A DNA stretch of 46,442 bases. Source: a virus. The position numbers and the translations under genes are program-made. Of the stretch, positions 1 through 46,442 are shown piece after piece (position 1 is the first letter of the stretch; the number at the start of each line of letters is the position of its first letter). The stretch is taken from IMG/VR virus record IMGVR_UViG_3300025011_000077, positions 1 through 46,442 of that record; one strand, 5' to 3'. The notes below the pieces were generated by a model. The model was not told where the DNA came from and did no database searches. It worked only from the letters and a program-made list of their open reading frames with translations.

Positions 1-95
1 AGGACGTAGATGGAGTGGACGTATCGGGATGGTTTGTAGGTCAGCTTAACGAGCTTGGGTACATTGCGATTGCAAGGGCTTTGCCACTAGAATGA
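1..95 (+). CDS. C-terminal end of a gene that begins before the window
   Basis: An open frame enters from the left edge and stops at TGA 93-95. It reads about 30 residues, starting DVDGVDVSGWFVGQL and ending ARALPLE. No start codon lies inside the window. The fragment is too short to assign to a family. It is followed by the operator and palindrome region at 96-363, so it probably ends a transcription unit. Confidence 0.5.
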   Translation, partial: DVDGVDVSGWFVGQLNELGYIAIARALPLE

Positions 96-100
96 GGTAG

Positions 101-152
101 ATTAGAAAATTCTAATTTAGTAATTTGGCATTTGTATTAGAAGAATCTAATA
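101..152. promoter_or_regulatory. Pair of inverted-repeat operator-like sites
   Basis: Two near-identical inverted repeats lie 20 bases apart. ATTAGAA-AA-TTCTAAT is at 101-116 and TATTAGA-AGAA-TCTAATA at 135-152. A third copy, TATTAGA-GAAA-TCTAATA, is at 13231-13248 in another control region. The half-site TTAGA with a fixed centre suits a dimeric repressor or activator. Both sites are upstream of the plus-strand genes starting at 364. The regulator cannot be identified from this window. Confidence 0.5.
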
Positions 153-234
153 TAGTAGTATTTTTTGTTAAAAAGATAGTTGGCGATAACTATAGGTGTT
201 ATTAGGTATTTTACATTTGATAATGATGCTATTA

Positions 235-266
235 AACAGAGGTATCCTACGTAGGATACCTCTGTT
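235..266. terminator. Perfect 32-bp palindrome, possible bidirectional terminator or protein-binding site
   Basis: Arms 235-250 and 251-266 are exact reverse complements, with centre CTACGTAG. In RNA this would form a 14-bp stem closed by four central bases. There is no clear T-run after either arm, so a classical intrinsic terminator is not well supported. It sits in the 268-base gap before the gene at 364. No gene is seen in this gap. Confidence 0.35.
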
Positions 267-363
267 AGCTGTTTATGGGGATGTAAGGTGGTACTAAGTG
301 TATGCTGAAAAGTTGTTGATAGGAATATTAATGATCAGAAAGCTTATTAGGTGAGGTGGTTAT

Positions 364-651
364 GTGGAGAAGGGTAGATGCATTTCTAATCCTGAAATAC
401 GATGTCCTTACTATGCTGGTGGGGTGGTGCCCATATGTGGTGTGTGTAAGCACTATGAGCATACTGGGGTGTATGTAGAGTTTAACGAGGAGTATAATAC
501 TTGGGCCACCAATGGTTGTTTATTAAACATGTCTATACCATGCATACTACCTGAAGAGGAAGTTATCTCACTATCAGTGTGCTCAGTATGCGAAAAGGGT
601 GGGTTTAGGAAGCTTAATGAGATGCTAATGGGGAGGGGCAAGGATGTGTGA
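364..651 (+). CDS. Cys-rich small protein, possible zinc-binding
   Basis: A 95-residue protein starting at GTG, preceded by AGGTGAGGTGG at a good distance. Cysteines occur as CPYY, CGVC near residue 26 and CSVC near residue 75, which suits two zinc knuckles. The family is not recognised. Its stop overlaps the next start (644), so the two genes are probably translationally coupled. The alternative ATG two bases upstream is in another frame and lacks an open reading frame. Confidence 0.6.
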   Translation: MEKGRCISNPEIRCPYYAGGVVPICGVCKHYEHTGVYVEFNEEYNTWATNGCLLNMSIPCILPEEEVISLSVCSVCEKGGFRKLNEMLMGRGKDV

Positions 652-883
652 TGGCATAGATAGATTATTAAAATTGATGGTTGTATGTATGTGGATAGGA
701 GTGGCATCCATTGTAGGTGGGGCGGGGTGGGGAATATATTATGTATTTACACGAGTGTTGCAGTTGCTTAGCTCATTAAGAGCGAGCCCCCGATATAGCC
801 TAGTTGATTTTAGATTACCCCGTTTTGCTAGCTTGTCTATTTATAGACGATTTGCTAGTGGGGGTAAGAGCGAGCCCCGATAG
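644..883 (+). CDS. Small single-pass membrane protein
   Basis: A 79-residue protein that overlaps the gene before it. Residues about 11-36 form one hydrophobic segment (LMVVCMWIGVASIVGG then GWGIYYVF). The C-terminal 30 residues are basic and low in complexity. They overlap a GCGAGCCCC repeat half at 781-792 and end inside the complete repeat copy at 867-893. The tail may therefore be repeat-derived and the functional protein shorter. Function unknown. Confidence 0.45.
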   Translation: MCDGIDRLLKLMVVCMWIGVASIVGGAGWGIYYVFTRVLQLLSSLRASPRYSLVDFRLPRFASLSIYRRFASGGKSEPR

Positions 884-893
884 GGGCGAGCGG
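867..893. repeat. Dispersed GCGAGC hairpin repeat, copy 1
   Basis: The sequence has the form GCGAGCCCC-GATA-GGGGCGAGC: a short GC-rich stem with a tetraloop, flanked by GCGAGC on one side and CGAGC on the other. Related copies are at 2584-2602, 2700-2719, 18780-18804 and 20204-20228. A variant is at 19181-19207 and a left half at 781-792. The window is otherwise only moderately GC-rich, so these stand out. Confidence 0.6.
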
Positions 894-974
894 TACATCT
901 AGGCCCGCCTACCAGAAACATACCATTTTTCTTATCGGCGTAGTATGACCGCTAACTAATCATATATGTAGAGG

Positions 975-1238
975 ATGTGTAAGAACGTAATGGCGTCACA
1001 CCTAACCACCGCGCTAGGCGCATCCCGGTACGACATTGACCTTAGCTTTAAGGAGTCAGTTCACAATACTACGCCCACCTGCCTAGCGTGTGGCCAACCA
1101 GCCGTCTATCGGCTAGTGGCCAAGCATGATGGGGTAAATAGTCAAGCTGTGCAGTCAAGCGGTTATGTCTGCGAGTATCATTTATCAGTGCAACCTATAT
1201 TTAGCCCTAAGGACTTTGGCATACGCTTATTAGAATAG
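975..1238 (+). CDS. Small zinc-ribbon-like protein
   Basis: An 87-residue protein. CLACGQPA near residue 36 and CEYH near residue 66 suggest a CxxC/CxxH zinc ribbon. The start is uncertain. The ATG at 975 is very close to GAGG, and an ATG at 990 would give an 82-residue product. It ends 12 bases before the next gene, so the two are probably co-transcribed. Family not recognised. Confidence 0.55.
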   Translation: MCKNVMASHLTTALGASRYDIDLSFKESVHNTTPTCLACGQPAVYRLVAKHDGVNSQAVQSSGYVCEYHLSVQPIFSPKDFGIRLLE

Positions 1239-1250
1239 GAAGGTGATATT

Positions 1251-1916
1251 ATGGCTATGGTACCAACCCCGGCTAAACCTACACAGCTGGAGACTAAGTA
1301 CTACAAATTAGAAAAGCTATGTGCATGGGAACATATCTCACAGCTTAATAGTAGACTCTTAGATGGGGAGTCCCCTACTAGGCTATCAGACTGGTGTAGG
1401 CTACATGGATTTAGCATCTCTATTCAGAAGTTGTATGAATATAAGGCCCTACTACAGAGCTCCCTAGCTAAGGAGATAACTGTAGAGAAGCTATTAGGCA
1501 TTAGTGCCGCAGGGATTCCTACCCCTAGACAGTCCATCATGCTACCTCCTATTGTGCACCAACAGGCTAAAACCCAAGTACGCAATGAACTTCAGGTGCT
1601 AGACTTAGTGATACAGCGCGGGTTTGATAGCTTACTGGATGCCAAGGAAGTTAGTTTATCTGACACTCTTAAGGCCATAGAGATGAAGAATAAGCTGACA
1701 CAGGGTAAGCACGCTGGACTTACTGAATTTGGTCTAGAACAGGTACGTGAGCTGGAGGATAAGAAGTTTGCTGCTATACTTGAGATAATCAAGGAGTATG
1801 TACCTTCAGATAAGTGGGAAGAAATGGATAAGTCTATTGCCGATGTGGAGTATGCTTATTACAAGGAGCACGCTCCTGAATACCTGAAACAATATGAAGA
1901 TGCTCAGACTGAATAG
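1251..1916 (+). CDS. 221-residue phage protein with helix-turn-helix-like N-terminus; possibly small-terminase-like
   Basis: The start ATG is preceded by GGAAGGTGA. The N-terminal third (SPTRLSDWCRLHGFSIS, then LYEYKALLQ) reads like a helix-turn-helix that joins a helical segment. The middle (QVLDLVIQRGFDSLLD, then LKAIEMKNKL) and the Glu/Lys-rich end are helical. The layout of a DNA-binding head plus oligomerising helices is seen in some small terminases and phage regulators. The terL gene lies 26 kb away next to another terS candidate, so function is left open. Confidence 0.6.
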   Translation: MAMVPTPAKPTQLETKYYKLEKLCAWEHISQLNSRLLDGESPTRLSDWCRLHGFSISIQKLYEYKALLQSSLAKEITVEKLLGISAAGIPTPRQSIMLPPIVHQQAKTQVRNELQVLDLVIQRGFDSLLDAKEVSLSDTLKAIEMKNKLTQGKHAGLTEFGLEQVRELEDKKFAAILEIIKEYVPSDKWEEMDKSIADVEYAYYKEHAPEYLKQYEDAQTE

Positions 1917-1933
1917 GTAAGGAGGTGATAAAG

Positions 1934-2176
1934 ATGACAAGCCCTATTGATACCATAGTATCCCAGATAGGTATGCCGAGCAGTCTGACAGTAAGATCCT
2001 GCGTAGACCATGGTAAGTTCTTAGTACCTAAACATAGTAAATTTAAGTGCCCAGGTTGTGCTAACCTAAACAGCATACCTGATGGTACAGGAGGTAACGG
2101 TGACACGGCACTCATTAATGAGGCTAAGGTTGTAACGTTGAATGCTATGAAACATTATATTAGTTTGGGGATGTAG
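1934..2176 (+). CDS. Small zinc-ribbon protein
   Basis: An 80-residue protein. ATG 1934 is preferred because AAGGAGG lies 8 bases upstream. A GTG nine bases earlier would overlap the Shine-Dalgarno site. Residues about 25-45 contain CVDHGKFLVP then CPGC, a CxxH/CxxC ribbon. It follows the 221-residue gene by 17 bases and is the last gene before the hairpin at 2223. Function unknown. Confidence 0.6.
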   Translation: MTSPIDTIVSQIGMPSSLTVRSCVDHGKFLVPKHSKFKCPGCANLNSIPDGTGGNGDTALINEAKVVTLNAMKHYISLGM

Positions 2177-2222
2177 TGTGGCCAGTAGGGCTAAAAAATA
2201 AATATTTGCCAAGTTTGCAATA

Positions 2223-2252
2223 GAGGAACACTATTTTATATAGTGTTCCTCT
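2223..2252 (+). terminator. Hairpin after the first plus-strand gene block
   Basis: An 11-bp perfect stem, GAGGAACACTA with TAGTGTTCCTC, and a 7-base AT-rich loop, about 45 bases after the stop at 2176. The following bases are only moderately T-rich, so termination strength is uncertain. Confidence 0.6.
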
Positions 2253-2964
2253 TGCTGTTATGGCTGTGGTATGGGTGATATATGGTGTACCTACGGGGGA
2301 GCTTCCTTTTTTAGGAAGAGGGGTGACATTAAAACATATAATTTGTAAGATAACCCTACCAGTGATATCATAATGCGAACGATTTGGATTCTATATAAGT
2401 AACATAATTTTTTTAACATAAGAAGAGGGGCCAAACGTACAAAACCATACAAACCACATAAGGTTGGTGAAGGCCATATATTACTGGAAGAGAAACACCA
2501 GTAAGCATATGGACAATGATTACTATAATATGGTTACTTCTTAATAGACTTTATTATATCTTACTATTTCAGAGCAACTGTAGGAGCCCCGTTAGGGGCG
2601 AGTACTAGTTTGCTCTTGGCGAAGCCAGTAACCACCTATAACACAGTATAATCACTTGTAGTTGTATTACAGTAATAATACTCATTACAGATGATTTATT
2701 CGCCCGCAAAGCGGGCTCAGTTGACATCATCATGGTATCCCGGAGTCGTTACCTCCTCCTCCTTTACCATGATGAGATTCAATAAGGGTAAAGTTACAAA
2801 CCTTATAAACGGGTTTGTAGGTATCAAGCTCTTAAGTTATACCCATTTAGAAGTCAAGGAGAAAGAATACACTTCAGATACATGATTATATGTGGCTACA
2901 CCCTTCAGTAAGAATTTATACCCCACGTACAAAATAAATTTTATATGAAAGAGGCACTTAAAAT
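2253..2964. other. Gene-poor stretch with hairpins
   Basis: No convincing gene is seen. The 64-codon frame at 2691-2885 has no ribosome binding site and begins inside a repeat. The stretch holds two GCGAGC-type hairpins (2584-2602 and 2700-2719). It also holds a long stem-loop at 2474-2512, whose arms CCATATATTACTGG and CCAGTAAGCATATGG pair with one small bulge. It precedes a LAGLIDADG-type gene, so an intron or transposed-segment remnant is conceivable. No intron core was recognised. Confidence 0.4.
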
Positions 2965-3810
2965 ATGAAAAGTCATATAACCACATACAGCTTTATTAAG
3001 AAAGATGTGAAAGAGTGGTACAATCTAGAAGTGTTTAATAGAAGAACTCAGCAAAGTTTATACTGGTTAGGCTTTATATATGGAAACGGTTCACTCAGCA
3101 CTAAAAAGCAACCAAGCGAGGTATCAGTTACATTCCAAGGTAAAGATGAAAAGCACTTACACATGCTAAGAGAACTACTATGTCCTAAGGCTAGGGTAAG
3201 AAATCATTCAGATACTTCTACCACAGATACAAGGTTAACAGTGTCTTTTTATGACTATGCCTTACACACTCAGATCACTAAGACAGGACTACCCCCCAGA
3301 CACAGAGGTGTTGCTGGTGGTACTATGAACCCGCCACTAACTATCTATCGCAACACTCATCACTTTATAAGAGGTTATATAGATGGTGTAATCATCCTAG
3401 AAAAAGATGCCTTAGTCATACCGAGAATAAATGAGAGATTTTTAAACTGGATCATCACTAACACAGGTGTACTAGGCAATAAAGAGCTCAACACATCATT
3501 CCCACCTTTACACCCTGGTAAGCAGTGTTGTAAATGGACTATCAAGAATCCATCTGAACTATCTAAGTTACACAGCTATTTGTATGATGACGCAAATATA
3601 TTTTTAAGCACAAACAAGGTCACTATGCAGTTGCTATCCTCTGCTAATATAACCTCATCTTTACTACTGTCTTGCCTAAGATCCGCCAATTGCACAAACA
3701 CTGCACAAACACTGCACATTCTTTTAAGTACACTTCCATCCAGCCTATCTAGAATCCGGTTTCAATTTATAAAACCTGCCCCACCCATACCACCCGGCTA
3801 CACTTATTAA
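2965..3810 (+). CDS. LAGLIDADG-family homing endonuclease, catalytically degenerate
   Basis: A 281-residue protein with two LAGLIDADG-type helices about 100 residues apart, as in single-chain enzymes. Helix 1 is LYWLGFIYGNG (residues 32-42) and helix 2 is FIRGYIDGVII (134-144). The metal-binding acid expected near the end of each motif is replaced by Asn41 and Val142. Cleavage activity is therefore doubtful, and the protein may be a maturase-like or decaying copy. It stands alone in a gene-poor region, typical of a free-standing mobile gene. Confidence 0.7.
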   Translation: MKSHITTYSFIKKDVKEWYNLEVFNRRTQQSLYWLGFIYGNGSLSTKKQPSEVSVTFQGKDEKHLHMLRELLCPKARVRNHSDTSTTDTRLTVSFYDYALHTQITKTGLPPRHRGVAGGTMNPPLTIYRNTHHFIRGYIDGVIILEKDALVIPRINERFLNWIITNTGVLGNKELNTSFPPLHPGKQCCKWTIKNPSELSKLHSYLYDDANIFLSTNKVTMQLLSSANITSSLLLSCLRSANCTNTAQTLHILLSTLPSSLSRIRFQFIKPAPPIPPGYTY

Positions 3811-3831
3811 AGTTTCCACACCAACAGATAC

Positions 3832-3860
3832 TTGACTTTTTCGCAGATCCATGGTATAAT
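3832..3860 (+). promoter_or_regulatory. Early-type promoter P1 driving a probable small RNA
   Basis: TTGACT (3832-3837), a 17-base spacer and TATAAT (3855-3860). It belongs to the family of near-identical promoters found through 4-13 kb (TTGACTTTTTC and a conserved spacer). Here the bases before the -10 are CCATGG rather than CCGTGA. No gene begins before the terminator at 3956-3990, so it appears to drive a short RNA. Confidence 0.85.
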
Positions 3861-3866
3861 TTGAAA

Positions 3867-3990
3867 GTCAGAAGGATGTCTCGTGGGTTAATGGCTCGCG
3901 TAGTCTTTCTGCCATACCTCCTCAGTATGAAGTTTCATACCCTTCATACTAACTGGCCTCACCTCTTCCGTAGCAGGTGGGGCAATTTTT
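3867..3990 (+). ncRNA. Putative phage small RNA with an exposed anti-Shine-Dalgarno sequence
   Basis: Predicted ends are about 7 bases after the P1 -10 box and the T-run at 3986-3990. Three stems are visible. CAGAAGGA (3869-3876) pairs with TCTTTCTG (3904-3911). AGTATGAAG (3924-3932) pairs with CTTCATACT (3942-3950). GCCTCACC (3956-3963) pairs with GGTGGGGC (3976-3983), followed by AATTTTT as a terminator. The linker between stems 1 and 2 contains CATACCTCCT (3913-3922). This is the exact complement of AGGAGGTATG, the ribosome-binding site of at least five early genes here. A 56-codon frame starts in the RNA but has no usable ribosome binding site. The regulatory role is inference. Confidence 0.55.
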
Positions 3991-4017
3991 ATCCATTCCT
4001 CTACCAGGTAACCTTAC

Positions 4018-4046
4018 TTGACTTTTCCTCCGGCTCGTGATATAAT
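4018..4046 (+). promoter_or_regulatory. Early-type promoter P2 for the 4098-4829 genes
   Basis: TTGACT (4018-4023), a 17-base spacer ending CTCGTGA, and TATAAT (4041-4046). The TGA before the -10 makes an extended -10 element. About 50 bases of leader precede the AGGAGGT site of the gene at 4098. Confidence 0.88.
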
Positions 4047-4097
4047 GAAAATGGAGGCGGAGGGTATGCCCCACCTACCAAAAAATAGGAGGTACGT

Positions 4098-4301
4098 ATG
4101 ATGGATGTTGAGCTAGAGTTCAAAAAATGCCTAGATGAGTGTCACCTAGAACCTCAAGAGGCATTCCAAGATGTAACCATTCGCTTAATGGAACTAGATC
4201 TGCCTAGTGATGAGGTAGGGGTTAATATGAAGCTATTATTCAAAGTGTATGAGACTCAAATACAGATAGACTACTATGGGAGAGATGATAGTGATGAATA
4301 A
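4098..4301 (+). CDS. Small acidic early protein
   Basis: A 67-residue acidic protein, probably helical (VELEFKKCLDECHLEP, then FQDVTIRLMELDLP). The first of two adjacent ATG codons follows AGGAGGTACGT. It is the first gene after promoter P2 and its end overlaps the start of the next gene. Family not recognised. Position and promoter suggest an early, host-directed role. Confidence 0.6.
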   Translation: MMDVELEFKKCLDECHLEPQEAFQDVTIRLMELDLPSDEVGVNMKLLFKVYETQIQIDYYGRDDSDE

Positions 4302-4659
4302 CCCATTCGAGCAATACTTATCAGGTTGTGCAGGTAAGACTATCCATGAGGCCTTCCCCACTGAGGACGGTATCCAGATTATCTTTACTGATAACACCAC
4401 CTTAACACTGGAGGTTAGTGAGGACCACGACATAGAGATAGTGGAGGCCCAACACCTTAGGCTGGGTGCTGATAAGTTCTCAGTGTCTTACAGCCCTAGA
4501 CGTGGTGAGGTGTATGTAATGGATACCTCTGGTAACGTTAAGTTTACCTTATCTGAGGATGACACCCTAGTTGATGTAGCAGAGCTATCTAATGATAAAT
4601 TGTTCAGCTGGGTACTAGACACCCACTACCAGGAATTAGAAGCATTTGATTTGGTATGA
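4294..4659 (+). CDS. Early protein, distant paralogue of the 6127-6507 product
   Basis: A 121-residue protein. ATG 4294 (MNNPFEQYL) is chosen because GGGAGAG lies at a suitable distance; an ATG at 4276 would add six residues. The C-terminal third (VYVMDTSGNVKFTL, then WVLDTHYQELEAFDL) aligns by eye with the end of the minus-strand product at 6127-6507 (VLYVRDLTGVVRLEV, then WLLAEHHDTLVSLDL). The pair suggests duplication and inversion of an early gene. Function unknown. Confidence 0.62.
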   Translation: MNNPFEQYLSGCAGKTIHEAFPTEDGIQIIFTDNTTLTLEVSEDHDIEIVEAQHLRLGADKFSVSYSPRRGEVYVMDTSGNVKFTLSEDDTLVDVAELSNDKLFSWVLDTHYQELEAFDLV

Positions 4660-4670
4660 GGAGGCTAGCC

Positions 4671-4829
4671 ATGTACTGTGGATACTTTTACAGCTACTGC
4701 GATGACATAATGTTCATGCTAGAGCGTTCATACCACACTCGCCCACCGGCCATTAATGGCCCTAGGGCGTGGGTAGGTGGCCCACTACAACCCTATACCC
4801 CACCAGTACCCGTGGTTAAATCACTATAG
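4671..4829 (+). CDS. Small Tyr/Pro-rich early protein
   Basis: A 52-residue protein starting MYCGYFYSYCDDIMFM, with a Pro-rich tail (PYTPPVPVVK). It starts 11 bases after the previous stop with GAGGAGG upstream. It is the last gene before the terminator at 4893. No family recognised. Confidence 0.5.
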   Translation: MYCGYFYSYCDDIMFMLERSYHTRPPAINGPRAWVGGPLQPYTPPVPVVKSL

Positions 4830-4892
4830 CTAGTATAACGTAAAGCGTATAATGTGTAAAGCGGGCTACATGCCCTACTGAAAATAAAGATA

Positions 4893-4925
4893 AGGCCCTG
4901 TTGGTATTGCTCCAACAGGGCTTTT
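4893..4925 (+). terminator. Intrinsic terminator of the P2 operon
   Basis: Stem GGCCCTGTTGG with CCAACAGGGC, a 7-base loop, then TTTT. It closes the plus-strand early operon and is followed closely by a TAGCTAGG box. Confidence 0.85.
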
Positions 4926-4949
4926 GTATGCATTGGCGGGTAGCCAGGG

Positions 4950-4973
4950 TAGCTAGGGGGAGGTTTCATTTGA
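4950..4973. repeat. TAGCTAGG box, copy 1
   Basis: TAGCTAGGGGGAGG then TTTCATTTGAA, a variant of the intergenic box repeated eleven times between 4.9 and 13.3 kb. Here it follows a plus-strand terminator, whereas the others lie upstream of minus-strand promoters. All copies read in the same direction on the plus strand. Confidence 0.6.
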
Positions 4974-4983
4974 AAGAGTCAAT

Positions 4984-5766
4984 TCACTTATTAAGATACC
5001 CTCCCATAACTCTGAGGTATAACTCCTGAGCCGTAATGCCAAGTTGTTTGGCTCTTGCTTTTACCTCCTCCTGCATATCCTTGGGGGCATTAACTGTGAA
5101 GGCTACGGGTTTCTTTGTCAGATCATAATATTTTTCTAATCTGAAATCAGATTTACCTTCTGATGGTAAATCTGATTTAGCCATGAACCCCTGTTCATTT
5201 AATACCTGCAGTACAATTTTACGAATCCAATTGTCATCTGAAGGTAAATGTGATGCATTATCCTGCGTGTTCCGTAGACATTCCTCCTCGTTTTTATCCT
5301 TCTTGGCCACTTCCCATGCCCTCTTGATGTCTTTCTTTGATACTGCTATTTCCTTAACCACACTATCTTGCACATCTTCTAGTATTGTCACCCCCACTTC
5401 TAAAAAGAGTTTTGTAGCCTCCCCAGAGTCCATCTGTAATAGTTCAGACCTGAGATATATGCCTTCAACATGATTTGCTATAAATCCTTCTTCAGCTACC
5501 TGTGCCTTTTGTTTAGAGCGTATGCTACTATGTCCACGTTTAATTAATGCCTCAGCGATATCTCTTTCTACCCAGTACTGGTTTATTACTTCATTATCAT
5601 ATTCGTCTGGTTTGGGTCTAGGATATAATGGTATCTCTGATAAGTAGTCTACGGGTGTACCCCTAGTATCACCCTCACACATGATCTCATCAGATTTTAA
5701 CTCAGATTTAGATTTAACCACATTTTCCTTAATGGCATTCTCTAATTCACTAACAGGTATTCCCAT
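4984..5766 (-). CDS. Ribbon-helix-helix-type DNA-binding protein, probable autoregulator
   Basis: About 260 residues. ATG 5766 is chosen with AAGGA about 10 bases upstream; a GTG at 5775 would overlap it. The last 40 residues (KPVAFTVNAPKDMQEEV, then KQLGITAQELYLRVM) have the strand-helix-helix pattern of Arc/CopG-like domains. The rest is charged and helical with no recognised domain. It has its own promoter, whose spacer and surroundings carry repeated AATCCGATTT-like sequences that could be its operators. Confidence 0.65.
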   Translation of the reverse strand: MGIPVSELENAIKENVVKSKSELKSDEIMCEGDTRGTPVDYLSEIPLYPRPKPDEYDNEVINQYWVERDIAEALIKRGHSSIRSKQKAQVAEEGFIANHVEGIYLRSELLQMDSGEATKLFLEVGVTILEDVQDSVVKEIAVSKKDIKRAWEVAKKDKNEEECLRNTQDNASHLPSDDNWIRKIVLQVLNEQGFMAKSDLPSEGKSDFRLEKYYDLTKKPVAFTVNAPKDMQEEVKARAKQLGITAQELYLRVMGGYLNK

Positions 5767-5803
5767 TAAAATCACATCCTTAGTTCCCTACTTTTAAGAT
5801 GGT

Positions 5804-5832
5804 ATATTATTAAAATCCGATCCTAAATCCAA
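5804..5832 (-). promoter_or_regulatory. Promoter with candidate operators for the RHH gene
   Basis: On the minus strand TTGGAT, a 17-base spacer and TAATAT. It does not belong to the TTGACT family. GATCGGATTTT lies in the spacer, and AATCGGATTTG is about 50 bases upstream. The partly palindromic ATCGGATTT could bind a ribbon-helix-helix dimer. Confidence 0.5.
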
Positions 5833-6093
5833 GACACAAACACAAATCTAATTACAATCAGACTACAAATCCGATTTCTAAGTGTGCCCCTGATCCTGCA
5901 TCAGTCTCTTATACTGGGTGGACTTTAGGGGTCAGATCCCCCTCCCCAACCCTGCCTACTCGCCAATAGCACCCCCCTTACAAAAGTTCATAAGAACTTC
6001 ATAGGGAACCTCTCCGGGGTGAGGGTTTCACCTTCCGGGACCCTTGATGTACCTAACACTCATAATGCAACTTTCAGTATCTAAAAAGGGCAT
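5833..6093. other. Intergenic stretch without a recognised gene
   Basis: Apart from the ATCGGATTT repeat near 5868-5878, nothing is recognised here. GC-rich patches such as CTCCGGGGTGAGGG (6010-6023) could fold but match no known element. It ends at the terminator of the neighbouring minus-strand gene. Confidence 0.4.
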
Positions 6094-6123
6094 AAAAAAA
6101 CCCCACCATATGGTGGGGTTTTT
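6094..6123 (-). terminator. Bidirectional intrinsic terminator
   Basis: CCCCACCATATGGTGGGG is a perfect palindrome with seven A on one side and six T on the other, immediately after the end of the 6127-6507 gene on the minus strand. Confidence 0.9.
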
Positions 6124-6126
6124 CCT

Positions 6127-6507
6127 CTATGCTAAATCTAGGCTTACCAATGTGTCGTGGTGTTCTGCTAGTAACCAGTTCCGTGTTGCTCTAGCGTCCT
6201 GTAAGTTTAAGTCTGTGGGTACCTCTGAGAACGGTACCTCTAGCCTTACCACCCCGGTTAAGTCCCTAACATACAGCACCTTTATTTGTTCGTTGTGAAT
6301 AGTGTAGAACTTGCAGTTAACCTCTTCCCGTGTAAACATTTTTACATATCCCTGCTTTGTTGGGGCTAACTTTTCAGTAACATCCTCTAGGCTACCTACT
6401 TCATACTCAAAGTCATTAGCCACCTGACTTAGGATAACCTCTAAGTCATCACTGGGATTTTCATTACCCACCTCCACAGTAATGATTACGTGTGCTCGGA
6501 TGATCAT
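6127..6507 (-). CDS. Early protein, distant paralogue of the 4294-4659 product
   Basis: A 126-residue acidic protein (MIIRAHVIITVEVGNEN) with alternating strands and helices. Its end resembles the plus-strand early protein at 4294-4659. It forms a single-gene cassette: promoter 6564-6592, leader with GGGCGAGCTACGCCC hairpin, AGGGGG ribosome site, gene and terminator 6094-6123. Function unknown. Confidence 0.68.
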   Translation of the reverse strand: MIIRAHVIITVEVGNENPSDDLEVILSQVANDFEYEVGSLEDVTEKLAPTKQGYVKMFTREEVNCKFYTIHNEQIKVLYVRDLTGVVRLEVPFSEVPTDLNLQDARATRNWLLAEHHDTLVSLDLA

Positions 6508-6563
6508 TTTTACATACCCCCTGCTTTGCTGTAGGTGGGCGTAGCTCGCCCGACCTCATTTTC

Positions 6564-6592
6564 ATTATATCACGTCTGAGCGAAAAAGTCAA
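6564..6592 (-). promoter_or_regulatory. Early-type promoter for the 6127-6507 gene
   Basis: Minus strand TTGACT, a 17-base spacer ending ACGTGA, then TATAAT. Same family as the promoters at 3832 and 4018 and those between 8.2 and 13 kb. Confidence 0.88.
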
Positions 6593-6651
6593 GTAAGCCT
6601 ACGTGGTAGGAAAATAGAGAAGGGTGGCCCACACCACCCCACCCCATACAC

Positions 6652-6897
6652 CTAGTTGTACCCGCAGTATTCATTCCAAGGCTTTTTACACTTACCCTCG
6701 GTATAGTTGTAGTACTCGCATCCATACCTACTACATTCGGTGTCCTTAGTTCTAATACCTGGATTTGGCCTATCCAGCCTCTCAGCACGTACAGTGTTCA
6801 CTGCCAGCTCCCACCTAGGCTCATCCACAGTATGCTTACCGCTCATATACAAGAGTGCCGCCCCAATCAGTATCCCTAGTGTGCTCAAGCTAAACAT
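6652..6897 (-). CDS. Small membrane-anchored Cys-rich protein
   Basis: An 81-residue protein. Residues 3-18 (SLSTLGILIGAALLYM) form an N-terminal membrane anchor or signal segment. The C-terminal 35 residues carry four cysteines (TECSRYGCEYYNYTEGKC, then EYCGYN), suitable for disulfides outside the membrane. It starts after a GAAGGGGG site. No promoter of the TTGACT family is seen directly upstream, so it may depend on read-through past 6979. Confidence 0.6.
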   Translation of the reverse strand: MFSLSTLGILIGAALLYMSGKHTVDEPRWELAVNTVRAERLDRPNPGIRTKDTECSRYGCEYYNYTEGKCKKPWNEYCGYN

Positions 6898-6978
6898 ATC
6901 ACATACCCCCTTCTTCTCTATGGTTTAATTTATTCGGGTGGGGTTGTACTAATTCCTAGAGGGTATGGGGGTAGGCAT

Positions 6979-7012
6979 AAAGAAAGGGTGCCGTACGGCA
7001 CCCTTTCTTTTT
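6979..7012 (-). terminator. Strong terminator at the end of the 8147-7013 operon
   Basis: A 32-bp perfect palindrome (6979-7010) whose arms end in AAAG/CTTT, giving a GC-rich stem GGGTGCC/GGCACCC followed by T-rich sequence on either strand. It abuts the stop codon of the 7013-7255 gene. Confidence 0.88.
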
Positions 7013-7255
7013 CTACTCTTCACAATACTGTGTAGACATGTCCCACACCACACCAGGTATCTCTTGTCCTTGACCACCATTCATTACCTTATCAATTAAG
7101 GTATCAGCCATCTCAGCTAGCTCATCTGACATGTATCGTACATCCACTAACTCACTTATGGCACGCATATAGTGGTTGTGTTTGTTTATGAAGATTGCTA
7201 GCCCCTGTTCATAGGTTAGGCCTTCAAACTCCTCAATAGAGTATGCATTAGTCAT
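7013..7255 (-). CDS. Small helical early protein
   Basis: An 80-residue protein. ATG 7255 (MTNAYSIEEFEG) follows GGGGAGGAAC. The preceding gene's TGA overlaps this ATG, so the two are coupled. Mostly helical and acidic. Last gene of a five-gene operon. Family unknown. Confidence 0.62.
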   Translation of the reverse strand: MTNAYSIEEFEGLTYEQGLAIFINKHNHYMRAISELVDVRYMSDELAEMADTLIDKVMNGGQGQEIPGVVWDMSTQYCEE

Positions 7256-7506
7256 ACTAGTTCCTCCCCACAATATGGGCAGTACTTGATGTCTGTATCA
7301 CTATCAGCGTTGTACCTAACACACATACGCCACACACCGGCTATGATAAGTTCACCACATTCTATACCTAAATGCCGTTCATGCCAGGTTATACCAACCC
7401 CACCAGGCATCCTGTCACAGGTATGGTGGGTGTTGGTGGACTTGTAGTTACGGTCTGGATATACTACCTTGGCTGTTGATAGGGCGGGTGTTACTATTAT
7501 AGGCAT
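7252..7506 (-). CDS. Zinc-ribbon early protein
   Basis: An 84-residue protein that ends in CPYCGEEL, the usual second half of a zinc ribbon. Possible first ligands are the Cys residues near 30 and 50. It starts after GAGGAGGTAGTG and overlaps the following gene by four bases. Function unknown. Confidence 0.62.
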   Translation of the reverse strand: MPIIVTPALSTAKVVYPDRNYKSTNTHHTCDRMPGGVGITWHERHLGIECGELIIAGVWRMCVRYNADSDTDIKYCPYCGEELV

Positions 7507-7536
7507 TTACACTACCTCCTCGCATTTAGCAGGGTA

Positions 7537-7638
7537 CTAAGACATCCACACTACAATACAGTGCTCAAATGGGCATGTGCCACTAACGCATTTATCAAAC
7601 CCACAGCGTACCTTCATTACCTCATGTAACTTAAACAT
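7537..7638 (-). CDS. 33-residue Cys-containing microprotein
   Basis: MFKLHEVMKVRCGFDKCVSG then TCPFEHCIVVWMS, with four cysteines in two CxnC pairs that could bind one zinc. The start follows GGGGAGGCAGTG. It fits neatly between its neighbours in the operon, which supports it as a real gene despite its size. Confidence 0.55.
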   Translation of the reverse strand: MFKLHEVMKVRCGFDKCVSGTCPFEHCIVVWMS

Positions 7639-7687
7639 CTACACTGCCTCCCCTTATTTAGTAAGGCCCCCGTAGGGGCCCATGCTA

Positions 7688-7840
7688 TTAACTCTTTGTG
7701 TCCACACCTTTTTGTTGCTCTTCTGTGTGGGTACAATTTTCTCTCAAAAGTTGATACATATAACCCTCTGATATTTTGTGTATTCGGTGGTTTTCCTTAG
7801 CTACCTTTTTGCAGGCTAAGCATTTAGATAGTCTTTTCAT
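7688..7840 (-). CDS. 50-residue basic protein with CxxC
   Basis: Starts MKRLSKCLACKKVAKENHR, with one CxxC pair and a basic character. AGGAGG lies 6 bases before the ATG. It overlaps the end of the preceding gene by 17 bases. A small GGCCCC-CGTA-GGGGCC hairpin follows its stop (7665-7680). Function unknown. Confidence 0.58.
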   Translation of the reverse strand: MKRLSKCLACKKVAKENHRIHKISEGYMYQLLRENCTHTEEQQKGVDTKS

Positions 7841-8147
7841 TAGTACCTCCTGACCCACGTATGGCACAATACTCAGTCACACACTCACTAGTGTCCCTAG
7901 CACTGCAGTATGGGCACTCGGGGAAATCCCACCTAGTCTGTATGTCACTAACAGTGTCTACTGTGATATTGCCAGTACGTTCATCCATATCCATGTCTGG
8001 TATTAGGTGGCCAATCTGGCCTAGCAGGGAAGTCATTACCTCCAGCTCTAATCTATCCTTGGATACTGGCTCACCGGAGTAGTCTATCACTATGGATAAG
8101 GTAACCCGGCGAGTAGTATCACTAGTGGATACACAGTGGTCGTTCAT
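7824..8147 (-). CDS. Early protein with C-terminal Cys cluster
   Basis: A 107-residue protein. ATG 8147 (MNDHCVSTSDTTRR) follows AGGAGGTATG, the ribosome site shared by several early genes. The N-terminal two thirds look like a strand-rich domain. The end carries CPYCSARDTSECVTEYC, a likely zinc site. It is the first gene after the promoter at 8206-8234. Function unknown. Confidence 0.65.
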   Translation of the reverse strand: MNDHCVSTSDTTRRVTLSIVIDYSGEPVSKDRLELEVMTSLLGQIGHLIPDMDMDERTGNITVDTVSDIQTRWDFPECPYCSARDTSECVTEYCAIRGSGGTNEKTI

Positions 8148-8205
8148 ATTTACATACCTCCTATATATGGTGTAGGCGGGGGCATACGCCCCGGCCCCAC
8201 AAATA

Positions 8206-8234
8206 ATTATCGCACGGATGGAAGGAAAAGTCAA
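8206..8234 (-). promoter_or_regulatory. Early-type promoter for the 8147-7013 operon
   Basis: Minus strand TTGACT, a 17-base spacer containing ATCCGTGC, then GATAAT. The -10 is one base off consensus. The leader has a GGGGCGTATGCCCC hairpin before the ribosome site. Confidence 0.8.
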
Positions 8235-8247
8235 GTAAGGGTAGGTG

Positions 8248-8520
8248 CTAGATGCCTATGATAATGCATCTGTAGTCTATGGCGTTATCATCCCACCCCA
8301 CTATAGCTAATGAGTGTCCAGGCACACTCTCTAACCAATCACCCAGGTACTCATATCGTGCCACTGGGATATCAGCATTAGATATAACCCATACGTGCTC
8401 ACCCTCTTCAGTAACGCCCTTAGTGGCAGATATAGGTGCATCAGTTTCACTAGCGCATAATAGCTCATCCATACTTTCCTCTAACCTAGCATCTGGGCCT
8501 ACTACAGTTACAAAAGTCAT
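8248..8520 (-). CDS. Small acidic early protein
   Basis: A 90-residue protein. ATG 8520 (MTFVTVVGPDARLEES) follows GAGGAGTG; an in-frame GTG at 8526 is less likely. It lies downstream of one of the three paralogous early genes (8576-8959) and overlaps no neighbour. Function unknown. Confidence 0.6.
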   Translation of the reverse strand: MTFVTVVGPDARLEESMDELLCASETDAPISATKGVTEEGEHVWVISNADIPVARYEYLGDWLESVPGHSLAIVGWDDNAIDYRCIIIGI

Positions 8521-8575
8521 ACACACACACTCCTCTTAGTTGCTAGGAGGGGCTACACACCCTCCCGCTAGATAC

Positions 8576-8959
8576 TTACTCCGCAGTAACTCCACTAGCC
8601 TTAAGGGCCATGATAACACGCATTCGCAGGATAGCCTCATGGTCACTGAACTCATACTCTACGGAGTGTTCACTAGCCATCACCATTAGCTGCTCTATGC
8701 TATACACCTTCCACCCGCTAGCCTTTTTAGCCTTACTTGGTGCCTTGGGAAAGTGTAGGTAAAGAATCTCCATGCACATTCTCATACGGTTAATAGCTGG
8801 GTTTTCAATACAGGGCTTATGTGTTAGGCCCTCTAAGGCTAACCACTCCATTAGTTGCTCATCAGACAGCTTCTTATATACCTTCTTGAGATCCCTATCT
8901 ACCTTGAATGTCCCTACCTCAGGATACACAGGTGCTACCACTACAGTTTTCTTAGCCAT
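8576..8959 (-). CDS. Early protein family A, paralogue 1
   Basis: A 127-residue basic protein. It shares its whole length with the products at 11059-11460 and 12558-12950. Common blocks are VYPEVGTFKVD, LKKVYKKLSD, INRMRMCM, LHFPKAPSK and FSDHEAILRMRVIMA. Predicted mostly helical with a conserved Trp/Lys segment (SGWKVYSIEQL). This is the most diverged of the three. Function unknown; the strong promoter and early context suggest a host-directed role. Confidence 0.72.
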   Translation of the reverse strand: MAKKTVVVAPVYPEVGTFKVDRDLKKVYKKLSDEQLMEWLALEGLTHKPCIENPAINRMRMCMEILYLHFPKAPSKAKKASGWKVYSIEQLMVMASEHSVEYEFSDHEAILRMRVIMALKASGVTAE

Positions 8960-9029
8960 TATACATACCTCCCATATCTAGCAGTAAGGATCTCCTAGCT
9001 ACGGGCCAGTGTCCCCTGCTGATGTTTTT

Positions 9030-9058
9030 ATTTTACCACGGAACAGAGAAAAAGTCAA
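9030..9058 (-). promoter_or_regulatory. Early-type promoter for paralogue 1
   Basis: Minus strand TTGACT, a 17-base spacer with CTCTGTTCCGTGG, then TAAAAT. The leader ACATCAGCAGGGGACAC recurs after the promoter at 13024, which shows that promoter, leader and gene were copied together. Confidence 0.84.
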
Positions 9059-9102
9059 GTACCAACAGGGTCCTGATGTATGGCAGGGCGGGATAGGTGT
9101 TC

Positions 9103-9205
9103 TAGCTAGGCGGAGGCTTCAATTAATAAAGGTATGCATGTAGCTAGGTGGGGACTACCAATATGGTCGCTAGACAGGCTAGCTAGGCGGGGGCTTCATC
9201 TAATG
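9103..9205. repeat. Three tandemly spaced TAGCTAGG boxes, copies 2-4
   Basis: Copies at 9103-9127, 9141-9163 and 9180-9205. The best read TAGCTAGGCGG, then GGCTTCATCTAATG. They lie between the terminator at 9266 and the promoter at 9030, with centres 40 bp or less apart. Confidence 0.7.
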
Positions 9206-9265
9206 GAGCATGCGGGTGTTCATCTATAGAACATAACTAGGAACATCCTACCTGTAAAAGTGCAT

Positions 9266-9291
9266 AAAGAAAGGGTGGCGTTAGCCACCCT
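9266..9291 (-). terminator. Terminator of the 10187-9299 operon
   Basis: Minus strand GGGTGGC-TAAC-GCCACCC followed by TTTCTTT, just after the stop of the 9299-9664 gene. Confidence 0.85.
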
Positions 9292-9298
9292 GGATGTA

Positions 9299-9664
9299 TT
9301 ACAACCAATTTATTAATCCACCTTCCACACACTGTTGTACCACGTGATTAAATGTGTCCTCATCTATCTTAGAGCTAGTGGTAAAGGGTGTATCATAGTA
9401 GAATACTGGACACTTATCCTCATCGAGGGTGCATGTCCATGTGGATATCTCCGGGTCATAATCATCTATATCACCATCTGGTCCATCTGTAGGGGTCTGT
9501 TCGATGATACACCAATGTGTAGCTATCTGGAACTCATCATCACCATACTCATTCTCATCAACCAACTTAACCTTATCTGCAGGGTGAATAGGCACAACCA
9601 CGTGTTTATGATAGATATTCTCGTCAGATGCCTGTAGGTCACGGATGATGTCGTACTTAGTCAT
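9299..9664 (-). CDS. Acidic early protein
   Basis: A 121-residue acidic protein. ATG 9664 (MTKYDIIRDLQASDEN) is chosen because AGGAGGTATGAGT precedes it. The open frame extends further upstream but overlaps the ribosome site and the preceding gene. Second gene of a two-gene cassette. Function unknown. Confidence 0.65.
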   Translation of the reverse strand: MTKYDIIRDLQASDENIYHKHVVVPIHPADKVKLVDENEYGDDEFQIATHWCIIEQTPTDGPDGDIDDYDPEISTWTCTLDEDKCPVFYYDTPFTTSSKIDEDTFNHVVQQCVEGGLINWL

Positions 9665-9716
9665 ATACTCATACCTCCTATATCTAGCAGAGGATCTACA
9701 CCACCCCATGTACACA

Positions 9717-10187
9717 CTAGATATTACTGGAGTAGTCACGATCCTGTAATATACTGAACCAGGTATCCTCACTAGGCCATTCACGCCACCCATCCTCAAT
9801 ATCTATCACCGTATCAATATCACCCAGCCACTCTAATGCCCTACCCACACATACATCCTGTAGCATTGGCCCCCCTCCAAATACCTCATCAATACCCTCT
9901 GTATCTAGGCATTCTAGAGTATTATCCTCGTGTAATATGGCGGGTAGCACCTGCCCCATGATATTACCAGTGTAGGTCTCTCCTGTCTCATCATCGTCTG
10001 TAGTCCACACTAAGTACAACTCATGTGTGTACCCATTCATAATGTAGTCATAGTCACGAGCGTGCTCACTACGGTCAGCCTTACGTACTGACATTGCTAT
10101 CACCCTACCATTATCATCCCACCCTAGATTATCGAAGAATGTGTTCACTACTGTAGCTACCTCACCCACACTACTATACTTACTCAT
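9717..10187 (-). CDS. Acidic early protein
   Basis: A 156-residue strongly acidic protein (MSKYSSVGEVATVVNTFFDN at the start, many Asp/Glu throughout). ATG 10187 is preferred over the in-frame ATG at 10193, which lies inside the AGGAGGTATG ribosome site. The acidity would suit a DNA-mimic or protein-binding role, but nothing specific is recognised. First gene after promoter 10253. Confidence 0.65.
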   Translation of the reverse strand: MSKYSSVGEVATVVNTFFDNLGWDDNGRVIAMSVRKADRSEHARDYDYIMNGYTHELYLVWTTDDDETGETYTGNIMGQVLPAILHEDNTLECLDTEGIDEVFGGGPMLQDVCVGRALEWLGDIDTVIDIEDGWREWPSEDTWFSILQDRDYSSNI

Positions 10188-10252
10188 ACTCATACCTCCT
10201 ATATTCTAGCCAGGGTATCTACCCACCAGAGTAGCTCCTCAACCGATGATTA

Positions 10253-10281
10253 ATTATATCACGGATCAGAGAAAAAGTCAA
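10253..10281 (-). promoter_or_regulatory. Early-type promoter for the 10187-9299 operon
   Basis: Minus strand TTGACT, spacer of 17 with CTCTGATCCGTGA, then TATAAT. This is the best match to the family consensus. Confidence 0.9.
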
Positions 10282-10325
10282 GTACACCCACCCCCCCGCC
10301 CTAGCCCACCGGACGCTACGCGCCC

Positions 10326-10351
10326 TAGCTAGGCAGAGGCTTCATCTAATG
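10326..10351. repeat. TAGCTAGG box, copy 5
   Basis: TAGCTAGGCAGAGG then CTTCATCTAATG, between the terminator at 10369 and the promoter at 10253. It is preceded by CACCGGACGCTACGCGCCC, which recurs with one change before copy 8. Confidence 0.7.
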
Positions 10352-10368
10352 CACTAGGAAATGGGCAC

Positions 10369-10397
10369 AAAAATAGGGAGTGCTTACACACCCCCAC
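10369..10397 (-). terminator. Terminator of the 11460-10403 operon
   Basis: Minus strand GGGGGTGT-GTAA-GCACTCCC followed by TATTTTT, six bases after the last gene of the operon. The stem has minor mismatches or G-T pairs. Confidence 0.7.
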
Positions 10398-10402
10398 GTT
10401 AT

Positions 10403-10717
10403 CTACCTATTATCTGGCACCCCTATCCGCCCTATCCTGCTCAGTATGGACCCCTTACCCTTAGGGGTGGTACCCATTAGTCTCTGATACATGGCTGAAC
10501 GTGTTACACCTGCATCTTTAGCTATCACTGATATACGTTCACCTGATATGAATCGCTCCACCATACGCACCTGCTCATCAGTATACCCATTCACCCAATC
10601 AGAGTGTTCTCTAGTTATATCTGCATAACGCTCACGTGCCCTATCTATCTTAGATGCCTTCACTAGCATACCTCCTGTAATGGAGAGTACATGACTCTCA
10701 CACACTGATATAGTCAT
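10403..10717 (-). CDS. Helix-turn-helix early protein
   Basis: A 104-residue protein. Residues about 44-82 (GYTDEQVRMVERFISG, then VIAKDAGVTRSAMYQRL) match the resolvase/Hin-type helix-turn-helix pattern, so it probably binds DNA. ATG 10717 follows AGGAGGTAGTGA. Third gene of a three-gene cassette headed by paralogue 2. It is a candidate reader of the TAGCTAGG boxes or the TTAGA operators, but nothing links it to either. Confidence 0.68.
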   Translation of the reverse strand: MTISVCESHVLSITGGMLVKASKIDRARERYADITREHSDWVNGYTDEQVRMVERFISGERISVIAKDAGVTRSAMYQRLMGTTPKGKGSILSRIGRIGVPDNR

Positions 10718-10747
10718 TCACTACCTCCTGACTCATCCTCTACTTGG

Positions 10748-11005
10748 TCATGCCTCTCGTTCCAGGTACCCAATAAGCCCATCCACATATTTATCATCAG
10801 GCATATAGTAGGTACCCCTCTTCATATGGTCAGTCCATTCAAATTTGTCTAGTATGCCCCCATTACGCTCTACCCACACATGGGAATACCTTTCACCATC
10901 AGGACCAATGGCAGTGCCATAAGCGAGTTCACCACCATTAGTATACGCCTCTACGGCATGGGTGTCATAGCAATTTAGGCCGAATACTGACCATACCTTA
11001 GACAT
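10748..11005 (-). CDS. Small early protein
   Basis: An 85-residue protein (MSKVWSVFGLNCYDTHAVEA), probably strand-rich with an acidic C-terminal helix. Second gene of the cassette behind promoter 11578. Family unknown. Confidence 0.62.
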   Translation of the reverse strand: MSKVWSVFGLNCYDTHAVEAYTNGGELAYGTAIGPDGERYSHVWVERNGGILDKFEWTDHMKRGTYYMPDDKYVDGLIGYLEREA

Positions 11006-11058
11006 ACATACACTCCCTCAATCTGAAGTAGGGGTGGTCACCCACCCCACCATATACT

Positions 11059-11460
11059 CTACTCCGCTACATATCCGGTAGCCTTGATAGCCATAATCAC
11101 CCGCATCCTCAATATCGCCTCATGATCACTGAACTCATACTCAGCCGACCGTTCACTGGCTATCATAAGTAGATCCTCGATAGTGAATTGTTTCCACCCA
11201 GTATTCTTCTTAGCCTTAGACGGGGCCTTGGGGAAGTGGTGGTACAGTATCACCATGCATTTCCTCATTCTATTGATTGCTTCAGACTCAGTAGGGTTAT
11301 ACTCCTCAGTCCATCCCTCTAGGTCTAGCCATTCATCTAGCTGTGCGTCGGTTAGCTTCTTATATACCTTCTTGAGGTCCTTATCTACCTTGAATGTACC
11401 CACCTCAGGATATACAGTCGGGGCTACCTTACCCACAGTACTAGCTTTTTTCTTCGTCAT
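11059..11460 (-). CDS. Early protein family A, paralogue 2
   Basis: A 133-residue basic protein, full-length homologue of the products at 8576-8959 and 12558-12950. Its C-terminal half (FTIEDLLMIASERS, then IMAIKATGYVAE) is closest to paralogue 3. Two adjacent ATG codons (11463 and 11460) follow AGGAGGTATGT; the second has the better spacing. It heads a three-gene cassette. Function unknown. Confidence 0.72.
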   Translation of the reverse strand: MTKKKASTVGKVAPTVYPEVGTFKVDKDLKKVYKKLTDAQLDEWLDLEGWTEEYNPTESEAINRMRKCMVILYHHFPKAPSKAKKNTGWKQFTIEDLLMIASERSAEYEFSDHEAILRMRVIMAIKATGYVAE

Positions 11461-11577
11461 CATACATACCTCCTATATATTTTTTGATACCCCTCACATA
11501 TTCAGTTGTCACAGACCACCGGGCTAGGTACGAGTCACCCGGCACCCTCGGTACCGCTCTCCCTCAACCCTGAAATA

Positions 11578-11606
11578 ATTATATCACGGAACAGGGAAAA
11601 AGTCAA
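11578..11606 (-). promoter_or_regulatory. Early-type promoter for the 11460-10403 operon
   Basis: Minus strand TTGACT, spacer of 17 ending TTCCGTGA, then TATAAT. The leader is longer (about 110 bases) than in the other cassettes. Confidence 0.9.
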
Positions 11607-11650
11607 GTACCAGTAGGGTCCTGGCATATGGCAGACACGGGTAGGTGTGA

Positions 11651-11727
11651 TACCTAGGCGGGGCCTTCATCTAATGGGAATGTGCAGGGTGATATGTGGT
11701 GTAGCTAGGTGGAGGCTTCATCTAATG
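11651..11727. repeat. Two TAGCTAGG boxes, copies 6-7
   Basis: Copies at 11651-11676 (TACCTAGGCGGGG, then TTCATCTAATG) and 11702-11727 (TAGCTAGGTGGAGG, then TTCATCTAATG), between the terminator at 11745 and the promoter at 11578. Confidence 0.7.
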
Positions 11728-11744
11728 GCCCGTTAACGGGCATA

Positions 11745-11770
11745 AGAAAAGGGAGGCTCACGCCTCCCCA
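11745..11770 (-). terminator. Terminator of the 12215-11790 operon
   Basis: Minus strand GGGAGGC-GTGA-GCCTCCC followed by TTTTCTT. Confidence 0.86.
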
Positions 11771-11789
11771 ACATTAACACCATTGACCG

Positions 11790-11993
11790 CTACCACCCTG
11801 CCCCATCGAAGTATTGCTTCCAGTGGCTATACCCACCACGTATATCACACTCAAGCATCTCTATGTCCCACCCACCATCCGCTAGCCAGCTCCAATCTGC
11901 GTAGACAACTTTACCAGTCACCTGTGTTCCTTGGGCTTCTATAGTCACTGTGTCACCCTCATTCACTACTGTACCCTTTTTGTCCTTTGCCAT
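11790..11993 (-). CDS. Small beta-barrel-like early protein
   Basis: A 67-residue protein starting MAKDKKGTVVNEGDTVTIE. Alternating hydrophobic strands suggest a small SH3-like barrel; no residue-level family assignment is possible. The start follows GGAGG. Second gene of its cassette. Confidence 0.62.
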   Translation of the reverse strand: MAKDKKGTVVNEGDTVTIEAQGTQVTGKVVYADWSWLADGGWDIEMLECDIRGGYSHWKQYFDGAGW

Positions 11994-12038
11994 ATAATAA
12001 CCTCCTCCAAAAGTAGGGGGCCGTAGCCCCCTGTACCC

Positions 12039-12215
12039 CTAGTCCTCGTTGTCAACCTTGTCCACACCAAAGCACCCAACACTAGCTAATGCTTCGTTGA
12101 ACTCGTACCCTAGCTCGTTCAAGTACCCGTTCAGTTGCTCAGCTTGGTTGAAGTCGTTTAGACGTGCCACTAACTCCTGCAGTACCTTTAGAGTTTCACT
12201 GGTTGTTTCAAGCAT
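12039..12215 (-). CDS. 58-residue helical acidic early protein
   Basis: Starts MLETTSETLKVLQELVARLN and ends GVDKVDNED. A helical hairpin is likely. AAGGAGGTACGTACG precedes the ATG at a good distance. It is the first gene after promoter 12283 and ends 46 bases before the next gene. Function unknown. Confidence 0.6.
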   Translation of the reverse strand: MLETTSETLKVLQELVARLNDFNQAEQLNGYLNELGYEFNEALASVGCFGVDKVDNED

Positions 12216-12282
12216 CGTACGTACCTCCTTGCCTAGCTAGGGTGGTCTCCACCGCTCTCGTGTGCCCCCTGCTGACACTCTA

Positions 12283-12311
12283 AGTTTCTCACGAAACAGA
12301 GAAAAAGTCAA
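12283..12311 (-). promoter_or_regulatory. Early-type promoter, degenerate -10
   Basis: Minus strand TTGACT and the family spacer CTCTGTTTCGTGA are intact. The -10 position reads GAAACT instead of TATAAT, so it may be weak or need an activator. Confidence 0.6.
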
Positions 12312-12355
12312 GTACGGTTACGGGTGTGCGCTAGCCTACCGGACGCTACGCGTCC

Positions 12356-12381
12356 TACCTAGGCGGGGGGCTTCATCTTTA
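12356..12381. repeat. TAGCTAGG box, copy 8
   Basis: TACCTAGGCGGGGGG, then CTTCATCTTTAG, between terminator 12404 and promoter 12283, preceded by the ACCGGACGCTACGCG segment also seen before copy 5. Confidence 0.65.
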
Positions 12382-12403
12382 GTGGACACACCAATGGACA
12401 TAG

Positions 12404-12427
12404 AAAAGGCCCACCCTCAGGTGGACC
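12404..12427 (-). terminator. Terminator of the 12950-12417 operon
   Basis: Minus strand GGTCCACC-TGA-GGGTGGGCC followed by TTTTC. The stem overlaps the last codons of the 28-residue gene. Confidence 0.75.
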
Positions 12428-12503
12428 TACTCATGTATTTACGCACATTATGCACCACTATATTCACTAACACACCTGCTAGGAAGCACTGTAACAATGC
12501 CAT
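12417..12503 (-). CDS. 28-residue membrane microprotein
   Basis: MALLQCFLAGVLVNIVVHNV then RKYMSRST: one short hydrophobic segment with a basic tail. GAAGGAGTG lies about 10 bases before the ATG. It follows paralogue 3 in the same cassette. Its size makes it uncertain, but the ribosome site and the terminator at its end support translation. Confidence 0.45.
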   Translation of the reverse strand: MALLQCFLAGVLVNIVVHNVRKYMSRST

Positions 12504-12557
12504 ATGCACTCACTCCTTCATTTAAGTAGTAGGGGCCCGTAGGCCCCCTACTCATAT

Positions 12558-12950
12558 TTACTCTGCCACATACCCGGTAGCCTTGATAGCCATGATCACT
12601 CTCATCCGCAAGATGGCCTCATGGTCACTGAAGTCATATACGGCGTTCCGCTCGGTAGCGATCATCAGCAGGTCCTCAATAGTGAACTGTTTCCAGCCAG
12701 CAGCTTTCTTAGACTTACTAGGGGCCTTAGGAAAGTGTAGGTACAATATAGCCATGCACATCCTCATTCTATTGATGGCTAGGTTGTCGTCACAAGGATT
12801 CCAGGTAAGGCCTTCTAGCTTAATCCATTCCCGTAACTGATCATCAGATAGCTTCTTATATACCTTCTTTAGGTCCTTATCTATCTTGAATGTCCCTACT
12901 TCAGGGTACACCACTGCTGATACCTTGACCACTGGTTGTTTCTTTGCCAT
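12558..12950 (-). CDS. Early protein family A, paralogue 3
   Basis: A 130-residue basic protein. ATG 12950 (MAKKQPVVKVSAVVYPEV) follows AGGAGGTATGG; the open frame upstream runs through the promoter and is not coding. Full-length homologue of the products at 8576-8959 and 11059-11460. First gene after promoter 13024. Function unknown. Confidence 0.72.
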   Translation of the reverse strand: MAKKQPVVKVSAVVYPEVGTFKIDKDLKKVYKKLSDDQLREWIKLEGLTWNPCDDNLAINRMRMCMAILYLHFPKAPSKSKKAAGWKQFTIEDLLMIATERNAVYDFSDHEAILRMRVIMAIKATGYVAE

Positions 12951-13023
12951 ATACCCATACCTCCTGCATCTAGCACCGGGATCTCCAGCACCCGTCTGGT
13001 GTGTGTCCCCTGCTGATGTTATT

Positions 13024-13052
13024 ATTATATCACGGACATAGGAATAAGTCAA
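13024..13052 (-). promoter_or_regulatory. Early-type promoter for paralogue 3
   Basis: Minus strand TTGACT, spacer of 17 ending TGTCCGTGA, then TATAAT. Most upstream member of the minus-strand early block. Confidence 0.88.
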
Positions 13053-13097
13053 GTACAGAAAGTACCCTGTGGTATGCGTGTGGGGTGGTATGTGATG

Positions 13098-13174
13098 TAG
13101 CTAGAGGAACGCTTCATATATTGGGGGATGGTGGAATGGTAGGTGGAGTAGCTAGGGGGACCCTTCATCTAAAT
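13098..13174. repeat. Two TAGCTAGG boxes, copies 9-10
   Basis: Diverged copies at 13098-13123 (TAGCTAGAGGAACG, then CTTCATATATTG) and 13149-13174 (TAGCTAGGGGGACC, then CTTCATCTAAAT). An eleventh, weaker copy (ATCTAGGGGGGACC, then TTCCTATTAAA) is at 13278-13303. Confidence 0.55.
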
Positions 13175-13359
13175 AAGCACGGAGGCTTATTCGCTTACCC
13201 ACCAATACCCCCACCACCAATCCTAGGCTTTATTAGAGAAATCTAATACAGTACAAATATATTTTGTATCTCTCTTATCTAGGGGGGACCTTCCTATTAA
13301 AAGAGACCTGAACTTGGGTTCGAGCCTTTGGGTCGGAGCGGGTGTGAAAACCCTAAAGC
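13175..13359. other. Divergent control region without a gene
   Basis: Together with the boxes on its left this makes about 360 bases without a gene between minus-strand promoter 13024 and the plus-strand gene at 13412. It holds the third TTAGA operator (13231-13248), the near-palindrome TACAAATATATTTTGTA (13252-13268) and the weak eleventh box. GGGTTCGAGCC near 13317-13327 resembles a tRNA T-arm, but no tRNA can be folded around it. Confidence 0.5.
13231..13248. promoter_or_regulatory. Third copy of the TTAGA inverted-repeat operator
   Basis: TATTAGA-GAAA-TCTAATA, identical in both 7-base arms to the site at 135-152. It lies between divergent transcription units, about 110 bases upstream of the plus-strand promoter at 13360. 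Confidence 0.5.
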
Positions 13360-13388
13360 TTGACTTTCTTTTCATTTTCCTTCAAAAT
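13360..13388 (+). promoter_or_regulatory. Promoter for the coiled-coil gene
   Basis: TTGACT, a 17-base spacer and CAAAAT. It shares the TTGACTTTC start with the early family, but the CCGTGA before the -10 is missing. The leader would be only about 17 bases, ending in AAGGAGGGG. Confidence 0.6.
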
Positions 13389-13411
13389 TAAGAGAAGGAG
13401 GGGTTCATGGT

Positions 13412-14269
13412 ATGAAACAATTGGAATCAAGTGAAGAAATCCGTGTAATGCTCTGTAAGGACAATATTGAACTTAAGAGGACTGGTAGAGGTATTCGTGG
13501 TAGGGCTAGCAGGACTGGTAAGATCAGCTCAATGAGGATGCCTAGTGACATTGCTGGCAGGGACTACAAAAAGAATAGTAAACCTATATCATTCAATATC
13601 GAAGACATGCTGACCATATTAAGGGACACTCCTACAATCAAAGACTTATTAATGAATAGGGTGGTAGAGGAGCGAAGCCATTATGAGGATGTTATTAGCA
13701 ACGTACTGGAAGGGATAGATGGCATCATGAGCAATGTAATGGAGAAAGTTCTTGGTACAATTGGTAATATGGTGGAAGTAGTTAATAGTCAGGCTGGTAG
13801 AATAGAACAGTTGGAAGCAGACCTTGGTAGACTGAGGTCCAATAGCAGTAAGCTAAACCAAGAAAGGGCTAGAGTGTTAGCCTTTGAGCTGGAACAGATT
13901 AGTATGGGGCTGAACGACGAAGTTTGTGCTGCTAAGTTGGTAGAAATAGTGAAGCCCACAGCATCAAAAAAGTCTAAGCGTCCTTACAACAGAAATCTTG
14001 CAGAATCAGGCCGGAGTTCTAGGAGAGATCGCACACTTGGCCCAATAACTAAGGTGGAGTTGTATGAGTTAGCTGAGGGCCTAGAGAGTAGAGGCATAGA
14101 GATCACTTCTTTGAACATCAGAAAATATGGTACTCCTATACAAGCCAAGTTGTATGGGAAATCAGCCTATTGGAAAGGACTATCTGACTTTCTAGCACAC
14201 TTCCAATTATGGAAGATGGAGTCGAGCAAAAACCCTTCGGAAGCACCAAGAGACGATTCTTCCCTATAA
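13412..14269 (+). CDS. Coiled-coil protein with basic N-terminus, possible DNA-binding regulator
   Basis: A 285-residue protein. ATG 13412 follows AAGGAGGGG; an ATG six bases earlier is out of frame and stops at once. Residues about 20-55 are rich in Arg/Lys (RTGRGIRGRASRTGKIS). Residues about 115-180 form a coiled coil (QAGRIEQLEADLGRLRSN). A charged linker (KKSKRPYNRN) leads to a C-terminal domain of about 60 residues ending in LAHFQLW. It is the only plus-strand gene between two minus-strand blocks and sits by the TTAGA operator. Family not recognised. Confidence 0.62.
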   Translation: MKQLESSEEIRVMLCKDNIELKRTGRGIRGRASRTGKISSMRMPSDIAGRDYKKNSKPISFNIEDMLTILRDTPTIKDLLMNRVVEERSHYEDVISNVLEGIDGIMSNVMEKVLGTIGNMVEVVNSQAGRIEQLEADLGRLRSNSSKLNQERARVLAFELEQISMGLNDEVCAAKLVEIVKPTASKKSKRPYNRNLAESGRSSRRDRTLGPITKVELYELAEGLESRGIEITSLNIRKYGTPIQAKLYGKSAYWKGLSDFLAHFQLWKMESSKNPSEAPRDDSSL

Positions 14270-14290
14270 AGATCTTAAGTCAAATTATAG

Positions 14291-14328
14291 AAATTCCCCT
14301 GCGACTCGTTGGAGTTTCAGGGGATTTT
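14291..14328. terminator. Terminator between convergent genes
   Basis: AAATTCCCCTG with CAGGGGATTT, the stem continuing inward through GACTC/GAGTT around a GTTG loop, then a T-rich end on the plus strand. It separates the coiled-coil gene from the convergent DUF4406 gene. Confidence 0.8.
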
Positions 14329-14335
14329 GTGGGCA

Positions 14336-14613
14336 TTACACCTCGTATAATACTATTTTCCCAGTCTGTTCAGCATGTCTCTTCTCGGTATTGGCTCCAG
14401 TGCTAGTTTCCCATCCTTTGAGTAGGTATATTGCCTCACACATGTCAAGCATTGGTATGCATACTTTCATGTATTGCTCTTGTTCAAATCCGGGTGGTAG
14501 AACAGCAGGGTTGACACTATGTTACCATAACTACTTAGTTGATGTTCCGCGCTAGCAAATTTCTCCTTGTATTCTGGGTTACCTGTGATTTTTCCTGCTA
14601 AATATACCTTCAT
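14336..14613 (-). pseudogene. DUF4406-like protein, interrupted by a one-base frameshift
   Basis: The first frame reads MKVYLAGKITGNPEYKEKF and runs to a TGA at 14467. The conserved remainder (NPAVLPPGFEQEQYM, then IPMLDMCEAIYLLKGW, ending KIVLYEV) continues in another frame to 14336. The switch is near 14508-14516 (GTGTCAACCCTG on the coding strand); one extra A would restore NPAVL. DUF4406 proteins are small Rossmann-like nucleoside deoxyribosyltransferase-type proteins of phages. The gene follows the amidase by 12 bases. Sequence error or real loss cannot be told apart. Confidence 0.75.
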
Positions 14614-14625
14614 CAATCCAGCCCC

Positions 14626-15482
14626 CTACTTCAAATATCCTGCTACAGCAGCAGCCGTGTCATACTTTGAATCACCTGAGAGTAGAACCTCATTGGGGTG
14701 CTTGGTAGTAGGACCTCCTACCACAATCAGTTTCTTAGAGCTTTTGGCATCCTTTGGTATTGCCCTGTCCAGCCCCCGTACAAACATAGCACAGTTGTCG
14801 TGCTTAACTGCTACATCTGCACCTGCCCAATAGTCCTCTTTGGTGTTTAGTAGTATTGCTACTTCTAGCATGTCTGTTCCTCCTTGCTCTTTGTATGATT
14901 GGCCAAAATAGTTGCATATTCCTTTAGCATGAGCTGTCGCTAGAGATTGAATGATCTGTGAATCCTTTAGCATGGAAGAGTCACTTATATTGCTGATAAA
15001 GCCATTTTCTGTAAGAATGGCAGGCATGGACGTTTCCTTTAACACTAGAACATTTTGTATCTTTACCCCCCTGTTGAACCATCCAGCGGATGCTGCAAGT
15101 TGTTGTAGCACTAAACTAGCACAGTGTGCTGCTTTACCACCCGCACCTGCCACTAATACTTCAAGCCCTGTGGCTGATAAGCTTGTAGCAGAGTTAATAT
15201 GAACTGAGACAAATAAGTCTGCTTTCACATTTTCAGCTATCCTAACCCTTGCCCACAATTCTGCATTAGTGTCACCCTCTCTATGTTCCGGAGCATAGTC
15301 CCCTTCCCTGGTGAGGATTGTTGTGATACTATTGAACTCTAATAGAGTTCTAAGAGCTAGGCAAATTTTTAGTGTAATATCTGCCTCTCTTAAACCATTA
15401 CCAACAGCCCCAGGATCGTATCCGCCATGAATAGCTAATGACCTGGATCAATACATACTATTTTCTGTACTGCTTCAGACAT
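14626..15482 (-). CDS. N-acetylmuramoyl-L-alanine amidase (Amidase_3) with partial cell-wall-binding repeat; frame interrupted by 11 bases
   Basis: ATG 15482 follows AAGAGGTGA and reads MSEAVQKIVCIDPGH, then TAG at 15435-15437. The family sequence resumes eleven bases on as GGYDPGAVGNGLREAD and continues unbroken to 14626. Without the 11 bases the product is about 281 residues. Its expected zinc ligands are His15, Glu29 and His91, and the catalytic Glu is Glu155 (ILTENGF). The end (VVVGGPTTKHP, LSGDSKYDTAAAVAG) resembles a cell-wall-binding type 2 repeat. It is the phage endolysin candidate. CAT occurs both just before the stop and at the point where the frame resumes, with 8 bases between. 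Confidence 0.82.
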
Positions 15483-15510
15483 TTGGCATCACCTCTTTCA
15501 ACAATAAATT

Positions 15511-15546
15511 AAGCCCACCCCGAGAAATAATCTCTGAGGTGGGCTT
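15511..15546. terminator. Hairpin between the 15616 gene and the amidase
   Basis: AAGCCCACC with GGTGGGCTT, the stem continuing through CGAGA/TCTCTG around AATAA. There is little T-run in either direction, so it may act as a partial terminator. Confidence 0.6.
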
Positions 15547-15615
15547 ATCCACATTATTCCTGCCTACCGTGAGATGTGTAGAATTCATCTGCCCCTATTT
15601 GGGGGGTCATTGTTT

Positions 15616-15912
15616 CTATTCTTTTACCTCCCCAACTCTTGGCACCATTGGGGTAAGCATATACTCCCCATTGGTAACCTGCTCCACCTTTATAGTTAAT
15701 AAGTCAGGTTCCAATATACTGGGGTCATACCAGCTAAGGCTTATTGATAAAGGGGATACATCTTGAATTATAGCAGCAGTTTTCCTTATATCCTGTTCAT
15801 TATCGTCCCTCTTACGCTTGCTCCTAAGTACCTCCTTACCAACTACCCACAGAGCACTTCCTAACTGTAGATCCTTTGATTTAACATCAAACATTGGGCT
15901 ACTAATTAACAT
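15616..15912 (-). CDS. Small hypothetical phage protein
   Basis: A 98-residue protein starting MLISSPMFDVKSKDLQLGS, with a basic middle (VLRSKRKRDDNE) and strand-rich C-terminal half. Its ATG follows GGAGGTAG and overlaps the end of the preceding gene by a few bases. Family unknown. Confidence 0.62.
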   Translation of the reverse strand: MLISSPMFDVKSKDLQLGSALWVVGKEVLRSKRKRDDNEQDIRKTAAIIQDVSPLSISLSWYDPSILEPDLLTIKVEQVTNGEYMLTPMVPRVGEVKE

Positions 15913-16157
15913 GAATATCTACCTCCTACGTGTGCATTATGCTTCTCTACATCCCTGATAGAGTTAAACCTGACTGCAACATCACCCTCCAACTCAGAGG
16001 CTCCAAATTTATGCACAACCTCTTTGTGTGTAGTTTTACTAGCTGTGTAAAGTGCACCTTCACCATCTAGCACTTGATGAAATCTAGCAACAGCCTCTTC
16101 CAGTGTTGGCTTATCTATCATCTGAGCATAATTCTTGTTCCTTAGTTGATACCACAT
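15906..16157 (-). CDS. Small hypothetical phage protein
   Basis: An 83-residue protein. ATG 16157 (MWYQLRNKNYAQMID) follows AGGGAGAGGGG; the longer frame upstream lacks a ribosome site. It overlaps the interrupted basic-protein frame (16111-16303) upstream. Function unknown. Confidence 0.58.
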   Translation of the reverse strand: MWYQLRNKNYAQMIDKPTLEEAVARFHQVLDGEGALYTASKTTHKEVVHKFGASELEGDVAVRFNSIRDVEKHNAHVGGRYSC

Positions 16158-16303
16158 TGTTACCCCTCTCCCTTGCTTTCCTATTCTTTCTATACTCAGC
16201 ATTTCTAGCATTCTTCTTAAGCCTAAGTTCCTCTGCCGTTAGCTTAACCCGTGGCTTTCTAACTCCACCTCTTGCAATACTGCCTTGTTGCTTACCCCTT
16301 CAT
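16111..16303 (-). pseudogene. Small basic protein interrupted by a one-base frameshift
   Basis: ATG 16301-16303 overlaps the TGA of the HAD gene (ATGA), a usual coupled start, but reads MKG then TAA. With one G fewer in GGGG (16295-16298) it reads MKGKQQGSIARGGVRKPRVK, then LTAEELRLKKNARNAEYRKN and on to 16111, a basic helical protein of about 63 residues. The coding-like stretch has no other start codon. Options are a sequence error in a G-run, real loss, or +1 slippage at GGG-TAA. Confidence 0.5.
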
Positions 16304-16788
16304 AATATGAGTCCAGCCATGACAAACAGCGCGTTTGTATTGGGAAGGATTTGCAAGCACTTTGAACGCTTTAATCCTGCGTTAACTCCAGCTTCTATGT
16401 CAGTTGACTGATCTCCTATCATCCAGCATTGGTCTGGGTCATATCCTTTAGAGTCAATCACGTCTCTAATAAGCTTACCCTTAGGCTTTCTACACTCACA
16501 GCCCGAATCGGGCTTATGTGGACAGTACTCAACGCTGTCAATCATGGGAAGCATTCTCAACATGCGCTTATTAATCCCTACCATGTCCTCGGGAGTCATA
16601 AATCCAAGTCCTATGCCGCCTTGGTTGGTTACCACATGTAAAGCATAACCTGCATCTTTTAATCGTTGCAATGTCTCGAATACTTGGGGTAACAGGGTAA
16701 AGTCTCCAGGTTTGTTGACGAATGGCGGGCAGGGATTAATTACCCCGTCTCTGTCTAGAAATACTGCTTTCTTTGGTTTGGGTGCCAT
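16300..16788 (-). CDS. HAD-superfamily phosphatase, GmhB-like
   Basis: A 162-residue protein. HAD motif I is FLDRDGVIN (Asp12, Asp14), motif II is VVTNQGG near residue 55, and a Lys/Arg segment and GDQSTDIEAG form motifs III-IV. The insert CPHKPDSGCECRKPKG carries the Cys/His zinc site of GmhB (D-glycero-D-manno-heptose bisphosphate phosphatase) and histidinol-phosphatase relatives. The substrate in a phage is unknown; it may act on sugar phosphates or DNA 3' phosphates. It starts after AAGGAGGAC and ends overlapping a small interrupted gene. Confidence 0.82.
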   Translation of the reverse strand: MAPKPKKAVFLDRDGVINPCPPFVNKPGDFTLLPQVFETLQRLKDAGYALHVVTNQGGIGLGFMTPEDMVGINKRMLRMLPMIDSVEYCPHKPDSGCECRKPKGKLIRDVIDSKGYDPDQCWMIGDQSTDIEAGVNAGLKRSKCLQILPNTNALFVMAGLIL

Positions 16789-16804
16789 GTATTATGTCCT
16801 CCTT

Positions 16805-16961
16805 CTAAGGTGTGTGTACTCTGAATATGTTACCACAGGTTAAGCATTCAAAATCCTCTGAATCTCCGTATGAGCTGTACTCATCACTGTTAGGGATGAA
16901 CCCCCACATTGTAGGAACCACAATTACAGTGGACTGTATAGCCATAAAATGTTCCTGCCAT
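16805..16961 (-). pseudogene. Small zinc-ribbon protein interrupted by a one-base frameshift
   Basis: ATG 16961 after GAGGAGGACATAG reads MAGTFYGYTVHCNCGSYNVG, then stops at 16890. With one G fewer in GGGGG (16901-16905 on the plus strand as CCCCC) it continues FIPNSDEYSSYG, then FECLTCGNIFRVHTP to 16805. The joined frame has CNC and CLTC, a plausible zinc ribbon of 51 residues. The shift is in a homopolymer, which favours sequence error but does not prove it. Confidence 0.6.
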
Positions 16962-17002
16962 TTGCTATGTCCTCCTCTTCAATCCAAACAAAAGAAAGGA
17001 GA

Positions 17003-17025
17003 AGCAGGAGAACTTGTCTCCTGCT
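17003..17025 (-). terminator. Terminator after the Acb2-like gene
   Basis: AGCAGGAGA with TCTCCTGCT and a 5-base loop; on the minus strand it is followed by TCTCCTTTCTTTT. The same arms form the hairpin at 24363-24390. Confidence 0.72.
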
Positions 17026-17031
17026 AACTGA

Positions 17032-17241
17032 TTACATGTTCCTTGCTATTGCAGCATTGGCCCACATAACAGCCTCTTCAACCTTTGTGAGTGCTAGTGA
17101 ACGTTCCCTAGAATCCGGGCATAAATCTAGTATGCTTTGCGCTAACTCCTTACCAGTGTCCCTTAATGCTCCGTGCCAAGCTACTTGTAACTCATTTGGT
17201 GGGTGATACTTGAAATTGTTATCAATGCTGTATCCCGCCAT
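17032..17241 (-). CDS. Acb2-like cyclic-nucleotide sponge (Acb2/Tad1 hairpin domain)
   Basis: A 69-residue protein. The sequence FKYHPPNE, then LAQSILDLCPDSRERSLAL, then TKVEEAVMWANAAIAR matches the helical hairpin domain shared by Acb2 and Tad1 anti-defence proteins, at single-domain length. Acb2 proteins form hexamers that bind cyclic di- and trinucleotide signals and so block CBASS immunity; Tad1 blocks Thoeris. Which ligand this one binds is not known. It starts after GGAGGGAAATAT and sits among small accessory genes, a usual place for anti-defence functions. Assignment is by remembered family pattern. Confidence 0.8.
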   Translation of the reverse strand: MAGYSIDNNFKYHPPNELQVAWHGALRDTGKELAQSILDLCPDSRERSLALTKVEEAVMWANAAIARNM

Positions 17242-17253
17242 ATATTTCCCTCC

Positions 17254-17373
17254 TTACCATGGGGTTGCACAAACATACATTGTGCACTCTAACTGTTGGC
17301 ATATCACTTTAGGTGAGTCACAGTTCTTGCAGGTGTTACTGCAACGTCTGCATTTGCATTTCTCACACATCAT
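17254..17373 (-). CDS. 39-residue Cys-rich knuckle protein
   Basis: MMCEKCKCRRCSNTCKNC then DSPKVICQQLECTMYVC: nine cysteines in 39 residues. Its ATG overlaps the stop of the gene upstream (ATGA), which supports coupled translation. The pattern CxxCxCxxC recurs in the two upstream products. It probably binds one or two zinc ions. Function unknown. Confidence 0.6.
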   Translation of the reverse strand: MMCEKCKCRRCSNTCKNCDSPKVICQQLECTMYVCATPW

Positions 17374-18095
17374 AGGCCTTCTGATGTCATCTTGTTAATG
17401 CACCTGTCCACAACATTGTCAATCTCAGTTCTAGTTCTAGTTACAGCCTCATCTATGCCACTCTCTTCTGGAAAAGGGGACACATGCACAGTATCCTTTA
17501 TTAGAGCCGTCAATTCCTTTAACTCTGACAGGATGTTTGATAACTCTTGACCTATAGAGCCCTTGTCACCTCTGTAATACCTATTGCTCTCCGGGCACCC
17601 TGTTACTGCTTCTCCCTTGCACCTCAGGCAAGCCCAACCTAGCACGATGTCATCATTTAACAATGGACAGTCTTTTTGTTGTGGACAATTCAAGCACACA
17701 CACCTGTCACAATTTCCCTTACCTTTTGTTGTCTCAACGTAATCGTCAGTTTCATCATACACAGCTATGCTAAGGCTAATGCGTGCAGAAACCCTGCCGG
17801 GTAAATTATGTGACATAACCATTTGCCATACTCCCATGCCAATCCTTGTTCTATATGCAAATCTACTATTGTGGTATACCAACATGTCACTGCCCTGATT
17901 AAACCCTGCCAGAGCCACTACGACAGTTTGCGCTCTCACTATGCGGTCAAGCTTGTCATCAAAACCACAAGAGGAATCACCCCATGTCTGAGGCCAAGCA
18001 TACCATCCTAATTCCTCTTGAGGCTTTAACTCCAGCCTCCTGGCTGCATCCTTTAGTATTGATTCAATGTTAGCTAGTTGAATCATTGCTTTCAT
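17370..18095 (-). CDS. 241-residue protein with central Cys-rich knuckle
   Basis: The N-terminal half (about 1-125) is a mixed alpha-beta domain (RAQTVVVALAGFNQGSD). A Cys-rich segment follows (CDRCVCLNCPQQKDC, then CLRCKG). The last 60 residues look helical (IGQELSNILSELKELTAL). The knuckle resembles those of its two neighbours. The start may be MKAMIQ or the ATG three codons later. Family unknown. Confidence 0.62.
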   Translation of the reverse strand: MKAMIQLANIESILKDAARRLELKPQEELGWYAWPQTWGDSSCGFDDKLDRIVRAQTVVVALAGFNQGSDMLVYHNSRFAYRTRIGMGVWQMVMSHNLPGRVSARISLSIAVYDETDDYVETTKGKGNCDRCVCLNCPQQKDCPLLNDDIVLGWACLRCKGEAVTGCPESNRYYRGDKGSIGQELSNILSELKELTALIKDTVHVSPFPEESGIDEAVTRTRTEIDNVVDRCINKMTSEGL

Positions 18096-18107
18096 CTCCT
18101 TAGTATA

Positions 18108-18542
18108 CTACTTACCATCAGCCCACTCTGTGGGACTATATACCTTGTGGTTGGGGCATGTGTTTGTGAAGCAGGTTAGTGCAGAGTAGGTATTACAACG
18201 CTTGCATGGCCTATTACATGTTAGGCACTTACATGTGCCACATTCCTCATCCCTTTGCATATGTGATGCTACTGCCACTGGCTGACACTCGTTGTTAGCT
18301 TTCTCTAAGGCAGCTATCAGCTCTGCTGTATCAGTTGTGTCCCCTACTCGTAGAGACGTCATAGATGCTTCCTTCTCCGCCACGTAGTCAATGAGTAGTG
18401 TCATGCCATTAGCCACAGCCTCAACAGCCTGAGCAATGATAGCACAGTGATTAGGTGTGTAAGGCTTGCCCTGTACAGGTGTGATGTCCTTCAACAGTGT
18501 TGCTAGACCTATGAGTGCTTGTCCAACCTTGTTAGCGTTCAT
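18108..18542 (-). CDS. 144-residue protein with C-terminal Cys-rich knuckle
   Basis: A helical N-terminal part (VGQALIGLATLLKDI, LLIDYVAEKEASM) is joined to a Cys-rich end (CGTCKCLTCNRPCKRC, then CFTNTCPNH). This knuckle is the closest match to the stand-alone 39-residue product at 17254. It starts after AAGGAGAAG. Function unknown. Confidence 0.62.
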   Translation of the reverse strand: MNANKVGQALIGLATLLKDITPVQGKPYTPNHCAIIAQAVEAVANGMTLLIDYVAEKEASMTSLRVGDTTDTAELIAALEKANNECQPVAVASHMQRDEECGTCKCLTCNRPCKRCNTYSALTCFTNTCPNHKVYSPTEWADGK

Positions 18543-18558
18543 GTCTACTTCTCCTTGT

Positions 18559-18669
18559 TTATCTGCTTCGAGCTAGGGAATATGTGCTTGCCAAGTGCCT
18601 AATCAAAAGGTCTATGTGTTCTGCGTGTACTGCAGAGCTAAAGGAAAGCACATTCGTTTTTGACCCCAC
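18559..18669 (-). CDS. Possible 36-residue microprotein
   Basis: GTG start after AGGGGG, reading MGSKTNVLSFSSAVHAEHID, then LLIRHLASTYSLARSR. It would fill the otherwise empty 226-base gap upstream of the 18108-18542 gene. Only the ribosome site and position support it. Confidence 0.3.
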   Translation of the reverse strand: MGSKTNVLSFSSAVHAEHIDLLIRHLASTYSLARSR

Positions 18670-18768
18670 CCCCCTGTTTTTTACTAGTAAACGGAGGCCC
18701 CCCCACCCCCACCCCTTAGAAGCTTCAAAACTTTATAAGTCGGTGAGAATACCTGGCACTTTCAAGAT

Positions 18769-18921
18769 TTAAGTAGTATGCTCGCCCGCTAAAGCGGGCT
18801 CGCTTTTACACTTCTCTAGGTTAGCTCTAAGTACCCTATTTTCACATTTAAGGTCCTCATTCTCACTCGCTAATCTATCTATTTGTTCTATCATCCATCG
18901 GCTGTTGCCATCGGAACACAT
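18769..18921 (-). CDS. 50-residue coiled-coil microprotein
   Basis: Starts MCSDGNSRWMIEQIDRLASE, then a leucine-zipper-like helix (NEDLKCENRVLRANLEK). The last 12 codons (SEPALAGEHTT) run through the GCGAGC hairpin repeat at 18780-18804, so the C-terminus is repeat-derived. AAGGGAGTG precedes the ATG. Function unknown. Confidence 0.5.
   Translation of the reverse strand: MCSDGNSRWMIEQIDRLASENEDLKCENRVLRANLEKCKSEPALAGEHTT
18780..18804. repeat. Dispersed GCGAGC hairpin repeat
   Basis: GCTCGCCCGC-TAAA-GCGGGCTCGCT, the reverse orientation of the copy at 867-893. It lies at the 3' end of a small gene and may also serve as a weak terminator. Confidence 0.65.
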
Positions 18922-18949
18922 AGAATCACTCCCTTAATAAACACTAAGT

Positions 18950-19144
18950 TTATTCCCCTCGAAGTATGTCTAATACCTTTTTTAACCCATGCCGTACTTT
19001 ATCTACTCGAAGATTTACTCTGTCAGAATACGTACCAGCGTTGATATCAAATCTCCTTATTTCATGCATGTCTTCAAAAGATTCAACTATCTTATCAACT
19101 ACCTCCTCATACTCTGATTCAGTTAATACTACTCCCCTTTGCAC
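18950..19144 (-). CDS. Small hypothetical protein
   Basis: A 64-residue protein (MQRGVVLTESEYEEVVDKIV), predicted helical, with a likely GTG start after AGGGGTGGGG. It ends close to the next gene downstream. Function unknown. Confidence 0.48.
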   Translation of the reverse strand: MQRGVVLTESEYEEVVDKIVESFEDMHEIRRFDINAGTYSDRVNLRVDKVRHGLKKVLDILRGE

Positions 19145-19180
19145 ACCCCACCCCTTTCAAGTTTTAAGTTTTAAGTAGCC

Positions 19181-19207
19181 TCGCACGTCCTGACGGACGT
19201 GCTCGTC
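19181..19207. repeat. Variant of the GCGAGC hairpin repeat
   Basis: CTCGCACGTCC-TGAC-GGACGTGCTCGTC: same flanking CTCG and hairpin plan as the copies at 18780 and 20204 but a different stem. It lies in a 157-base gap where a 36-45 codon minus-strand frame exists without good start evidence. Confidence 0.45.
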
Positions 19208-19301
19208 TCTACCCACCTTGCTCCGACCACTCGTCTATTCCATCCATAGTGTTCTGGTACGCCGACAACCTGCCTTCCCACAGTCCTAGTTCCCGTCCAC
19301 C

Positions 19302-19586
19302 TCAATAAGTATGAGTTTGTCCTGGATTATCCCCATGTGATTTCTTAATCTCCCTAATCCTTTTCTCTGCGTGTGTTATTCGTTTAGGTGGATAATCCTT
19401 CATACTCCTCTTCACTTCATAGTCTGTACACCCTGCTATCCTCACAATATGTGGGTAACATCCCATGTGCCTCACTCTCTGAACATGTACATTACATATA
19501 TGAGGCATACCATTAGAACGTGTTCTGTGTTGATCTTCCTCTGTTGGGTATAGGTGTACACACCCATCGCAATATTCCACAGACAC
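19302..19586 (-). CDS. Cys/His-rich small protein
   Basis: About 94 residues. CDGCVHLYP at the start, CNVHVQRVRHMGC in the middle and a basic C-terminal tail (PPKRITHAEKRIREIKK). A zinc-binding fold is likely. Two GTG codons (19586 and 19580) are possible starts; the second has better spacing from GAGAGG. Function unknown. Confidence 0.58.
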   Translation of the reverse strand: MSVEYCDGCVHLYPTEEDQHRTRSNGMPHICNVHVQRVRHMGCYPHIVRIAGCTDYEVKRSMKDYPPKRITHAEKRIREIKKSHGDNPGQTHTY

Positions 19587-19592
19587 CTCTCC

Positions 19593-19880
19593 TCACAGTA
19601 TCCGTTTCCACCCATTAAAGGTAGCTACTGGCACCACACACCCCTCTTGTCCTACAGTTGTTTTACTAATCAATGGCAGATAATATGGGTGTATTTCCCC
19701 CTCCGGTACTGTATCAAAACAGTCCCCTAAAGCGGTGTACTCTATCGCCCTGGGCTGGTATAACATCTCTGCCCTAACCACTATTAACCCCTTAAATACT
19801 TCCTTAACCATATCTGGGTTATCTTGGATATCGTCAACAGATATTGAGAACCTTCCCATTCTGGGTTTAACTAAGTTCAT
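19593..19880 (-). CDS. Small hypothetical protein
   Basis: A 95-residue protein (MNLVKPRMGRFSISVDDI), start after AGGGAGTGAG. It ends six bases before the next gene, so it is part of the same operon. No motif recognised. Confidence 0.6.
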   Translation of the reverse strand: MNLVKPRMGRFSISVDDIQDNPDMVKEVFKGLIVVRAEMLYQPRAIEYTALGDCFDTVPEGEIHPYYLPLISKTTVGQEGCVVPVATFNGWKRIL

Positions 19881-19902
19881 TTACCACTCACTCCCTAATG
19901 AA

Positions 19903-20151
19903 TTACTTTTTGTACGCTTTGTTTTTCCCGACTAATAGAGTAACAACATCCCACATGATTACCATAAAGAACACTGGGGCCAATATATACTCCACAATAA
20001 TTACAACCCACTTATAGTTATCTAGTAGGTCTATCAACATGTCTGATATCATCGGGCTGTTGGCATCCTTCAGATTCTCAATAACACTAGCTCTCATTGT
20101 ACCCCAGGTTATCTCATTGTACAGACATGAGATACTCCCATAATAAGCCAC
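19903..20151 (-). CDS. Small single-pass membrane protein
   Basis: An 82-residue protein with one hydrophobic segment (WVVIIVEYILAPVFFMVIMW) at about residues 48-67 and a short basic tail (GKNKAYKK). GTG start after AGGTAGGGC. It could be a holin-type or envelope protein, but it is about 4.4 kb upstream of the amidase in transcription order, so a lysis role is speculative. Confidence 0.55.
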   Translation of the reverse strand: MAYYGSISCLYNEITWGTMRASVIENLKDANSPMISDMLIDLLDNYKWVVIIVEYILAPVFFMVIMWDVVTLLVGKNKAYKK

Positions 20152-20203
20152 ACTAGCCCTACCTTTATAGTGTTATCCAGCATACCCAACCTCCACTCAC
20201 TAT

Positions 20204-20228
20204 GCTCGCCCGCCTAGGCGGGCTCGCT
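20204..20228. repeat. Dispersed GCGAGC hairpin repeat
   Basis: GCTCGCCCGC-CTAG-GCGGGCTCGCT, almost identical to the copy at 18780-18804. It lies just downstream of the 682-residue gene on the minus strand and may terminate it. Confidence 0.65.
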
Positions 20229-20234
20229 CTCACC

Positions 20235-22283
20235 CTAATCCCACCGATCAATCTTAATCAATCTCACTGAACTACTGGATTTCACCCGTAAAGTCAACCC
20301 CCACTCACTGTCCTTAGAGTACCCCACTCCACAAGCAGATGCTTCATTAACACCTTCAATAGGTGTAACAGCGCAGTAAGCTTCTAAAGTCTTCCTGACC
20401 ACCTGTAGTTCAGAAATTAGCATTTCTGTAAAGAAACCTCTTCCCTTACCCTTAGATAAGTCTTTACACCCATCCAGCAAGAAGAAAATGTGGTTTCCAG
20501 AATGAAGGACTGGGTTCTTACCCCATAGGTTAGGTGAGGTGGTAATGCCCCTTACCTTTACGAATCCATTAACTGGTACATTCCACACACTATCGGAAGC
20601 CTGTGCAGGTGCGTTATCTATAATAGGATCTTGTCCTTTAACGTAGTTAAAGTTAAACACCTCAATTTTGAACCCCGTATCACCAGCAACCCCATTATGG
20701 GTATAGATCTTACCATTGACTTCCAATTCTACCTTGAATGGAGTACTGCCCTTGCCTCTCTCCCTATAGTTGTGAACGTGGAATACATACCTGCCACTCA
20801 GAGCATTGCTAGCCCATCGAATGTTCTCTACAGGCGAATCATTTCTATGGAGACCCCCGTTCATATCAATATCTAACCATCCATCACAATTACTACGTTT
20901 TCTATCAAAGTAGATATGCTCGCGTCTAGGAGTGGTGCAATGCAGATCTAAGTCCGTATAGCCCTCCCATATCAGAGAGCATCGGATCTCGTTATTCTCA
21001 TACCTACCTCCTGCAGTCTCTACTCTACGCTTGATTTCACCATCAATACCACCATGGTAATACCAGCTAAATGGATTATTCCACTGTAGAATGCTGGGAG
21101 CATCTTCTACAAAGGCAGTAACAAGTGCCATCAATCGACTAGGATTATCAACTTTAACTTCTAGACTGTCAGCAGTTGGTAGCACTGTTCTCTGGAACTT
21201 CTCCCAAGTCATCACAGTGCTTGGTAAGTCAATCTTAGCATTTGATGTTACTCCCTGACCTTTAGCAACCACGGCACTAAATATTCCGGCTTCCTTATTA
21301 ACTGTCTGAAGTTGTGATCTGCCTGTCCATAAAAGAGGTATGTCTTTAAAGTCCTTGAGAGCAACATACCTTCTCCTCAGATCTAGGCCCATATCAGCAA
21401 TTAACTTCTCTGCTTGCTTAATGCCACCTGTGGATGGTGGAGCTTGTGCTCTGCGGTAATTAGAGGGGTCCATCCTCTCCTTGAACTTATTCGTTACAAC
21501 ATCAATTGGCAATCCACTGGTAATATCATCTAACAGTAACCCGGTCATTGATCCACTAATATGGCAAAACCCGGCAGGTGCAGTGGATACAGCTAGCCAT
21601 ACTAAGTTCTCACGCTCAATACCTCTTACTTTGCTCCTGCTAACATGTAAATCCTTAAACCATTCCAACGTGGGTAGACATTTCTCTGACCTGGGTAAGG
21701 AACCCGACTGTAGAAGCATTAAGGCACGTTCAATGTCCTCTATCTTATACTTTACCAATGCCGTGGTAAGCATCTTGTACTCTTGTAGCTTCTCTGCCAT
21801 TTTCTGACTAGCACTTAGATTCCTATCATTATGTACCATCCCCTTAGGTAGTGCGGCACACATGTGAAACCATTCTCCAGTTTTTGGAGTTCCTAGTATT
21901 CGATCACTAGATATGAATACGCCAGTTACCTTGGATTTTAGCACCAGAGCGCGCATAGCTTTGACGGACTTAGCAAAGAAATCAGGGATACTACTTTCCC
22001 CCCACATTACGGAATCTATCACACCTGTGCTAGACATAGCTGCTAGATTGCCGTAACGCTCAACAAAATGTCTACAGCAGTTACAAACATAGTGCTGTCT
22101 AGCATCTGGTGGAAGATTATCCAGGAATGCTGCGAATAACCCCTTAGCGTTAGTGGTGAATAGATGAAGTCCAGATGATGTTGCTAAGTCAAACCTGTCT
22201 TTTATTCCTTGGGCAAACTCTGTGTACCCATCCCTAGCACGCCTTATATAGTTCGGTCCGATAGTGGTGAAACCTTTATTCAT
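20235..22283 (-). CDS. 682-residue protein with DUF2135-like beta-sandwich domain
   Basis: Residues about 1-400 form a large domain of no recognised family with two Cys (VCNCCRHF near 70). At about 437-545 the pattern IRCSLIWEGYTDLDLHCTTP, then YFDRKRSNCDGWLDIDMNGG, then ENIRWASNALSGRYVFHVHN matches the DUF2135/YfaP-type beta-sandwich seen in VWA-associated and phage proteins. The last 130 residues are strand-rich (GFFTEMLISELQVV). It starts after a GAGGGGG site. It is the largest gene of the minus-strand block. Function unknown. Confidence 0.68.
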   Translation of the reverse strand: MNKGFTTIGPNYIRRARDGYTEFAQGIKDRFDLATSSGLHLFTTNAKGLFAAFLDNLPPDARQHYVCNCCRHFVERYGNLAAMSSTGVIDSVMWGESSIPDFFAKSVKAMRALVLKSKVTGVFISSDRILGTPKTGEWFHMCAALPKGMVHNDRNLSASQKMAEKLQEYKMLTTALVKYKIEDIERALMLLQSGSLPRSEKCLPTLEWFKDLHVSRSKVRGIERENLVWLAVSTAPAGFCHISGSMTGLLLDDITSGLPIDVVTNKFKERMDPSNYRRAQAPPSTGGIKQAEKLIADMGLDLRRRYVALKDFKDIPLLWTGRSQLQTVNKEAGIFSAVVAKGQGVTSNAKIDLPSTVMTWEKFQRTVLPTADSLEVKVDNPSRLMALVTAFVEDAPSILQWNNPFSWYYHGGIDGEIKRRVETAGGRYENNEIRCSLIWEGYTDLDLHCTTPRREHIYFDRKRSNCDGWLDIDMNGGLHRNDSPVENIRWASNALSGRYVFHVHNYRERGKGSTPFKVELEVNGKIYTHNGVAGDTGFKIEVFNFNYVKGQDPIIDNAPAQASDSVWNVPVNGFVKVRGITTSPNLWGKNPVLHSGNHIFFLLDGCKDLSKGKGRGFFTEMLISELQVVRKTLEAYCAVTPIEGVNEASACGVGYSKDSEWGLTLRVKSSSSVRLIKIDRWD

Positions 22284-22303
22284 GTCAAACCCCCTCTATT
22301 TGA

Positions 22304-22591
22304 TTACCACACTCTACTCACTCTAATATACTTTATGCTGGGTGCTTCGAAGTAAGACACCGGCCCTAGGCAAGAAACACAAGGCACCATGATATTGTTG
22401 TCTCTAGCGTTAGCATCATGGTTATCAGCATACCATTGATTAATTTGTGAGGACATCTGTCTAGCTCTTTCATTAGCCATCTCTAATGTCTCTTGGAAGA
22501 GTCCCTGAAATCCTACTTCACCTTTGATAAAGACTTGTACGACGTACTGTGGAGTAAGAGACTTTTTCTTCCTTGAAAACCATTTAAACAT
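22304..22591 (-). CDS. Small hypothetical protein with basic N-terminus
   Basis: A 95-residue protein starting MFKWFSRKKKSLTPQYVV; ATG 22591 follows GGGAGG. A hydrophobic-basic start could touch the membrane. It lies directly upstream of the 682-residue gene and is separated from the genes further up by the strong palindromic terminator at 22655, so a local promoter is expected. Function unknown. Confidence 0.6.
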   Translation of the reverse strand: MFKWFSRKKKSLTPQYVVQVFIKGEVGFQGLFQETLEMANERARQMSSQINQWYADNHDANARDNNIMVPCVSCLGPVSYFEAPSIKYIRVSRVW

Positions 22592-22654
22592 ACCAACCAC
22601 CTCCCTTTCTTCTCCTTAAAAAAATCATTTCTTCAGAAATCTTCTCCTGCATAG

Positions 22655-22690
22655 TAGAAAAACCCAAGTCATATGACTTGGGTTTTTCTA
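22655..22690. terminator. 36-bp perfect palindrome, bidirectional terminator
   Basis: The arms contain AAAAACCCAAGTC and GACTTGGGTTTTT around ATAT, giving a GC stem followed by a T-run on both strands. It ends the unit containing the 22727-23113 gene. Confidence 0.9.
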
Positions 22691-22726
22691 AAAGGGGGCA
22701 AGTTAATTTGTTACCCTCCCTGAGAA

Positions 22727-23113
22727 CTAAGTTTGGAATGTGAAGGTGTCATGTCCGGTGTAGGTTACGTATCGTATCGGTTGACGTTCATAGCATCCAG
22801 GAGCTATTCCAACAGCATGTGAGCGAAAGTCCTCTTTAGTACTTTTATCTACACAGTACGTGAACTTCTCTGCTTCCATTAGCTCCATTTTCAATCCAGC
22901 TAAAATCTTATCTATTCTGGACTCTTTTTCCCGAGCAGCAGATAATAATTTCATTTGAATGGACAACTTATCTTCTAGGGTCTTCTTACGGGATTGTAAA
23001 CCACTCACGACTATATTAGCCTTATCCCTAGACACCTCTGCTTCTTGTATGAAATCATTTATTTCTGCTAATTTCAGGCTAAGATTATCGATTGTATCCT
23101 TGACGTCATTCAT
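22727..23113 (-). CDS. Coiled-coil protein
   Basis: A 128-residue protein. Residues about 5-85 form a continuous coiled coil (NLSLKLAEINDFIQEAEV, then KTLEDKLSIQMKLLSA). A short globular end follows (GIAPGCYERQPIRYVT). Its start is two bases after the stop of the upstream gene, so the two are coupled and may form a complex. Function unknown. Confidence 0.62.
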   Translation of the reverse strand: MNDVKDTIDNLSLKLAEINDFIQEAEVSRDKANIVVSGLQSRKKTLEDKLSIQMKLLSAAREKESRIDKILAGLKMELMEAEKFTYCVDKSTKEDFRSHAVGIAPGCYERQPIRYVTYTGHDTFTFQT

Positions 23114-23114
23114 C

Positions 23115-23819
23115 TTAGCTTATTCCTCCTGTAAGCTTGATAGTTATCTCAGTTGTTGATAGACCAAGCAATATATTTGAAGGAGTGTTAACAGTCTTGA
23201 TGTCATAATCTGTTGACATAATAATCTTACTCTTAAGATCATCTAAGAACTTGTTTAGATTGTCCATTTTCTCCTTTTCTTCCTTATGGATAGAAGCTGT
23301 TAAGGCCTCAAATTCCTGGGTTATCACACACACTCTACTTTTGTGGGACATGTCCTCTAATTTCATTTTACTGTTAAAGTCCTTTTCTGCCGCATCTAGC
23401 CTCTTGGTTAGAGAGTTACATAAGATTGTTTCCACCTTCTCATCCCTACCTTTGTTAGTTTTGTTGGTCATATTCATAGCACCATATAAGGATGCGCAAT
23501 CAAAGAATGGTGATACTGGAACTCTAAACGCCTCTAGTATTTGAGTCCCATAAAACTCCAGTTCTTCTAACTGTTTTCGGCGTTTTTCCTCAAACAGTAT
23601 CATATTCCAATTAGCGTCCGGTGGACACAAAATATATTGTGAGGTAGGTTTGGTGTAAACTTCGCTATCTTTAATACTTATCTTGCCATTCATATCCACA
23701 CAGTGAACCTTGTACCCAGTTCCAAAATCATTAGGCCTAACCCTAACGACTTTGTGGAATTGTAATCCTTTGGCCCCACGATACCTATATATCTGCCCTA
23801 CCCTTACTTCAGGTTCCAT
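23115..23819 (-). CDS. Hypothetical protein with SH3-like N-terminus and coiled coil
   Basis: About 234 residues. ATG 23819 (MEPEVRVGQIYRYRG) follows AGAGGGGG; the frame is open 10 codons further up. Residues 1-65 are strand-rich (VGQIYRYRG, VVRVRPNDFGTGYKV), like a small barrel. Residues about 130-215 are a charged coiled coil (EEKEKMDNLNKFLDDLKS). Its partner may be the coupled coiled-coil protein downstream. Family unknown. Confidence 0.6.
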   Translation of the reverse strand: MEPEVRVGQIYRYRGAKGLQFHKVVRVRPNDFGTGYKVHCVDMNGKISIKDSEVYTKPTSQYILCPPDANWNMILFEEKRRKQLEELEFYGTQILEAFRVPVSPFFDCASLYGAMNMTNKTNKGRDEKVETILCNSLTKRLDAAEKDFNSKMKLEDMSHKSRVCVITQEFEALTASIHKEEKEKMDNLNKFLDDLKSKIIMSTDYDIKTVNTPSNILLGLSTTEITIKLTGGIS

Positions 23820-23870
23820 TCTAATGTTTCCCCCTCTTAACCACCACAATTAAGACCAATAAGTATTTTC

Positions 23871-24047
23871 TCATTTTAATAACTCAAGAAGTGTGCGTGT
23901 TACAAATATTAGCAAGGCTACGCTTAGAGTTGCACTAACTAATCTCCACCATCTAGGCCTTTCAGTTTTAAGTGTGGCATCTCGTCCGTTAACAACACAC
24001 ATTAATGTCCCTAATATGATATAGATCACGTCTAAAACAGTTTTCAC
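23871..24047 (-). CDS. 58-residue membrane protein
   Basis: GTG start after GGAGGAAAATAAA. The product has a hydrophobic N-terminal segment (VLDVIYIILGTLMCVV), a basic turn (KTERPRWWR) and a second segment (LVSATLSVALLIFV): two membrane spans. It begins one base after the stop of the next upstream gene, in a run of three tightly packed membrane genes. Holin-like topology, not proven. Confidence 0.6.
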   Translation of the reverse strand: MKTVLDVIYIILGTLMCVVNGRDATLKTERPRWWRLVSATLSVALLIFVTRTLLELLK

Positions 24048-24048
24048 T

Positions 24049-24222
24049 TTATTTTCCTCCTCCTAGGTAGTCTAATATTATTAGAGCTACTACCAACACT
24101 GGAGGTACGCCCGCCATAATGGCTACGGGATTGCTGGCCTCAAGCTGAACCCAGGAACCTGCACAAATTGCAGAGGTCACTGACAATAACACTCCCAGTA
24201 TAAAATACTTAACTGCTAACAT
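24049..24222 (-). CDS. 57-residue membrane protein
   Basis: MLAVKYFILGVLLSVTSAI, then a polar turn (SWVQLEASNP) and AIMAGVPPVLVVALIIL: two membrane spans and a Gly/Lys tail. GACGGAGGTAAAG precedes the ATG. It overlaps the end of the upstream gene by 14 bases. A phage holin or envelope protein is possible. Confidence 0.6.
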   Translation of the reverse strand: MLAVKYFILGVLLSVTSAICAGSWVQLEASNPVAIMAGVPPVLVVALIILDYLGGGK

Positions 24223-24310
24223 CTTTACCTCCGTCCAGGATAAATTCCACTATACTGCCAATACATATACTAACACCACAAAATATAAGCATTACTAAAA
24301 GATATTTCAT
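24209..24310 (-). CDS. 33-residue membrane microprotein
   Basis: MKYLLVMLIFCGVSICIGSI then VEFILDGGKDVSS: one membrane span. ATG 24310 with GAGAGGGG just upstream is chosen over a longer frame from 24436 that would run through the terminator at 24363. First of three overlapping membrane genes. Confidence 0.5.
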   Translation of the reverse strand: MKYLLVMLIFCGVSICIGSIVEFILDGGKDVSS

Positions 24311-24362
24311 CCCCTCTCTTATCAATCTCCCTACCCCCTCAAAAAATTCACTGCTTGAAAAA

Positions 24363-24390
24363 AGCAGGAGACAAGAAATCGTCTCCTGCT
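24363..24390 (-). terminator. Terminator after the WYL-like gene
   Basis: AGCAGGAGAC with GTCTCCTGCT; on the minus strand followed by TTTTTT. Uses the same arms as the hairpin at 17003-17025. Confidence 0.85.
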
Positions 24391-24398
24391 TATAGCTA

Positions 24399-24944
24399 CT
24401 AGTTAAATGACAGTTCTCGCACTCTAAAACCAGCACCCTTTAATTTAGAATGTATATCCCTTAACATTGGCAAAAAGTAGGTTCGATTATATGAGGTATA
24501 CGACCAGCCCTCCCTATCGCTAAACTCAGACGTTTTATCAGCTTTGAGTGGTGGACCCTCCGACAACACCAGCCTTATACAAAATGCAGTTGTCTGGCCC
24601 GATTGCCCACTTCCCTTCCAGACATAATTTTTATCTGTCAGATACTTCTTTTGCTCATCATACAAAGTAAAACCTAATGCGTGACCTATTAGTCTAAACA
24701 TATAATCTGGGTCCGATCCAAGTTCTAGTAATTTAGGTGGATTCTCCTGTTTTATGAACCTTATTATGCCATTCATGGCAAAATCTCTGTTTCCTCCTTT
24801 GTCATAGTCATACCCTGATAGTAACCACTGTATCTTTTCATGATATTCCGTGGCACCCCACCATATGCCATGGGGTTTTATGCGACGTATGGAAGTTACA
24901 CCCTTCCAATTCTTGTACTCAAACACTAGAGTCTGTGCATTCAA
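24399..24944 (-). CDS. WYL-like domain protein
   Basis: A 181-residue protein with a TTG start after AAGGGGG. Residues about 5-65 (FEYKNWKGVTSIRRIKP, then WWGATEYHEKIQWLLSGYDY, then RDFAMNGI) match the pattern of stand-alone WYL-like domains of phages and bacteria, which usually sense nucleic acid or nucleotide ligands. The remainder (RLIGHALGFTLYDEQ, then GPPLKADKTSEF) is unassigned. First gene of the long minus-strand block, facing the late region. Possible regulator. Confidence 0.68.
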   Translation of the reverse strand: MNAQTLVFEYKNWKGVTSIRRIKPHGIWWGATEYHEKIQWLLSGYDYDKGGNRDFAMNGIIRFIKQENPPKLLELGSDPDYMFRLIGHALGFTLYDEQKKYLTDKNYVWKGSGQSGQTTAFCIRLVLSEGPPLKADKTSEFSDREGWSYTSYNRTYFLPMLRDIHSKLKGAGFRVRELSFN

Positions 24945-25188
24945 TATGAATCCCCCTTCCAGTTAAAAAAGGCTGAAAAAATATATCTTGCTCTTTTGTG
25001 GGTTACTAAGAGATTAACGGGGGCAGGTAATACAAAAGATCGTTTCCTTTTTAAAAGGGGAACCCCCGCCAACCTATGACATTCTCAGGATTTTGCGGTT
25101 TCCTCCTACAAATACTGTATCTGGTGAGAATTTTTAACTTATTGATTTCTTTTTGTTAGTTTTGATTAAATTAACATGGAGGTATATA
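24945..25188. other. Divergent intergenic region between the minus-strand block and the late region
   Basis: It must carry promoters in both directions, but none matches the TTGACT family. TTGATT with TTAAAT 18 bases later (near 25160) is a weak plus-strand candidate. CGGGGG (25018-25023) and AACCCCCGCC (25062-25071) could pair across AAAAGG-type sequence. If the phage sigma factor at 34614 acts on late genes, its promoters should be sought here. Confidence 0.35.
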
Positions 25189-25647
25189 ATGAACGAGTTT
25201 AAAGAAAGAATTTGGGCGATACTGTCACAGTATATGGATAGTGCTAATTTCATCCTCTTGAAAAATGATAACATTGCTGATGATACAACCAGAATGAGAA
25301 TAGCTGCCATTCTATGTAATAATTGTGATGAATTTGAGTTAAAATCTATAGTAGAGATGCCACACGTGTTCCCACGCATTATCATAAACAGTGCTGTGAA
25401 GGCCCTATCTCAGATATCTGAAGGAAAGCACTCGAATAATCAAGGCCTACCTATCTTAAAGATATGTTATGTGCACAGTAAAAAGAACCTTGAAGTGGGG
25501 GATTTATTTAGAGTATCAGAAGTGAGTAGTAATCTATGTATCGCAAAACCTGAACAATTCCCCTCTATAAAACTGACCCTAGCGGGGACAGGGGATGTAG
25601 AAATTAGTACCAGTTCTTTAAAATTTAAGTCTATACTGAAGGATTAG
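25189..25647 (+). CDS. Hypothetical protein, first gene of the late block
   Basis: A 152-residue protein. ATG 25189 (MNEFKERIWAILSQYMD) follows TGGAGG. The N-terminal 70 residues are helical; the C-terminal half contains VHSKKNLEVGDLFRVSEV, a strand-rich segment. Followed by a terminator. Function unknown. Confidence 0.6.
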   Translation: MNEFKERIWAILSQYMDSANFILLKNDNIADDTTRMRIAAILCNNCDEFELKSIVEMPHVFPRIIINSAVKALSQISEGKHSNNQGLPILKICYVHSKKNLEVGDLFRVSEVSSNLCIAKPEQFPSIKLTLAGTGDVEISTSSLKFKSILKD

Positions 25648-25668
25648 TGAGACATATGGAAAATAGAT

Positions 25669-25702
25669 GAGCCCTCTTAACTTTTATTAATTAAGAGGGC
25701 TT
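25669..25702 (+). terminator. Intrinsic terminator, possibly bidirectional
   Basis: AGCCCTCTTAA with TTAAGAGGGCT around CTTTTATTAA. The T-run is weak on the plus strand. Confidence 0.7.
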
Positions 25703-25740
25703 ACCTGTTGGTAAAGTATCAATTGAATGAAGGTGTGTTT

Positions 25741-26106
25741 GTGTTTGAATTGATAGAGTATACTTGTAGAAATGCTCCTATCTGTAAGCACCATGAGGAG
25801 TTAGACACACAGACTCTTAACCAATACAGATCCCTGATCGTCAGTATATCTGATCAAATGTCTGTGCTAAAGGACGAAGGTATCTTCACAACTAAAGTAT
25901 TTATGGGCACAAAAACATCTACGCTATTATATTTTGAGATAACTGGAGTGTCAGATGGCCAGGAACATGTGATAGAGCAGTTAAGCATACCTGAAGAAGA
26001 GCAAACTGTGAAAGTTATAATAAATGAAAATATACCTGAAGGGGATTTCATATTATCTGGGATACAAACCGGATTTAGGGGAGACACTTATACTAGGGAG
26101 GGCTAG
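25741..26106 (+). CDS. Hypothetical phage protein upstream of the terminase genes
   Basis: About 121 residues from GTG 25741, which has GAAGGTG five bases upstream; a TTG at 25708 would lie within the terminator tail. The product (FELIEYTCRNAPICKHHEEL, then a strand-rich C-terminal half) has two Cys and two His near the start that could bind zinc. It ends two bases before the terS candidate. Confidence 0.55.
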   Translation: MFELIEYTCRNAPICKHHEELDTQTLNQYRSLIVSISDQMSVLKDEGIFTTKVFMGTKTSTLLYFEITGVSDGQEHVIEQLSIPEEEQTVKVIINENIPEGDFILSGIQTGFRGDTYTREG

Positions 26107-26108
26107 TT

Positions 26109-26510
26109 ATGACATTCCAAAAGAAGCCTGGATTAAGAGTAGTCAGTAATCTATCTGAATCCTTCAAGAAAATTATGCTTACTACTGAGGAAGAAGTGCA
26201 AAGAGTGAAAGGAGAACATAGAGCAAGGATAAGCACTCTTGTTGACGACTACATGGATAAAGTACAAACTGGGGAAGCAGAAGGTATCAGACATGCTAAA
26301 GACCTCATGGATATAATCAAAGTTGATTTACTGTTGTTAGGAGAGGCAACAGATCGGACTGAGAATAAAACCCAGCTAGAAGAAGCTAGGATTACCAATA
26401 TGTCTGAAGTCATAGATGTTAATGATGAGAATGTCCAAGCAGTTATTGAGGGTATGATGAAGGCGTTGAATGGAGCGAATGATAATTATCGTGTAGGTGA
26501 TGATAAGTAA
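26109..26510 (+). CDS. Candidate terminase small subunit
   Basis: A 133-residue helical protein. The middle (AEGIRHAKDLMDIIKVDLLL) and the end (VNDENVQAVIEGMMKALN) suit a small-terminase oligomerisation region, but no helix-turn-helix is clear. The call rests mostly on position, two genes before terL with only a homing endonuclease between. Start after GGGAGGG. Confidence 0.42.
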   Translation: MTFQKKPGLRVVSNLSESFKKIMLTTEEEVQRVKGEHRARISTLVDDYMDKVQTGEAEGIRHAKDLMDIIKVDLLLLGEATDRTENKTQLEEARITNMSEVIDVNDENVQAVIEGMMKALNGANDNYRVGDDK

Positions 26511-26525
26511 AAGGCATGCCTGTGG

Positions 26526-26557
26526 AGAACGTGCTTATTTGTAAGCACGTTCTTTTG
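26526..26557 (+). terminator. Intrinsic terminator
   Basis: GAACGTGCTTA with TAAGCACGTTC, a TTTG loop and TTTTGT following. It separates the candidate terS from the homing endonuclease and terL. Confidence 0.82.
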
Positions 26558-26625
26558 TGGGCGTTTGATCTGGTATATCCTGGGGAGATAATACAATTAT
26601 TGGATGAATTGAGGAGGCAATATTT

Positions 26626-27498
26626 ATGAACGATCAAGACACCTATGAAAAAGCTATGTGTAGGGTATGTGGGTACAGCACCCCACACCTATCCAGTCAT
26701 CTAAGGAGCATCCATGGATTAAGATCCCCTGAATACAAAGCACAATATCCAGGAGCACCCATAGTATGTAAGCAACGTAGCGAGCAATTTGCCAATAATA
26801 ATCCTAATAAAACAGAGAATTTTAGGAAGAGAATGAAAGAAACCATGAGTAAGGAAAATAACCCTAATTATGGAACCCAACATACGGAAGAGTGGAAGAA
26901 AAATATGTCTGAAAGGATGATGGGTGAAAATCATCCTATGTATGGTAGACACCAATCCGAGGAAGTTAAGAAGAATATGAGTATCCGCAACAAAGGAGAG
27001 GGTAATCCTATGTATGGTAAGGCAGGATTTGGAGGTATGCACCATACCGAGGAGACTAAACAGAAAATGGCTGAGTCTAGATCAGAATTTATGTCTAAGT
27101 TTTACACTAAGAGAACAACTATAGAAGAATGGTGCACCAATCAACTCCTTATTCAGAAAGTGAAGTTCAGTGAACAACAAAGGGTAGGTAAGTTTTTATA
27201 TGATTTTGAGGTTATGACTAGTGAGGGAATAAAGTACATAGAAGTAAACGGAGATTTCTGGCATTCAAACCCTAATATTTATGATTTGCGTAACTTGACC
27301 ACCACTCAAATAACTAATATATGTAGGGATAAGCTAAAACTGGAAAAGGTGGGAAGAGAAAATCTACTGATACTTTGGGAGCAGGATATAAAGAAAAGAC
27401 CTTATATGTGTATATTCTTGATAAAGGCATTTATTTTAGGGGACACCAGAGTATTGCATAGTTATGACTTTAAGAGGAGGTCTATACATGTCGATTAA
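26626..27498 (+). CDS. Homing endonuclease with MucR-like zinc finger, NUMOD3 repeats and Vsr-like nuclease
   Basis: A 290-residue protein. Residues 12-30 (CRVCGYSTPHLSSHLRSIH) form a MucR-type zinc finger. Residues about 75-155 carry at least three NUMOD3-type motifs (NPNYGTQHTEEWKKNMS, NPMYGKAGFGGMHHTEE). Residues about 165-275 (FLYDFEV, YIEVNGDFWHSNP, ILWEQDI) match the very-short-patch-repair (EDxHD) nuclease fold known from the phage homing enzyme I-Bth0305I. It probably cuts terminase-region DNA of competing phages and spreads itself. It overlaps terL by 11 bases, as free-standing homing genes often do. Confidence 0.85.
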   Translation: MNDQDTYEKAMCRVCGYSTPHLSSHLRSIHGLRSPEYKAQYPGAPIVCKQRSEQFANNNPNKTENFRKRMKETMSKENNPNYGTQHTEEWKKNMSERMMGENHPMYGRHQSEEVKKNMSIRNKGEGNPMYGKAGFGGMHHTEETKQKMAESRSEFMSKFYTKRTTIEEWCTNQLLIQKVKFSEQQRVGKFLYDFEVMTSEGIKYIEVNGDFWHSNPNIYDLRNLTTTQITNICRDKLKLEKVGRENLLILWEQDIKKRPYMCIFLIKAFILGDTRVLHSYDFKRRSIHVD

Positions 27499-29128
27499 TG
27501 CTCAAGACCTCCAGACAATTCTTATAAACAAGATACCATCTCTTTGGACTCTACAGCACAGGTTCATCAAGGGGAGACCCCTAACTTTCACTAGTGCCAC
27601 CGATCCAATCAGACATCGTCCTTGGCAGGTTGCTATATTAAATGACCAACACCCAAATTTAGTTACCCGTAAGTCTAGACAACTGGGGTTGTCTGAAATA
27701 GGCATAACTTCTATAGTTCATTTCTTGGATACTCACCCTAATACAAAAGCAATGTATACATTCCCTAGACAGAAACAGCTAGAGGACTTTTCTAATACCC
27801 GCATTACTCCAATCTTCAAAGAGTCTCCCTATCTTACTAAGAGACAAGATTTATCCTTGAACAATGTAAGCCTAAAGAAACTCACAAATAACTCCATTCT
27901 GTTCTTACGGTCTGCCTGGGGGGGAAATATGGGTGAAGGTATAGACATAGACTACTTAGGACTGGATGAATACGATAGAATGAGTACGGGTGTTGAGTTG
28001 GCGTTCATGGAATCTATGAAATCGTCCAAGTATGGCCTGCTGCGCAGATGGTCTACCCCCACTATTCCTGGAAGAGGGGTAGATTACTTATTTAATAAGT
28101 CTGACCAAAGATTTTATCATCATAAGTGTGAGCACTGTAATGAATGGCAGATACTCACACTCGAAGACAACCTTATCCAAATAGATTCTACGGGAGTAGA
28201 TATAATAAATGAACAAATCCGTGATAACACCTATGCGTTCTTATGCTCCAAGTGCCATCGACCTTTGAATAGATGGAATATTGGGGAGTATGTTGCCATG
28301 TTCCCCAGCAGGACTGAAATAAGAGGATACCACATTTCCCAGCTAGATTCGGTATGGATATCAGCGGATAGCGTTATGCGTAATCAATTTAGTTACAAAG
28401 TAAAGCAACTCTTCTATAACTATGTAATTGGTATCCCTTACGCCTCCGAGGGTCTTGTCATAGTAGATCAAGATATTTTAAATTGCATATCCTACGATCA
28501 ACCCATTGGATTCAGAGATTACTCTAAGTACAAGAAAGTATTTGCTGGAATAGACTGGGGATATATGTCCTGGTTAGTTATACTTGGCTTAACAGAGGAT
28601 AATCAGATAGAGTTATTAGATCTACACTGGGTGCCAGAAAATCCTAACAAGCCATTAGACAACGTCAATGTATTTACAGCCATACTAAAGCCCTATAACC
28701 CAGATGTCATAGTGGCAGATGCTGGATATGGTGCAGATAGAAATACTTATTTACTACAACAATTCCCTGGCAGGGTATTCGCTTGTAACTGGGGAACTTC
28801 TAAGGACAATATACCAATTGTTGATAATTGGAGTGATAACATTCAGCAAGTGCGAGTAGATAAAACTGTTAAGATGAAACGCACCCTGTATAACATCAAA
28901 AGTAGGTCTTTGAGAACCTTTGGTAGATGTGAGAAGCTCGAAATGCTTATAAAACACCTAAAAAACGTGCGCACCATGATGGAGGAAGAAGATGGCCTAA
29001 TCTATGAGAAGGTAACAAGAATAGGTCCGGACCATACTGCATGTGCGTTAACCTATGCCTACATCGCTGTGGATCGTGTACTTGGCTTGCACGCACCTAA
29101 ACAAAACTTCAACTTTGATTTTATGTAA
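27488..29128 (+). CDS. terL: Terminase large subunit, GpA-like
   Basis: A 546-residue protein. ATG 27488 (MSINAQDLQT) follows AGAGGAGG; an upstream in-frame start would overlap that site. The ATPase domain has an altered Walker A (TRKSRQLGLSE, residues 60-70) and Walker B (DYLGLDEYDR, 155-164). A four-Cys zinc finger (CEHC 214-217, CSKC 253-256) follows. The nuclease domain has Asp355 (FAGIDWG), Asp411 (VADAGYG) and an Asp near 527 (GPDHTACALTYAY). It packages DNA into proheads at the portal. Normal length for the family. Confidence 0.93.
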   Translation: MSINAQDLQTILINKIPSLWTLQHRFIKGRPLTFTSATDPIRHRPWQVAILNDQHPNLVTRKSRQLGLSEIGITSIVHFLDTHPNTKAMYTFPRQKQLEDFSNTRITPIFKESPYLTKRQDLSLNNVSLKKLTNNSILFLRSAWGGNMGEGIDIDYLGLDEYDRMSTGVELAFMESMKSSKYGLLRRWSTPTIPGRGVDYLFNKSDQRFYHHKCEHCNEWQILTLEDNLIQIDSTGVDIINEQIRDNTYAFLCSKCHRPLNRWNIGEYVAMFPSRTEIRGYHISQLDSVWISADSVMRNQFSYKVKQLFYNYVIGIPYASEGLVIVDQDILNCISYDQPIGFRDYSKYKKVFAGIDWGYMSWLVILGLTEDNQIELLDLHWVPENPNKPLDNVNVFTAILKPYNPDVIVADAGYGADRNTYLLQQFPGRVFACNWGTSKDNIPIVDNWSDNIQQVRVDKTVKMKRTLYNIKSRSLRTFGRCEKLEMLIKHLKNVRTMMEEEDGLIYEKVTRIGPDHTACALTYAYIAVDRVLGLHAPKQNFNFDFM

Positions 29129-29141
29129 CGGGGGTGTCAAT

Positions 29142-30884
29142 GTGGAATTACTTGTGGTAGCGAGATCATCTGAAGATAGGCATCATGTAATCCTTAGATG
29201 GGGAAAGCATTATGGGGTAGTAGAAAAAGGAATGAAACCATCTCAGGTAAAATGGGGTAAAAAGGATATACTGGATAGGTCTCTTACCGGAAAGAACTTT
29301 GAAGAGGTAGAACCCCCAGTTGTATTCCGACCAGTGGTTAAAAAATCATTGAGCTCGGGATTAACTTTGTATTTAGACGTGCGCAAATCTCACCAACTCA
29401 ATTTTGGTCACCTAGTTAAACGAGCGGTTCAGGTTAAAGGTAAGAATGGTAAACAATTTACCCGCATGCAGTGGGTAAACCCCGGACAGGCCAGTACTGG
29501 CCATGGTGTGAGAAGAATTAACAATTCTAAGGACTGGCTAAATGCTGTGGGTGATGGAGTTATGAAACACCCCATGCACAAACAAGCTATGGAAGATCAG
29601 GGAGTTGACATGGATAAGCATCATATTTATGGTGAGCATCCCGCATTTTTTGTACCTGAGACCGCTGAATCAAGGAAAGGTAAAACTGGAAGAGATTTCA
29701 TCCCCCACAAGGACAGTGAATTTAGTAAGAGATACAATGAGAACCAGGAATCTATCAGTAGTGAGACAAAATCAGATGTAGATAAAGGTATAATACGTAC
29801 AGAAGTATCTGAGTTACTGAGAGACTACAAAGCAGGTAAATCTCTTGCCCCTGTTTTTGATTCTATGGAGTCAATGTTCTTAAAAGGGACCACTCGTCAG
29901 AAATACCTTAGTTTGAGAGAAGGCATGAGTAAACACTGGAAAACCTTACACCCCCAAATTGAGGAATCTATATCTTCTAGTAATAGTTCTGAGTATGCAA
30001 AAAAGATTCAGCTATCAACCTTAGACCGTATATCCAAAATGACAGATTCAGGTAAGGATGGTGTTAATAAAGACCTTGCTGTGATGGCATCTCATCCCGC
30101 TGTTGCTAAGTACGCGGTGGATAAACTTTTAGGCAGGGAAAGAGCTAATGTTCTCAGAGCAAATATGAGGGATGGAAATCTAACCATCAATACTAGTCAA
30201 AAGCATCTTGACAGTATACTGAAAGATGGTTACGTAGCAAATACCTCAGAAGATTATGTAAGGTCTAGGGGTACCAAAAGGGACATCCGTGAATATAATA
30301 AAATAGCAGATAGCAATGTGGATATGGATGCTAAACTAGAGATGATACAAGACATCATTGATAGTGATCCTAGCGAAGAGCGAAATAGCCCTTCAAACAT
30401 TATGTGGCGTAACATATCAGACAGAGCCGAAGCTGAATATTTGTGTATGGGATTAGATATAGGAGATAATATAAAGCCTAATTACCTGGCTTTTAATCCC
30501 GATGGCAGTTCTCTAGGGGCCTGTACATCTTACGGAGATGGAACCTCCATCAAACTAAACTCTTCGATATTGAAAGACTGTACGGGTAATATGTCTGACA
30601 CTTTCTATAAAACCCGGCCAATAGCTAAAATACATGATATGGATCACTTAAAGGACATATACATGCTGCGCATGATGCATGATGCCCAAGGTGGTGGAGA
30701 TATTTTTAAGGACATCCCCGAATGGGCTAATGGTGATCACATGTGGCCTGAAGATGTACCAGTTGAGTTGCACTACCACAAACCACGAATAGACCCTGAG
30801 CTTATTAGTGTCAATGGCAACAGACCAGATAGTTATGAGGACTACGAGGAAGAGGATGAAGGCAAATATGATAATTGGGGGTAG
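29142..30884 (+). CDS. Tagged protein 1: N-domain, VQVKGKNG tag and ADP-ribosyltransferase-like C-terminus
   Basis: 580 residues from GTG 29142 (GGGGGTG upstream). Residues 1-85 form domain N (HVILRWGKHYGVVEKGM, PPVVFRPV, LTLYLDV), shared with the stand-alone product at 30890. Residues 91-114 hold the tag (VQVKGKNGKQF then TRMQWV), encoded by DNA identical to that at 31802-31864. Residues about 345-560 (TINTSQKHLDSILKDG, then AEAEYLCMG, YLAFNPDGSSLGA, YGDGTSIKL, ending VELHYHKP) resemble the ADP-ribosyltransferase-like/DUF3626-type domains of phage head-associated proteins. It follows terL closely, in the place usual for portal or minor head genes. Enzyme activity is inferred. Confidence 0.62.
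   Translation: MELLVVARSSEDRHHVILRWGKHYGVVEKGMKPSQVKWGKKDILDRSLTGKNFEEVEPPVVFRPVVKKSLSSGLTLYLDVRKSHQLNFGHLVKRAVQVKGKNGKQFTRMQWVNPGQASTGHGVRRINNSKDWLNAVGDGVMKHPMHKQAMEDQGVDMDKHHIYGEHPAFFVPETAESRKGKTGRDFIPHKDSEFSKRYNENQESISSETKSDVDKGIIRTEVSELLRDYKAGKSLAPVFDSMESMFLKGTTRQKYLSLREGMSKHWKTLHPQIEESISSSNSSEYAKKIQLSTLDRISKMTDSGKDGVNKDLAVMASHPAVAKYAVDKLLGRERANVLRANMRDGNLTINTSQKHLDSILKDGYVANTSEDYVRSRGTKRDIREYNKIADSNVDMDAKLEMIQDIIDSDPSEERNSPSNIMWRNISDRAEAEYLCMGLDIGDNIKPNYLAFNPDGSSLGACTSYGDGTSIKLNSSILKDCTGNMSDTFYKTRPIAKIHDMDHLKDIYMLRMMHDAQGGGDIFKDIPEWANGDHMWPEDVPVELHYHKPRIDPELISVNGNRPDSYEDYEEEDEGKYDNWG
29415..29477 (+). repeat. 63-bp exact repeat encoding the tag, copy 1
   Basis: Identical base for base to 31802-31864. 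It encodes 21 residues centred on VQVKGKNGKQF and TRMQWV. The sequence on either side differs between the two genes. Confidence 0.9.
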
Positions 30885-30889
30885 ACCGA

Positions 30890-31138
30890 ATGCCTGGACA
30901 AAAGCAATGCTATGTAGTAGCTGAGAATAAACCCAATAGAAGAATAATTGTCAAACTTGGGGACCAATACGCTTGCATCAAAAAGGGGCAATCTGTTAGT
31001 CAATACCACTGGAGAGATCATAAGTTACTATCTAGCATGGTTCTGAAGGGTGGCTATGAAGAATTGGACATTCCCGTATTATTTAGACCCTTTAATGACT
31101 ATATAAACAAGTCTATGACATTATATATTGATAACTAG
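30890..31138 (+). CDS. Stand-alone copy of domain N from tagged protein 1
   Basis: An 82-residue protein. ATG 30890 follows GGGGGT; a TTG at 30875 lies in the preceding gene. IIVKLGDQYACIKKGQS, then IPVLFRPFNDYINKSMTLYI, parallels residues 1-80 of the product at 29142. The chain stops at the very point where the other protein goes on into the tag. It may bind the same partner. Confidence 0.62.
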   Translation: MPGQKQCYVVAENKPNRRIIVKLGDQYACIKKGQSVSQYHWRDHKLLSSMVLKGGYEELDIPVLFRPFNDYINKSMTLYIDN

Positions 31139-31150
31139 GGGGTGAGACAT

Positions 31151-33772
31151 ATGGAACTTTTAATAGATTTAATAAAAGCTGGAAAAGCACACCTGCCAGA
31201 GGGTGCAGAGCGTTGTGCCTACAAAGTTCCCAACGAATATGGTGTGATTTACATACCCATCAACAGATTGAAGCAGATCTATCAGACTGATAAGGCCACC
31301 AACCAGAACAAGGTGAAATCTCTAGTGAATAAGATGAAATCACATGCCACCATTGACCCAGTTGAGATAGGCTATAATTATGATATTCAGAACGGACATC
31401 ATAGATACGTAGCTAGTGATGAACTGGGGTACACACATGTGCCTTGTGTTGTGGTTGGAACAGATGATGCTAAAATAAGAAAAGCTAAAGAGATGTACCG
31501 TTCAGTGTGGAAAAGTGATTCGGTCAGCATACAAACCATGCTAAAGCAAAATTTGCACAGCGAAGACGATGCTATACAGGACTACAGAAAATTAATAATT
31601 AATCTGACTGATCCCAAAATACGTCCAGTCATTGAAGAGATACTAAAGGATGAAGAGAACCACCACCATAACTTAGAGCAAGTGCTCTTATATGTTGAAG
31701 GGGACAAAGAAGCTTTATCAGAGAGCAAATTAAAGAAAAGTGAATTACTGTCCTTGGTGCTAGATTTAAGCAAGGCACATATGCTCCACAAGGATAAGCT
31801 GGTTAAACGAGCGGTTCAGGTTAAAGGTAAGAATGGTAAACAATTTACCCGCATGCAGTGGGTAGATCCTAAAACTGGCCAACCTGCCTCTAAAGGGCAC
31901 AAAGTTGAAGAGGACACGCAGCCTAGGCACCGTGCAGTGGAACAAACTCAAACTAATAAAGAGATTGATTGGGATGATGACTCCATATGGGGTGGGGATG
32001 AGGACAATGAGGAGGTAAGAGATAGAGATGAGGAGGAAGACGAGGATACCGGAGAAGAGCCTGTAAAAAGTAAAGATAGGCAAGAACCTGAGGAGGATGA
32101 TGCTGAAGATGAGGATGAGTTCCCATCTGTAGAGGAACTGGTGCGCAGGAAAAAGGCTAAACAAAATCCTAAGGAAGCTAAGGTTAAAACTAATACTAAC
32201 AATAGCAATAAAGGCGGTCAAACCACCTTTGTATCTGATGTTGATCATTTCGAGAATGTCATAAAGAAGAAATACACTCATGATCACATTATGGACCAAG
32301 CTGATAAACAAGGTATCACATGGCAGAGATTGGACCAATATGGGGAAATGTTCTCTCCGCCTATGAATTGGATGAGAGCTGCAAGTGCCATAAAAAACCT
32401 CATACGTAATGGTGGTGTCTTTGAAATAGAAGACAATGCCAAAGATACAGATAAGGCCATGCAAGAGAAAAGTAAAAGCACCGTGGAGAAACACTTCTTG
32501 GCACTGCTGAATAAGCACGAAGGAAATAAGCAGGAGTTTATGGAGTGGGCTCGTAATAATGATTACGGTTGGAAAGAGAAAGACGATCCAGTAATGAATT
32601 GGATGTATTTTAAAAAGCACATTATGACTTTGTTATCTCAAGGCAAAATGGTAGGTGGGGTAAGGACCCAACAGAAGGATTTGATGTCTAAAACCAATGC
32701 TATAGTTACCCCTGACATAAAAGAGCAAGTCAAGCTACTGGGACAAAATTACGATAGAAATGATATCATGTCTAGGGCTGAAGCATATGGGATAAATTGG
32801 ACAAAAGTAGATAAAAAGGGAAATGACCTCCCCCCAGCTATGGTATGGATGAGATGCTCCTCTGAAATACAGCTATGGCTGGCTCAAGGTCACGAATTTC
32901 TTATGGATGGGAAAAATCCTAACAAGGGAGTGACATCTGCTTCAGCAAAAATAGAAGATGTTAAGATAGGAAAGCATCAATCCTATGCTCTTGACTTCGC
33001 AGGGAGAAACAGCAAAAATTATGAAGAAAAGGCTCGCAAATGGGCTATAAAATCTATCATGATAGACAACCCTAAAATGACTGATCTAGATGCTGATACC
33101 TTCTATAAGAAATTTGTTTCCAATGCTTCCGAGGCACGTATTATGATACACATAGACCCACTTGAGAAATTACCTGGGGGCATAACCACACTGGACCAAT
33201 TTAGCTCAGATGGGCACCTACGCAACCCCTTTCAGATAGGCAATATAGACGCAGAGGCACAAGAGATTGCAGAACGCGAGTTATATGGGGAAGGGTTTGA
33301 TGAGGCCCCACCAAGGGAACGTCCTATTTATGGTAGTATGGATTTATTTAACCAGGGGTTGGACTCTTCAGGATATGGTAGCATAGCTCTGGTGCTAAAG
33401 AATGATGTTAAGAGTAGATCCTCTGTTACTATGGGAGATTCAAATAGCTTGCCATGGGAGACTAATGGTAAATTAACCAGACATGCCACTTCTTCTCACC
33501 AAGCCCTAATTGACAGATGGACTAGTAAATGGGCAAATCCTAAGAAGGCAGATGCTGTACGTAAGAGAGCTATGGAATCTATTGCCAGTGGCACTAGGAA
33601 TAATGACCCAGGTTTTTTTGAAACACAAATACTAGGTGGGGTGGATTTTAAAAGGGACGTGGATCATGTGCTGGTTCCACAGGATTGGAGTACTAATAAG
33701 GACCACAGGGATAAGCATGAAAAGGTTAAGGCTTTTGCTAAACTTCACGGATTACAGGTTAAGTATGAATAA
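31151..33772 (+). CDS. Tagged protein 2: ParB-like, ferritin-like, tag, repeats and ADP-ribosyltransferase-like domain
   Basis: About 873 residues from ATG 31151 (GGGGGTGAG upstream). Domains in order: ParB/Srx-like (15-115; NGHHRYVASDELGYTHVP at 81); short ferritin-like helical pair (139-175; EEILKDEENHHHNLEQ); tag (217-240); very acidic linker (about 265-320); three or more helical repeats (360-600; WQRLDQYGEMFSPPMNWM, WTKVDKKGNDLPPAMVWM); ART/DUF3626-like domain (660-840; RPIYGSMD, GYGSIALVLKNDVKSR, FFETQILGGVDF). The order resembles modular effectors. A virion-packaged role is inferred from position and tag. Confidence 0.65.
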   Translation: MELLIDLIKAGKAHLPEGAERCAYKVPNEYGVIYIPINRLKQIYQTDKATNQNKVKSLVNKMKSHATIDPVEIGYNYDIQNGHHRYVASDELGYTHVPCVVVGTDDAKIRKAKEMYRSVWKSDSVSIQTMLKQNLHSEDDAIQDYRKLIINLTDPKIRPVIEEILKDEENHHHNLEQVLLYVEGDKEALSESKLKKSELLSLVLDLSKAHMLHKDKLVKRAVQVKGKNGKQFTRMQWVDPKTGQPASKGHKVEEDTQPRHRAVEQTQTNKEIDWDDDSIWGGDEDNEEVRDRDEEEDEDTGEEPVKSKDRQEPEEDDAEDEDEFPSVEELVRRKKAKQNPKEAKVKTNTNNSNKGGQTTFVSDVDHFENVIKKKYTHDHIMDQADKQGITWQRLDQYGEMFSPPMNWMRAASAIKNLIRNGGVFEIEDNAKDTDKAMQEKSKSTVEKHFLALLNKHEGNKQEFMEWARNNDYGWKEKDDPVMNWMYFKKHIMTLLSQGKMVGGVRTQQKDLMSKTNAIVTPDIKEQVKLLGQNYDRNDIMSRAEAYGINWTKVDKKGNDLPPAMVWMRCSSEIQLWLAQGHEFLMDGKNPNKGVTSASAKIEDVKIGKHQSYALDFAGRNSKNYEEKARKWAIKSIMIDNPKMTDLDADTFYKKFVSNASEARIMIHIDPLEKLPGGITTLDQFSSDGHLRNPFQIGNIDAEAQEIAERELYGEGFDEAPPRERPIYGSMDLFNQGLDSSGYGSIALVLKNDVKSRSSVTMGDSNSLPWETNGKLTRHATSSHQALIDRWTSKWANPKKADAVRKRAMESIASGTRNNDPGFFETQILGGVDFKRDVDHVLVPQDWSTNKDHRDKHEKVKAFAKLHGLQVKYE
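31802..31864 (+). repeat. 63-bp exact repeat encoding the tag, copy 2
   Basis: Identical to 29415-29477. The copies in the products at 42628 and 45931 are similar only at protein level. Confidence 0.9.
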
Positions 33773-33785
33773 GGGGTGAGTATAA

Positions 33786-34070
33786 TTGAGCATAGTTATT
33801 AAAGCTATGAAATTGACTGAAGACCCCCATTCCACCAAACTGCTTTACGAAAAGGATGGGGTGCTATTTATACGTAACGGATCAGATGGGTTTACAAAGG
33901 GGGTTAAATCTCAGTCCTCTTTGGTTTCACTCAAAAATAAGTGGGGATTTAGAGACGTAGAAAACTCCCCTACCTTTGGCAGTGGTGTGGAAATACAAAG
34001 AGCTTTACACTTATTTGATCTCAAGAGTGATGGGAATATAGTGTATTCTGGAAGGAATATTCATTTCTAG
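33786..34070 (+). CDS. Small protein, possible divergent domain-N relative
   Basis: A 94-residue protein starting MSIVIKAMKLTEDPHSTKLL, probably with a TTG start after GGGGTGAG. LLYEKDGVLFIRNGSDGF and the hydrophobic spacing recall domain N of the product at 29142, but similarity is weak. It is packed between tagged protein 2 and the next gene. Function unknown. Confidence 0.55.
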   Translation: MSIVIKAMKLTEDPHSTKLLYEKDGVLFIRNGSDGFTKGVKSQSSLVSLKNKWGFRDVENSPTFGSGVEIQRALHLFDLKSDGNIVYSGRNIHF

Positions 34071-34081
34071 GGGGCGGTAAA

Positions 34082-34543
34082 ATGTCAGGAGTGCATCAAT
34101 ACGCTGTACTAAGGGGAGCTTTATCAAGGGAGGGTTTATTGGATCGGGGTAAGCAAAATGGTGTGTTGTGGGATGAGTCTAGTCATGAGGGGGTCAATTG
34201 GCTAAGATACAGCCATGCTCTGGTTTCCCACTTAGACGCTGATAAGCCTTTTCATACTGACGACGTAGATTTAAATACGTTAAAGCAAATGCATAACCAC
34301 TACACACAACTAAGAAAATTACACATTAAAACTATGATACCACATGTGAAAGATGCCCTAAAGCATTTGCAGGACAAGGATGTTAACACCCATAAACATC
34401 CAAATGAATACTTGTCAGAAGTGTATCAACATCTGAATGAAAATGGTGGCCACCATTGGGCTGATAAGTCTAGAGCTCTAAATCATATGAACACCAGAAT
34501 AAAATACTTGGGAAATAGAATAGAGGCTCAGGGTCAAAACTAA
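34082..34543 (+). CDS. His-rich helical phage protein
   Basis: A 153-residue protein with about twenty His, many in helices (MHNHYTQLRKLHIKTMIPHV, VYQHLNENGGHHWADKS). It could bind metal, but no known motif is seen. It starts after GGGGCGG and is followed by a terminator. Function unknown. Confidence 0.6.
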   Translation: MSGVHQYAVLRGALSREGLLDRGKQNGVLWDESSHEGVNWLRYSHALVSHLDADKPFHTDDVDLNTLKQMHNHYTQLRKLHIKTMIPHVKDALKHLQDKDVNTHKHPNEYLSEVYQHLNENGGHHWADKSRALNHMNTRIKYLGNRIEAQGQN

Positions 34544-34566
34544 TTACATGAAACTAGGATTTAAAG

Positions 34567-34593
34567 AGCAGAACTTTGCGTTCTGCCTTTTTT
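34567..34593 (+). terminator. Intrinsic terminator ending the 27.5-34.5 kb unit
   Basis: AGCAGAAC with GTTCTGC, a short loop, then CTTTTTTC. An upstream open frame for the sigma gene crosses it, which argues for the later start at 34614. Confidence 0.88.
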
Positions 34594-34613
34594 CTTTGTT
34601 GAGGGGGTTAGAA

Positions 34614-35780
34614 ATGGGAGAAGAAGTTGAAGTAACCCAAGAATTATTAGATAAGGCTAGGAATCATGATGAGATTTCTAGCAACCTCATATATAAAGGT
34701 TTTTATAAACTGATACATTATCTTTGTAGGAAGTGGGCAGGGAAAATATGGAGCAATGACTACTCAATGCAAGAGGAGTTATTTAGTATCTCTCACGTAG
34801 CATATATGAAAGCTCTTAATTCATTTGACCCCCTTAAAGGTGTAAAGTTTGCCACCTATCTCTCCAGATGTGTAGAAAATGAGATACTGATGTACTACAG
34901 GAAATGGAAAAAGATTAAACATGAGGTATCCTTCGAAACGCCAGTGACCCATAATGCGGAAGGGCATGAGTTGTTCCTGTCAGATCTTTTAGAAAGCAAA
35001 GAAGATGGCTATGATGATTTAGAATTTAGGGAAGGCTTATGGAAAGAGTTTAAAGAGTTCGACTTAGGATCTAAATATGGTAATCTATTAAATCTCTCCA
35101 TAATAGAAGGGAAAACACAGGTAGAGATAAGGGACTCTTTAGGGGTATCCCAGTCTTACGTATCTAGACTTGTTAAGAAGCAAACCATTAAGTTTAAGAA
35201 ACACCTGGAGCAAGTCAACATAATAGAGGGAGGGGATAGAATGCATAAGTCTACATACACGCAAGAACAAAAGGACAGGGTCAAGTACTTACTTGAAAAT
35301 ACCATTATGCTACAGCAAAATATAGCTAAGGAGACTGGGGTGAATCAATCAACGGTGTCTATAATGTCTAGAAAACTAACAAGACCAGAGGGTGCTTTTA
35401 GAACTTCTAAAAAAGAAGAGGTTCTGGATGGAGAAGTGACAACTACTTTTTGGTCTAAGGATCGAGTAGCTGAACATTTTGGAGAAGAGATAGATACTCC
35501 GTCTACAGCAGTTACTCCACCCTTACCTGATGGGGTATTGGAAGCCCCTCTTCACCCATCCCTACAAGAGATGGACACCTCTAGTAAACTAGAGGACACT
35601 CCCACTATACAGGACCGATTAGTACATAAGGACAACTTACCAACAGGTGCTACAATCATAGAGTTAGTGCGGGACGGTTTAGACGCAGACTCACTTGAGT
35701 GGGAGGTACACAACCTAGTGGAGTATCTGAGGAGACTAAAACCCACTACTATTTCAGTAGAACTAAAAATAACATTCTAG
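34614..35780 (+). CDS. Sigma factor resembling sporulation SigK/SigE, with C-terminal extension
   Basis: A 388-residue protein from ATG 34614 (GAGGGGG upstream). Region 2 (LIYKGFYKLIHYLCRKW, then YMKALNSFDPLKGVKFATYL, then RCVENEILMYYRKWKK) has the ENEILM segment typical of SigK/SigE. Region 4 is TQVEIRDSLGVSQSYVSRLV. After about residue 205 an extra helix-turn-helix follows (QQNIAKETGVNQSTVSIMS) and a Pro/Thr-rich tail of about 120 residues. It probably directs host RNA polymerase to late phage genes; an effect on sporulation is possible, as shown for other phage sigma factors. Confidence 0.85.
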   Translation: MGEEVEVTQELLDKARNHDEISSNLIYKGFYKLIHYLCRKWAGKIWSNDYSMQEELFSISHVAYMKALNSFDPLKGVKFATYLSRCVENEILMYYRKWKKIKHEVSFETPVTHNAEGHELFLSDLLESKEDGYDDLEFREGLWKEFKEFDLGSKYGNLLNLSIIEGKTQVEIRDSLGVSQSYVSRLVKKQTIKFKKHLEQVNIIEGGDRMHKSTYTQEQKDRVKYLLENTIMLQQNIAKETGVNQSTVSIMSRKLTRPEGAFRTSKKEEVLDGEVTTTFWSKDRVAEHFGEEIDTPSTAVTPPLPDGVLEAPLHPSLQEMDTSSKLEDTPTIQDRLVHKDNLPTGATIIELVRDGLDADSLEWEVHNLVEYLRRLKPTTISVELKITF

Positions 35781-35795
35781 AGAAATCTCACCTAC

Positions 35796-35830
35796 TTACC
35801 AGGATATTAATTATCCTGGTAATTTTATTT
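35796..35830 (+). terminator. Intrinsic terminator after the sigma gene
   Basis: TTACCAGGATA with TATCCTGGTAA, then TTTTATTTT. Confidence 0.88.
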
Positions 35831-35873
35831 TCTCACCTGCTTTAGATTTTTAAAGGTAAGGAGGCGAGGTCAG

Positions 35874-36758
35874 TTGATCAAGCATTGGGAACATACTGAA
35901 ATCGTGGATGGTGCTACTTTTGAGAGATTTAAGTCATTCAAGGCCCCTGTTTTTCCCAGCGCACCCTTACCTAATAATACTGCGGTATTCATCTCTTGTA
36001 GTGGTAAGAGATTAGAAGGTATATATGATCCCGAATTAAAGTCCATACGTCAATTTAGATACTTAGAAAACCCTCCCCCTAATAGGGATCTAAGATTATA
36101 TTTAGATGCTATATCCAGTCCCCACATTACTATGATAGCTATAGATGGTCTGATGGGAACAGGTAAAACCTCCAATGCTGTAGAAAGTGCTGTAGAGTTT
36201 ATAAATTCTACTCCTTGTGCTAGAGGTGACCTTAATTGCACTAAGGTGGTTATAGCCAAACCATATGTCAATGCTGGAGGGGAAGAATATGGCTTTTTAC
36301 CTGGAGACGCTGATGAGAAACTAGACCCTACACTAACTAATTTCATTCAGTATTTTGACAGATTTAGCACTATTGGATTTAAGAAATTGCGAGAGCTAGG
36401 ACGTGTTAAGGTTTTACCTTTAGGGTTTATACGTGGATTAGATGCCGAGAATATGATTATCCTAGCGGATGAGTGCCAAAATACTAGGGAGCTAATATCC
36501 TTGGCCACTAGAAAGGCTAAGAATAGTAGGATATTTTTTCTAGGGGATACAAGCCCTTTCCAAATAGACCTGCAAGGGGTTGCTCCTAAAAAGAATGGGC
36601 TAACCAATATTATAGATCTATTGTCTGGAGCCCCTTATTTTCAGTATATTGAGCTTAAAACCCTGGAACACATAGTTCGTAGTGACGAAGTGAGAGACAT
36701 AGTTAAGAGGTTATTTGAGAAATACGGGGAAAACCCTCAAGAATGGATAATTCAATAG
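35874..36758 (+). CDS. phoH: PhoH-like ATPase
   Basis: A 294-residue protein with a TTG start after AAGGAGG. Walker A is GLMGTGKT (residues 92-99), FLPGDADEKLDP follows, Walker B is MIILADECQN, and IFFLGDTSPFQIDL and VRSDEVRDIV complete the PhoH pattern. PhoH-family NTPases are common in large phages; RNA helicase or RNase-linked roles are proposed for them. The N-terminal 85 residues are variable. Transcribed apart from the sigma gene because of the terminator between them. Confidence 0.88.
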   Translation: MIKHWEHTEIVDGATFERFKSFKAPVFPSAPLPNNTAVFISCSGKRLEGIYDPELKSIRQFRYLENPPPNRDLRLYLDAISSPHITMIAIDGLMGTGKTSNAVESAVEFINSTPCARGDLNCTKVVIAKPYVNAGGEEYGFLPGDADEKLDPTLTNFIQYFDRFSTIGFKKLRELGRVKVLPLGFIRGLDAENMIILADECQNTRELISLATRKAKNSRIFFLGDTSPFQIDLQGVAPKKNGLTNIIDLLSGAPYFQYIELKTLEHIVRSDEVRDIVKRLFEKYGENPQEWIIQ

Positions 36759-36799
36759 TATGTGCTCATTATAGGTGAGTGAGGTGAGGAGGATAAGAA

Positions 36800-39142
36800 A
36801 TGGCTTTAGATAGAACAAGTACTCAGATGATAAAGTCCCCATTTCCTAATGGAGCAACTCTCAAGAAATCATTACTAGGAAGCAACAACCTTCAGTTAGC
36901 TGATTTTGGATATGATAGTAGTAATCCTGTAATGACATATCTCTCTGCTGTTAATAATGCAACATCTTTTCTATCGGAGCGTGGTTATGGCACGCTGGAA
37001 ATACCTGCAATAACAGGAGTGTCAGATTATATATCCTATCTTGATGCTATCAAAGAAGACCTTAGTGTTAAACTCAGGTATCGTTATAGTTTCTATCGAT
37101 TTCCCATTAATTCCGAATCTAGGGCTATAACTGGCTCCTTCCAGTTGGGTGACACTGTATATAACACGGATATTACTACCAACAAGGCCTTAGGATGGGT
37201 GTGTGTGGAAGCAGGCATACCTGGCAAATGGCAAGCTTTTGGTTTTATAAAGGATTGGTACACAGAGATAGAGAAGGTGACTGTATTACCGGAAGCTGGG
37301 CCTATGCAAGAGGGCAGGCAAGTATACGTAACTTCTGGAATACCAAGCATATATGTATGTAAAAAACTAAGTGATGGCAGCTACAAGTGGTTTTGGATGG
37401 ATTACTCCTATGGCACTACGGTGCAGAGAGATGCTTCCGTTAAAACTATGGGTATGCCTTACTTTAACACCGATACTGGATACCCTGAATGGTGGAATGG
37501 GTTAGCTTGGGTAAAGATGATGGATCTGGTTGACGAAATTATAAGTATAAATGAGGAGTTATCCCTTAAGACAAACGAAGAAGACTTTGTTGCGTATAAG
37601 GCAGATTACCCAACATTAACACAATTTCCTATAATTGTTCCAGAAACAGACGATACCGCCAGGATTAACAGAGGAATAACCAGTGTTTTTAATTCAGGTG
37701 GTGGTTTTTTACTTATACCAACAGGGGTATATAATATCAACGCGCTCACCTCTGTAGTAATGAAGAATAATGTATCATTAATATTATCTCCCAATGCAAT
37801 ATTACAGGCAATAACCAATAGTCTAGATGCCTATGCGATTGTGCTTTTTGATGGTGTGGATAATTGTAAATTGATAGGCGGAATTATAAAGGGCGATCGC
37901 ACAACACATACCGGGATTACAGGTGAAAGCGGTATGGGGATATGGGTAAAAAACAGTACCAATATTGATATCATCGATGTGAGGGTAGATGATTGTTGGG
38001 GTGATGGTATTTATATTGGGGGCACTGGTACATTAGGAAAGAGTGTTCACGTAAATGTTATTATATGTAAAGGCAATAATAATCGCAGAAATGGTTTAAC
38101 TATTGCGGCGGCTGATGAATGGTCGGTAGAGGATTCGGTATTTAAAAATTCTAATGGTATTGCCCCTGAAAGCGGTATTGATATTGAACCAAATCTAGAT
38201 AAGCCAGGAGTCACTAATGGTAATGTTAGCAATACTCATTGTTATGGTAACGCTGGACATGGTATTGCAATCTCACAACCTACCACTAGCTTTATTAATT
38301 TAGAAGGTAATTTCTGTTATCAAAATAGCTTATCCGGTATACAATCCGCTTATGTTGGAGAAGGAGTAGAATTAAAAAGTAATTCCTGCTATGAAAATAC
38401 AATCCACGGGATAAGCCTTCTTGGAAATAATTCATATTCTCCTAAACGATTAAATGTTTCGAATAATAAATGTTACCGAAACACAAAGTCTGGAATCTAT
38501 GCCTACGAACGCATTAAGCTATCAACGATTAGTGATAACCACTGTAAAGAGAATGGTGAGCATGGCATTTATGCAGACTTAACATTTGAGAGTAGTATAG
38601 TTTCCGATAATGTATGTGAAGCTAATGGCCAAGCTATGCACAATACGTATGACAACATTCATATTGTGAACAGCAGTAACTATAATCTATTAAAAGGCAA
38701 CAAATGCAGAAAGGGGGACCTGGCGAATAAACCTGCTTATGGAATTTATATGGGCAGTAATGATTTCAATGATTTAAAAGATAACGACGTAACATTAGGT
38801 GGAGAAACAGGAAATATATATTTACCTGCCACAAGCACTAACATATCAGTTAAAGGGAATCGTGGGTATGTAACGGAAGCTAATATTTTATCTGGCACAT
38901 TAGCTCTTGATTCTGGTGGATTTAAAGAATTAACAATTGCTCATGGGTGTGGGTATACCCCCAGTTTAAAAGATTGTTCGGTAACTCTTGTGGAAAATAC
39001 CGCCATATCAGATTACGAGATAAACCTTATAATTATTAGGAGCATAAATGCGACAAACGCAGTAGTAGGCGTATACATCAAAACCGCTTCTGCATTAGCT
39101 GGTTCAACGGCTAAACTAGCATTAAAAGTATCAAGAAATTAG
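36800..39142 (+). CDS. Tailspike with right-handed beta-helix (putative depolymerase)
   Basis: A 780-residue protein. The N-terminal part (MALDRTSTQMIKSPFPNGAT) resembles head-binding or tail-attachment starts of tail fibres. From about residue 270 (DDTARINRGITSVFNSGGG) to about 690 there are many Gly/Asn-rich coils typical of pectate-lyase-like helices (NCYGNAGHGIAIS-type turns, e.g. NNRRNGLTIAAADEWSVEDS). The last 80 residues form a strand-rich cap (GGFKELTIAHGCGYTP). It probably binds and may cut a surface polysaccharide. Catalytic acids cannot be placed by eye. Confidence 0.8.
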   Translation: MALDRTSTQMIKSPFPNGATLKKSLLGSNNLQLADFGYDSSNPVMTYLSAVNNATSFLSERGYGTLEIPAITGVSDYISYLDAIKEDLSVKLRYRYSFYRFPINSESRAITGSFQLGDTVYNTDITTNKALGWVCVEAGIPGKWQAFGFIKDWYTEIEKVTVLPEAGPMQEGRQVYVTSGIPSIYVCKKLSDGSYKWFWMDYSYGTTVQRDASVKTMGMPYFNTDTGYPEWWNGLAWVKMMDLVDEIISINEELSLKTNEEDFVAYKADYPTLTQFPIIVPETDDTARINRGITSVFNSGGGFLLIPTGVYNINALTSVVMKNNVSLILSPNAILQAITNSLDAYAIVLFDGVDNCKLIGGIIKGDRTTHTGITGESGMGIWVKNSTNIDIIDVRVDDCWGDGIYIGGTGTLGKSVHVNVIICKGNNNRRNGLTIAAADEWSVEDSVFKNSNGIAPESGIDIEPNLDKPGVTNGNVSNTHCYGNAGHGIAISQPTTSFINLEGNFCYQNSLSGIQSAYVGEGVELKSNSCYENTIHGISLLGNNSYSPKRLNVSNNKCYRNTKSGIYAYERIKLSTISDNHCKENGEHGIYADLTFESSIVSDNVCEANGQAMHNTYDNIHIVNSSNYNLLKGNKCRKGDLANKPAYGIYMGSNDFNDLKDNDVTLGGETGNIYLPATSTNISVKGNRGYVTEANILSGTLALDSGGFKELTIAHGCGYTPSLKDCSVTLVENTAISDYEINLIIIRSINATNAVVGVYIKTASALAGSTAKLALKVSRN

Positions 39143-39322
39143 GGTTATCTGTAATCATTGATTTCGAGTATGATATCACTTAATTCATAGTGGATGGAAA
39201 AAGCAAACCAACCCCTCAAAATCGCTAGGGGAAAAACTACAAGTCATTACTATTTACCCCCCATAATACTCATGAGACGATTTCAAGGTTTTGGATTCAT
39301 TTAATTGAATGGAGATGAATAG

Positions 39323-39499
39323 ATGACTAAGTTATTGCTAAAAAACGGTTCTCACGCATACACCACACTCACTCCTGAAGAAGTAAGATCCTATCTACAC
39401 GGTGGGATCAAAACCCAAGTCATCAATGGATTTGAAGACCTACCAGGCACCATTCCAGTGTATATCTATGTCCATGCTATAATGCTTATCTACATTTAA
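39323..39499 (+). CDS. 58-residue hypothetical protein
   Basis: MTKLLLKNGSHAYTTLTPEE then a hydrophobic end (IPVYIYVHAIMLIYI) that may enter the membrane. GGAGATGAATAG precedes the ATG. It lies in the 400-base gap between tailspike and RNR, which otherwise holds only a CCCCT/AGGGG hairpin near 39212-39233. Confidence 0.5.
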   Translation: MTKLLLKNGSHAYTTLTPEEVRSYLHGGIKTQVINGFEDLPGTIPVYIYVHAIMLIYI

Positions 39500-39549
39500 T
39501 CCCATACAGAGAGATATAAACACACCCCTACTCTTGGATTAGTGGGGGT

Positions 39550-41907
39550 ATGTTTGTCTTCAAAGGTAAACCATCAAACATTGAGGAGAGTGGATTCATG
39601 CCGTATTCCTTATCACCAGAATTTGTATCAAAATACAGAAATAAAATACCTGATTGGGGTATACTGGGTTGGGAAACCTACAAGAGAACGTACGCACGGT
39701 GGATTCAATCTGAACTTAGGTACGAAGAATGGTGGGAAACCTGTAAAAGAGTTATCGAAGGTAATTTTAATCTAGTGCCCAATGACCCAACATTCACTAT
39801 GGAAGAGATGGAAACAGCCTATGATTTGATGTTCTACTTAATATGGTTACCTCCTGGCAGAGGTTTGTGGGTATCCGGCACTGATTTTGCTAAGAAGCAT
39901 GGGGATGCCCTAGTCAACTGCTGGTTTATAGCATGTAGACCGCAACCTTACCTAAAAGGAGAAGAAGCAAAAGTATCATTCCCTTTTGTGTTTATCTTTG
40001 ACGTATCTATGAAAGGCGGAGGCTCTGGATTTACTGCTCGTAAGAAAGATGTTAGTTTGATACCAGTGGTGAGTAAAAAGATTAACCTCTTTATAAAGTG
40101 TGATGCAAATCACCCAGACTTTAGTATAGATGTCCCCACAGCCAAATTGGATTATGGTGTTGTAGATAAAGTGATGCCAACTAAAGGCATATTAATTGGA
40201 AAAGTGAACGATTCAAGAGAAGGTTGGTGTGATGCTCTAAGTTGGGTAATTGATAGCCATTTTGCTGGGTTGTGGGAAGCCAATTTGGTTATTGATATCA
40301 GTGACGTACGGGGTTACGGTGAAGAGATAAAAGGATTCGGTGGGAAGTCTAGTGGCCCTAGATCACTTGTTGAACTTCTGTGTGGGGTAAATGACCTTCT
40401 CAATCTTAGGCATCAAGGTAACCTGTCTTCAGTAGATGTAGTAGACATAATGAACATGATCGGAAGATGTGTTATTGCTGGTAATGTTCGTAGAACCGCA
40501 CAACTATCTATTGGAAGTACCGATGACATTGGGTTTATGCAAATGAAGGATTTTGGAGTAGTAGATGAAATTTGCCAAACAGACGTTTCAGGTAATTTCA
40601 TCTGGGAAAATGGGAAACGAGTCTTAAAGCCTATGAACATCCTACAGCATCTTTACGAAGAAAAAGAACTTCAGGGGTTAATTTACACCCATCATGCTCA
40701 AAGTAATCACAGGTGGTCCTCAAATAACTCATTAATGGTTACTCCTGAGTTTGATGATTGGAAATTCCTGTCAGATAAGCTAAAGATAAATGGAGAACCT
40801 GGGTACATTAATGAGTACCTCATCCAGAACTATGGGAGACTGATAGATGGGGTACAAGAAGGTATAGATGGGGAGGCTGAAGGATGCAATGCATGCGTTG
40901 AAATAACTCTTGCCAATGGTGAGCCTTGCAACCTGGTGGAGAATTTTCCCCTCAATATTAACAAAGCTAATAAAGACTACAAGAAGGTCTTAGATATCTC
41001 TGCCAGATACGCTTATAGGGTCACTCATTGCATTCATGACTGGGAAGTTTCTAGGGATATTGTGTCTAAGAATAGAAGGATTGGTGCCTCCCTGTCGGGT
41101 ATCCAGGATTGGGTACTTGAAGAATTTGGCGGTGAAGTATTTACTGGGTGGAAAACTACTAATGGTTTGACTCTACCTACTGGAGTAAATCCACTAGTAG
41201 TTAAGGCGTTGGATGACTATTACCATACAATTAAGGAATCCGCCACCAAATACGCTAAAGCACTGGGCACTAACACCCCTATAAAATTTACAACAGTCAA
41301 ACCATCTGGTACAATATCACTGCTAGTGGGTGCCTCACCTGGTATGCACTGGCACTATTTTGGGTATGGGATACGTAGAATGCGATTCCAAATGGATGAC
41401 ATGTTACTTCCAATACTCAAACAAGCAGGTTATTACATGGAACCCGATATAAAGGTGCCAAATACCATGGTTGTTGAGTTCCCTGTAAAAGCATGCACGG
41501 CGGACCATCCTAAATTTAGATCCGCCGGACAAGTACCAATCTATGAGCAATTTGCTTTCCAAGCTTTGTTATCTGAATACTGGGCAGACAACTCTGTCTC
41601 CTGCACCATAACTTTTCAGCCCGAAGAAGCAGATCAGTTAGAGGGACTATTAAGACATTATAGCACTAAGATTAAGGCCACCACATGCTTACCATATAAA
41701 AATCATGGGTATGCTCAGGCACCTTATGAACCTTATTCAGAGAAGGATGGGAAAAGTCCCAAACAGCAATACGAGGAAGCTCTATCCAAAATAACAGATA
41801 GGCCAGTGGATATTTATACTAGGCTTCACCTAAGTGATAATGCTAAGGAAGAGCTGGAAGCAATATTAGGCTCTGACTGTACTACAGGGGCCTGCCCAAT
41901 ACGATAG
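39550..41907 (+). CDS. nrdJ: Adenosylcobalamin-dependent (class II) ribonucleoside-triphosphate reductase
   Basis: A 785-residue protein close to the length of the monomeric Lactobacillus enzyme. First redox Cys in ALVNCWFIACRP (about 125), Gly-rich GGGSGF, catalytic NACVEI (Asn-x-Cys-x-Glu) near 445, TVKPSGTISLLVG-type loop near 585, and C-terminal cysteine pair CTTGACPIR for re-reduction. It makes deoxynucleoside triphosphates without oxygen, using vitamin B12 supplied by the host. No riboswitch or activase gene was seen beside it. ATG 39550 follows GGGGGT. Confidence 0.92.
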   Translation: MFVFKGKPSNIEESGFMPYSLSPEFVSKYRNKIPDWGILGWETYKRTYARWIQSELRYEEWWETCKRVIEGNFNLVPNDPTFTMEEMETAYDLMFYLIWLPPGRGLWVSGTDFAKKHGDALVNCWFIACRPQPYLKGEEAKVSFPFVFIFDVSMKGGGSGFTARKKDVSLIPVVSKKINLFIKCDANHPDFSIDVPTAKLDYGVVDKVMPTKGILIGKVNDSREGWCDALSWVIDSHFAGLWEANLVIDISDVRGYGEEIKGFGGKSSGPRSLVELLCGVNDLLNLRHQGNLSSVDVVDIMNMIGRCVIAGNVRRTAQLSIGSTDDIGFMQMKDFGVVDEICQTDVSGNFIWENGKRVLKPMNILQHLYEEKELQGLIYTHHAQSNHRWSSNNSLMVTPEFDDWKFLSDKLKINGEPGYINEYLIQNYGRLIDGVQEGIDGEAEGCNACVEITLANGEPCNLVENFPLNINKANKDYKKVLDISARYAYRVTHCIHDWEVSRDIVSKNRRIGASLSGIQDWVLEEFGGEVFTGWKTTNGLTLPTGVNPLVVKALDDYYHTIKESATKYAKALGTNTPIKFTTVKPSGTISLLVGASPGMHWHYFGYGIRRMRFQMDDMLLPILKQAGYYMEPDIKVPNTMVVEFPVKACTADHPKFRSAGQVPIYEQFAFQALLSEYWADNSVSCTITFQPEEADQLEGLLRHYSTKIKATTCLPYKNHGYAQAPYEPYSEKDGKSPKQQYEEALSKITDRPVDIYTRLHLSDNAKEELEAILGSDCTTGACPIR

Positions 41908-41917
41908 GAGGTGTATC

Positions 41918-42103
41918 ATGATATTTCCTATATTTTGGATAATACTGGGGTTAGGTCTGGCAATACCCTCCACCTTAGTGCTGGCAATTAACCTCATACT
42001 AAAGGCAGTTAATGGAGACAAATATGAAATAAACTTATTTCAGACGTTCAAGGTATACTCCATCTCCTTGATTGGATGGGCTACAACATTTGGCATAAGA
42101 TGA
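41918..42103 (+). CDS. Small two-span membrane protein
   Basis: A 61-residue protein with spans IFPIFWIILGLGLAIPSTLV and VYSISLIGWATTFGI. It starts after AGGAGGTG, ten bases behind the RNR gene. Function unknown. Confidence 0.6.
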   Translation: MIFPIFWIILGLGLAIPSTLVLAINLILKAVNGDKYEINLFQTFKVYSISLIGWATTFGIR

Positions 42104-42115
42104 GGTGATGACTAC

Positions 42116-42280
42116 ATGTGTGAAGAAAAGTTTGGGGGTTGGTATCCCCCAGTGCAGAAGTTTAGCGATCAGCATCTTAATAAAAAGTCCACCCAAGAGG
42201 AAGAACGGGAAGAGTCCCTTAAGAAAACAATAAACTTTGAGACTCTTCAAAAACGTATGGATTTTAATCTTTTTAAATAG
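42116..42280 (+). CDS. 54-residue hypothetical protein
   Basis: MCEEKFGGWYPPVQKFSDQH then a charged helix (STQEEEREESLKKTINF). TGAGGTGATG precedes the ATG. It fits between its neighbours with gaps of about 12 bases. Function unknown. Confidence 0.52.
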   Translation: MCEEKFGGWYPPVQKFSDQHLNKKSTQEEEREESLKKTINFETLQKRMDFNLFK

Positions 42281-42292
42281 GGGGTAATGTAA

Positions 42293-42544
42293 ATGGGTCA
42301 ATTTCTTGAGCCTAGTGAAAACCATACAACTGGGTATACATTCCTGAAATGGAATGGGAAGTATGGTGATGAGTCTAAATTTGTTATCAGGGACAACAAA
42401 AATGGTAAACAATCTTTGTTTACCCCAGGTCGTGCCCATGATGTAACCTGGGCTAACACAGACTTGGAAAATGATGAGGAATTCTCTGAATGGCAAGAAT
42501 TTGGCAATGAGACTGTGGATGATCTGGATTATGTATCATTCTAG
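42293..42544 (+). CDS. Small acidic hypothetical protein
   Basis: An 83-residue protein (MGQFLEPSENHTTGYTFLKW), strand-rich then acidic (NTDLENDEEFSEWQEFGNE). Start after AGGGGG. Ends before a terminator. Function unknown. Confidence 0.58.
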   Translation: MGQFLEPSENHTTGYTFLKWNGKYGDESKFVIRDNKNGKQSLFTPGRAHDVTWANTDLENDEEFSEWQEFGNETVDDLDYVSF

Positions 42545-42555
42545 GAGTTACTTAA

Positions 42556-42589
42556 AATAAGACTGGGCATATGCCCCGTCTTATTTTTG
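42556..42589 (+). terminator. Intrinsic terminator
   Basis: AATAAGAC with GTCTTATT, inner GGGCAT/ATGCCC, then TTTTG. Confidence 0.85.
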
Positions 42590-42627
42590 TTTTTAGACTT
42601 AATGAATACTGAGGAGGTGCCTTGTTG

Positions 42628-45546
42628 ATGAGGTTTTACATAGATGTAGTAAAAGGGGAAGAAGGTAAGTCTATTGGACCACGTAGACTCCATAAAGAGA
42701 GATTAGTAAGAAGGATGGTTCAGGTAAAGGGGAAAAATGGAGGGACTTACTCCCGCATGCAATGGGTAGACCCACGTGGAGATACGCCCTCACAAAAGCA
42801 CTCTAGTACGGAATCAGATACTAAGGATGCCCATCCCCATGACAGTGACCTAAAAGACCAGGTGCACAAGCTAGTGAGTAAAATGAGCAAAGAGGAGAAA
42901 TATCAGTGGTTAGACAAACATGGCATACAGTGGAAAAGGAATGATCATCCCAACACTGACCACATAGAGGCAGTAAAGGCTTTAAAAAAGTTTCTTAATG
43001 AAAACCCTCATCACCTTGATTTGGAGCACTTATCAAAAAGAGGTGGTAATGAATTAGACATAGAATCTGAGTCTGATAAACTCATGAATCCTGTTGACAA
43101 ATTGATAAACAGAAAGTCTAAGCAAGAGAAGTGGGATCTCATATCTAAATATGGAGTACAGTGGAAGGAAAACTCCAATGATAAAATAAACCAGATGCGT
43201 GCTTTCTCAGCACTGAAGCAATATTTAAAGGAAAATCTGGAATTAGCTGGGTTGTCTAAAGAAGATTTTGATAAGGCTAACGCCATGGGGGATGAAGTTG
43301 AAAGGGTAGGACAAATAGGGGAATTAGTGAAGAAAATGAGCCCCAAATTAAAGTTAGGTCTTGCCAAGCAGTATAAGATAGAGCCTGAACCTACTGGGGA
43401 CAGTAACATTGATAACATAAACCGCACTAAAGCTATTACCAAGTTTTTAAGTGAGGATGCTAAAGAGCTAGAGTTCATTAAGAGTAAGCTAGAAAAACAT
43501 GAATTAAAAAACATGAAGATTTCCGTCAAGGAAATGATGGCTATAATACGAAGACTTGGTAAATTAACCCCTAGAGAGATAAAAGCTTCAAAAGAGGATA
43601 AAGAATGGACATTCAATGACGCATCTATGGCATCTATTAATGAGGATGACAATGGTAATCCTGTTCTATCCATTATAGATGGGGAGCATGGTAAGTGGGA
43701 AGTTAAGGACATACTCCTAAAGGATGTTAAAATCTTTTTAGATGGTTTAGATGAAACTAAGGCTAAGGCTAAAGAAGCCCCTAAGTATGGTAAAGATGAC
43801 ATAGTGGGATTGTTGAAGACAATGTTTGATAAACCACAAGTTAAGAAGATGGCAGAAGGATTATGGATCTTTAGATCTAAAGATGGATCCACGGGTCAAG
43901 TAGAAATAACCTCGGAGGGGGTTACCTTTAGTAGGACTGATAAGGATTGGGAGCGTACCTGGGAACACGATGAGGTAGAAGAAGTCCTAGAGAGGTACCA
44001 CAGACCCCTACATGAAAAGTCAGTGCATGATATAAAAGAAGCTCTGGAAGATGACCCTGAACTATATAAAGGTAGGGTTAAGAAGAGAATAGAGGATAGT
44101 GTACGAGACGATATATTTAAGCATGAGGGCACTTATGGAAGATATGACTCTACAACCCTATATGCGGATGCGACCTTCGGTACTGAGCTATTAAAAACAG
44201 TGGCAAAAGAACATGCTTTTTGGGACCCCAATACTGAAGATTTAGATATACGTTCTGATGAATTTAGTGAATTTATGTACAAATCACTAGTAGATCCTGA
44301 AAAATCTAAGAATGCTATGGATTATGTTGTCACTACTTTTGGGGAAGACAACCCATGGGTATTAAAGGAGTCTGCTAAGAACTGGGAACCCATAGAGCGC
44401 AGAAAAGCTAGAAAAGAGATGTGGTCTAGCCATGGTAGAGTATCCCTAATGTTTCCTAATGATGTCAGAGGACAAATATCCAAACATTTTAACATAGTTA
44501 CGGGTCATCTACCTTTTGATATCATTACCGATACGCTAATAAAACATGGGTTATCAATTAAGGCTCCAACCTCTGATAAAGAGGATAGCCCTATATTCTC
44601 TTACGATTTTAACGATCATCAAATAACTTTACCTTACACTTGCACAGAAGATGCTGATTTCCTTGAAACCGAAGACCCCTATGAATTCCACCCCAGTGTA
44701 TCTATAGATGGAAGGTCTTATAAGGATAGTAGCCTAGGATCAACTTTAACACATGAATTTGGTCATGCTATAGATCATTTCTTTGCTGGCGGAGGGTCTA
44801 ATACCATGACTCATTGGCAGGGTAGTAAAGAGGCTATGAAGTATTTAGGTAAACATAGTAATGCTTTGTTTGAATCTTATTCTAAGTCCTTAGGAGAGGC
44901 AACTGGGAATAGTGGTAGTGGGAGCCCCTGCTCCAAAAGAGGAAACTATTATGTTCATGAGGATAACTTTCTTTCCCCGTATGAGGGGAGAATATACGGC
45001 CCCACCAACAAAGAGACAGGTCTACCAGTTGGCCTTGTAGCTACAAGCTATTCTTCTAATAATGTCATTGATACCACTTTTAAGGGCGCAACAAAACCTC
45101 CCAAAGGTGTAATTTGGGGTTGCGAACACTGGTCAGAAAGTGTATCAAAATATTCCTCTGCTGCTCATCATTATTTTAAATATATGCAGGAGACTAAGGG
45201 ACAAGAAGATTCTAAATCGTTCCCCCAGTGGTGCACAGAAGGATCTAAGAAATACCACGAAGTAAAGGTCAACTTTGACTCTAAGAATGAGTTGGAGAGT
45301 GCCCACCCAGATTTACACAGTGCATTCAGATACAAACACCTAGAGCAACACCACCCTATAATGGCAGATGCAATAGACCACTTATTAAATAGGGGAGATT
45401 TCCCTCCAAAACTAGGCGGTAACGAGGTACGTACTAGGTACACAACTAGAATAGGACCTAACAAAAAGGGGCAAGGCAGAAGGTCCAATGCGCCAACTAT
45501 TATGCCTAAAACAGCCAAATCCTTAACTTTTTATGTAAGGAGCTAA
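42628..45546 (+). CDS. Tagged protein 3: VQVKGKNG tag, helical repeats and zincin-like metalloprotease domain
   Basis: 972 residues. ATG 42628 is preferred over two TTG codons just upstream, with GAGGAGGTG at 8 bases. Tag at about residues 26-49 (MVQVKGKNGGTYSRMQWVDP). Helical repeats at about 75-290 (WLDKHGIQWKRNDHPNTDH, LISKYGVQWKENSNDKINQM) resemble those of the 31151 product. The C-terminal third has LTHEFGHAIDHFF (HEFGH at about 709-713) and WGCEHWSESVSKY, giving the two His and a later Glu expected of a gluzincin. It ends KSLTFYVRS, recalling LTLYLDV before the tag in the 29142 product. A virion protease or injected effector is inferred. Confidence 0.7.
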   Translation: MRFYIDVVKGEEGKSIGPRRLHKERLVRRMVQVKGKNGGTYSRMQWVDPRGDTPSQKHSSTESDTKDAHPHDSDLKDQVHKLVSKMSKEEKYQWLDKHGIQWKRNDHPNTDHIEAVKALKKFLNENPHHLDLEHLSKRGGNELDIESESDKLMNPVDKLINRKSKQEKWDLISKYGVQWKENSNDKINQMRAFSALKQYLKENLELAGLSKEDFDKANAMGDEVERVGQIGELVKKMSPKLKLGLAKQYKIEPEPTGDSNIDNINRTKAITKFLSEDAKELEFIKSKLEKHELKNMKISVKEMMAIIRRLGKLTPREIKASKEDKEWTFNDASMASINEDDNGNPVLSIIDGEHGKWEVKDILLKDVKIFLDGLDETKAKAKEAPKYGKDDIVGLLKTMFDKPQVKKMAEGLWIFRSKDGSTGQVEITSEGVTFSRTDKDWERTWEHDEVEEVLERYHRPLHEKSVHDIKEALEDDPELYKGRVKKRIEDSVRDDIFKHEGTYGRYDSTTLYADATFGTELLKTVAKEHAFWDPNTEDLDIRSDEFSEFMYKSLVDPEKSKNAMDYVVTTFGEDNPWVLKESAKNWEPIERRKARKEMWSSHGRVSLMFPNDVRGQISKHFNIVTGHLPFDIITDTLIKHGLSIKAPTSDKEDSPIFSYDFNDHQITLPYTCTEDADFLETEDPYEFHPSVSIDGRSYKDSSLGSTLTHEFGHAIDHFFAGGGSNTMTHWQGSKEAMKYLGKHSNALFESYSKSLGEATGNSGSGSPCSKRGNYYVHEDNFLSPYEGRIYGPTNKETGLPVGLVATSYSSNNVIDTTFKGATKPPKGVIWGCEHWSESVSKYSSAAHHYFKYMQETKGQEDSKSFPQWCTEGSKKYHEVKVNFDSKNELESAHPDLHSAFRYKHLEQHHPIMADAIDHLLNRGDFPPKLGGNEVRTRYTTRIGPNKKGQGRRSNAPTIMPKTAKSLTFYVRS

Positions 45547-45550
45547 TAAT

Positions 45551-45919
45551 ATGAGGATCAAACTCAGTGGCATAAATGAGGAAACTGGTAAGGCTCAGAA
45601 TGGTTATATATTTTACAATCCTGATACCTCAGAAGTATTGATCACATATCCTGATGACATTGAGAGGAAGAGGTTGTATCGATACCTCACTACACCTCAG
45701 TTACTCACCCATGGCATACCCCTTGGACAGTCTGACTCTGATTTCATAGGCCATCACAAGAAGCCAGATACACCCTCAGACAGCACTGAACTATTGTTGC
45801 ATGCTTTAAGTGACATGCAGGGGTGGATTTCCATAGCAGCGGATTGGAGAAATCCTGTGTATGATGATCATAGTACTTTAAAGTCTTTAAAAGGTGACAC
45901 GATATACAAATTAATATAG
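45551..45919 (+). CDS. Hypothetical phage protein
   Basis: A 122-residue protein (MRIKLSGINEETGKAQNGYI), strand-rich N-terminal half, then a His/Asp-containing middle (IGHHKKPDTPSDS). It starts four bases after tagged protein 3, after AAGGAGC. Function unknown. Confidence 0.6.
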   Translation: MRIKLSGINEETGKAQNGYIFYNPDTSEVLITYPDDIERKRLYRYLTTPQLLTHGIPLGQSDSDFIGHHKKPDTPSDSTELLLHALSDMQGWISIAADWRNPVYDDHSTLKSLKGDTIYKLI

Positions 45920-45930
45920 GGGGTGACTTT

Positions 45931-46442
45931 ATGCCTTGCAATAAAAATAAGTTACTATTTCTAATACCATTAGATGACTTTATATTTAAGGCGGGAGGCG
46001 GTAGGGGAGGACTGATTCAGTCTATTGTAACCTATGTTCGTAATGGCCACACCATCACTAGAAAACAATGGGTAAGAAGTGAGTTTGAGAAGCATGCTAA
46101 AAAGGATGAGGAAGAAAAGCGCGAAACCATACTCCGTATGAAAGAGCGTGAAAAGAATAAGAAGAAAAAGGATCTAACAGAGGCCCAGGAGATAGCTGAT
46201 AGAAAGGGTGCTAGATCCGCTAAAAAGCTTCATCGTGAAGACAAAGAGCGTCAATCTAAAGGGCACCAATCGAAACCTAAGACTAGTATAGTGTCAGATA
46301 GCGAAAGAGAGAAACTGCGTAAGTTAAAAGAGCAGGATCAAGAAAATAAGGTTTCTAGAGAGGAAGAAGAGTCTAAAAGGAAAAAGTTGCAAGATGATAA
46401 TTCTAAAGAGCAGGAGCATCAAAAGGATAAGGAACTCAGGGA
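45931..46442 (+). CDS. Tagged protein 4, N-terminal part, runs off the window
   Basis: ATG 45931 (MPCNKNKLLFLIPLDDFIFK) follows AGGGGGTGAC. The frame is open to the last base, 170 residues. Residues about 33-48 (VTYVRNGHTITRKQWV) line up with the VQVKGKNGKQFTRMQWV tag in spacing and in the final xRxQWV. A long, highly charged helix follows (EEEKRETILRMKEREKNKKK). The C-terminal domain lies outside the window. Confidence 0.65.
   Translation, partial: MPCNKNKLLFLIPLDDFIFKAGGGRGGLIQSIVTYVRNGHTITRKQWVRSEFEKHAKKDEEEKRETILRMKEREKNKKKKDLTEAQEIADRKGARSAKKLHREDKERQSKGHQSKPKTSIVSDSEREKLRKLKEQDQENKVSREEEESKRKKLQDDNSKEQEHQKDKELR

Follow-up and report, generated by a model that had tools for sequence, protein, structure and literature searches.

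A candidate Shine-Dalgarno-blocking small RNA in the early module of an SPO1-like phage

The window analysed here, a virus contig of 46,442 bases, carries at 3832 an early promoter with no recognisable gene behind it. To the best explanation that we can offer, that this locus encodes a trans-acting phage small RNA that blocks Shine-Dalgarno sequences and is aimed at the phage's own early regulon, we give about an even chance. Read from the sequence, the locus has a promoter, no recognisable gene, a stable fold, an exposed seed, and an exact complementarity that is confined to one module.

The host-takeover module and its promoters

The terminase encoded in the window shares 68% identity with the terminase of Bacillus phage SPO1 and its relatives, and judged by its genes the window belongs to an SPO1-like phage (Herelleviridae), with no near match to the whole contig found in the phage collection. 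Two groups of genes match genes of the terminal-redundancy regions of SPO1 and of Exiguobacterium phage EalM-132 (L052):

1251-1916, gp36.2-like gene
8576, 11059 and 12558, three gp51-like paralogues

Because of these matches we take 3.8-13.1 kb to correspond to the host-takeover (early) module of SPO1, in which promoter-leader-gene units follow one another in series. The SPO1-type terminase, the takeover genes and the repeated early promoter-leader units all agree with this setting, as do the shared gp36.2-like and gp51-like family members and the shared layout of promoter, hairpin leader and strong Shine-Dalgarno sequence. The extended Shine-Dalgarno sequences of SPO1 and EalM-132, on the other hand, differ from those of this phage, and when the same script was run on SPO1, EalM-132 and the IMG/VR relatives examined, it flagged no promoter-without-gene unit. 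At the start of its own takeover module, EalM-132 has 1.8 kb of unannotated sequence rich in short repeats (1152-2948). Elsewhere in the window, three large late proteins (29055-30884, 31142-33772 and 42622-45546) are unlike one another apart from a shared stretch like LVKRAVQVKGKNGKQFTRMQWV (phrog_25452), which could be a common tag, for example for packaging into the virion.

Eight promoters in the 3.8-13.1 kb region share one consensus, of the TACTTGACTT...TG.TATAAT type:

3832-3860, plus strand, early promoter, TTGACT-17-TATAAT with a TG-extended -10, 11 of 12 consensus positions
4018, plus strand, early promoter of the same family, drives operon 4098-4829
6592, 8234, 9058, 10281, 11606 and 13052, minus strand, early promoters of the same family

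Seven of the eight drive a gene, with a leader and a strong ribosome-binding site ahead of it. The exception is 3832, downstream of which lie about 124 nt without a recognisable gene; the first ribosome-binding site and start past this unit belong to gene 4098, and that gene is served by a separate promoter at 4018. The sole frame across the RNA begins at ATG 3876, is 54 amino acids long, and extends through the terminator and the following promoter. It has no usable ribosome-binding site, because AGAAGG abuts its ATG, and no PHROGs family matches it. We rejected a coding reading of 3867-3990 for lack of a ribosome-binding site at usable spacing and of a family. The original prediction was right about both the consensus promoter at 3832 and the missing gene.

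Several other features of the early region were recorded in passing. A good minus-strand promoter match (10/12, 4832-4860) lies where the plus-strand operon 4098-4829 has its 3' end, and it points antisense to that operon. A motif around TAGCTAGGNGGAGGCTTCATCTAATGG occurs in eight copies (4930-4976, 9083-9129, 9160-9206, 10306-10352, 11631-11677, 11682-11728, 13078-13124 and 13129-13175), most of which lie immediately 5' of an early promoter on the minus strand; the copies are often paired in tandem, at a distance of 51 or 77 bases, and are possible binding sites for a phage regulator. A repeat of similar look precedes a promoter in EalM-132, at about 3690-3765.

Fold of the predicted RNA

The anatomy predicted for the transcript is as follows.

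3867-3990, plus strand, predicted non-coding small RNA of about 124 nt, 5' end placed by spacing from the -10 and 3' end by the U-run
3869-3911, plus strand, stem 1, a 9 bp lower stem, an internal loop and an 8 bp upper stem
3912-3923, plus strand, linker between stems 1 and 2, CCATACCTCCTC, with CCAUACCUCCUC as its unpaired part
3913-3922, plus strand, predicted seed within the linker, CATACCTCCT, perfect complement of AGGAGGTATG
3924-3950, plus strand, stem 2 of 9 bp, with a 9-nt loop at 3933-3941, TTTCATACC
3956-3990, plus strand, stem 3 (3956-3983) and AATTTTT, an imperfect intrinsic terminator, -15.9 kcal/mol

Structure prediction for 3867-3991 gives the three stems that had been noticed in the original prediction, at -46.3 kcal/mol compared with -28.9 +/- 3.3 for dinucleotide shuffles (z = -5.3). 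Of 2,316 windows of this length in the record, only 7 reach an equal or better fold, and the complementary strand folds far less well (-33.9, z -2.2). The linker has an unpaired probability of 0.94-1.0 except at its first C (0.39), and opening it costs 0.7 kcal/mol. In the loop of stem 2, which is unpaired like the linker, CATACC recurs; it is complementary to GGTATG, and the loop is a possible second contact with that sequence, but we attach no separate significance to it since it resembles a local TTCATACC/TTCATACT duplication.

A stem followed by a U-run is indeed present about 124 bases downstream of the promoter, as had been proposed, yet as a terminator it is imperfect: stem 3 has 9 bp plus 2 bp above a bulged C, followed by AATTTTTA, in which two As precede the five Us, and a simple terminator scanner does not list it. 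For these two reasons the 3' end is the least certain part of the anatomy. An automatic terminator call near the 3832 unit proved to be a chance site farther downstream and not stem 3. The locus nevertheless combines its own promoter and an intrinsic terminator, if an imperfect one, with the absence of a coding sequence.

At the sensitivities used, searches of IMG/VR, INPHARED, PLSDB and GTDB contigs turned up no homologue of the RNA. Exact 18-22-mers of the RNA identified no relative among IMG/VR and GTDB contigs; the one IMG/VR match (L030) was discarded as a relative, being a Shine-Dalgarno sequence ahead of an ATG on the opposite strand. Sensitive blastn against INPHARED and PLSDB gave promoter-level or chance matches only, a scan of IMG/VR for the promoter pattern gave only unrelated consensus promoters, and no Rfam family matched at the gathering threshold or at E 10. 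A covariance model, of weak power as it was built from a single sequence, found no homologue in SPO1, EalM-132 and ten IMG/VR relatives. The RNA therefore draws no support from conservation or covariation. Since protein-guided searches did not find close relatives of the module either, we regard this absence as uninformative rather than negative.

The stretch might instead be the remnant of an early operon whose gene was lost or displaced next to the putative endonuclease gene, or the relic of an inverted minus-strand leader that has kept its AGGAGGTATG. The locus does lie between that gene and another early operon, and the gene content of takeover-type modules differs greatly from phage to phage. 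We nonetheless consider decay of either kind improbable, as a decaying stretch is not expected to fold with a z of -5.3 and still expose the match. As for an inverted leader in particular, the minus strand at 3913 (TTCATACTGAGGAGGTATGGCAGAAAG) has flanks that differ from those of the leaders, with neither the leader context CTAGATATA upstream nor a properly spaced start codon, and we rejected it for that reason. The endonuclease gene itself (2965-3810, phrog_4645) ends about 20 bases 5' of the small-RNA promoter, and the module may have been rearranged near it.

Complementarity to early ribosome-binding sites

The seed of the predicted RNA, CAUACCUCCU, complements the extended Shine-Dalgarno sequence AGGAGGUAUG perfectly over 10 nt. 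At the DNA level CATACCTCCT occurs exactly at 3913, and there are six further copies in the window. Each of the six reads AGGAGGTATG on the minus strand, lies inside the module and is a ribosome-binding site 1-5 bases 5' of a start codon:

8153-8162, minus strand, predicted target, before ATG 8147, promoter 8234
9670-9679, minus strand, predicted target, before ATG 9664
10191-10200, minus strand, predicted target, before ATG 10187, promoter 10281
10667-10676, minus strand, predicted target, AGGAGGTATG-CTA-GTG inside ORF 10403-10717
11465-11474, minus strand, predicted target, before ATG 11463/11460, gp51-like gene, promoter 11606
12956-12965, minus strand, predicted target, before ATG 12950, gp51-like gene, promoter 13052

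The arrangement at 10667 suggests that the true start of ORF 10403-10717 is GTG 10663. Sites with one mismatch were also found ahead of module genes:

8964-8973, minus strand, near target, GGGAGGTATG, before ATG 8959, gp51-like gene, promoter 9058
6513-6522, minus strand, near target, AGGGGGTATG, before ATG 6507, promoter 6592
6902-6911, minus strand, near target, before ATG 6897
12220-12229, minus strand, near target, AGGAGGTACG, before ATG 12215
4087-4096, plus strand, near target, AGGAGGTACG, before ATG 4098, the gene that opens the following plus-strand operon, promoter 4018

Thus all five perfect sites named in the original prediction (genes 8147, 9664, 10187, 11460 and 12950) were recovered, together with a sixth at 10667 that it had missed, and its near matches at 8959 and 6507 each carry a single mismatch and are joined by those at 6902, 12220 and 4087. 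Counting the one-mismatch sites, the motif is present at 7/7 promoter-proximal genes. Sites with up to one mismatch to the seed number 20 where 4.3 are expected, and when the RNA was shuffled 20,000 times with its dinucleotides preserved, 8 of the shuffles contained a perfect 10-nt complement. As would be looked for in a trans-acting Shine-Dalgarno-blocking RNA, the seed is accessible and its complementarity to the ribosome-binding sites of its putative targets goes beyond chance; the targets are not independent events, however, because related leaders share ancestry.

The shuffling result bears on the possibility that this is a structured non-coding RNA with no connection to the early leaders, serving for instance in protein binding or as an RNase III substrate, with the 10-nt match due to chance. 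A strong fold, with helices of 8 and 9 bp in stem 1, would suit such an RNA; RNase III sites are annotated among the SPO1 early operons; and phages of the SPO1 family carry abundant non-coding RNAs whose function is unknown. But a match arising by chance about 4 times in 10,000 for this RNA, and located in the exposed linker at that, makes coincidence unlikely, if still worth keeping in mind. In a comparison by eye, the GCUAGU...AUGGAGCC arrangement seen in SPO1 RS-A to RS-D is missing from stem 1, which does not resemble those sites and was on that account not identified with them.

We then compared pairing energies, in calculations that leave out chaperones, ribosomes and kinetics. The 3' tail of Bacillus 16S rRNA is GAUCACCUCCUUUCU, and we used it as the reference. 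The duplex formed by the linker seed is worth -15.3 kcal/mol compared with -11.2 for this tail on the same site. At the gene starts of the early module, the mean pairing energy of the linker region is -16.5 kcal/mol and that of the 16S tail -11.9; the corresponding means are -13.5 and -12.4 kcal/mol for the other genes of the window, -10.7 and -11.0 for SPO1 early sites, and -12.4 and -11.7 for EalM-132 early sites. The advantage of the linker over 16S is greater for the early genes than for the other genes of the record (Mann-Whitney p = 0.0003, with genes that are not fully independent). When the whole RNA was co-folded with ten leaders, the linker settled on the ribosome-binding site in 10/10, with 8-10 of the 10 seed bases placed on the leader, and the mean interaction was -12.3; leaders of SPO1 reached -8.1 and those of EalM-132 -9.5. 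With the seven promoter-proximal leaders, the real linker gave -13.97 and permuted linkers -8.68 +/- 0.76, with 0 of 150 permutations as low.

These energies also speak to a suggestion made in the original prediction, that the RNA mimics the anti-Shine-Dalgarno sequence of 16S rRNA. As a general decoy, its ACCUCCU would compete with 16S rRNA and mainly depress host translation. The core is indeed the anti-Shine-Dalgarno sequence, the RNA lies in a host-takeover module, and the moderate pairing of the other genes of the window (-13.5 kcal/mol) is in keeping with a broad effect. Yet alignment of CAUACCUCCUCAG with the 16S tail shows identity in ACCUCCU only and none beyond this core. The flanks CAU and CAG fit the phage leaders or stem 2 and not 16S; the 5' flank, which mismatches 16S, instead lengthens the pairing with the phage's own early leaders, and the genes hit hardest would be the early ones. 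Since identity ends with the core and the 5' flank fits the leaders, we consider a 16S mimic rather improbable. The same core does tell against a Shine-Dalgarno-blocking RNA dedicated to the early regulon, as it would also pair with many host and late-phage Shine-Dalgarno sequences.

The plus-strand site at 4087 raises one more alternative, in which the locus is a cis-acting leader or attenuator of operon 4098-4829, with read-through past stem 3 allowing the linker to pair with AGGAGGTACG of the leader at 4018. The two are on the same strand, the 3' end of the RNA is 108 bases from gene 4098, the terminator is not strong, and co-folding joins linker and leader at -11.5 kcal/mol. However, operon 4098 has a full promoter of its own at 4018, its site carries a mismatch, and the minus-strand genes fit the seed better, so that a role in cis seems very improbable to us.

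A proposed early off-switch and its relation to known RNAs

In the trans-acting scheme that we favour, host RNA polymerase would make the small RNA from the phage's own early promoter at 3832, and the RNA would fold into three stem-loops, the last of them the terminator, displaying CAUACCUCCU as a single strand. The seed would pair in trans with AGGAGGUAUG, the extended Shine-Dalgarno sequence common to the host-takeover genes, and by covering the ribosome-binding site would lower translation of the entire early gene set together, so that the takeover phase would be closed or capped, probably after the RNA has accumulated. As the exposed stretch complements a signal common to the first-wave genes, it could turn down the whole set at once. 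Because its promoter is of the same class as those of its supposed targets, any delay would need to come from the stability or stoichiometry of the RNA: a stable RNA accumulating relative to the mRNAs could bring the takeover phase to a close or cap it. What we infer here is the transcription of the RNA, its pairing in the cell, and the direction and timing of its effect. The off-switch for early translation envisaged in the original prediction is thus borne out on the computational side, by the binding relative to 16S and to other genes, the 10/10 co-folds and the 0/150 permutations. More tentatively still, and with less than even confidence, we suggest that the early regulon is tied together at two levels, switched on through the promoter consensus and turned down through a shared extended Shine-Dalgarno sequence read by a single antisense RNA of the phage, and that the seed and the leaders co-evolve.

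In SPO1, the shut-off of early genes is generally attributed to proteins. Non-coding RNAs of unknown function are known from the SPO1 family; an RNA whose seed fits the ribosome-binding sites of a whole module offers a specific and cheaply testable mechanism for coordinated early shut-off. If the proposal is true, one seed with many targets would amount to a post-transcriptional off-switch for host takeover in a lytic phage. It also yields a search rule for other phages, namely to look for early promoters that lack a gene and yield an RNA in which the complement of the phage's own extended Shine-Dalgarno sequence is exposed.

Among the Herelleviridae, vB_SauM-515A1 has two abundant lncRNA regions, one with a typical early promoter (PMC7698491), phage K has seven small and two long non-coding RNAs (PMC9241854), and Listeria phage CKA15 has three highly transcribed ORFs that are probably ncRNAs (PMC12282133). 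As far as the sections of these papers drawn on here go, they resemble the present RNA in being non-coding transcripts of the SPO1 family, at least one of them from a typical early promoter, and the same sections of PMC7698491, PMC9241854 and PMC12282133 report no Shine-Dalgarno-blocking mechanism for them. We saw no sequence relationship with the present RNA, and neither CCTCC nor CTCCT occurs in the four small ncRNAs of phage K that were examined (snc001-004).

Among phage RNAs, the nearest parallel for a block on a phage ribosome-binding site is the c4 antisense RNA of P1 and P7, whose exposed segments complement the ribosome-binding region of a phage mRNA and block its translation, and which controls the ant antirepressor mRNA in P1/P7 immunity (reviewed in PMC12197685). 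Unlike c4, the RNA described here would act on about ten early genes that are spread over several transcription units of an SPO1-like phage, and no family of the Rfam library matched it even at E 10.

The closest architectural parallel is Listeria LhrC, which uses a stretch left single-stranded between two of its stems to block a Shine-Dalgarno sequence (PMC4132741). Together with RsaE, RNAIII, SprD and FsrA, LhrC belongs to the C-rich (UCCC), Shine-Dalgarno-blocking RNAs of Gram-positive bacteria, which resemble the phage RNA in being short and in using pyrimidine-rich loops and/or a single-stranded linker to pair with G-rich Shine-Dalgarno sequences (PMC4132741, PMC9217828). The present RNA differs in having no UCCC and no Rfam match at E 10, on which grounds we assign it to no known family; it differs also in being phage-encoded, and in carrying a seed that is a 10-nt fit to the extended Shine-Dalgarno sequence shared by the early genes of one phage.

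What the first reader, a model, noticed from the sequence alone, without database searches (positions are those of the whole stretch)
29142..46442. A family of phage proteins sharing a short tag joined to different enzymatic C-termini
Seen: products at 29142, 31151, 42628 and (diverged) 45931 share a roughly 24-residue segment, VQVKGKNGK-x-(F/Y)-(T/S)RMQWV(D/N)P, at residues 91, 217, 26 and 33. The rest differs: ART-like domains in two, a zincin in one, a charged helix in the last. Known: T4 packages Alt (an ADP-ribosyltransferase) and internal proteins with a shared N-terminal targeting sequence and injects them. Inference: the segment may sort cargo to the capsid, direct processing, or dock to a common virion protein, making a modular effector-delivery set.
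Basis: partly seen in the sequence, partly recalled or inferred. Interest (0 to 1): 0.82.

Follow-up and report, generated by a model that had tools for sequence, protein, structure and literature searches.

The report
Phage sorting tag on swappable enzymes
Phages related to the classic Bacillus phage SPO1 carry several otherwise unrelated enzymes behind one shared leader and tag; the leader looks like a removable label that loads them into the forming virus head, probably so that they are injected into the host with the DNA.

Summary
The shared segment is real: 23, 18 and 17 of 24 residues identical between three otherwise unrelated window proteins, against 10-12 in shuffles. The fourth, diverged copy is only weakly supported. 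The segment is not one family's domain: in SPO1-like Herelleviridae it precedes DUF3626, ParB/ferritin-like/DUF3626, GNAT-like and zincin proteins. One syntenic gene keeps tag and linker but swaps its enzyme. EalM-132 and four IMG/VR records carry four tagged genes each. All 23 of 23 non-redundant tagged proteins have, 6-16 residues before the tag, a leader of the type L-Y-I-D-L-x-K ending in Phi-x-K-[S/A/G] (background 13%). The same motif is most enriched in the scaffold and prohead protease of three relatives, and fits the start of a deposited mature capsid protein. Best reading: a capsid-targeting propeptide removed by the prohead protease, working like T4's CTS but lysine-specific, which sorts exchangeable effectors into the prohead and leaves the tag (beta-hairpin in low-confidence models) near the mature N-terminus. 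Packaging, cleavage and injection are inferred, not shown; the tag's own task is open.

The parts
27464..29128 (+). Terminase large subunit, the neighbour that anchors the locus
   Evidence: phrog_675 E=4.5e-177; 68% identity to SPO1-group terminases
29142..30884 (+). Tagged protein P0001 (580 aa): small N-terminal domain, leader, tag, DUF3626-type cargo
   Evidence: homologue L030:4945-6639 hits DUF3626; no DUF3626 hit of its own
29361..29387 (+). Leader LTLYLDVRK, residues 74-82, predicted cut K82|S83; a further Phi-x-K-S site at K68|S69
29412..29483 (+). Tag, residues 91-114
   Evidence: predicted strand-turn-strand at 92-99/105-112, pLDDT about 35-39
30890..31138 (+). Small ORF like the P0001 N-terminal domain, ending INK|SMTLYIDN
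   Evidence: 32% identity match, E=3e-8; end read
31151..33772 (+). Tagged protein P0002 (873 aa): leader, ParB part, weak ferritin-like part, second leader, tag, helical repeats, DUF3626
   Evidence: phrog_26588 E=9.7e-173
31151..31177 (+). N-terminal leader MELLIDLIK|A
   Evidence: top leader-matrix hit of the window
31739..31774 (+). Internal leader between K196|S and K208|A (SELLSLVLDLSK)
31799..31870 (+). Tag, residues 217-240
33137..33676 (+). DUF3626 match, residues 663-842
   Evidence: Pfam E=4.7e-8, 32.8 bits, cut-off 27
42628..45546 (+). Tagged protein P0003 (972 aa): leader, tag, helical repeats, zincin-like C-terminal part
   Evidence: phrog_23829 E=1.4e-68
42628..42654 (+). Leader MRFYIDVVK|G
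42703..42774 (+). Tag, residues 26-49
   Evidence: predicted strand-turn-strand at 27-34/40-47, pLDDT about 41-47
44752..44766 (+). Zincin motif HEFGH, residues 709-713
   Evidence: H709 E710 H713 D716 and E833 H834 W835 E837 invariant in 6 rows
45508..45543 (+). C-terminal leader-like element KTAK|SLTFYVRS
   Evidence: this K|S does not meet the Phi-x-K rule
45551..45919 (+). Small protein between the zincin and gp5.3-like genes; homologue-position proteins L016, L037, L040 end in Phi-x-K|S tails
   Evidence: the window copy and EalM-132 00062 do not meet the rule
45931..46442 (+). gp5.3-like protein (cut by the record end) with leader ending IFK|A (residue 20) and diverged tag at residues 32-50
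   Evidence: phrog_27686 E=1.8e-24

Best explanation
These proteins are head cargo of an SPO1-like phage. Each carries a short hydrophobic/acidic leader (type L-Y-I-D-L-x-K) that docks it into the assembling prohead core. The prohead protease then cuts after the lysine, at Phi-x-K|[A/G/S], the same rule it would use on scaffold, capsid protein and itself. The leader leaves, and the mature cargo, now starting 6-16 residues before the basic tag, stays in the head and is ejected with the DNA. Internal leaders bracketed by two sites would split multidomain proteins such as P0002 into separate cargoes. Behind the leader-tag module the enzymes are exchangeable. Shown by sequence: conservation, positions, motif enrichment, cargo swap. 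Inferred: targeting, cleavage, packaging and injection. What the tag does after cleavage (holding cargo on DNA, scaffold or portal) is a guess.
For: Phi-x-K-[SAG] lies 6-16 residues before the tag in 23 of 23 non-redundant tagged proteins, against 1025 of 7697 proteome windows. Scaffold and prohead protease are the two ORFs most enriched in this motif in EalM-132 (190 ORFs), SPO1 (175) and part of G001 (73) (identities). Deposited capsid chains 9row/9rox/9roz (439 aa) start right after ..VVK of a 463-aa precursor by length and register. A leader matrix trained on other lineages ranks SPO1 gp5.3 and ParB gp2.12 first and second in SPO1, and tagged proteins first and second in EalM-132. Tagged genes lie beside TerL and just before the portal, protease, scaffold and capsid genes. 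Cargo swap at the TerL-adjacent gene: linker homologous to P0001/L019/L030 (E 3e-10 to 5e-17) but C-terminal part homologous to the GNAT type (E 4e-56). T4 CTS precedent, including processing of Alt at both ends (PMC9026906, passages).
Against: No virion or cleavage data for any tagged protein. The 23 proteins are related, so the leader is one conserved element, not 23 independent events. The motif is short and occurs by chance elsewhere (201 sites in EalM-132 ORFs, 144.5 expected). Tagged proteins as wholes are little enriched (EalM-132 zincin p=0.045, G001 ParB type p=0.02, others about 0.05-0.4), and the capsid and portal proteins are not enriched. P0001's leader ranks only 12th of the window hits, and two of four EalM-132 leaders are not among the 22 listed hits. 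4 of the 13 leaders with a full 30-residue upstream stretch lack a second upstream site. One of six zincin rows (L038) lacks the C-terminal element. SPO1's chain in 9vel is entered full length.
Confidence: 0.67

Rival explanations
1. The tag itself is the sorting element: a basic beta-hairpin that binds the acidic scaffold, the portal or DNA. The leader is only processed or is a spacer.
For: The tag is as strongly conserved as the leader, with 10 invariant columns in 10 sequences, is basic, and is predicted strand-turn-strand in two models of low confidence. The scaffold has a long acidic stretch.
Against: SPO1 ParB gp2.12 has a leader and no tag, and leader-like elements also stand at C-termini far from any tag. 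T4 precedent puts targeting in the removed propeptide.
Confidence: 0.2
2. The proteins are not head cargo: leader and tag bind a common non-virion partner, for example the terminase or host machinery, during late infection.
For: No direct virion evidence for tagged proteins; two of the four tagged genes are near the terminase. SPO1 gp2.12 is annotated only as ParB-like.
Against: Two tagged genes and the gp5.3-like gene lie directly before portal, protease and scaffold, and the leader ends in the motif enriched in scaffold and protease.
Confidence: 0.1
3. Leader and tag are a recombination relic: a conserved junction that only helps domain shuffling and has no sorting task.
For: The cargo swap behind the tag. 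Tags are about as alike between different proteins of one genome as between orthologues (0.742 vs 0.736).
Against: Leader and tag stay conserved at protein level in divergent lineages while the neighbouring linkers drift, with a protease-type site in 23 of 23.
Confidence: 0.03

Closest known systems
T4 capsid targeting sequence (CTS) of internal proteins IPI-IPIII and Alt, processed by gp21
   Same: Short propeptide, predicted removal by the prohead protease, diverse mature cargo including an ADP-ribosyltransferase-type domain, processing at either end (PMC9026906, passages)
   Different: Predicted cut after Lys (Phi-x-K), not Glu; leader can be internal and repeated; a second conserved segment (the tag) follows; no sequence homology to the T4 CTS was tested
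MuF-fused phage effectors and polyvalent proteins (Iyer, Burroughs, Aravind and colleagues)
   Same: ART, zincin-like, ParB-type and other enzymes joined to a head-associated element and encoded near head genes (PMC5512222 and PMC9503650, passages)
   Different: No MuF match in P0001-P0004 up to E=1; the shared element is a leader plus a 24-residue tag, spread over several separate proteins
SPO1 gp5.3 and ParB-like gp2.12
   Same: gp5.3: leader and diverged tag before the portal; gp2.12: leader and ParB part after the terminase
   Different: gp2.12 lacks tag and DUF3626; neither is known to me as head cargo
Staphylococcus phage K ORF36 family, the gene after terminase in other Herelleviridae subfamilies
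   Same: Same gene position and a similar-looking VKRxVxRNGKxxxxTxYED motif; the position-matched RS_088 (266 aa; ORF36 is 273 aa) was found in fRuSau02 virions (PMC5618024, passages with Table 1)
   Different: Homology not supported: hhalign probability about 1%; tag profile finds nothing in phage K

Membership tests
T4-type CTS internal proteins | Short (10-19 residue) N-terminal propeptide ahead of diverse mature proteins | tested here: met
   Leaders of about 7-20 residues at N-termini of several tagged proteins; others are internal
T4-type CTS internal proteins | Cleavage motif ending in Glu (giant phages too, PMC9026906 figure legend) | tested here: not met
   Conserved residue before the predicted cut is Lys
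T4-type CTS internal proteins | Packaged in the head, cleaved, ejected into the host | not testable with these tools
   Needs virion proteomics
MuF-domain effectors | MuF domain in the same protein | tested here: not met
   No MuF match for P0001-P0004 up to E=1
Polyvalent proteins | Several effector-type domains in one polypeptide encoded near virion genes | tested here: inconclusive
   P0002 combines ParB_N and DUF3626; whether its ParB is of the DdrB type was not tested
DUF3626 / ADP-ribosyltransferase | DUF3626 match above Pfam cut-off | tested here: met
   P0002 32.8 vs 27 bits, L005:13878-16949, L030:6636-9680 and L030:4945-6639; P0001 itself no match
DUF3626 / ADP-ribosyltransferase | ADP-ribosyltransferase activity or fold | tested here: inconclusive
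   P0001 model unusable (mean pLDDT 37.6); link DUF3626-ART is recalled from SopF; PMC6682159 passages place DUF3626 in SopF but do not mention ADP-ribosylation
Zincin metallopeptidase | HExxH and a further conserved acidic residue | tested here: met
   Invariant in 6 rows, two of them nearly identical
Zincin metallopeptidase | Zincin fold | tested here: inconclusive
   Model mean pLDDT 57.4; no PDB match at E<=0.001

The most novel reading that the evidence does not exclude
SPO1-like phages have a two-part delivery module, a prohead-protease-cleaved leader plus a retained hairpin tag. It can stand at the start, inside or at the end of a polypeptide, so that one precursor is cut inside the prohead into several injected effectors: a lysine-specific, separately evolved counterpart of the T4 CTS with exchangeable ART-type, peptidase, acetyltransferase-like and ParB cargo.
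Probability: 0.4. Interest if true: 0.82.

Novelty: new variant of a known kind. Interest (0 to 1): 0.72.

Why it matters
SPO1 is a classic phage and its family includes therapy phages, yet I found no account of which proteins they inject from the head. A short leader that predicts cargo would turn a set of unannotated genes into a testable list of injected effectors, give a cleavage rule for the prohead protease, and offer a handle for loading proteins into these heads, as the T4 CTS does for T4. The paper searches (open-licence papers only, listings and a few papers' passages seen) showed no capsid-targeting sequence described for this family; subscription papers, among them the JL/Shanette virion proteome, were not available.

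Tried and rejected
Homology of the tag to the phage K ORF36 family: similar-looking motif and same gene position, but hhalign gave about 1% probability, mixed tag profiles scored it only at E of about 0.7 or worse, and the tag profile found nothing in phage K, LysYB1 or SIOphi. Kept as a lead only.

Concerted evolution of tags within a genome: not supported (827 of 5000 permutations as high).

Fold of the cargo: the P0001 model is unusable (mean pLDDT 37.6). The P0003 model (57.4) had no PDB match at E<=0.001, and phmmer of its C-terminal part against PDB sequences gave none up to E=1.

Tag in bacterial genomes: 14 pattern matches, none confirmed. A whole-protein P0001 scan of viral contigs: one pattern match, none confirmed. 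Virion proteome paper of JL/Shanette: not held.

Rows dropped: from the 23-of-23 count, copies over 70% alike upstream and tagged ORFs with fewer than 10 upstream residues (the truncated L009/L022 copy); gp5.3-like proteins were not in that count because it used tag hits at E<=1e-5. EalM-132 and SPO1 were scanned without their first 14 and 15 kb.
Full report
What the window is. The window is a linear virus record of 46,442 bases. Its terminase (27464-29128) is phrog_675 (E=4.5e-177), 68% identical to SPO1-group terminases. The best named relative of the tagged genes is Exiguobacterium phage vB_EalM-132, Herelleviridae, Spounavirinae. The record ends inside the gp5.3-like gene, the gene directly before the portal in EalM-132 and L016 (portal identity).

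The observation. The shared segment is at the stated places. Best ungapped 24-residue identities between window ORFs are 23, 18 and 17 of 24 for the three tagged pairs; the top pair in five shuffled sets had 10 to 12. The only other pairs above 11 were three small early ORFs resembling each other (8576, 11059, 12558). The fourth copy (45931) is weak on its own (E=0.1); homologues in five other records, SPO1 gp5.3 among them, score E=0.004 to 0.02.

How far it goes. A 24-column tag alignment found 26 loci in 2.9 million viral contigs, many of them near-copies, and none confirmed in bacterial genome contigs. Four tagged genes occur in EalM-132 and in each of four related IMG/VR records; SPO1 has only the weak gp5.3 match. 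Staphylococcus phage K, LysYB1 and SIOphi have none. Four different PHROG families carry the tag: 27103, 25452, 23829, 26588. So the tag is not part of one protein family. Cargo types: DUF3626 (P0001 type); ParB, weakly ferritin-like and DUF3626 (P0002 type); zincin (P0003 type); and a GNAT-like type absent from the window. The GNAT label is weak: of four such proteins scanned, two had Acetyltransf_1 matches below cut-off (E=0.04 and 0.09) and two had none.

Cargo swap. Directly after TerL (identity checked, 70% and 67%), L030 has the tag plus DUF3626, and window P0001, EalM-132 00043 and the truncated L019 protein are its homologues. In G001 the gene after TerL (L047:4321-6231) keeps the tag and a homologous linker (E 5e-17 to L019, 3e-10 to P0001, 3e-9 to L030, 7e-4 to EalM-132). 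Its C-terminal part is homologous to the GNAT-like type instead (E 4e-56 to L016:8542-9855).

The leader. Upstream of the tag stands a second conserved element: MELYIDLSK|G, MDLYIDLEK|G, SIPLVIDLSK|G, LTLYLDVRK|S (P0001), LSLVLDLSK|A (P0002), MRFYIDVVK|G (P0003). After removal of near-copies, 23 of 23 tagged proteins have Phi-x-K-[SAG] 6-16 residues before the tag, against 1025 of 7697 proteome windows of 30 residues. The 23 are related, so this is conservation and not 23 independent events. Of the 13 with a full 30-residue upstream stretch, 9 have a second such site before the leader or within the stretch, so that an internal leader would be bracketed by two cuts; four lack it.

Why it is read as a prohead-protease site. 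[quoted passage not shown] 5.5e-7 and 2.6e-4; 3.5e-9 and 1.6e-5; uncorrected; gene identities). A protease that cuts itself and the scaffold would give this pattern. Whole tagged proteins, capsid and portal proteins are not clearly enriched. Deposited capsid chains 9row/9rox/9roz (439 residues) match the 463-residue capsid precursor from their third residue on, so by length and register they start right after ..DVVK; the entries' phage, 812, is recalled. SPO1 and EalM-132 have LNK|A at that place. SPO1's chain in 9vel is entered full length and says nothing on the cut.

A test on other lineages. A 9-column leader matrix built only from 12 sequences of other metagenomic lineages was scanned over the ORFs. 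It ranked gp5.3 first and ParB gp2.12 second in SPO1, two tagged proteins first and second in EalM-132 and in G001, and P0002 (twice) and P0003 at the top of the window. Against it: P0001 ranks 12th of the window hits, and two of four EalM-132 leaders are not among the 22 hits listed. SPO1 gp2.12 (MDLHIDLNK|S) has the leader and no tag, so the two parts are separable.

Other positions. P0003 and four of the other five rows of the zincin alignment end in a leader-like element (TAK|SLTFYVRS; KK|SLGLFVDLGGSKA in two; RK|SEMELIINLGE; RK|SEEPKLIIEL), L038 does not; EalM-132 00061 ends RK|SEVSLVIELGGKSI. The ORF at 30890 ends INK|SMTLYIDN. Small proteins before gp5.3 end in Phi-x-K|S tails in L016, L037 and L040 but not in EalM-132 or by the strict rule in the window. 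Several of these K|S sites do not meet the Phi-x-K rule. T4 Alt is likewise processed at both ends (PMC9026906, passages).

P0002 as a precursor. Its sites at K9, K121, K196 and K208 bracket the ParB part, the ferritin-like part and the internal leader; a further site, K111, does not fit a border. A WK|[SA] site after the ParB part is kept in P0002, L030, EalM-132, L048 and SPO1. L030 has three leaders in one protein. A polyprotein cut in the prohead is plausible and is inference.

What the tag may do. Models of P0001 and P0003 both put strand-turn-strand over the tag (92-99/105-112; 27-34/40-47), at pLDDT of about 35-47, so this is only a hint. Tags do not track the cargo: identity is 0.742 between different proteins of one genome, 0.736 between orthologues, 0.718 between the rest, and the excess within genomes is not significant (827 of 5000 permutations). 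The tag would remain near the mature N-terminus. Binding DNA, scaffold or portal is a guess.

Comparison. T4 CTSs are propeptides of 10-19 residues that target internal proteins into the core and are removed by gp21 (PMC9026906, passages; giant-phage counterparts PMC5694885, passages). The arrangement here works like that, but the conserved residue before the cut is Lys, not Glu. It is not a MuF protein. MuF-fused and polyvalent effectors share the cargo logic (PMC5512222, PMC9503650, passages). In Staphylococcus phage fRuSau02 the product after terminase, RS_088, was among 78 virion-associated proteins (PMC5618024, passages with Table 1); its family is not shown to be homologous to the tagged one, and the authors allow for carry-over.

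Verdict. Packaging, cleavage and injection remain to be shown.

Noticed in passing
window 8576-8959, 11059-11463, 12558-13052, 34082-34543, and inside 31151-33772 and 42628-45546: A helical repeat of about 40 residues (pattern G-I-x-W..N-W-M-R-A..A-I-K) recurs in P0002, P0003, the 34082 ORF and three small early ORFs; the three small ORFs share 22-24 of 24 residues, the rest judged by eye.
   Followed up: partly
L016:15759-16520 and L016:17367-18776; L006:26158-26928 and 27692-29098: The C-terminal part of the prohead protease and the N-terminus of the capsid protein share a segment (K-A-L-x-A-G..G-G-x-F-R-x-E-S-L) around the predicted cut (E 9e-11 and 2e-8), as if the protease carried a copy of its substrate.
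   Followed up: partly
L050:29094-31712: Lysinibacillus phage LysYB1: an 872-aa protein between a MuF-like gene (by eye) and the portal starts with a hairpin-like stretch resembling the tag and ends in a part matching annotated phage ADP-ribosyltransferases. The tag profile does not find it.
   Followed up: partly
L049:13715-14536 and relatives L052-L057: The gene after terminase in other Herelleviridae (phage K ORF36; matches in 527 records) has a conserved VKRxVxRNGK..YED motif and a position-matched product seen in fRuSau02 virions.
   Followed up: partly
window 31514-31738: P0002 residues 122-196 resemble ferritin-like cargo of encapsulins (EncB family, E=4.7e-4, far below cut-off), between two predicted cut sites.
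   Followed up: no
window 30890-31138, 29142-29360; L030:6636; L005:13878: A small N-terminal domain is fused to P0001 and stands alone in the window but looks fused to the ParB protein in L030 and EalM-132 (by eye), so it too shuffles.
   Followed up: partly
window 26626-27498: ORF directly upstream of the terminase with NPMYG-type repeats looks like a homing-endonuclease-type protein; by eye only.
   Followed up: no
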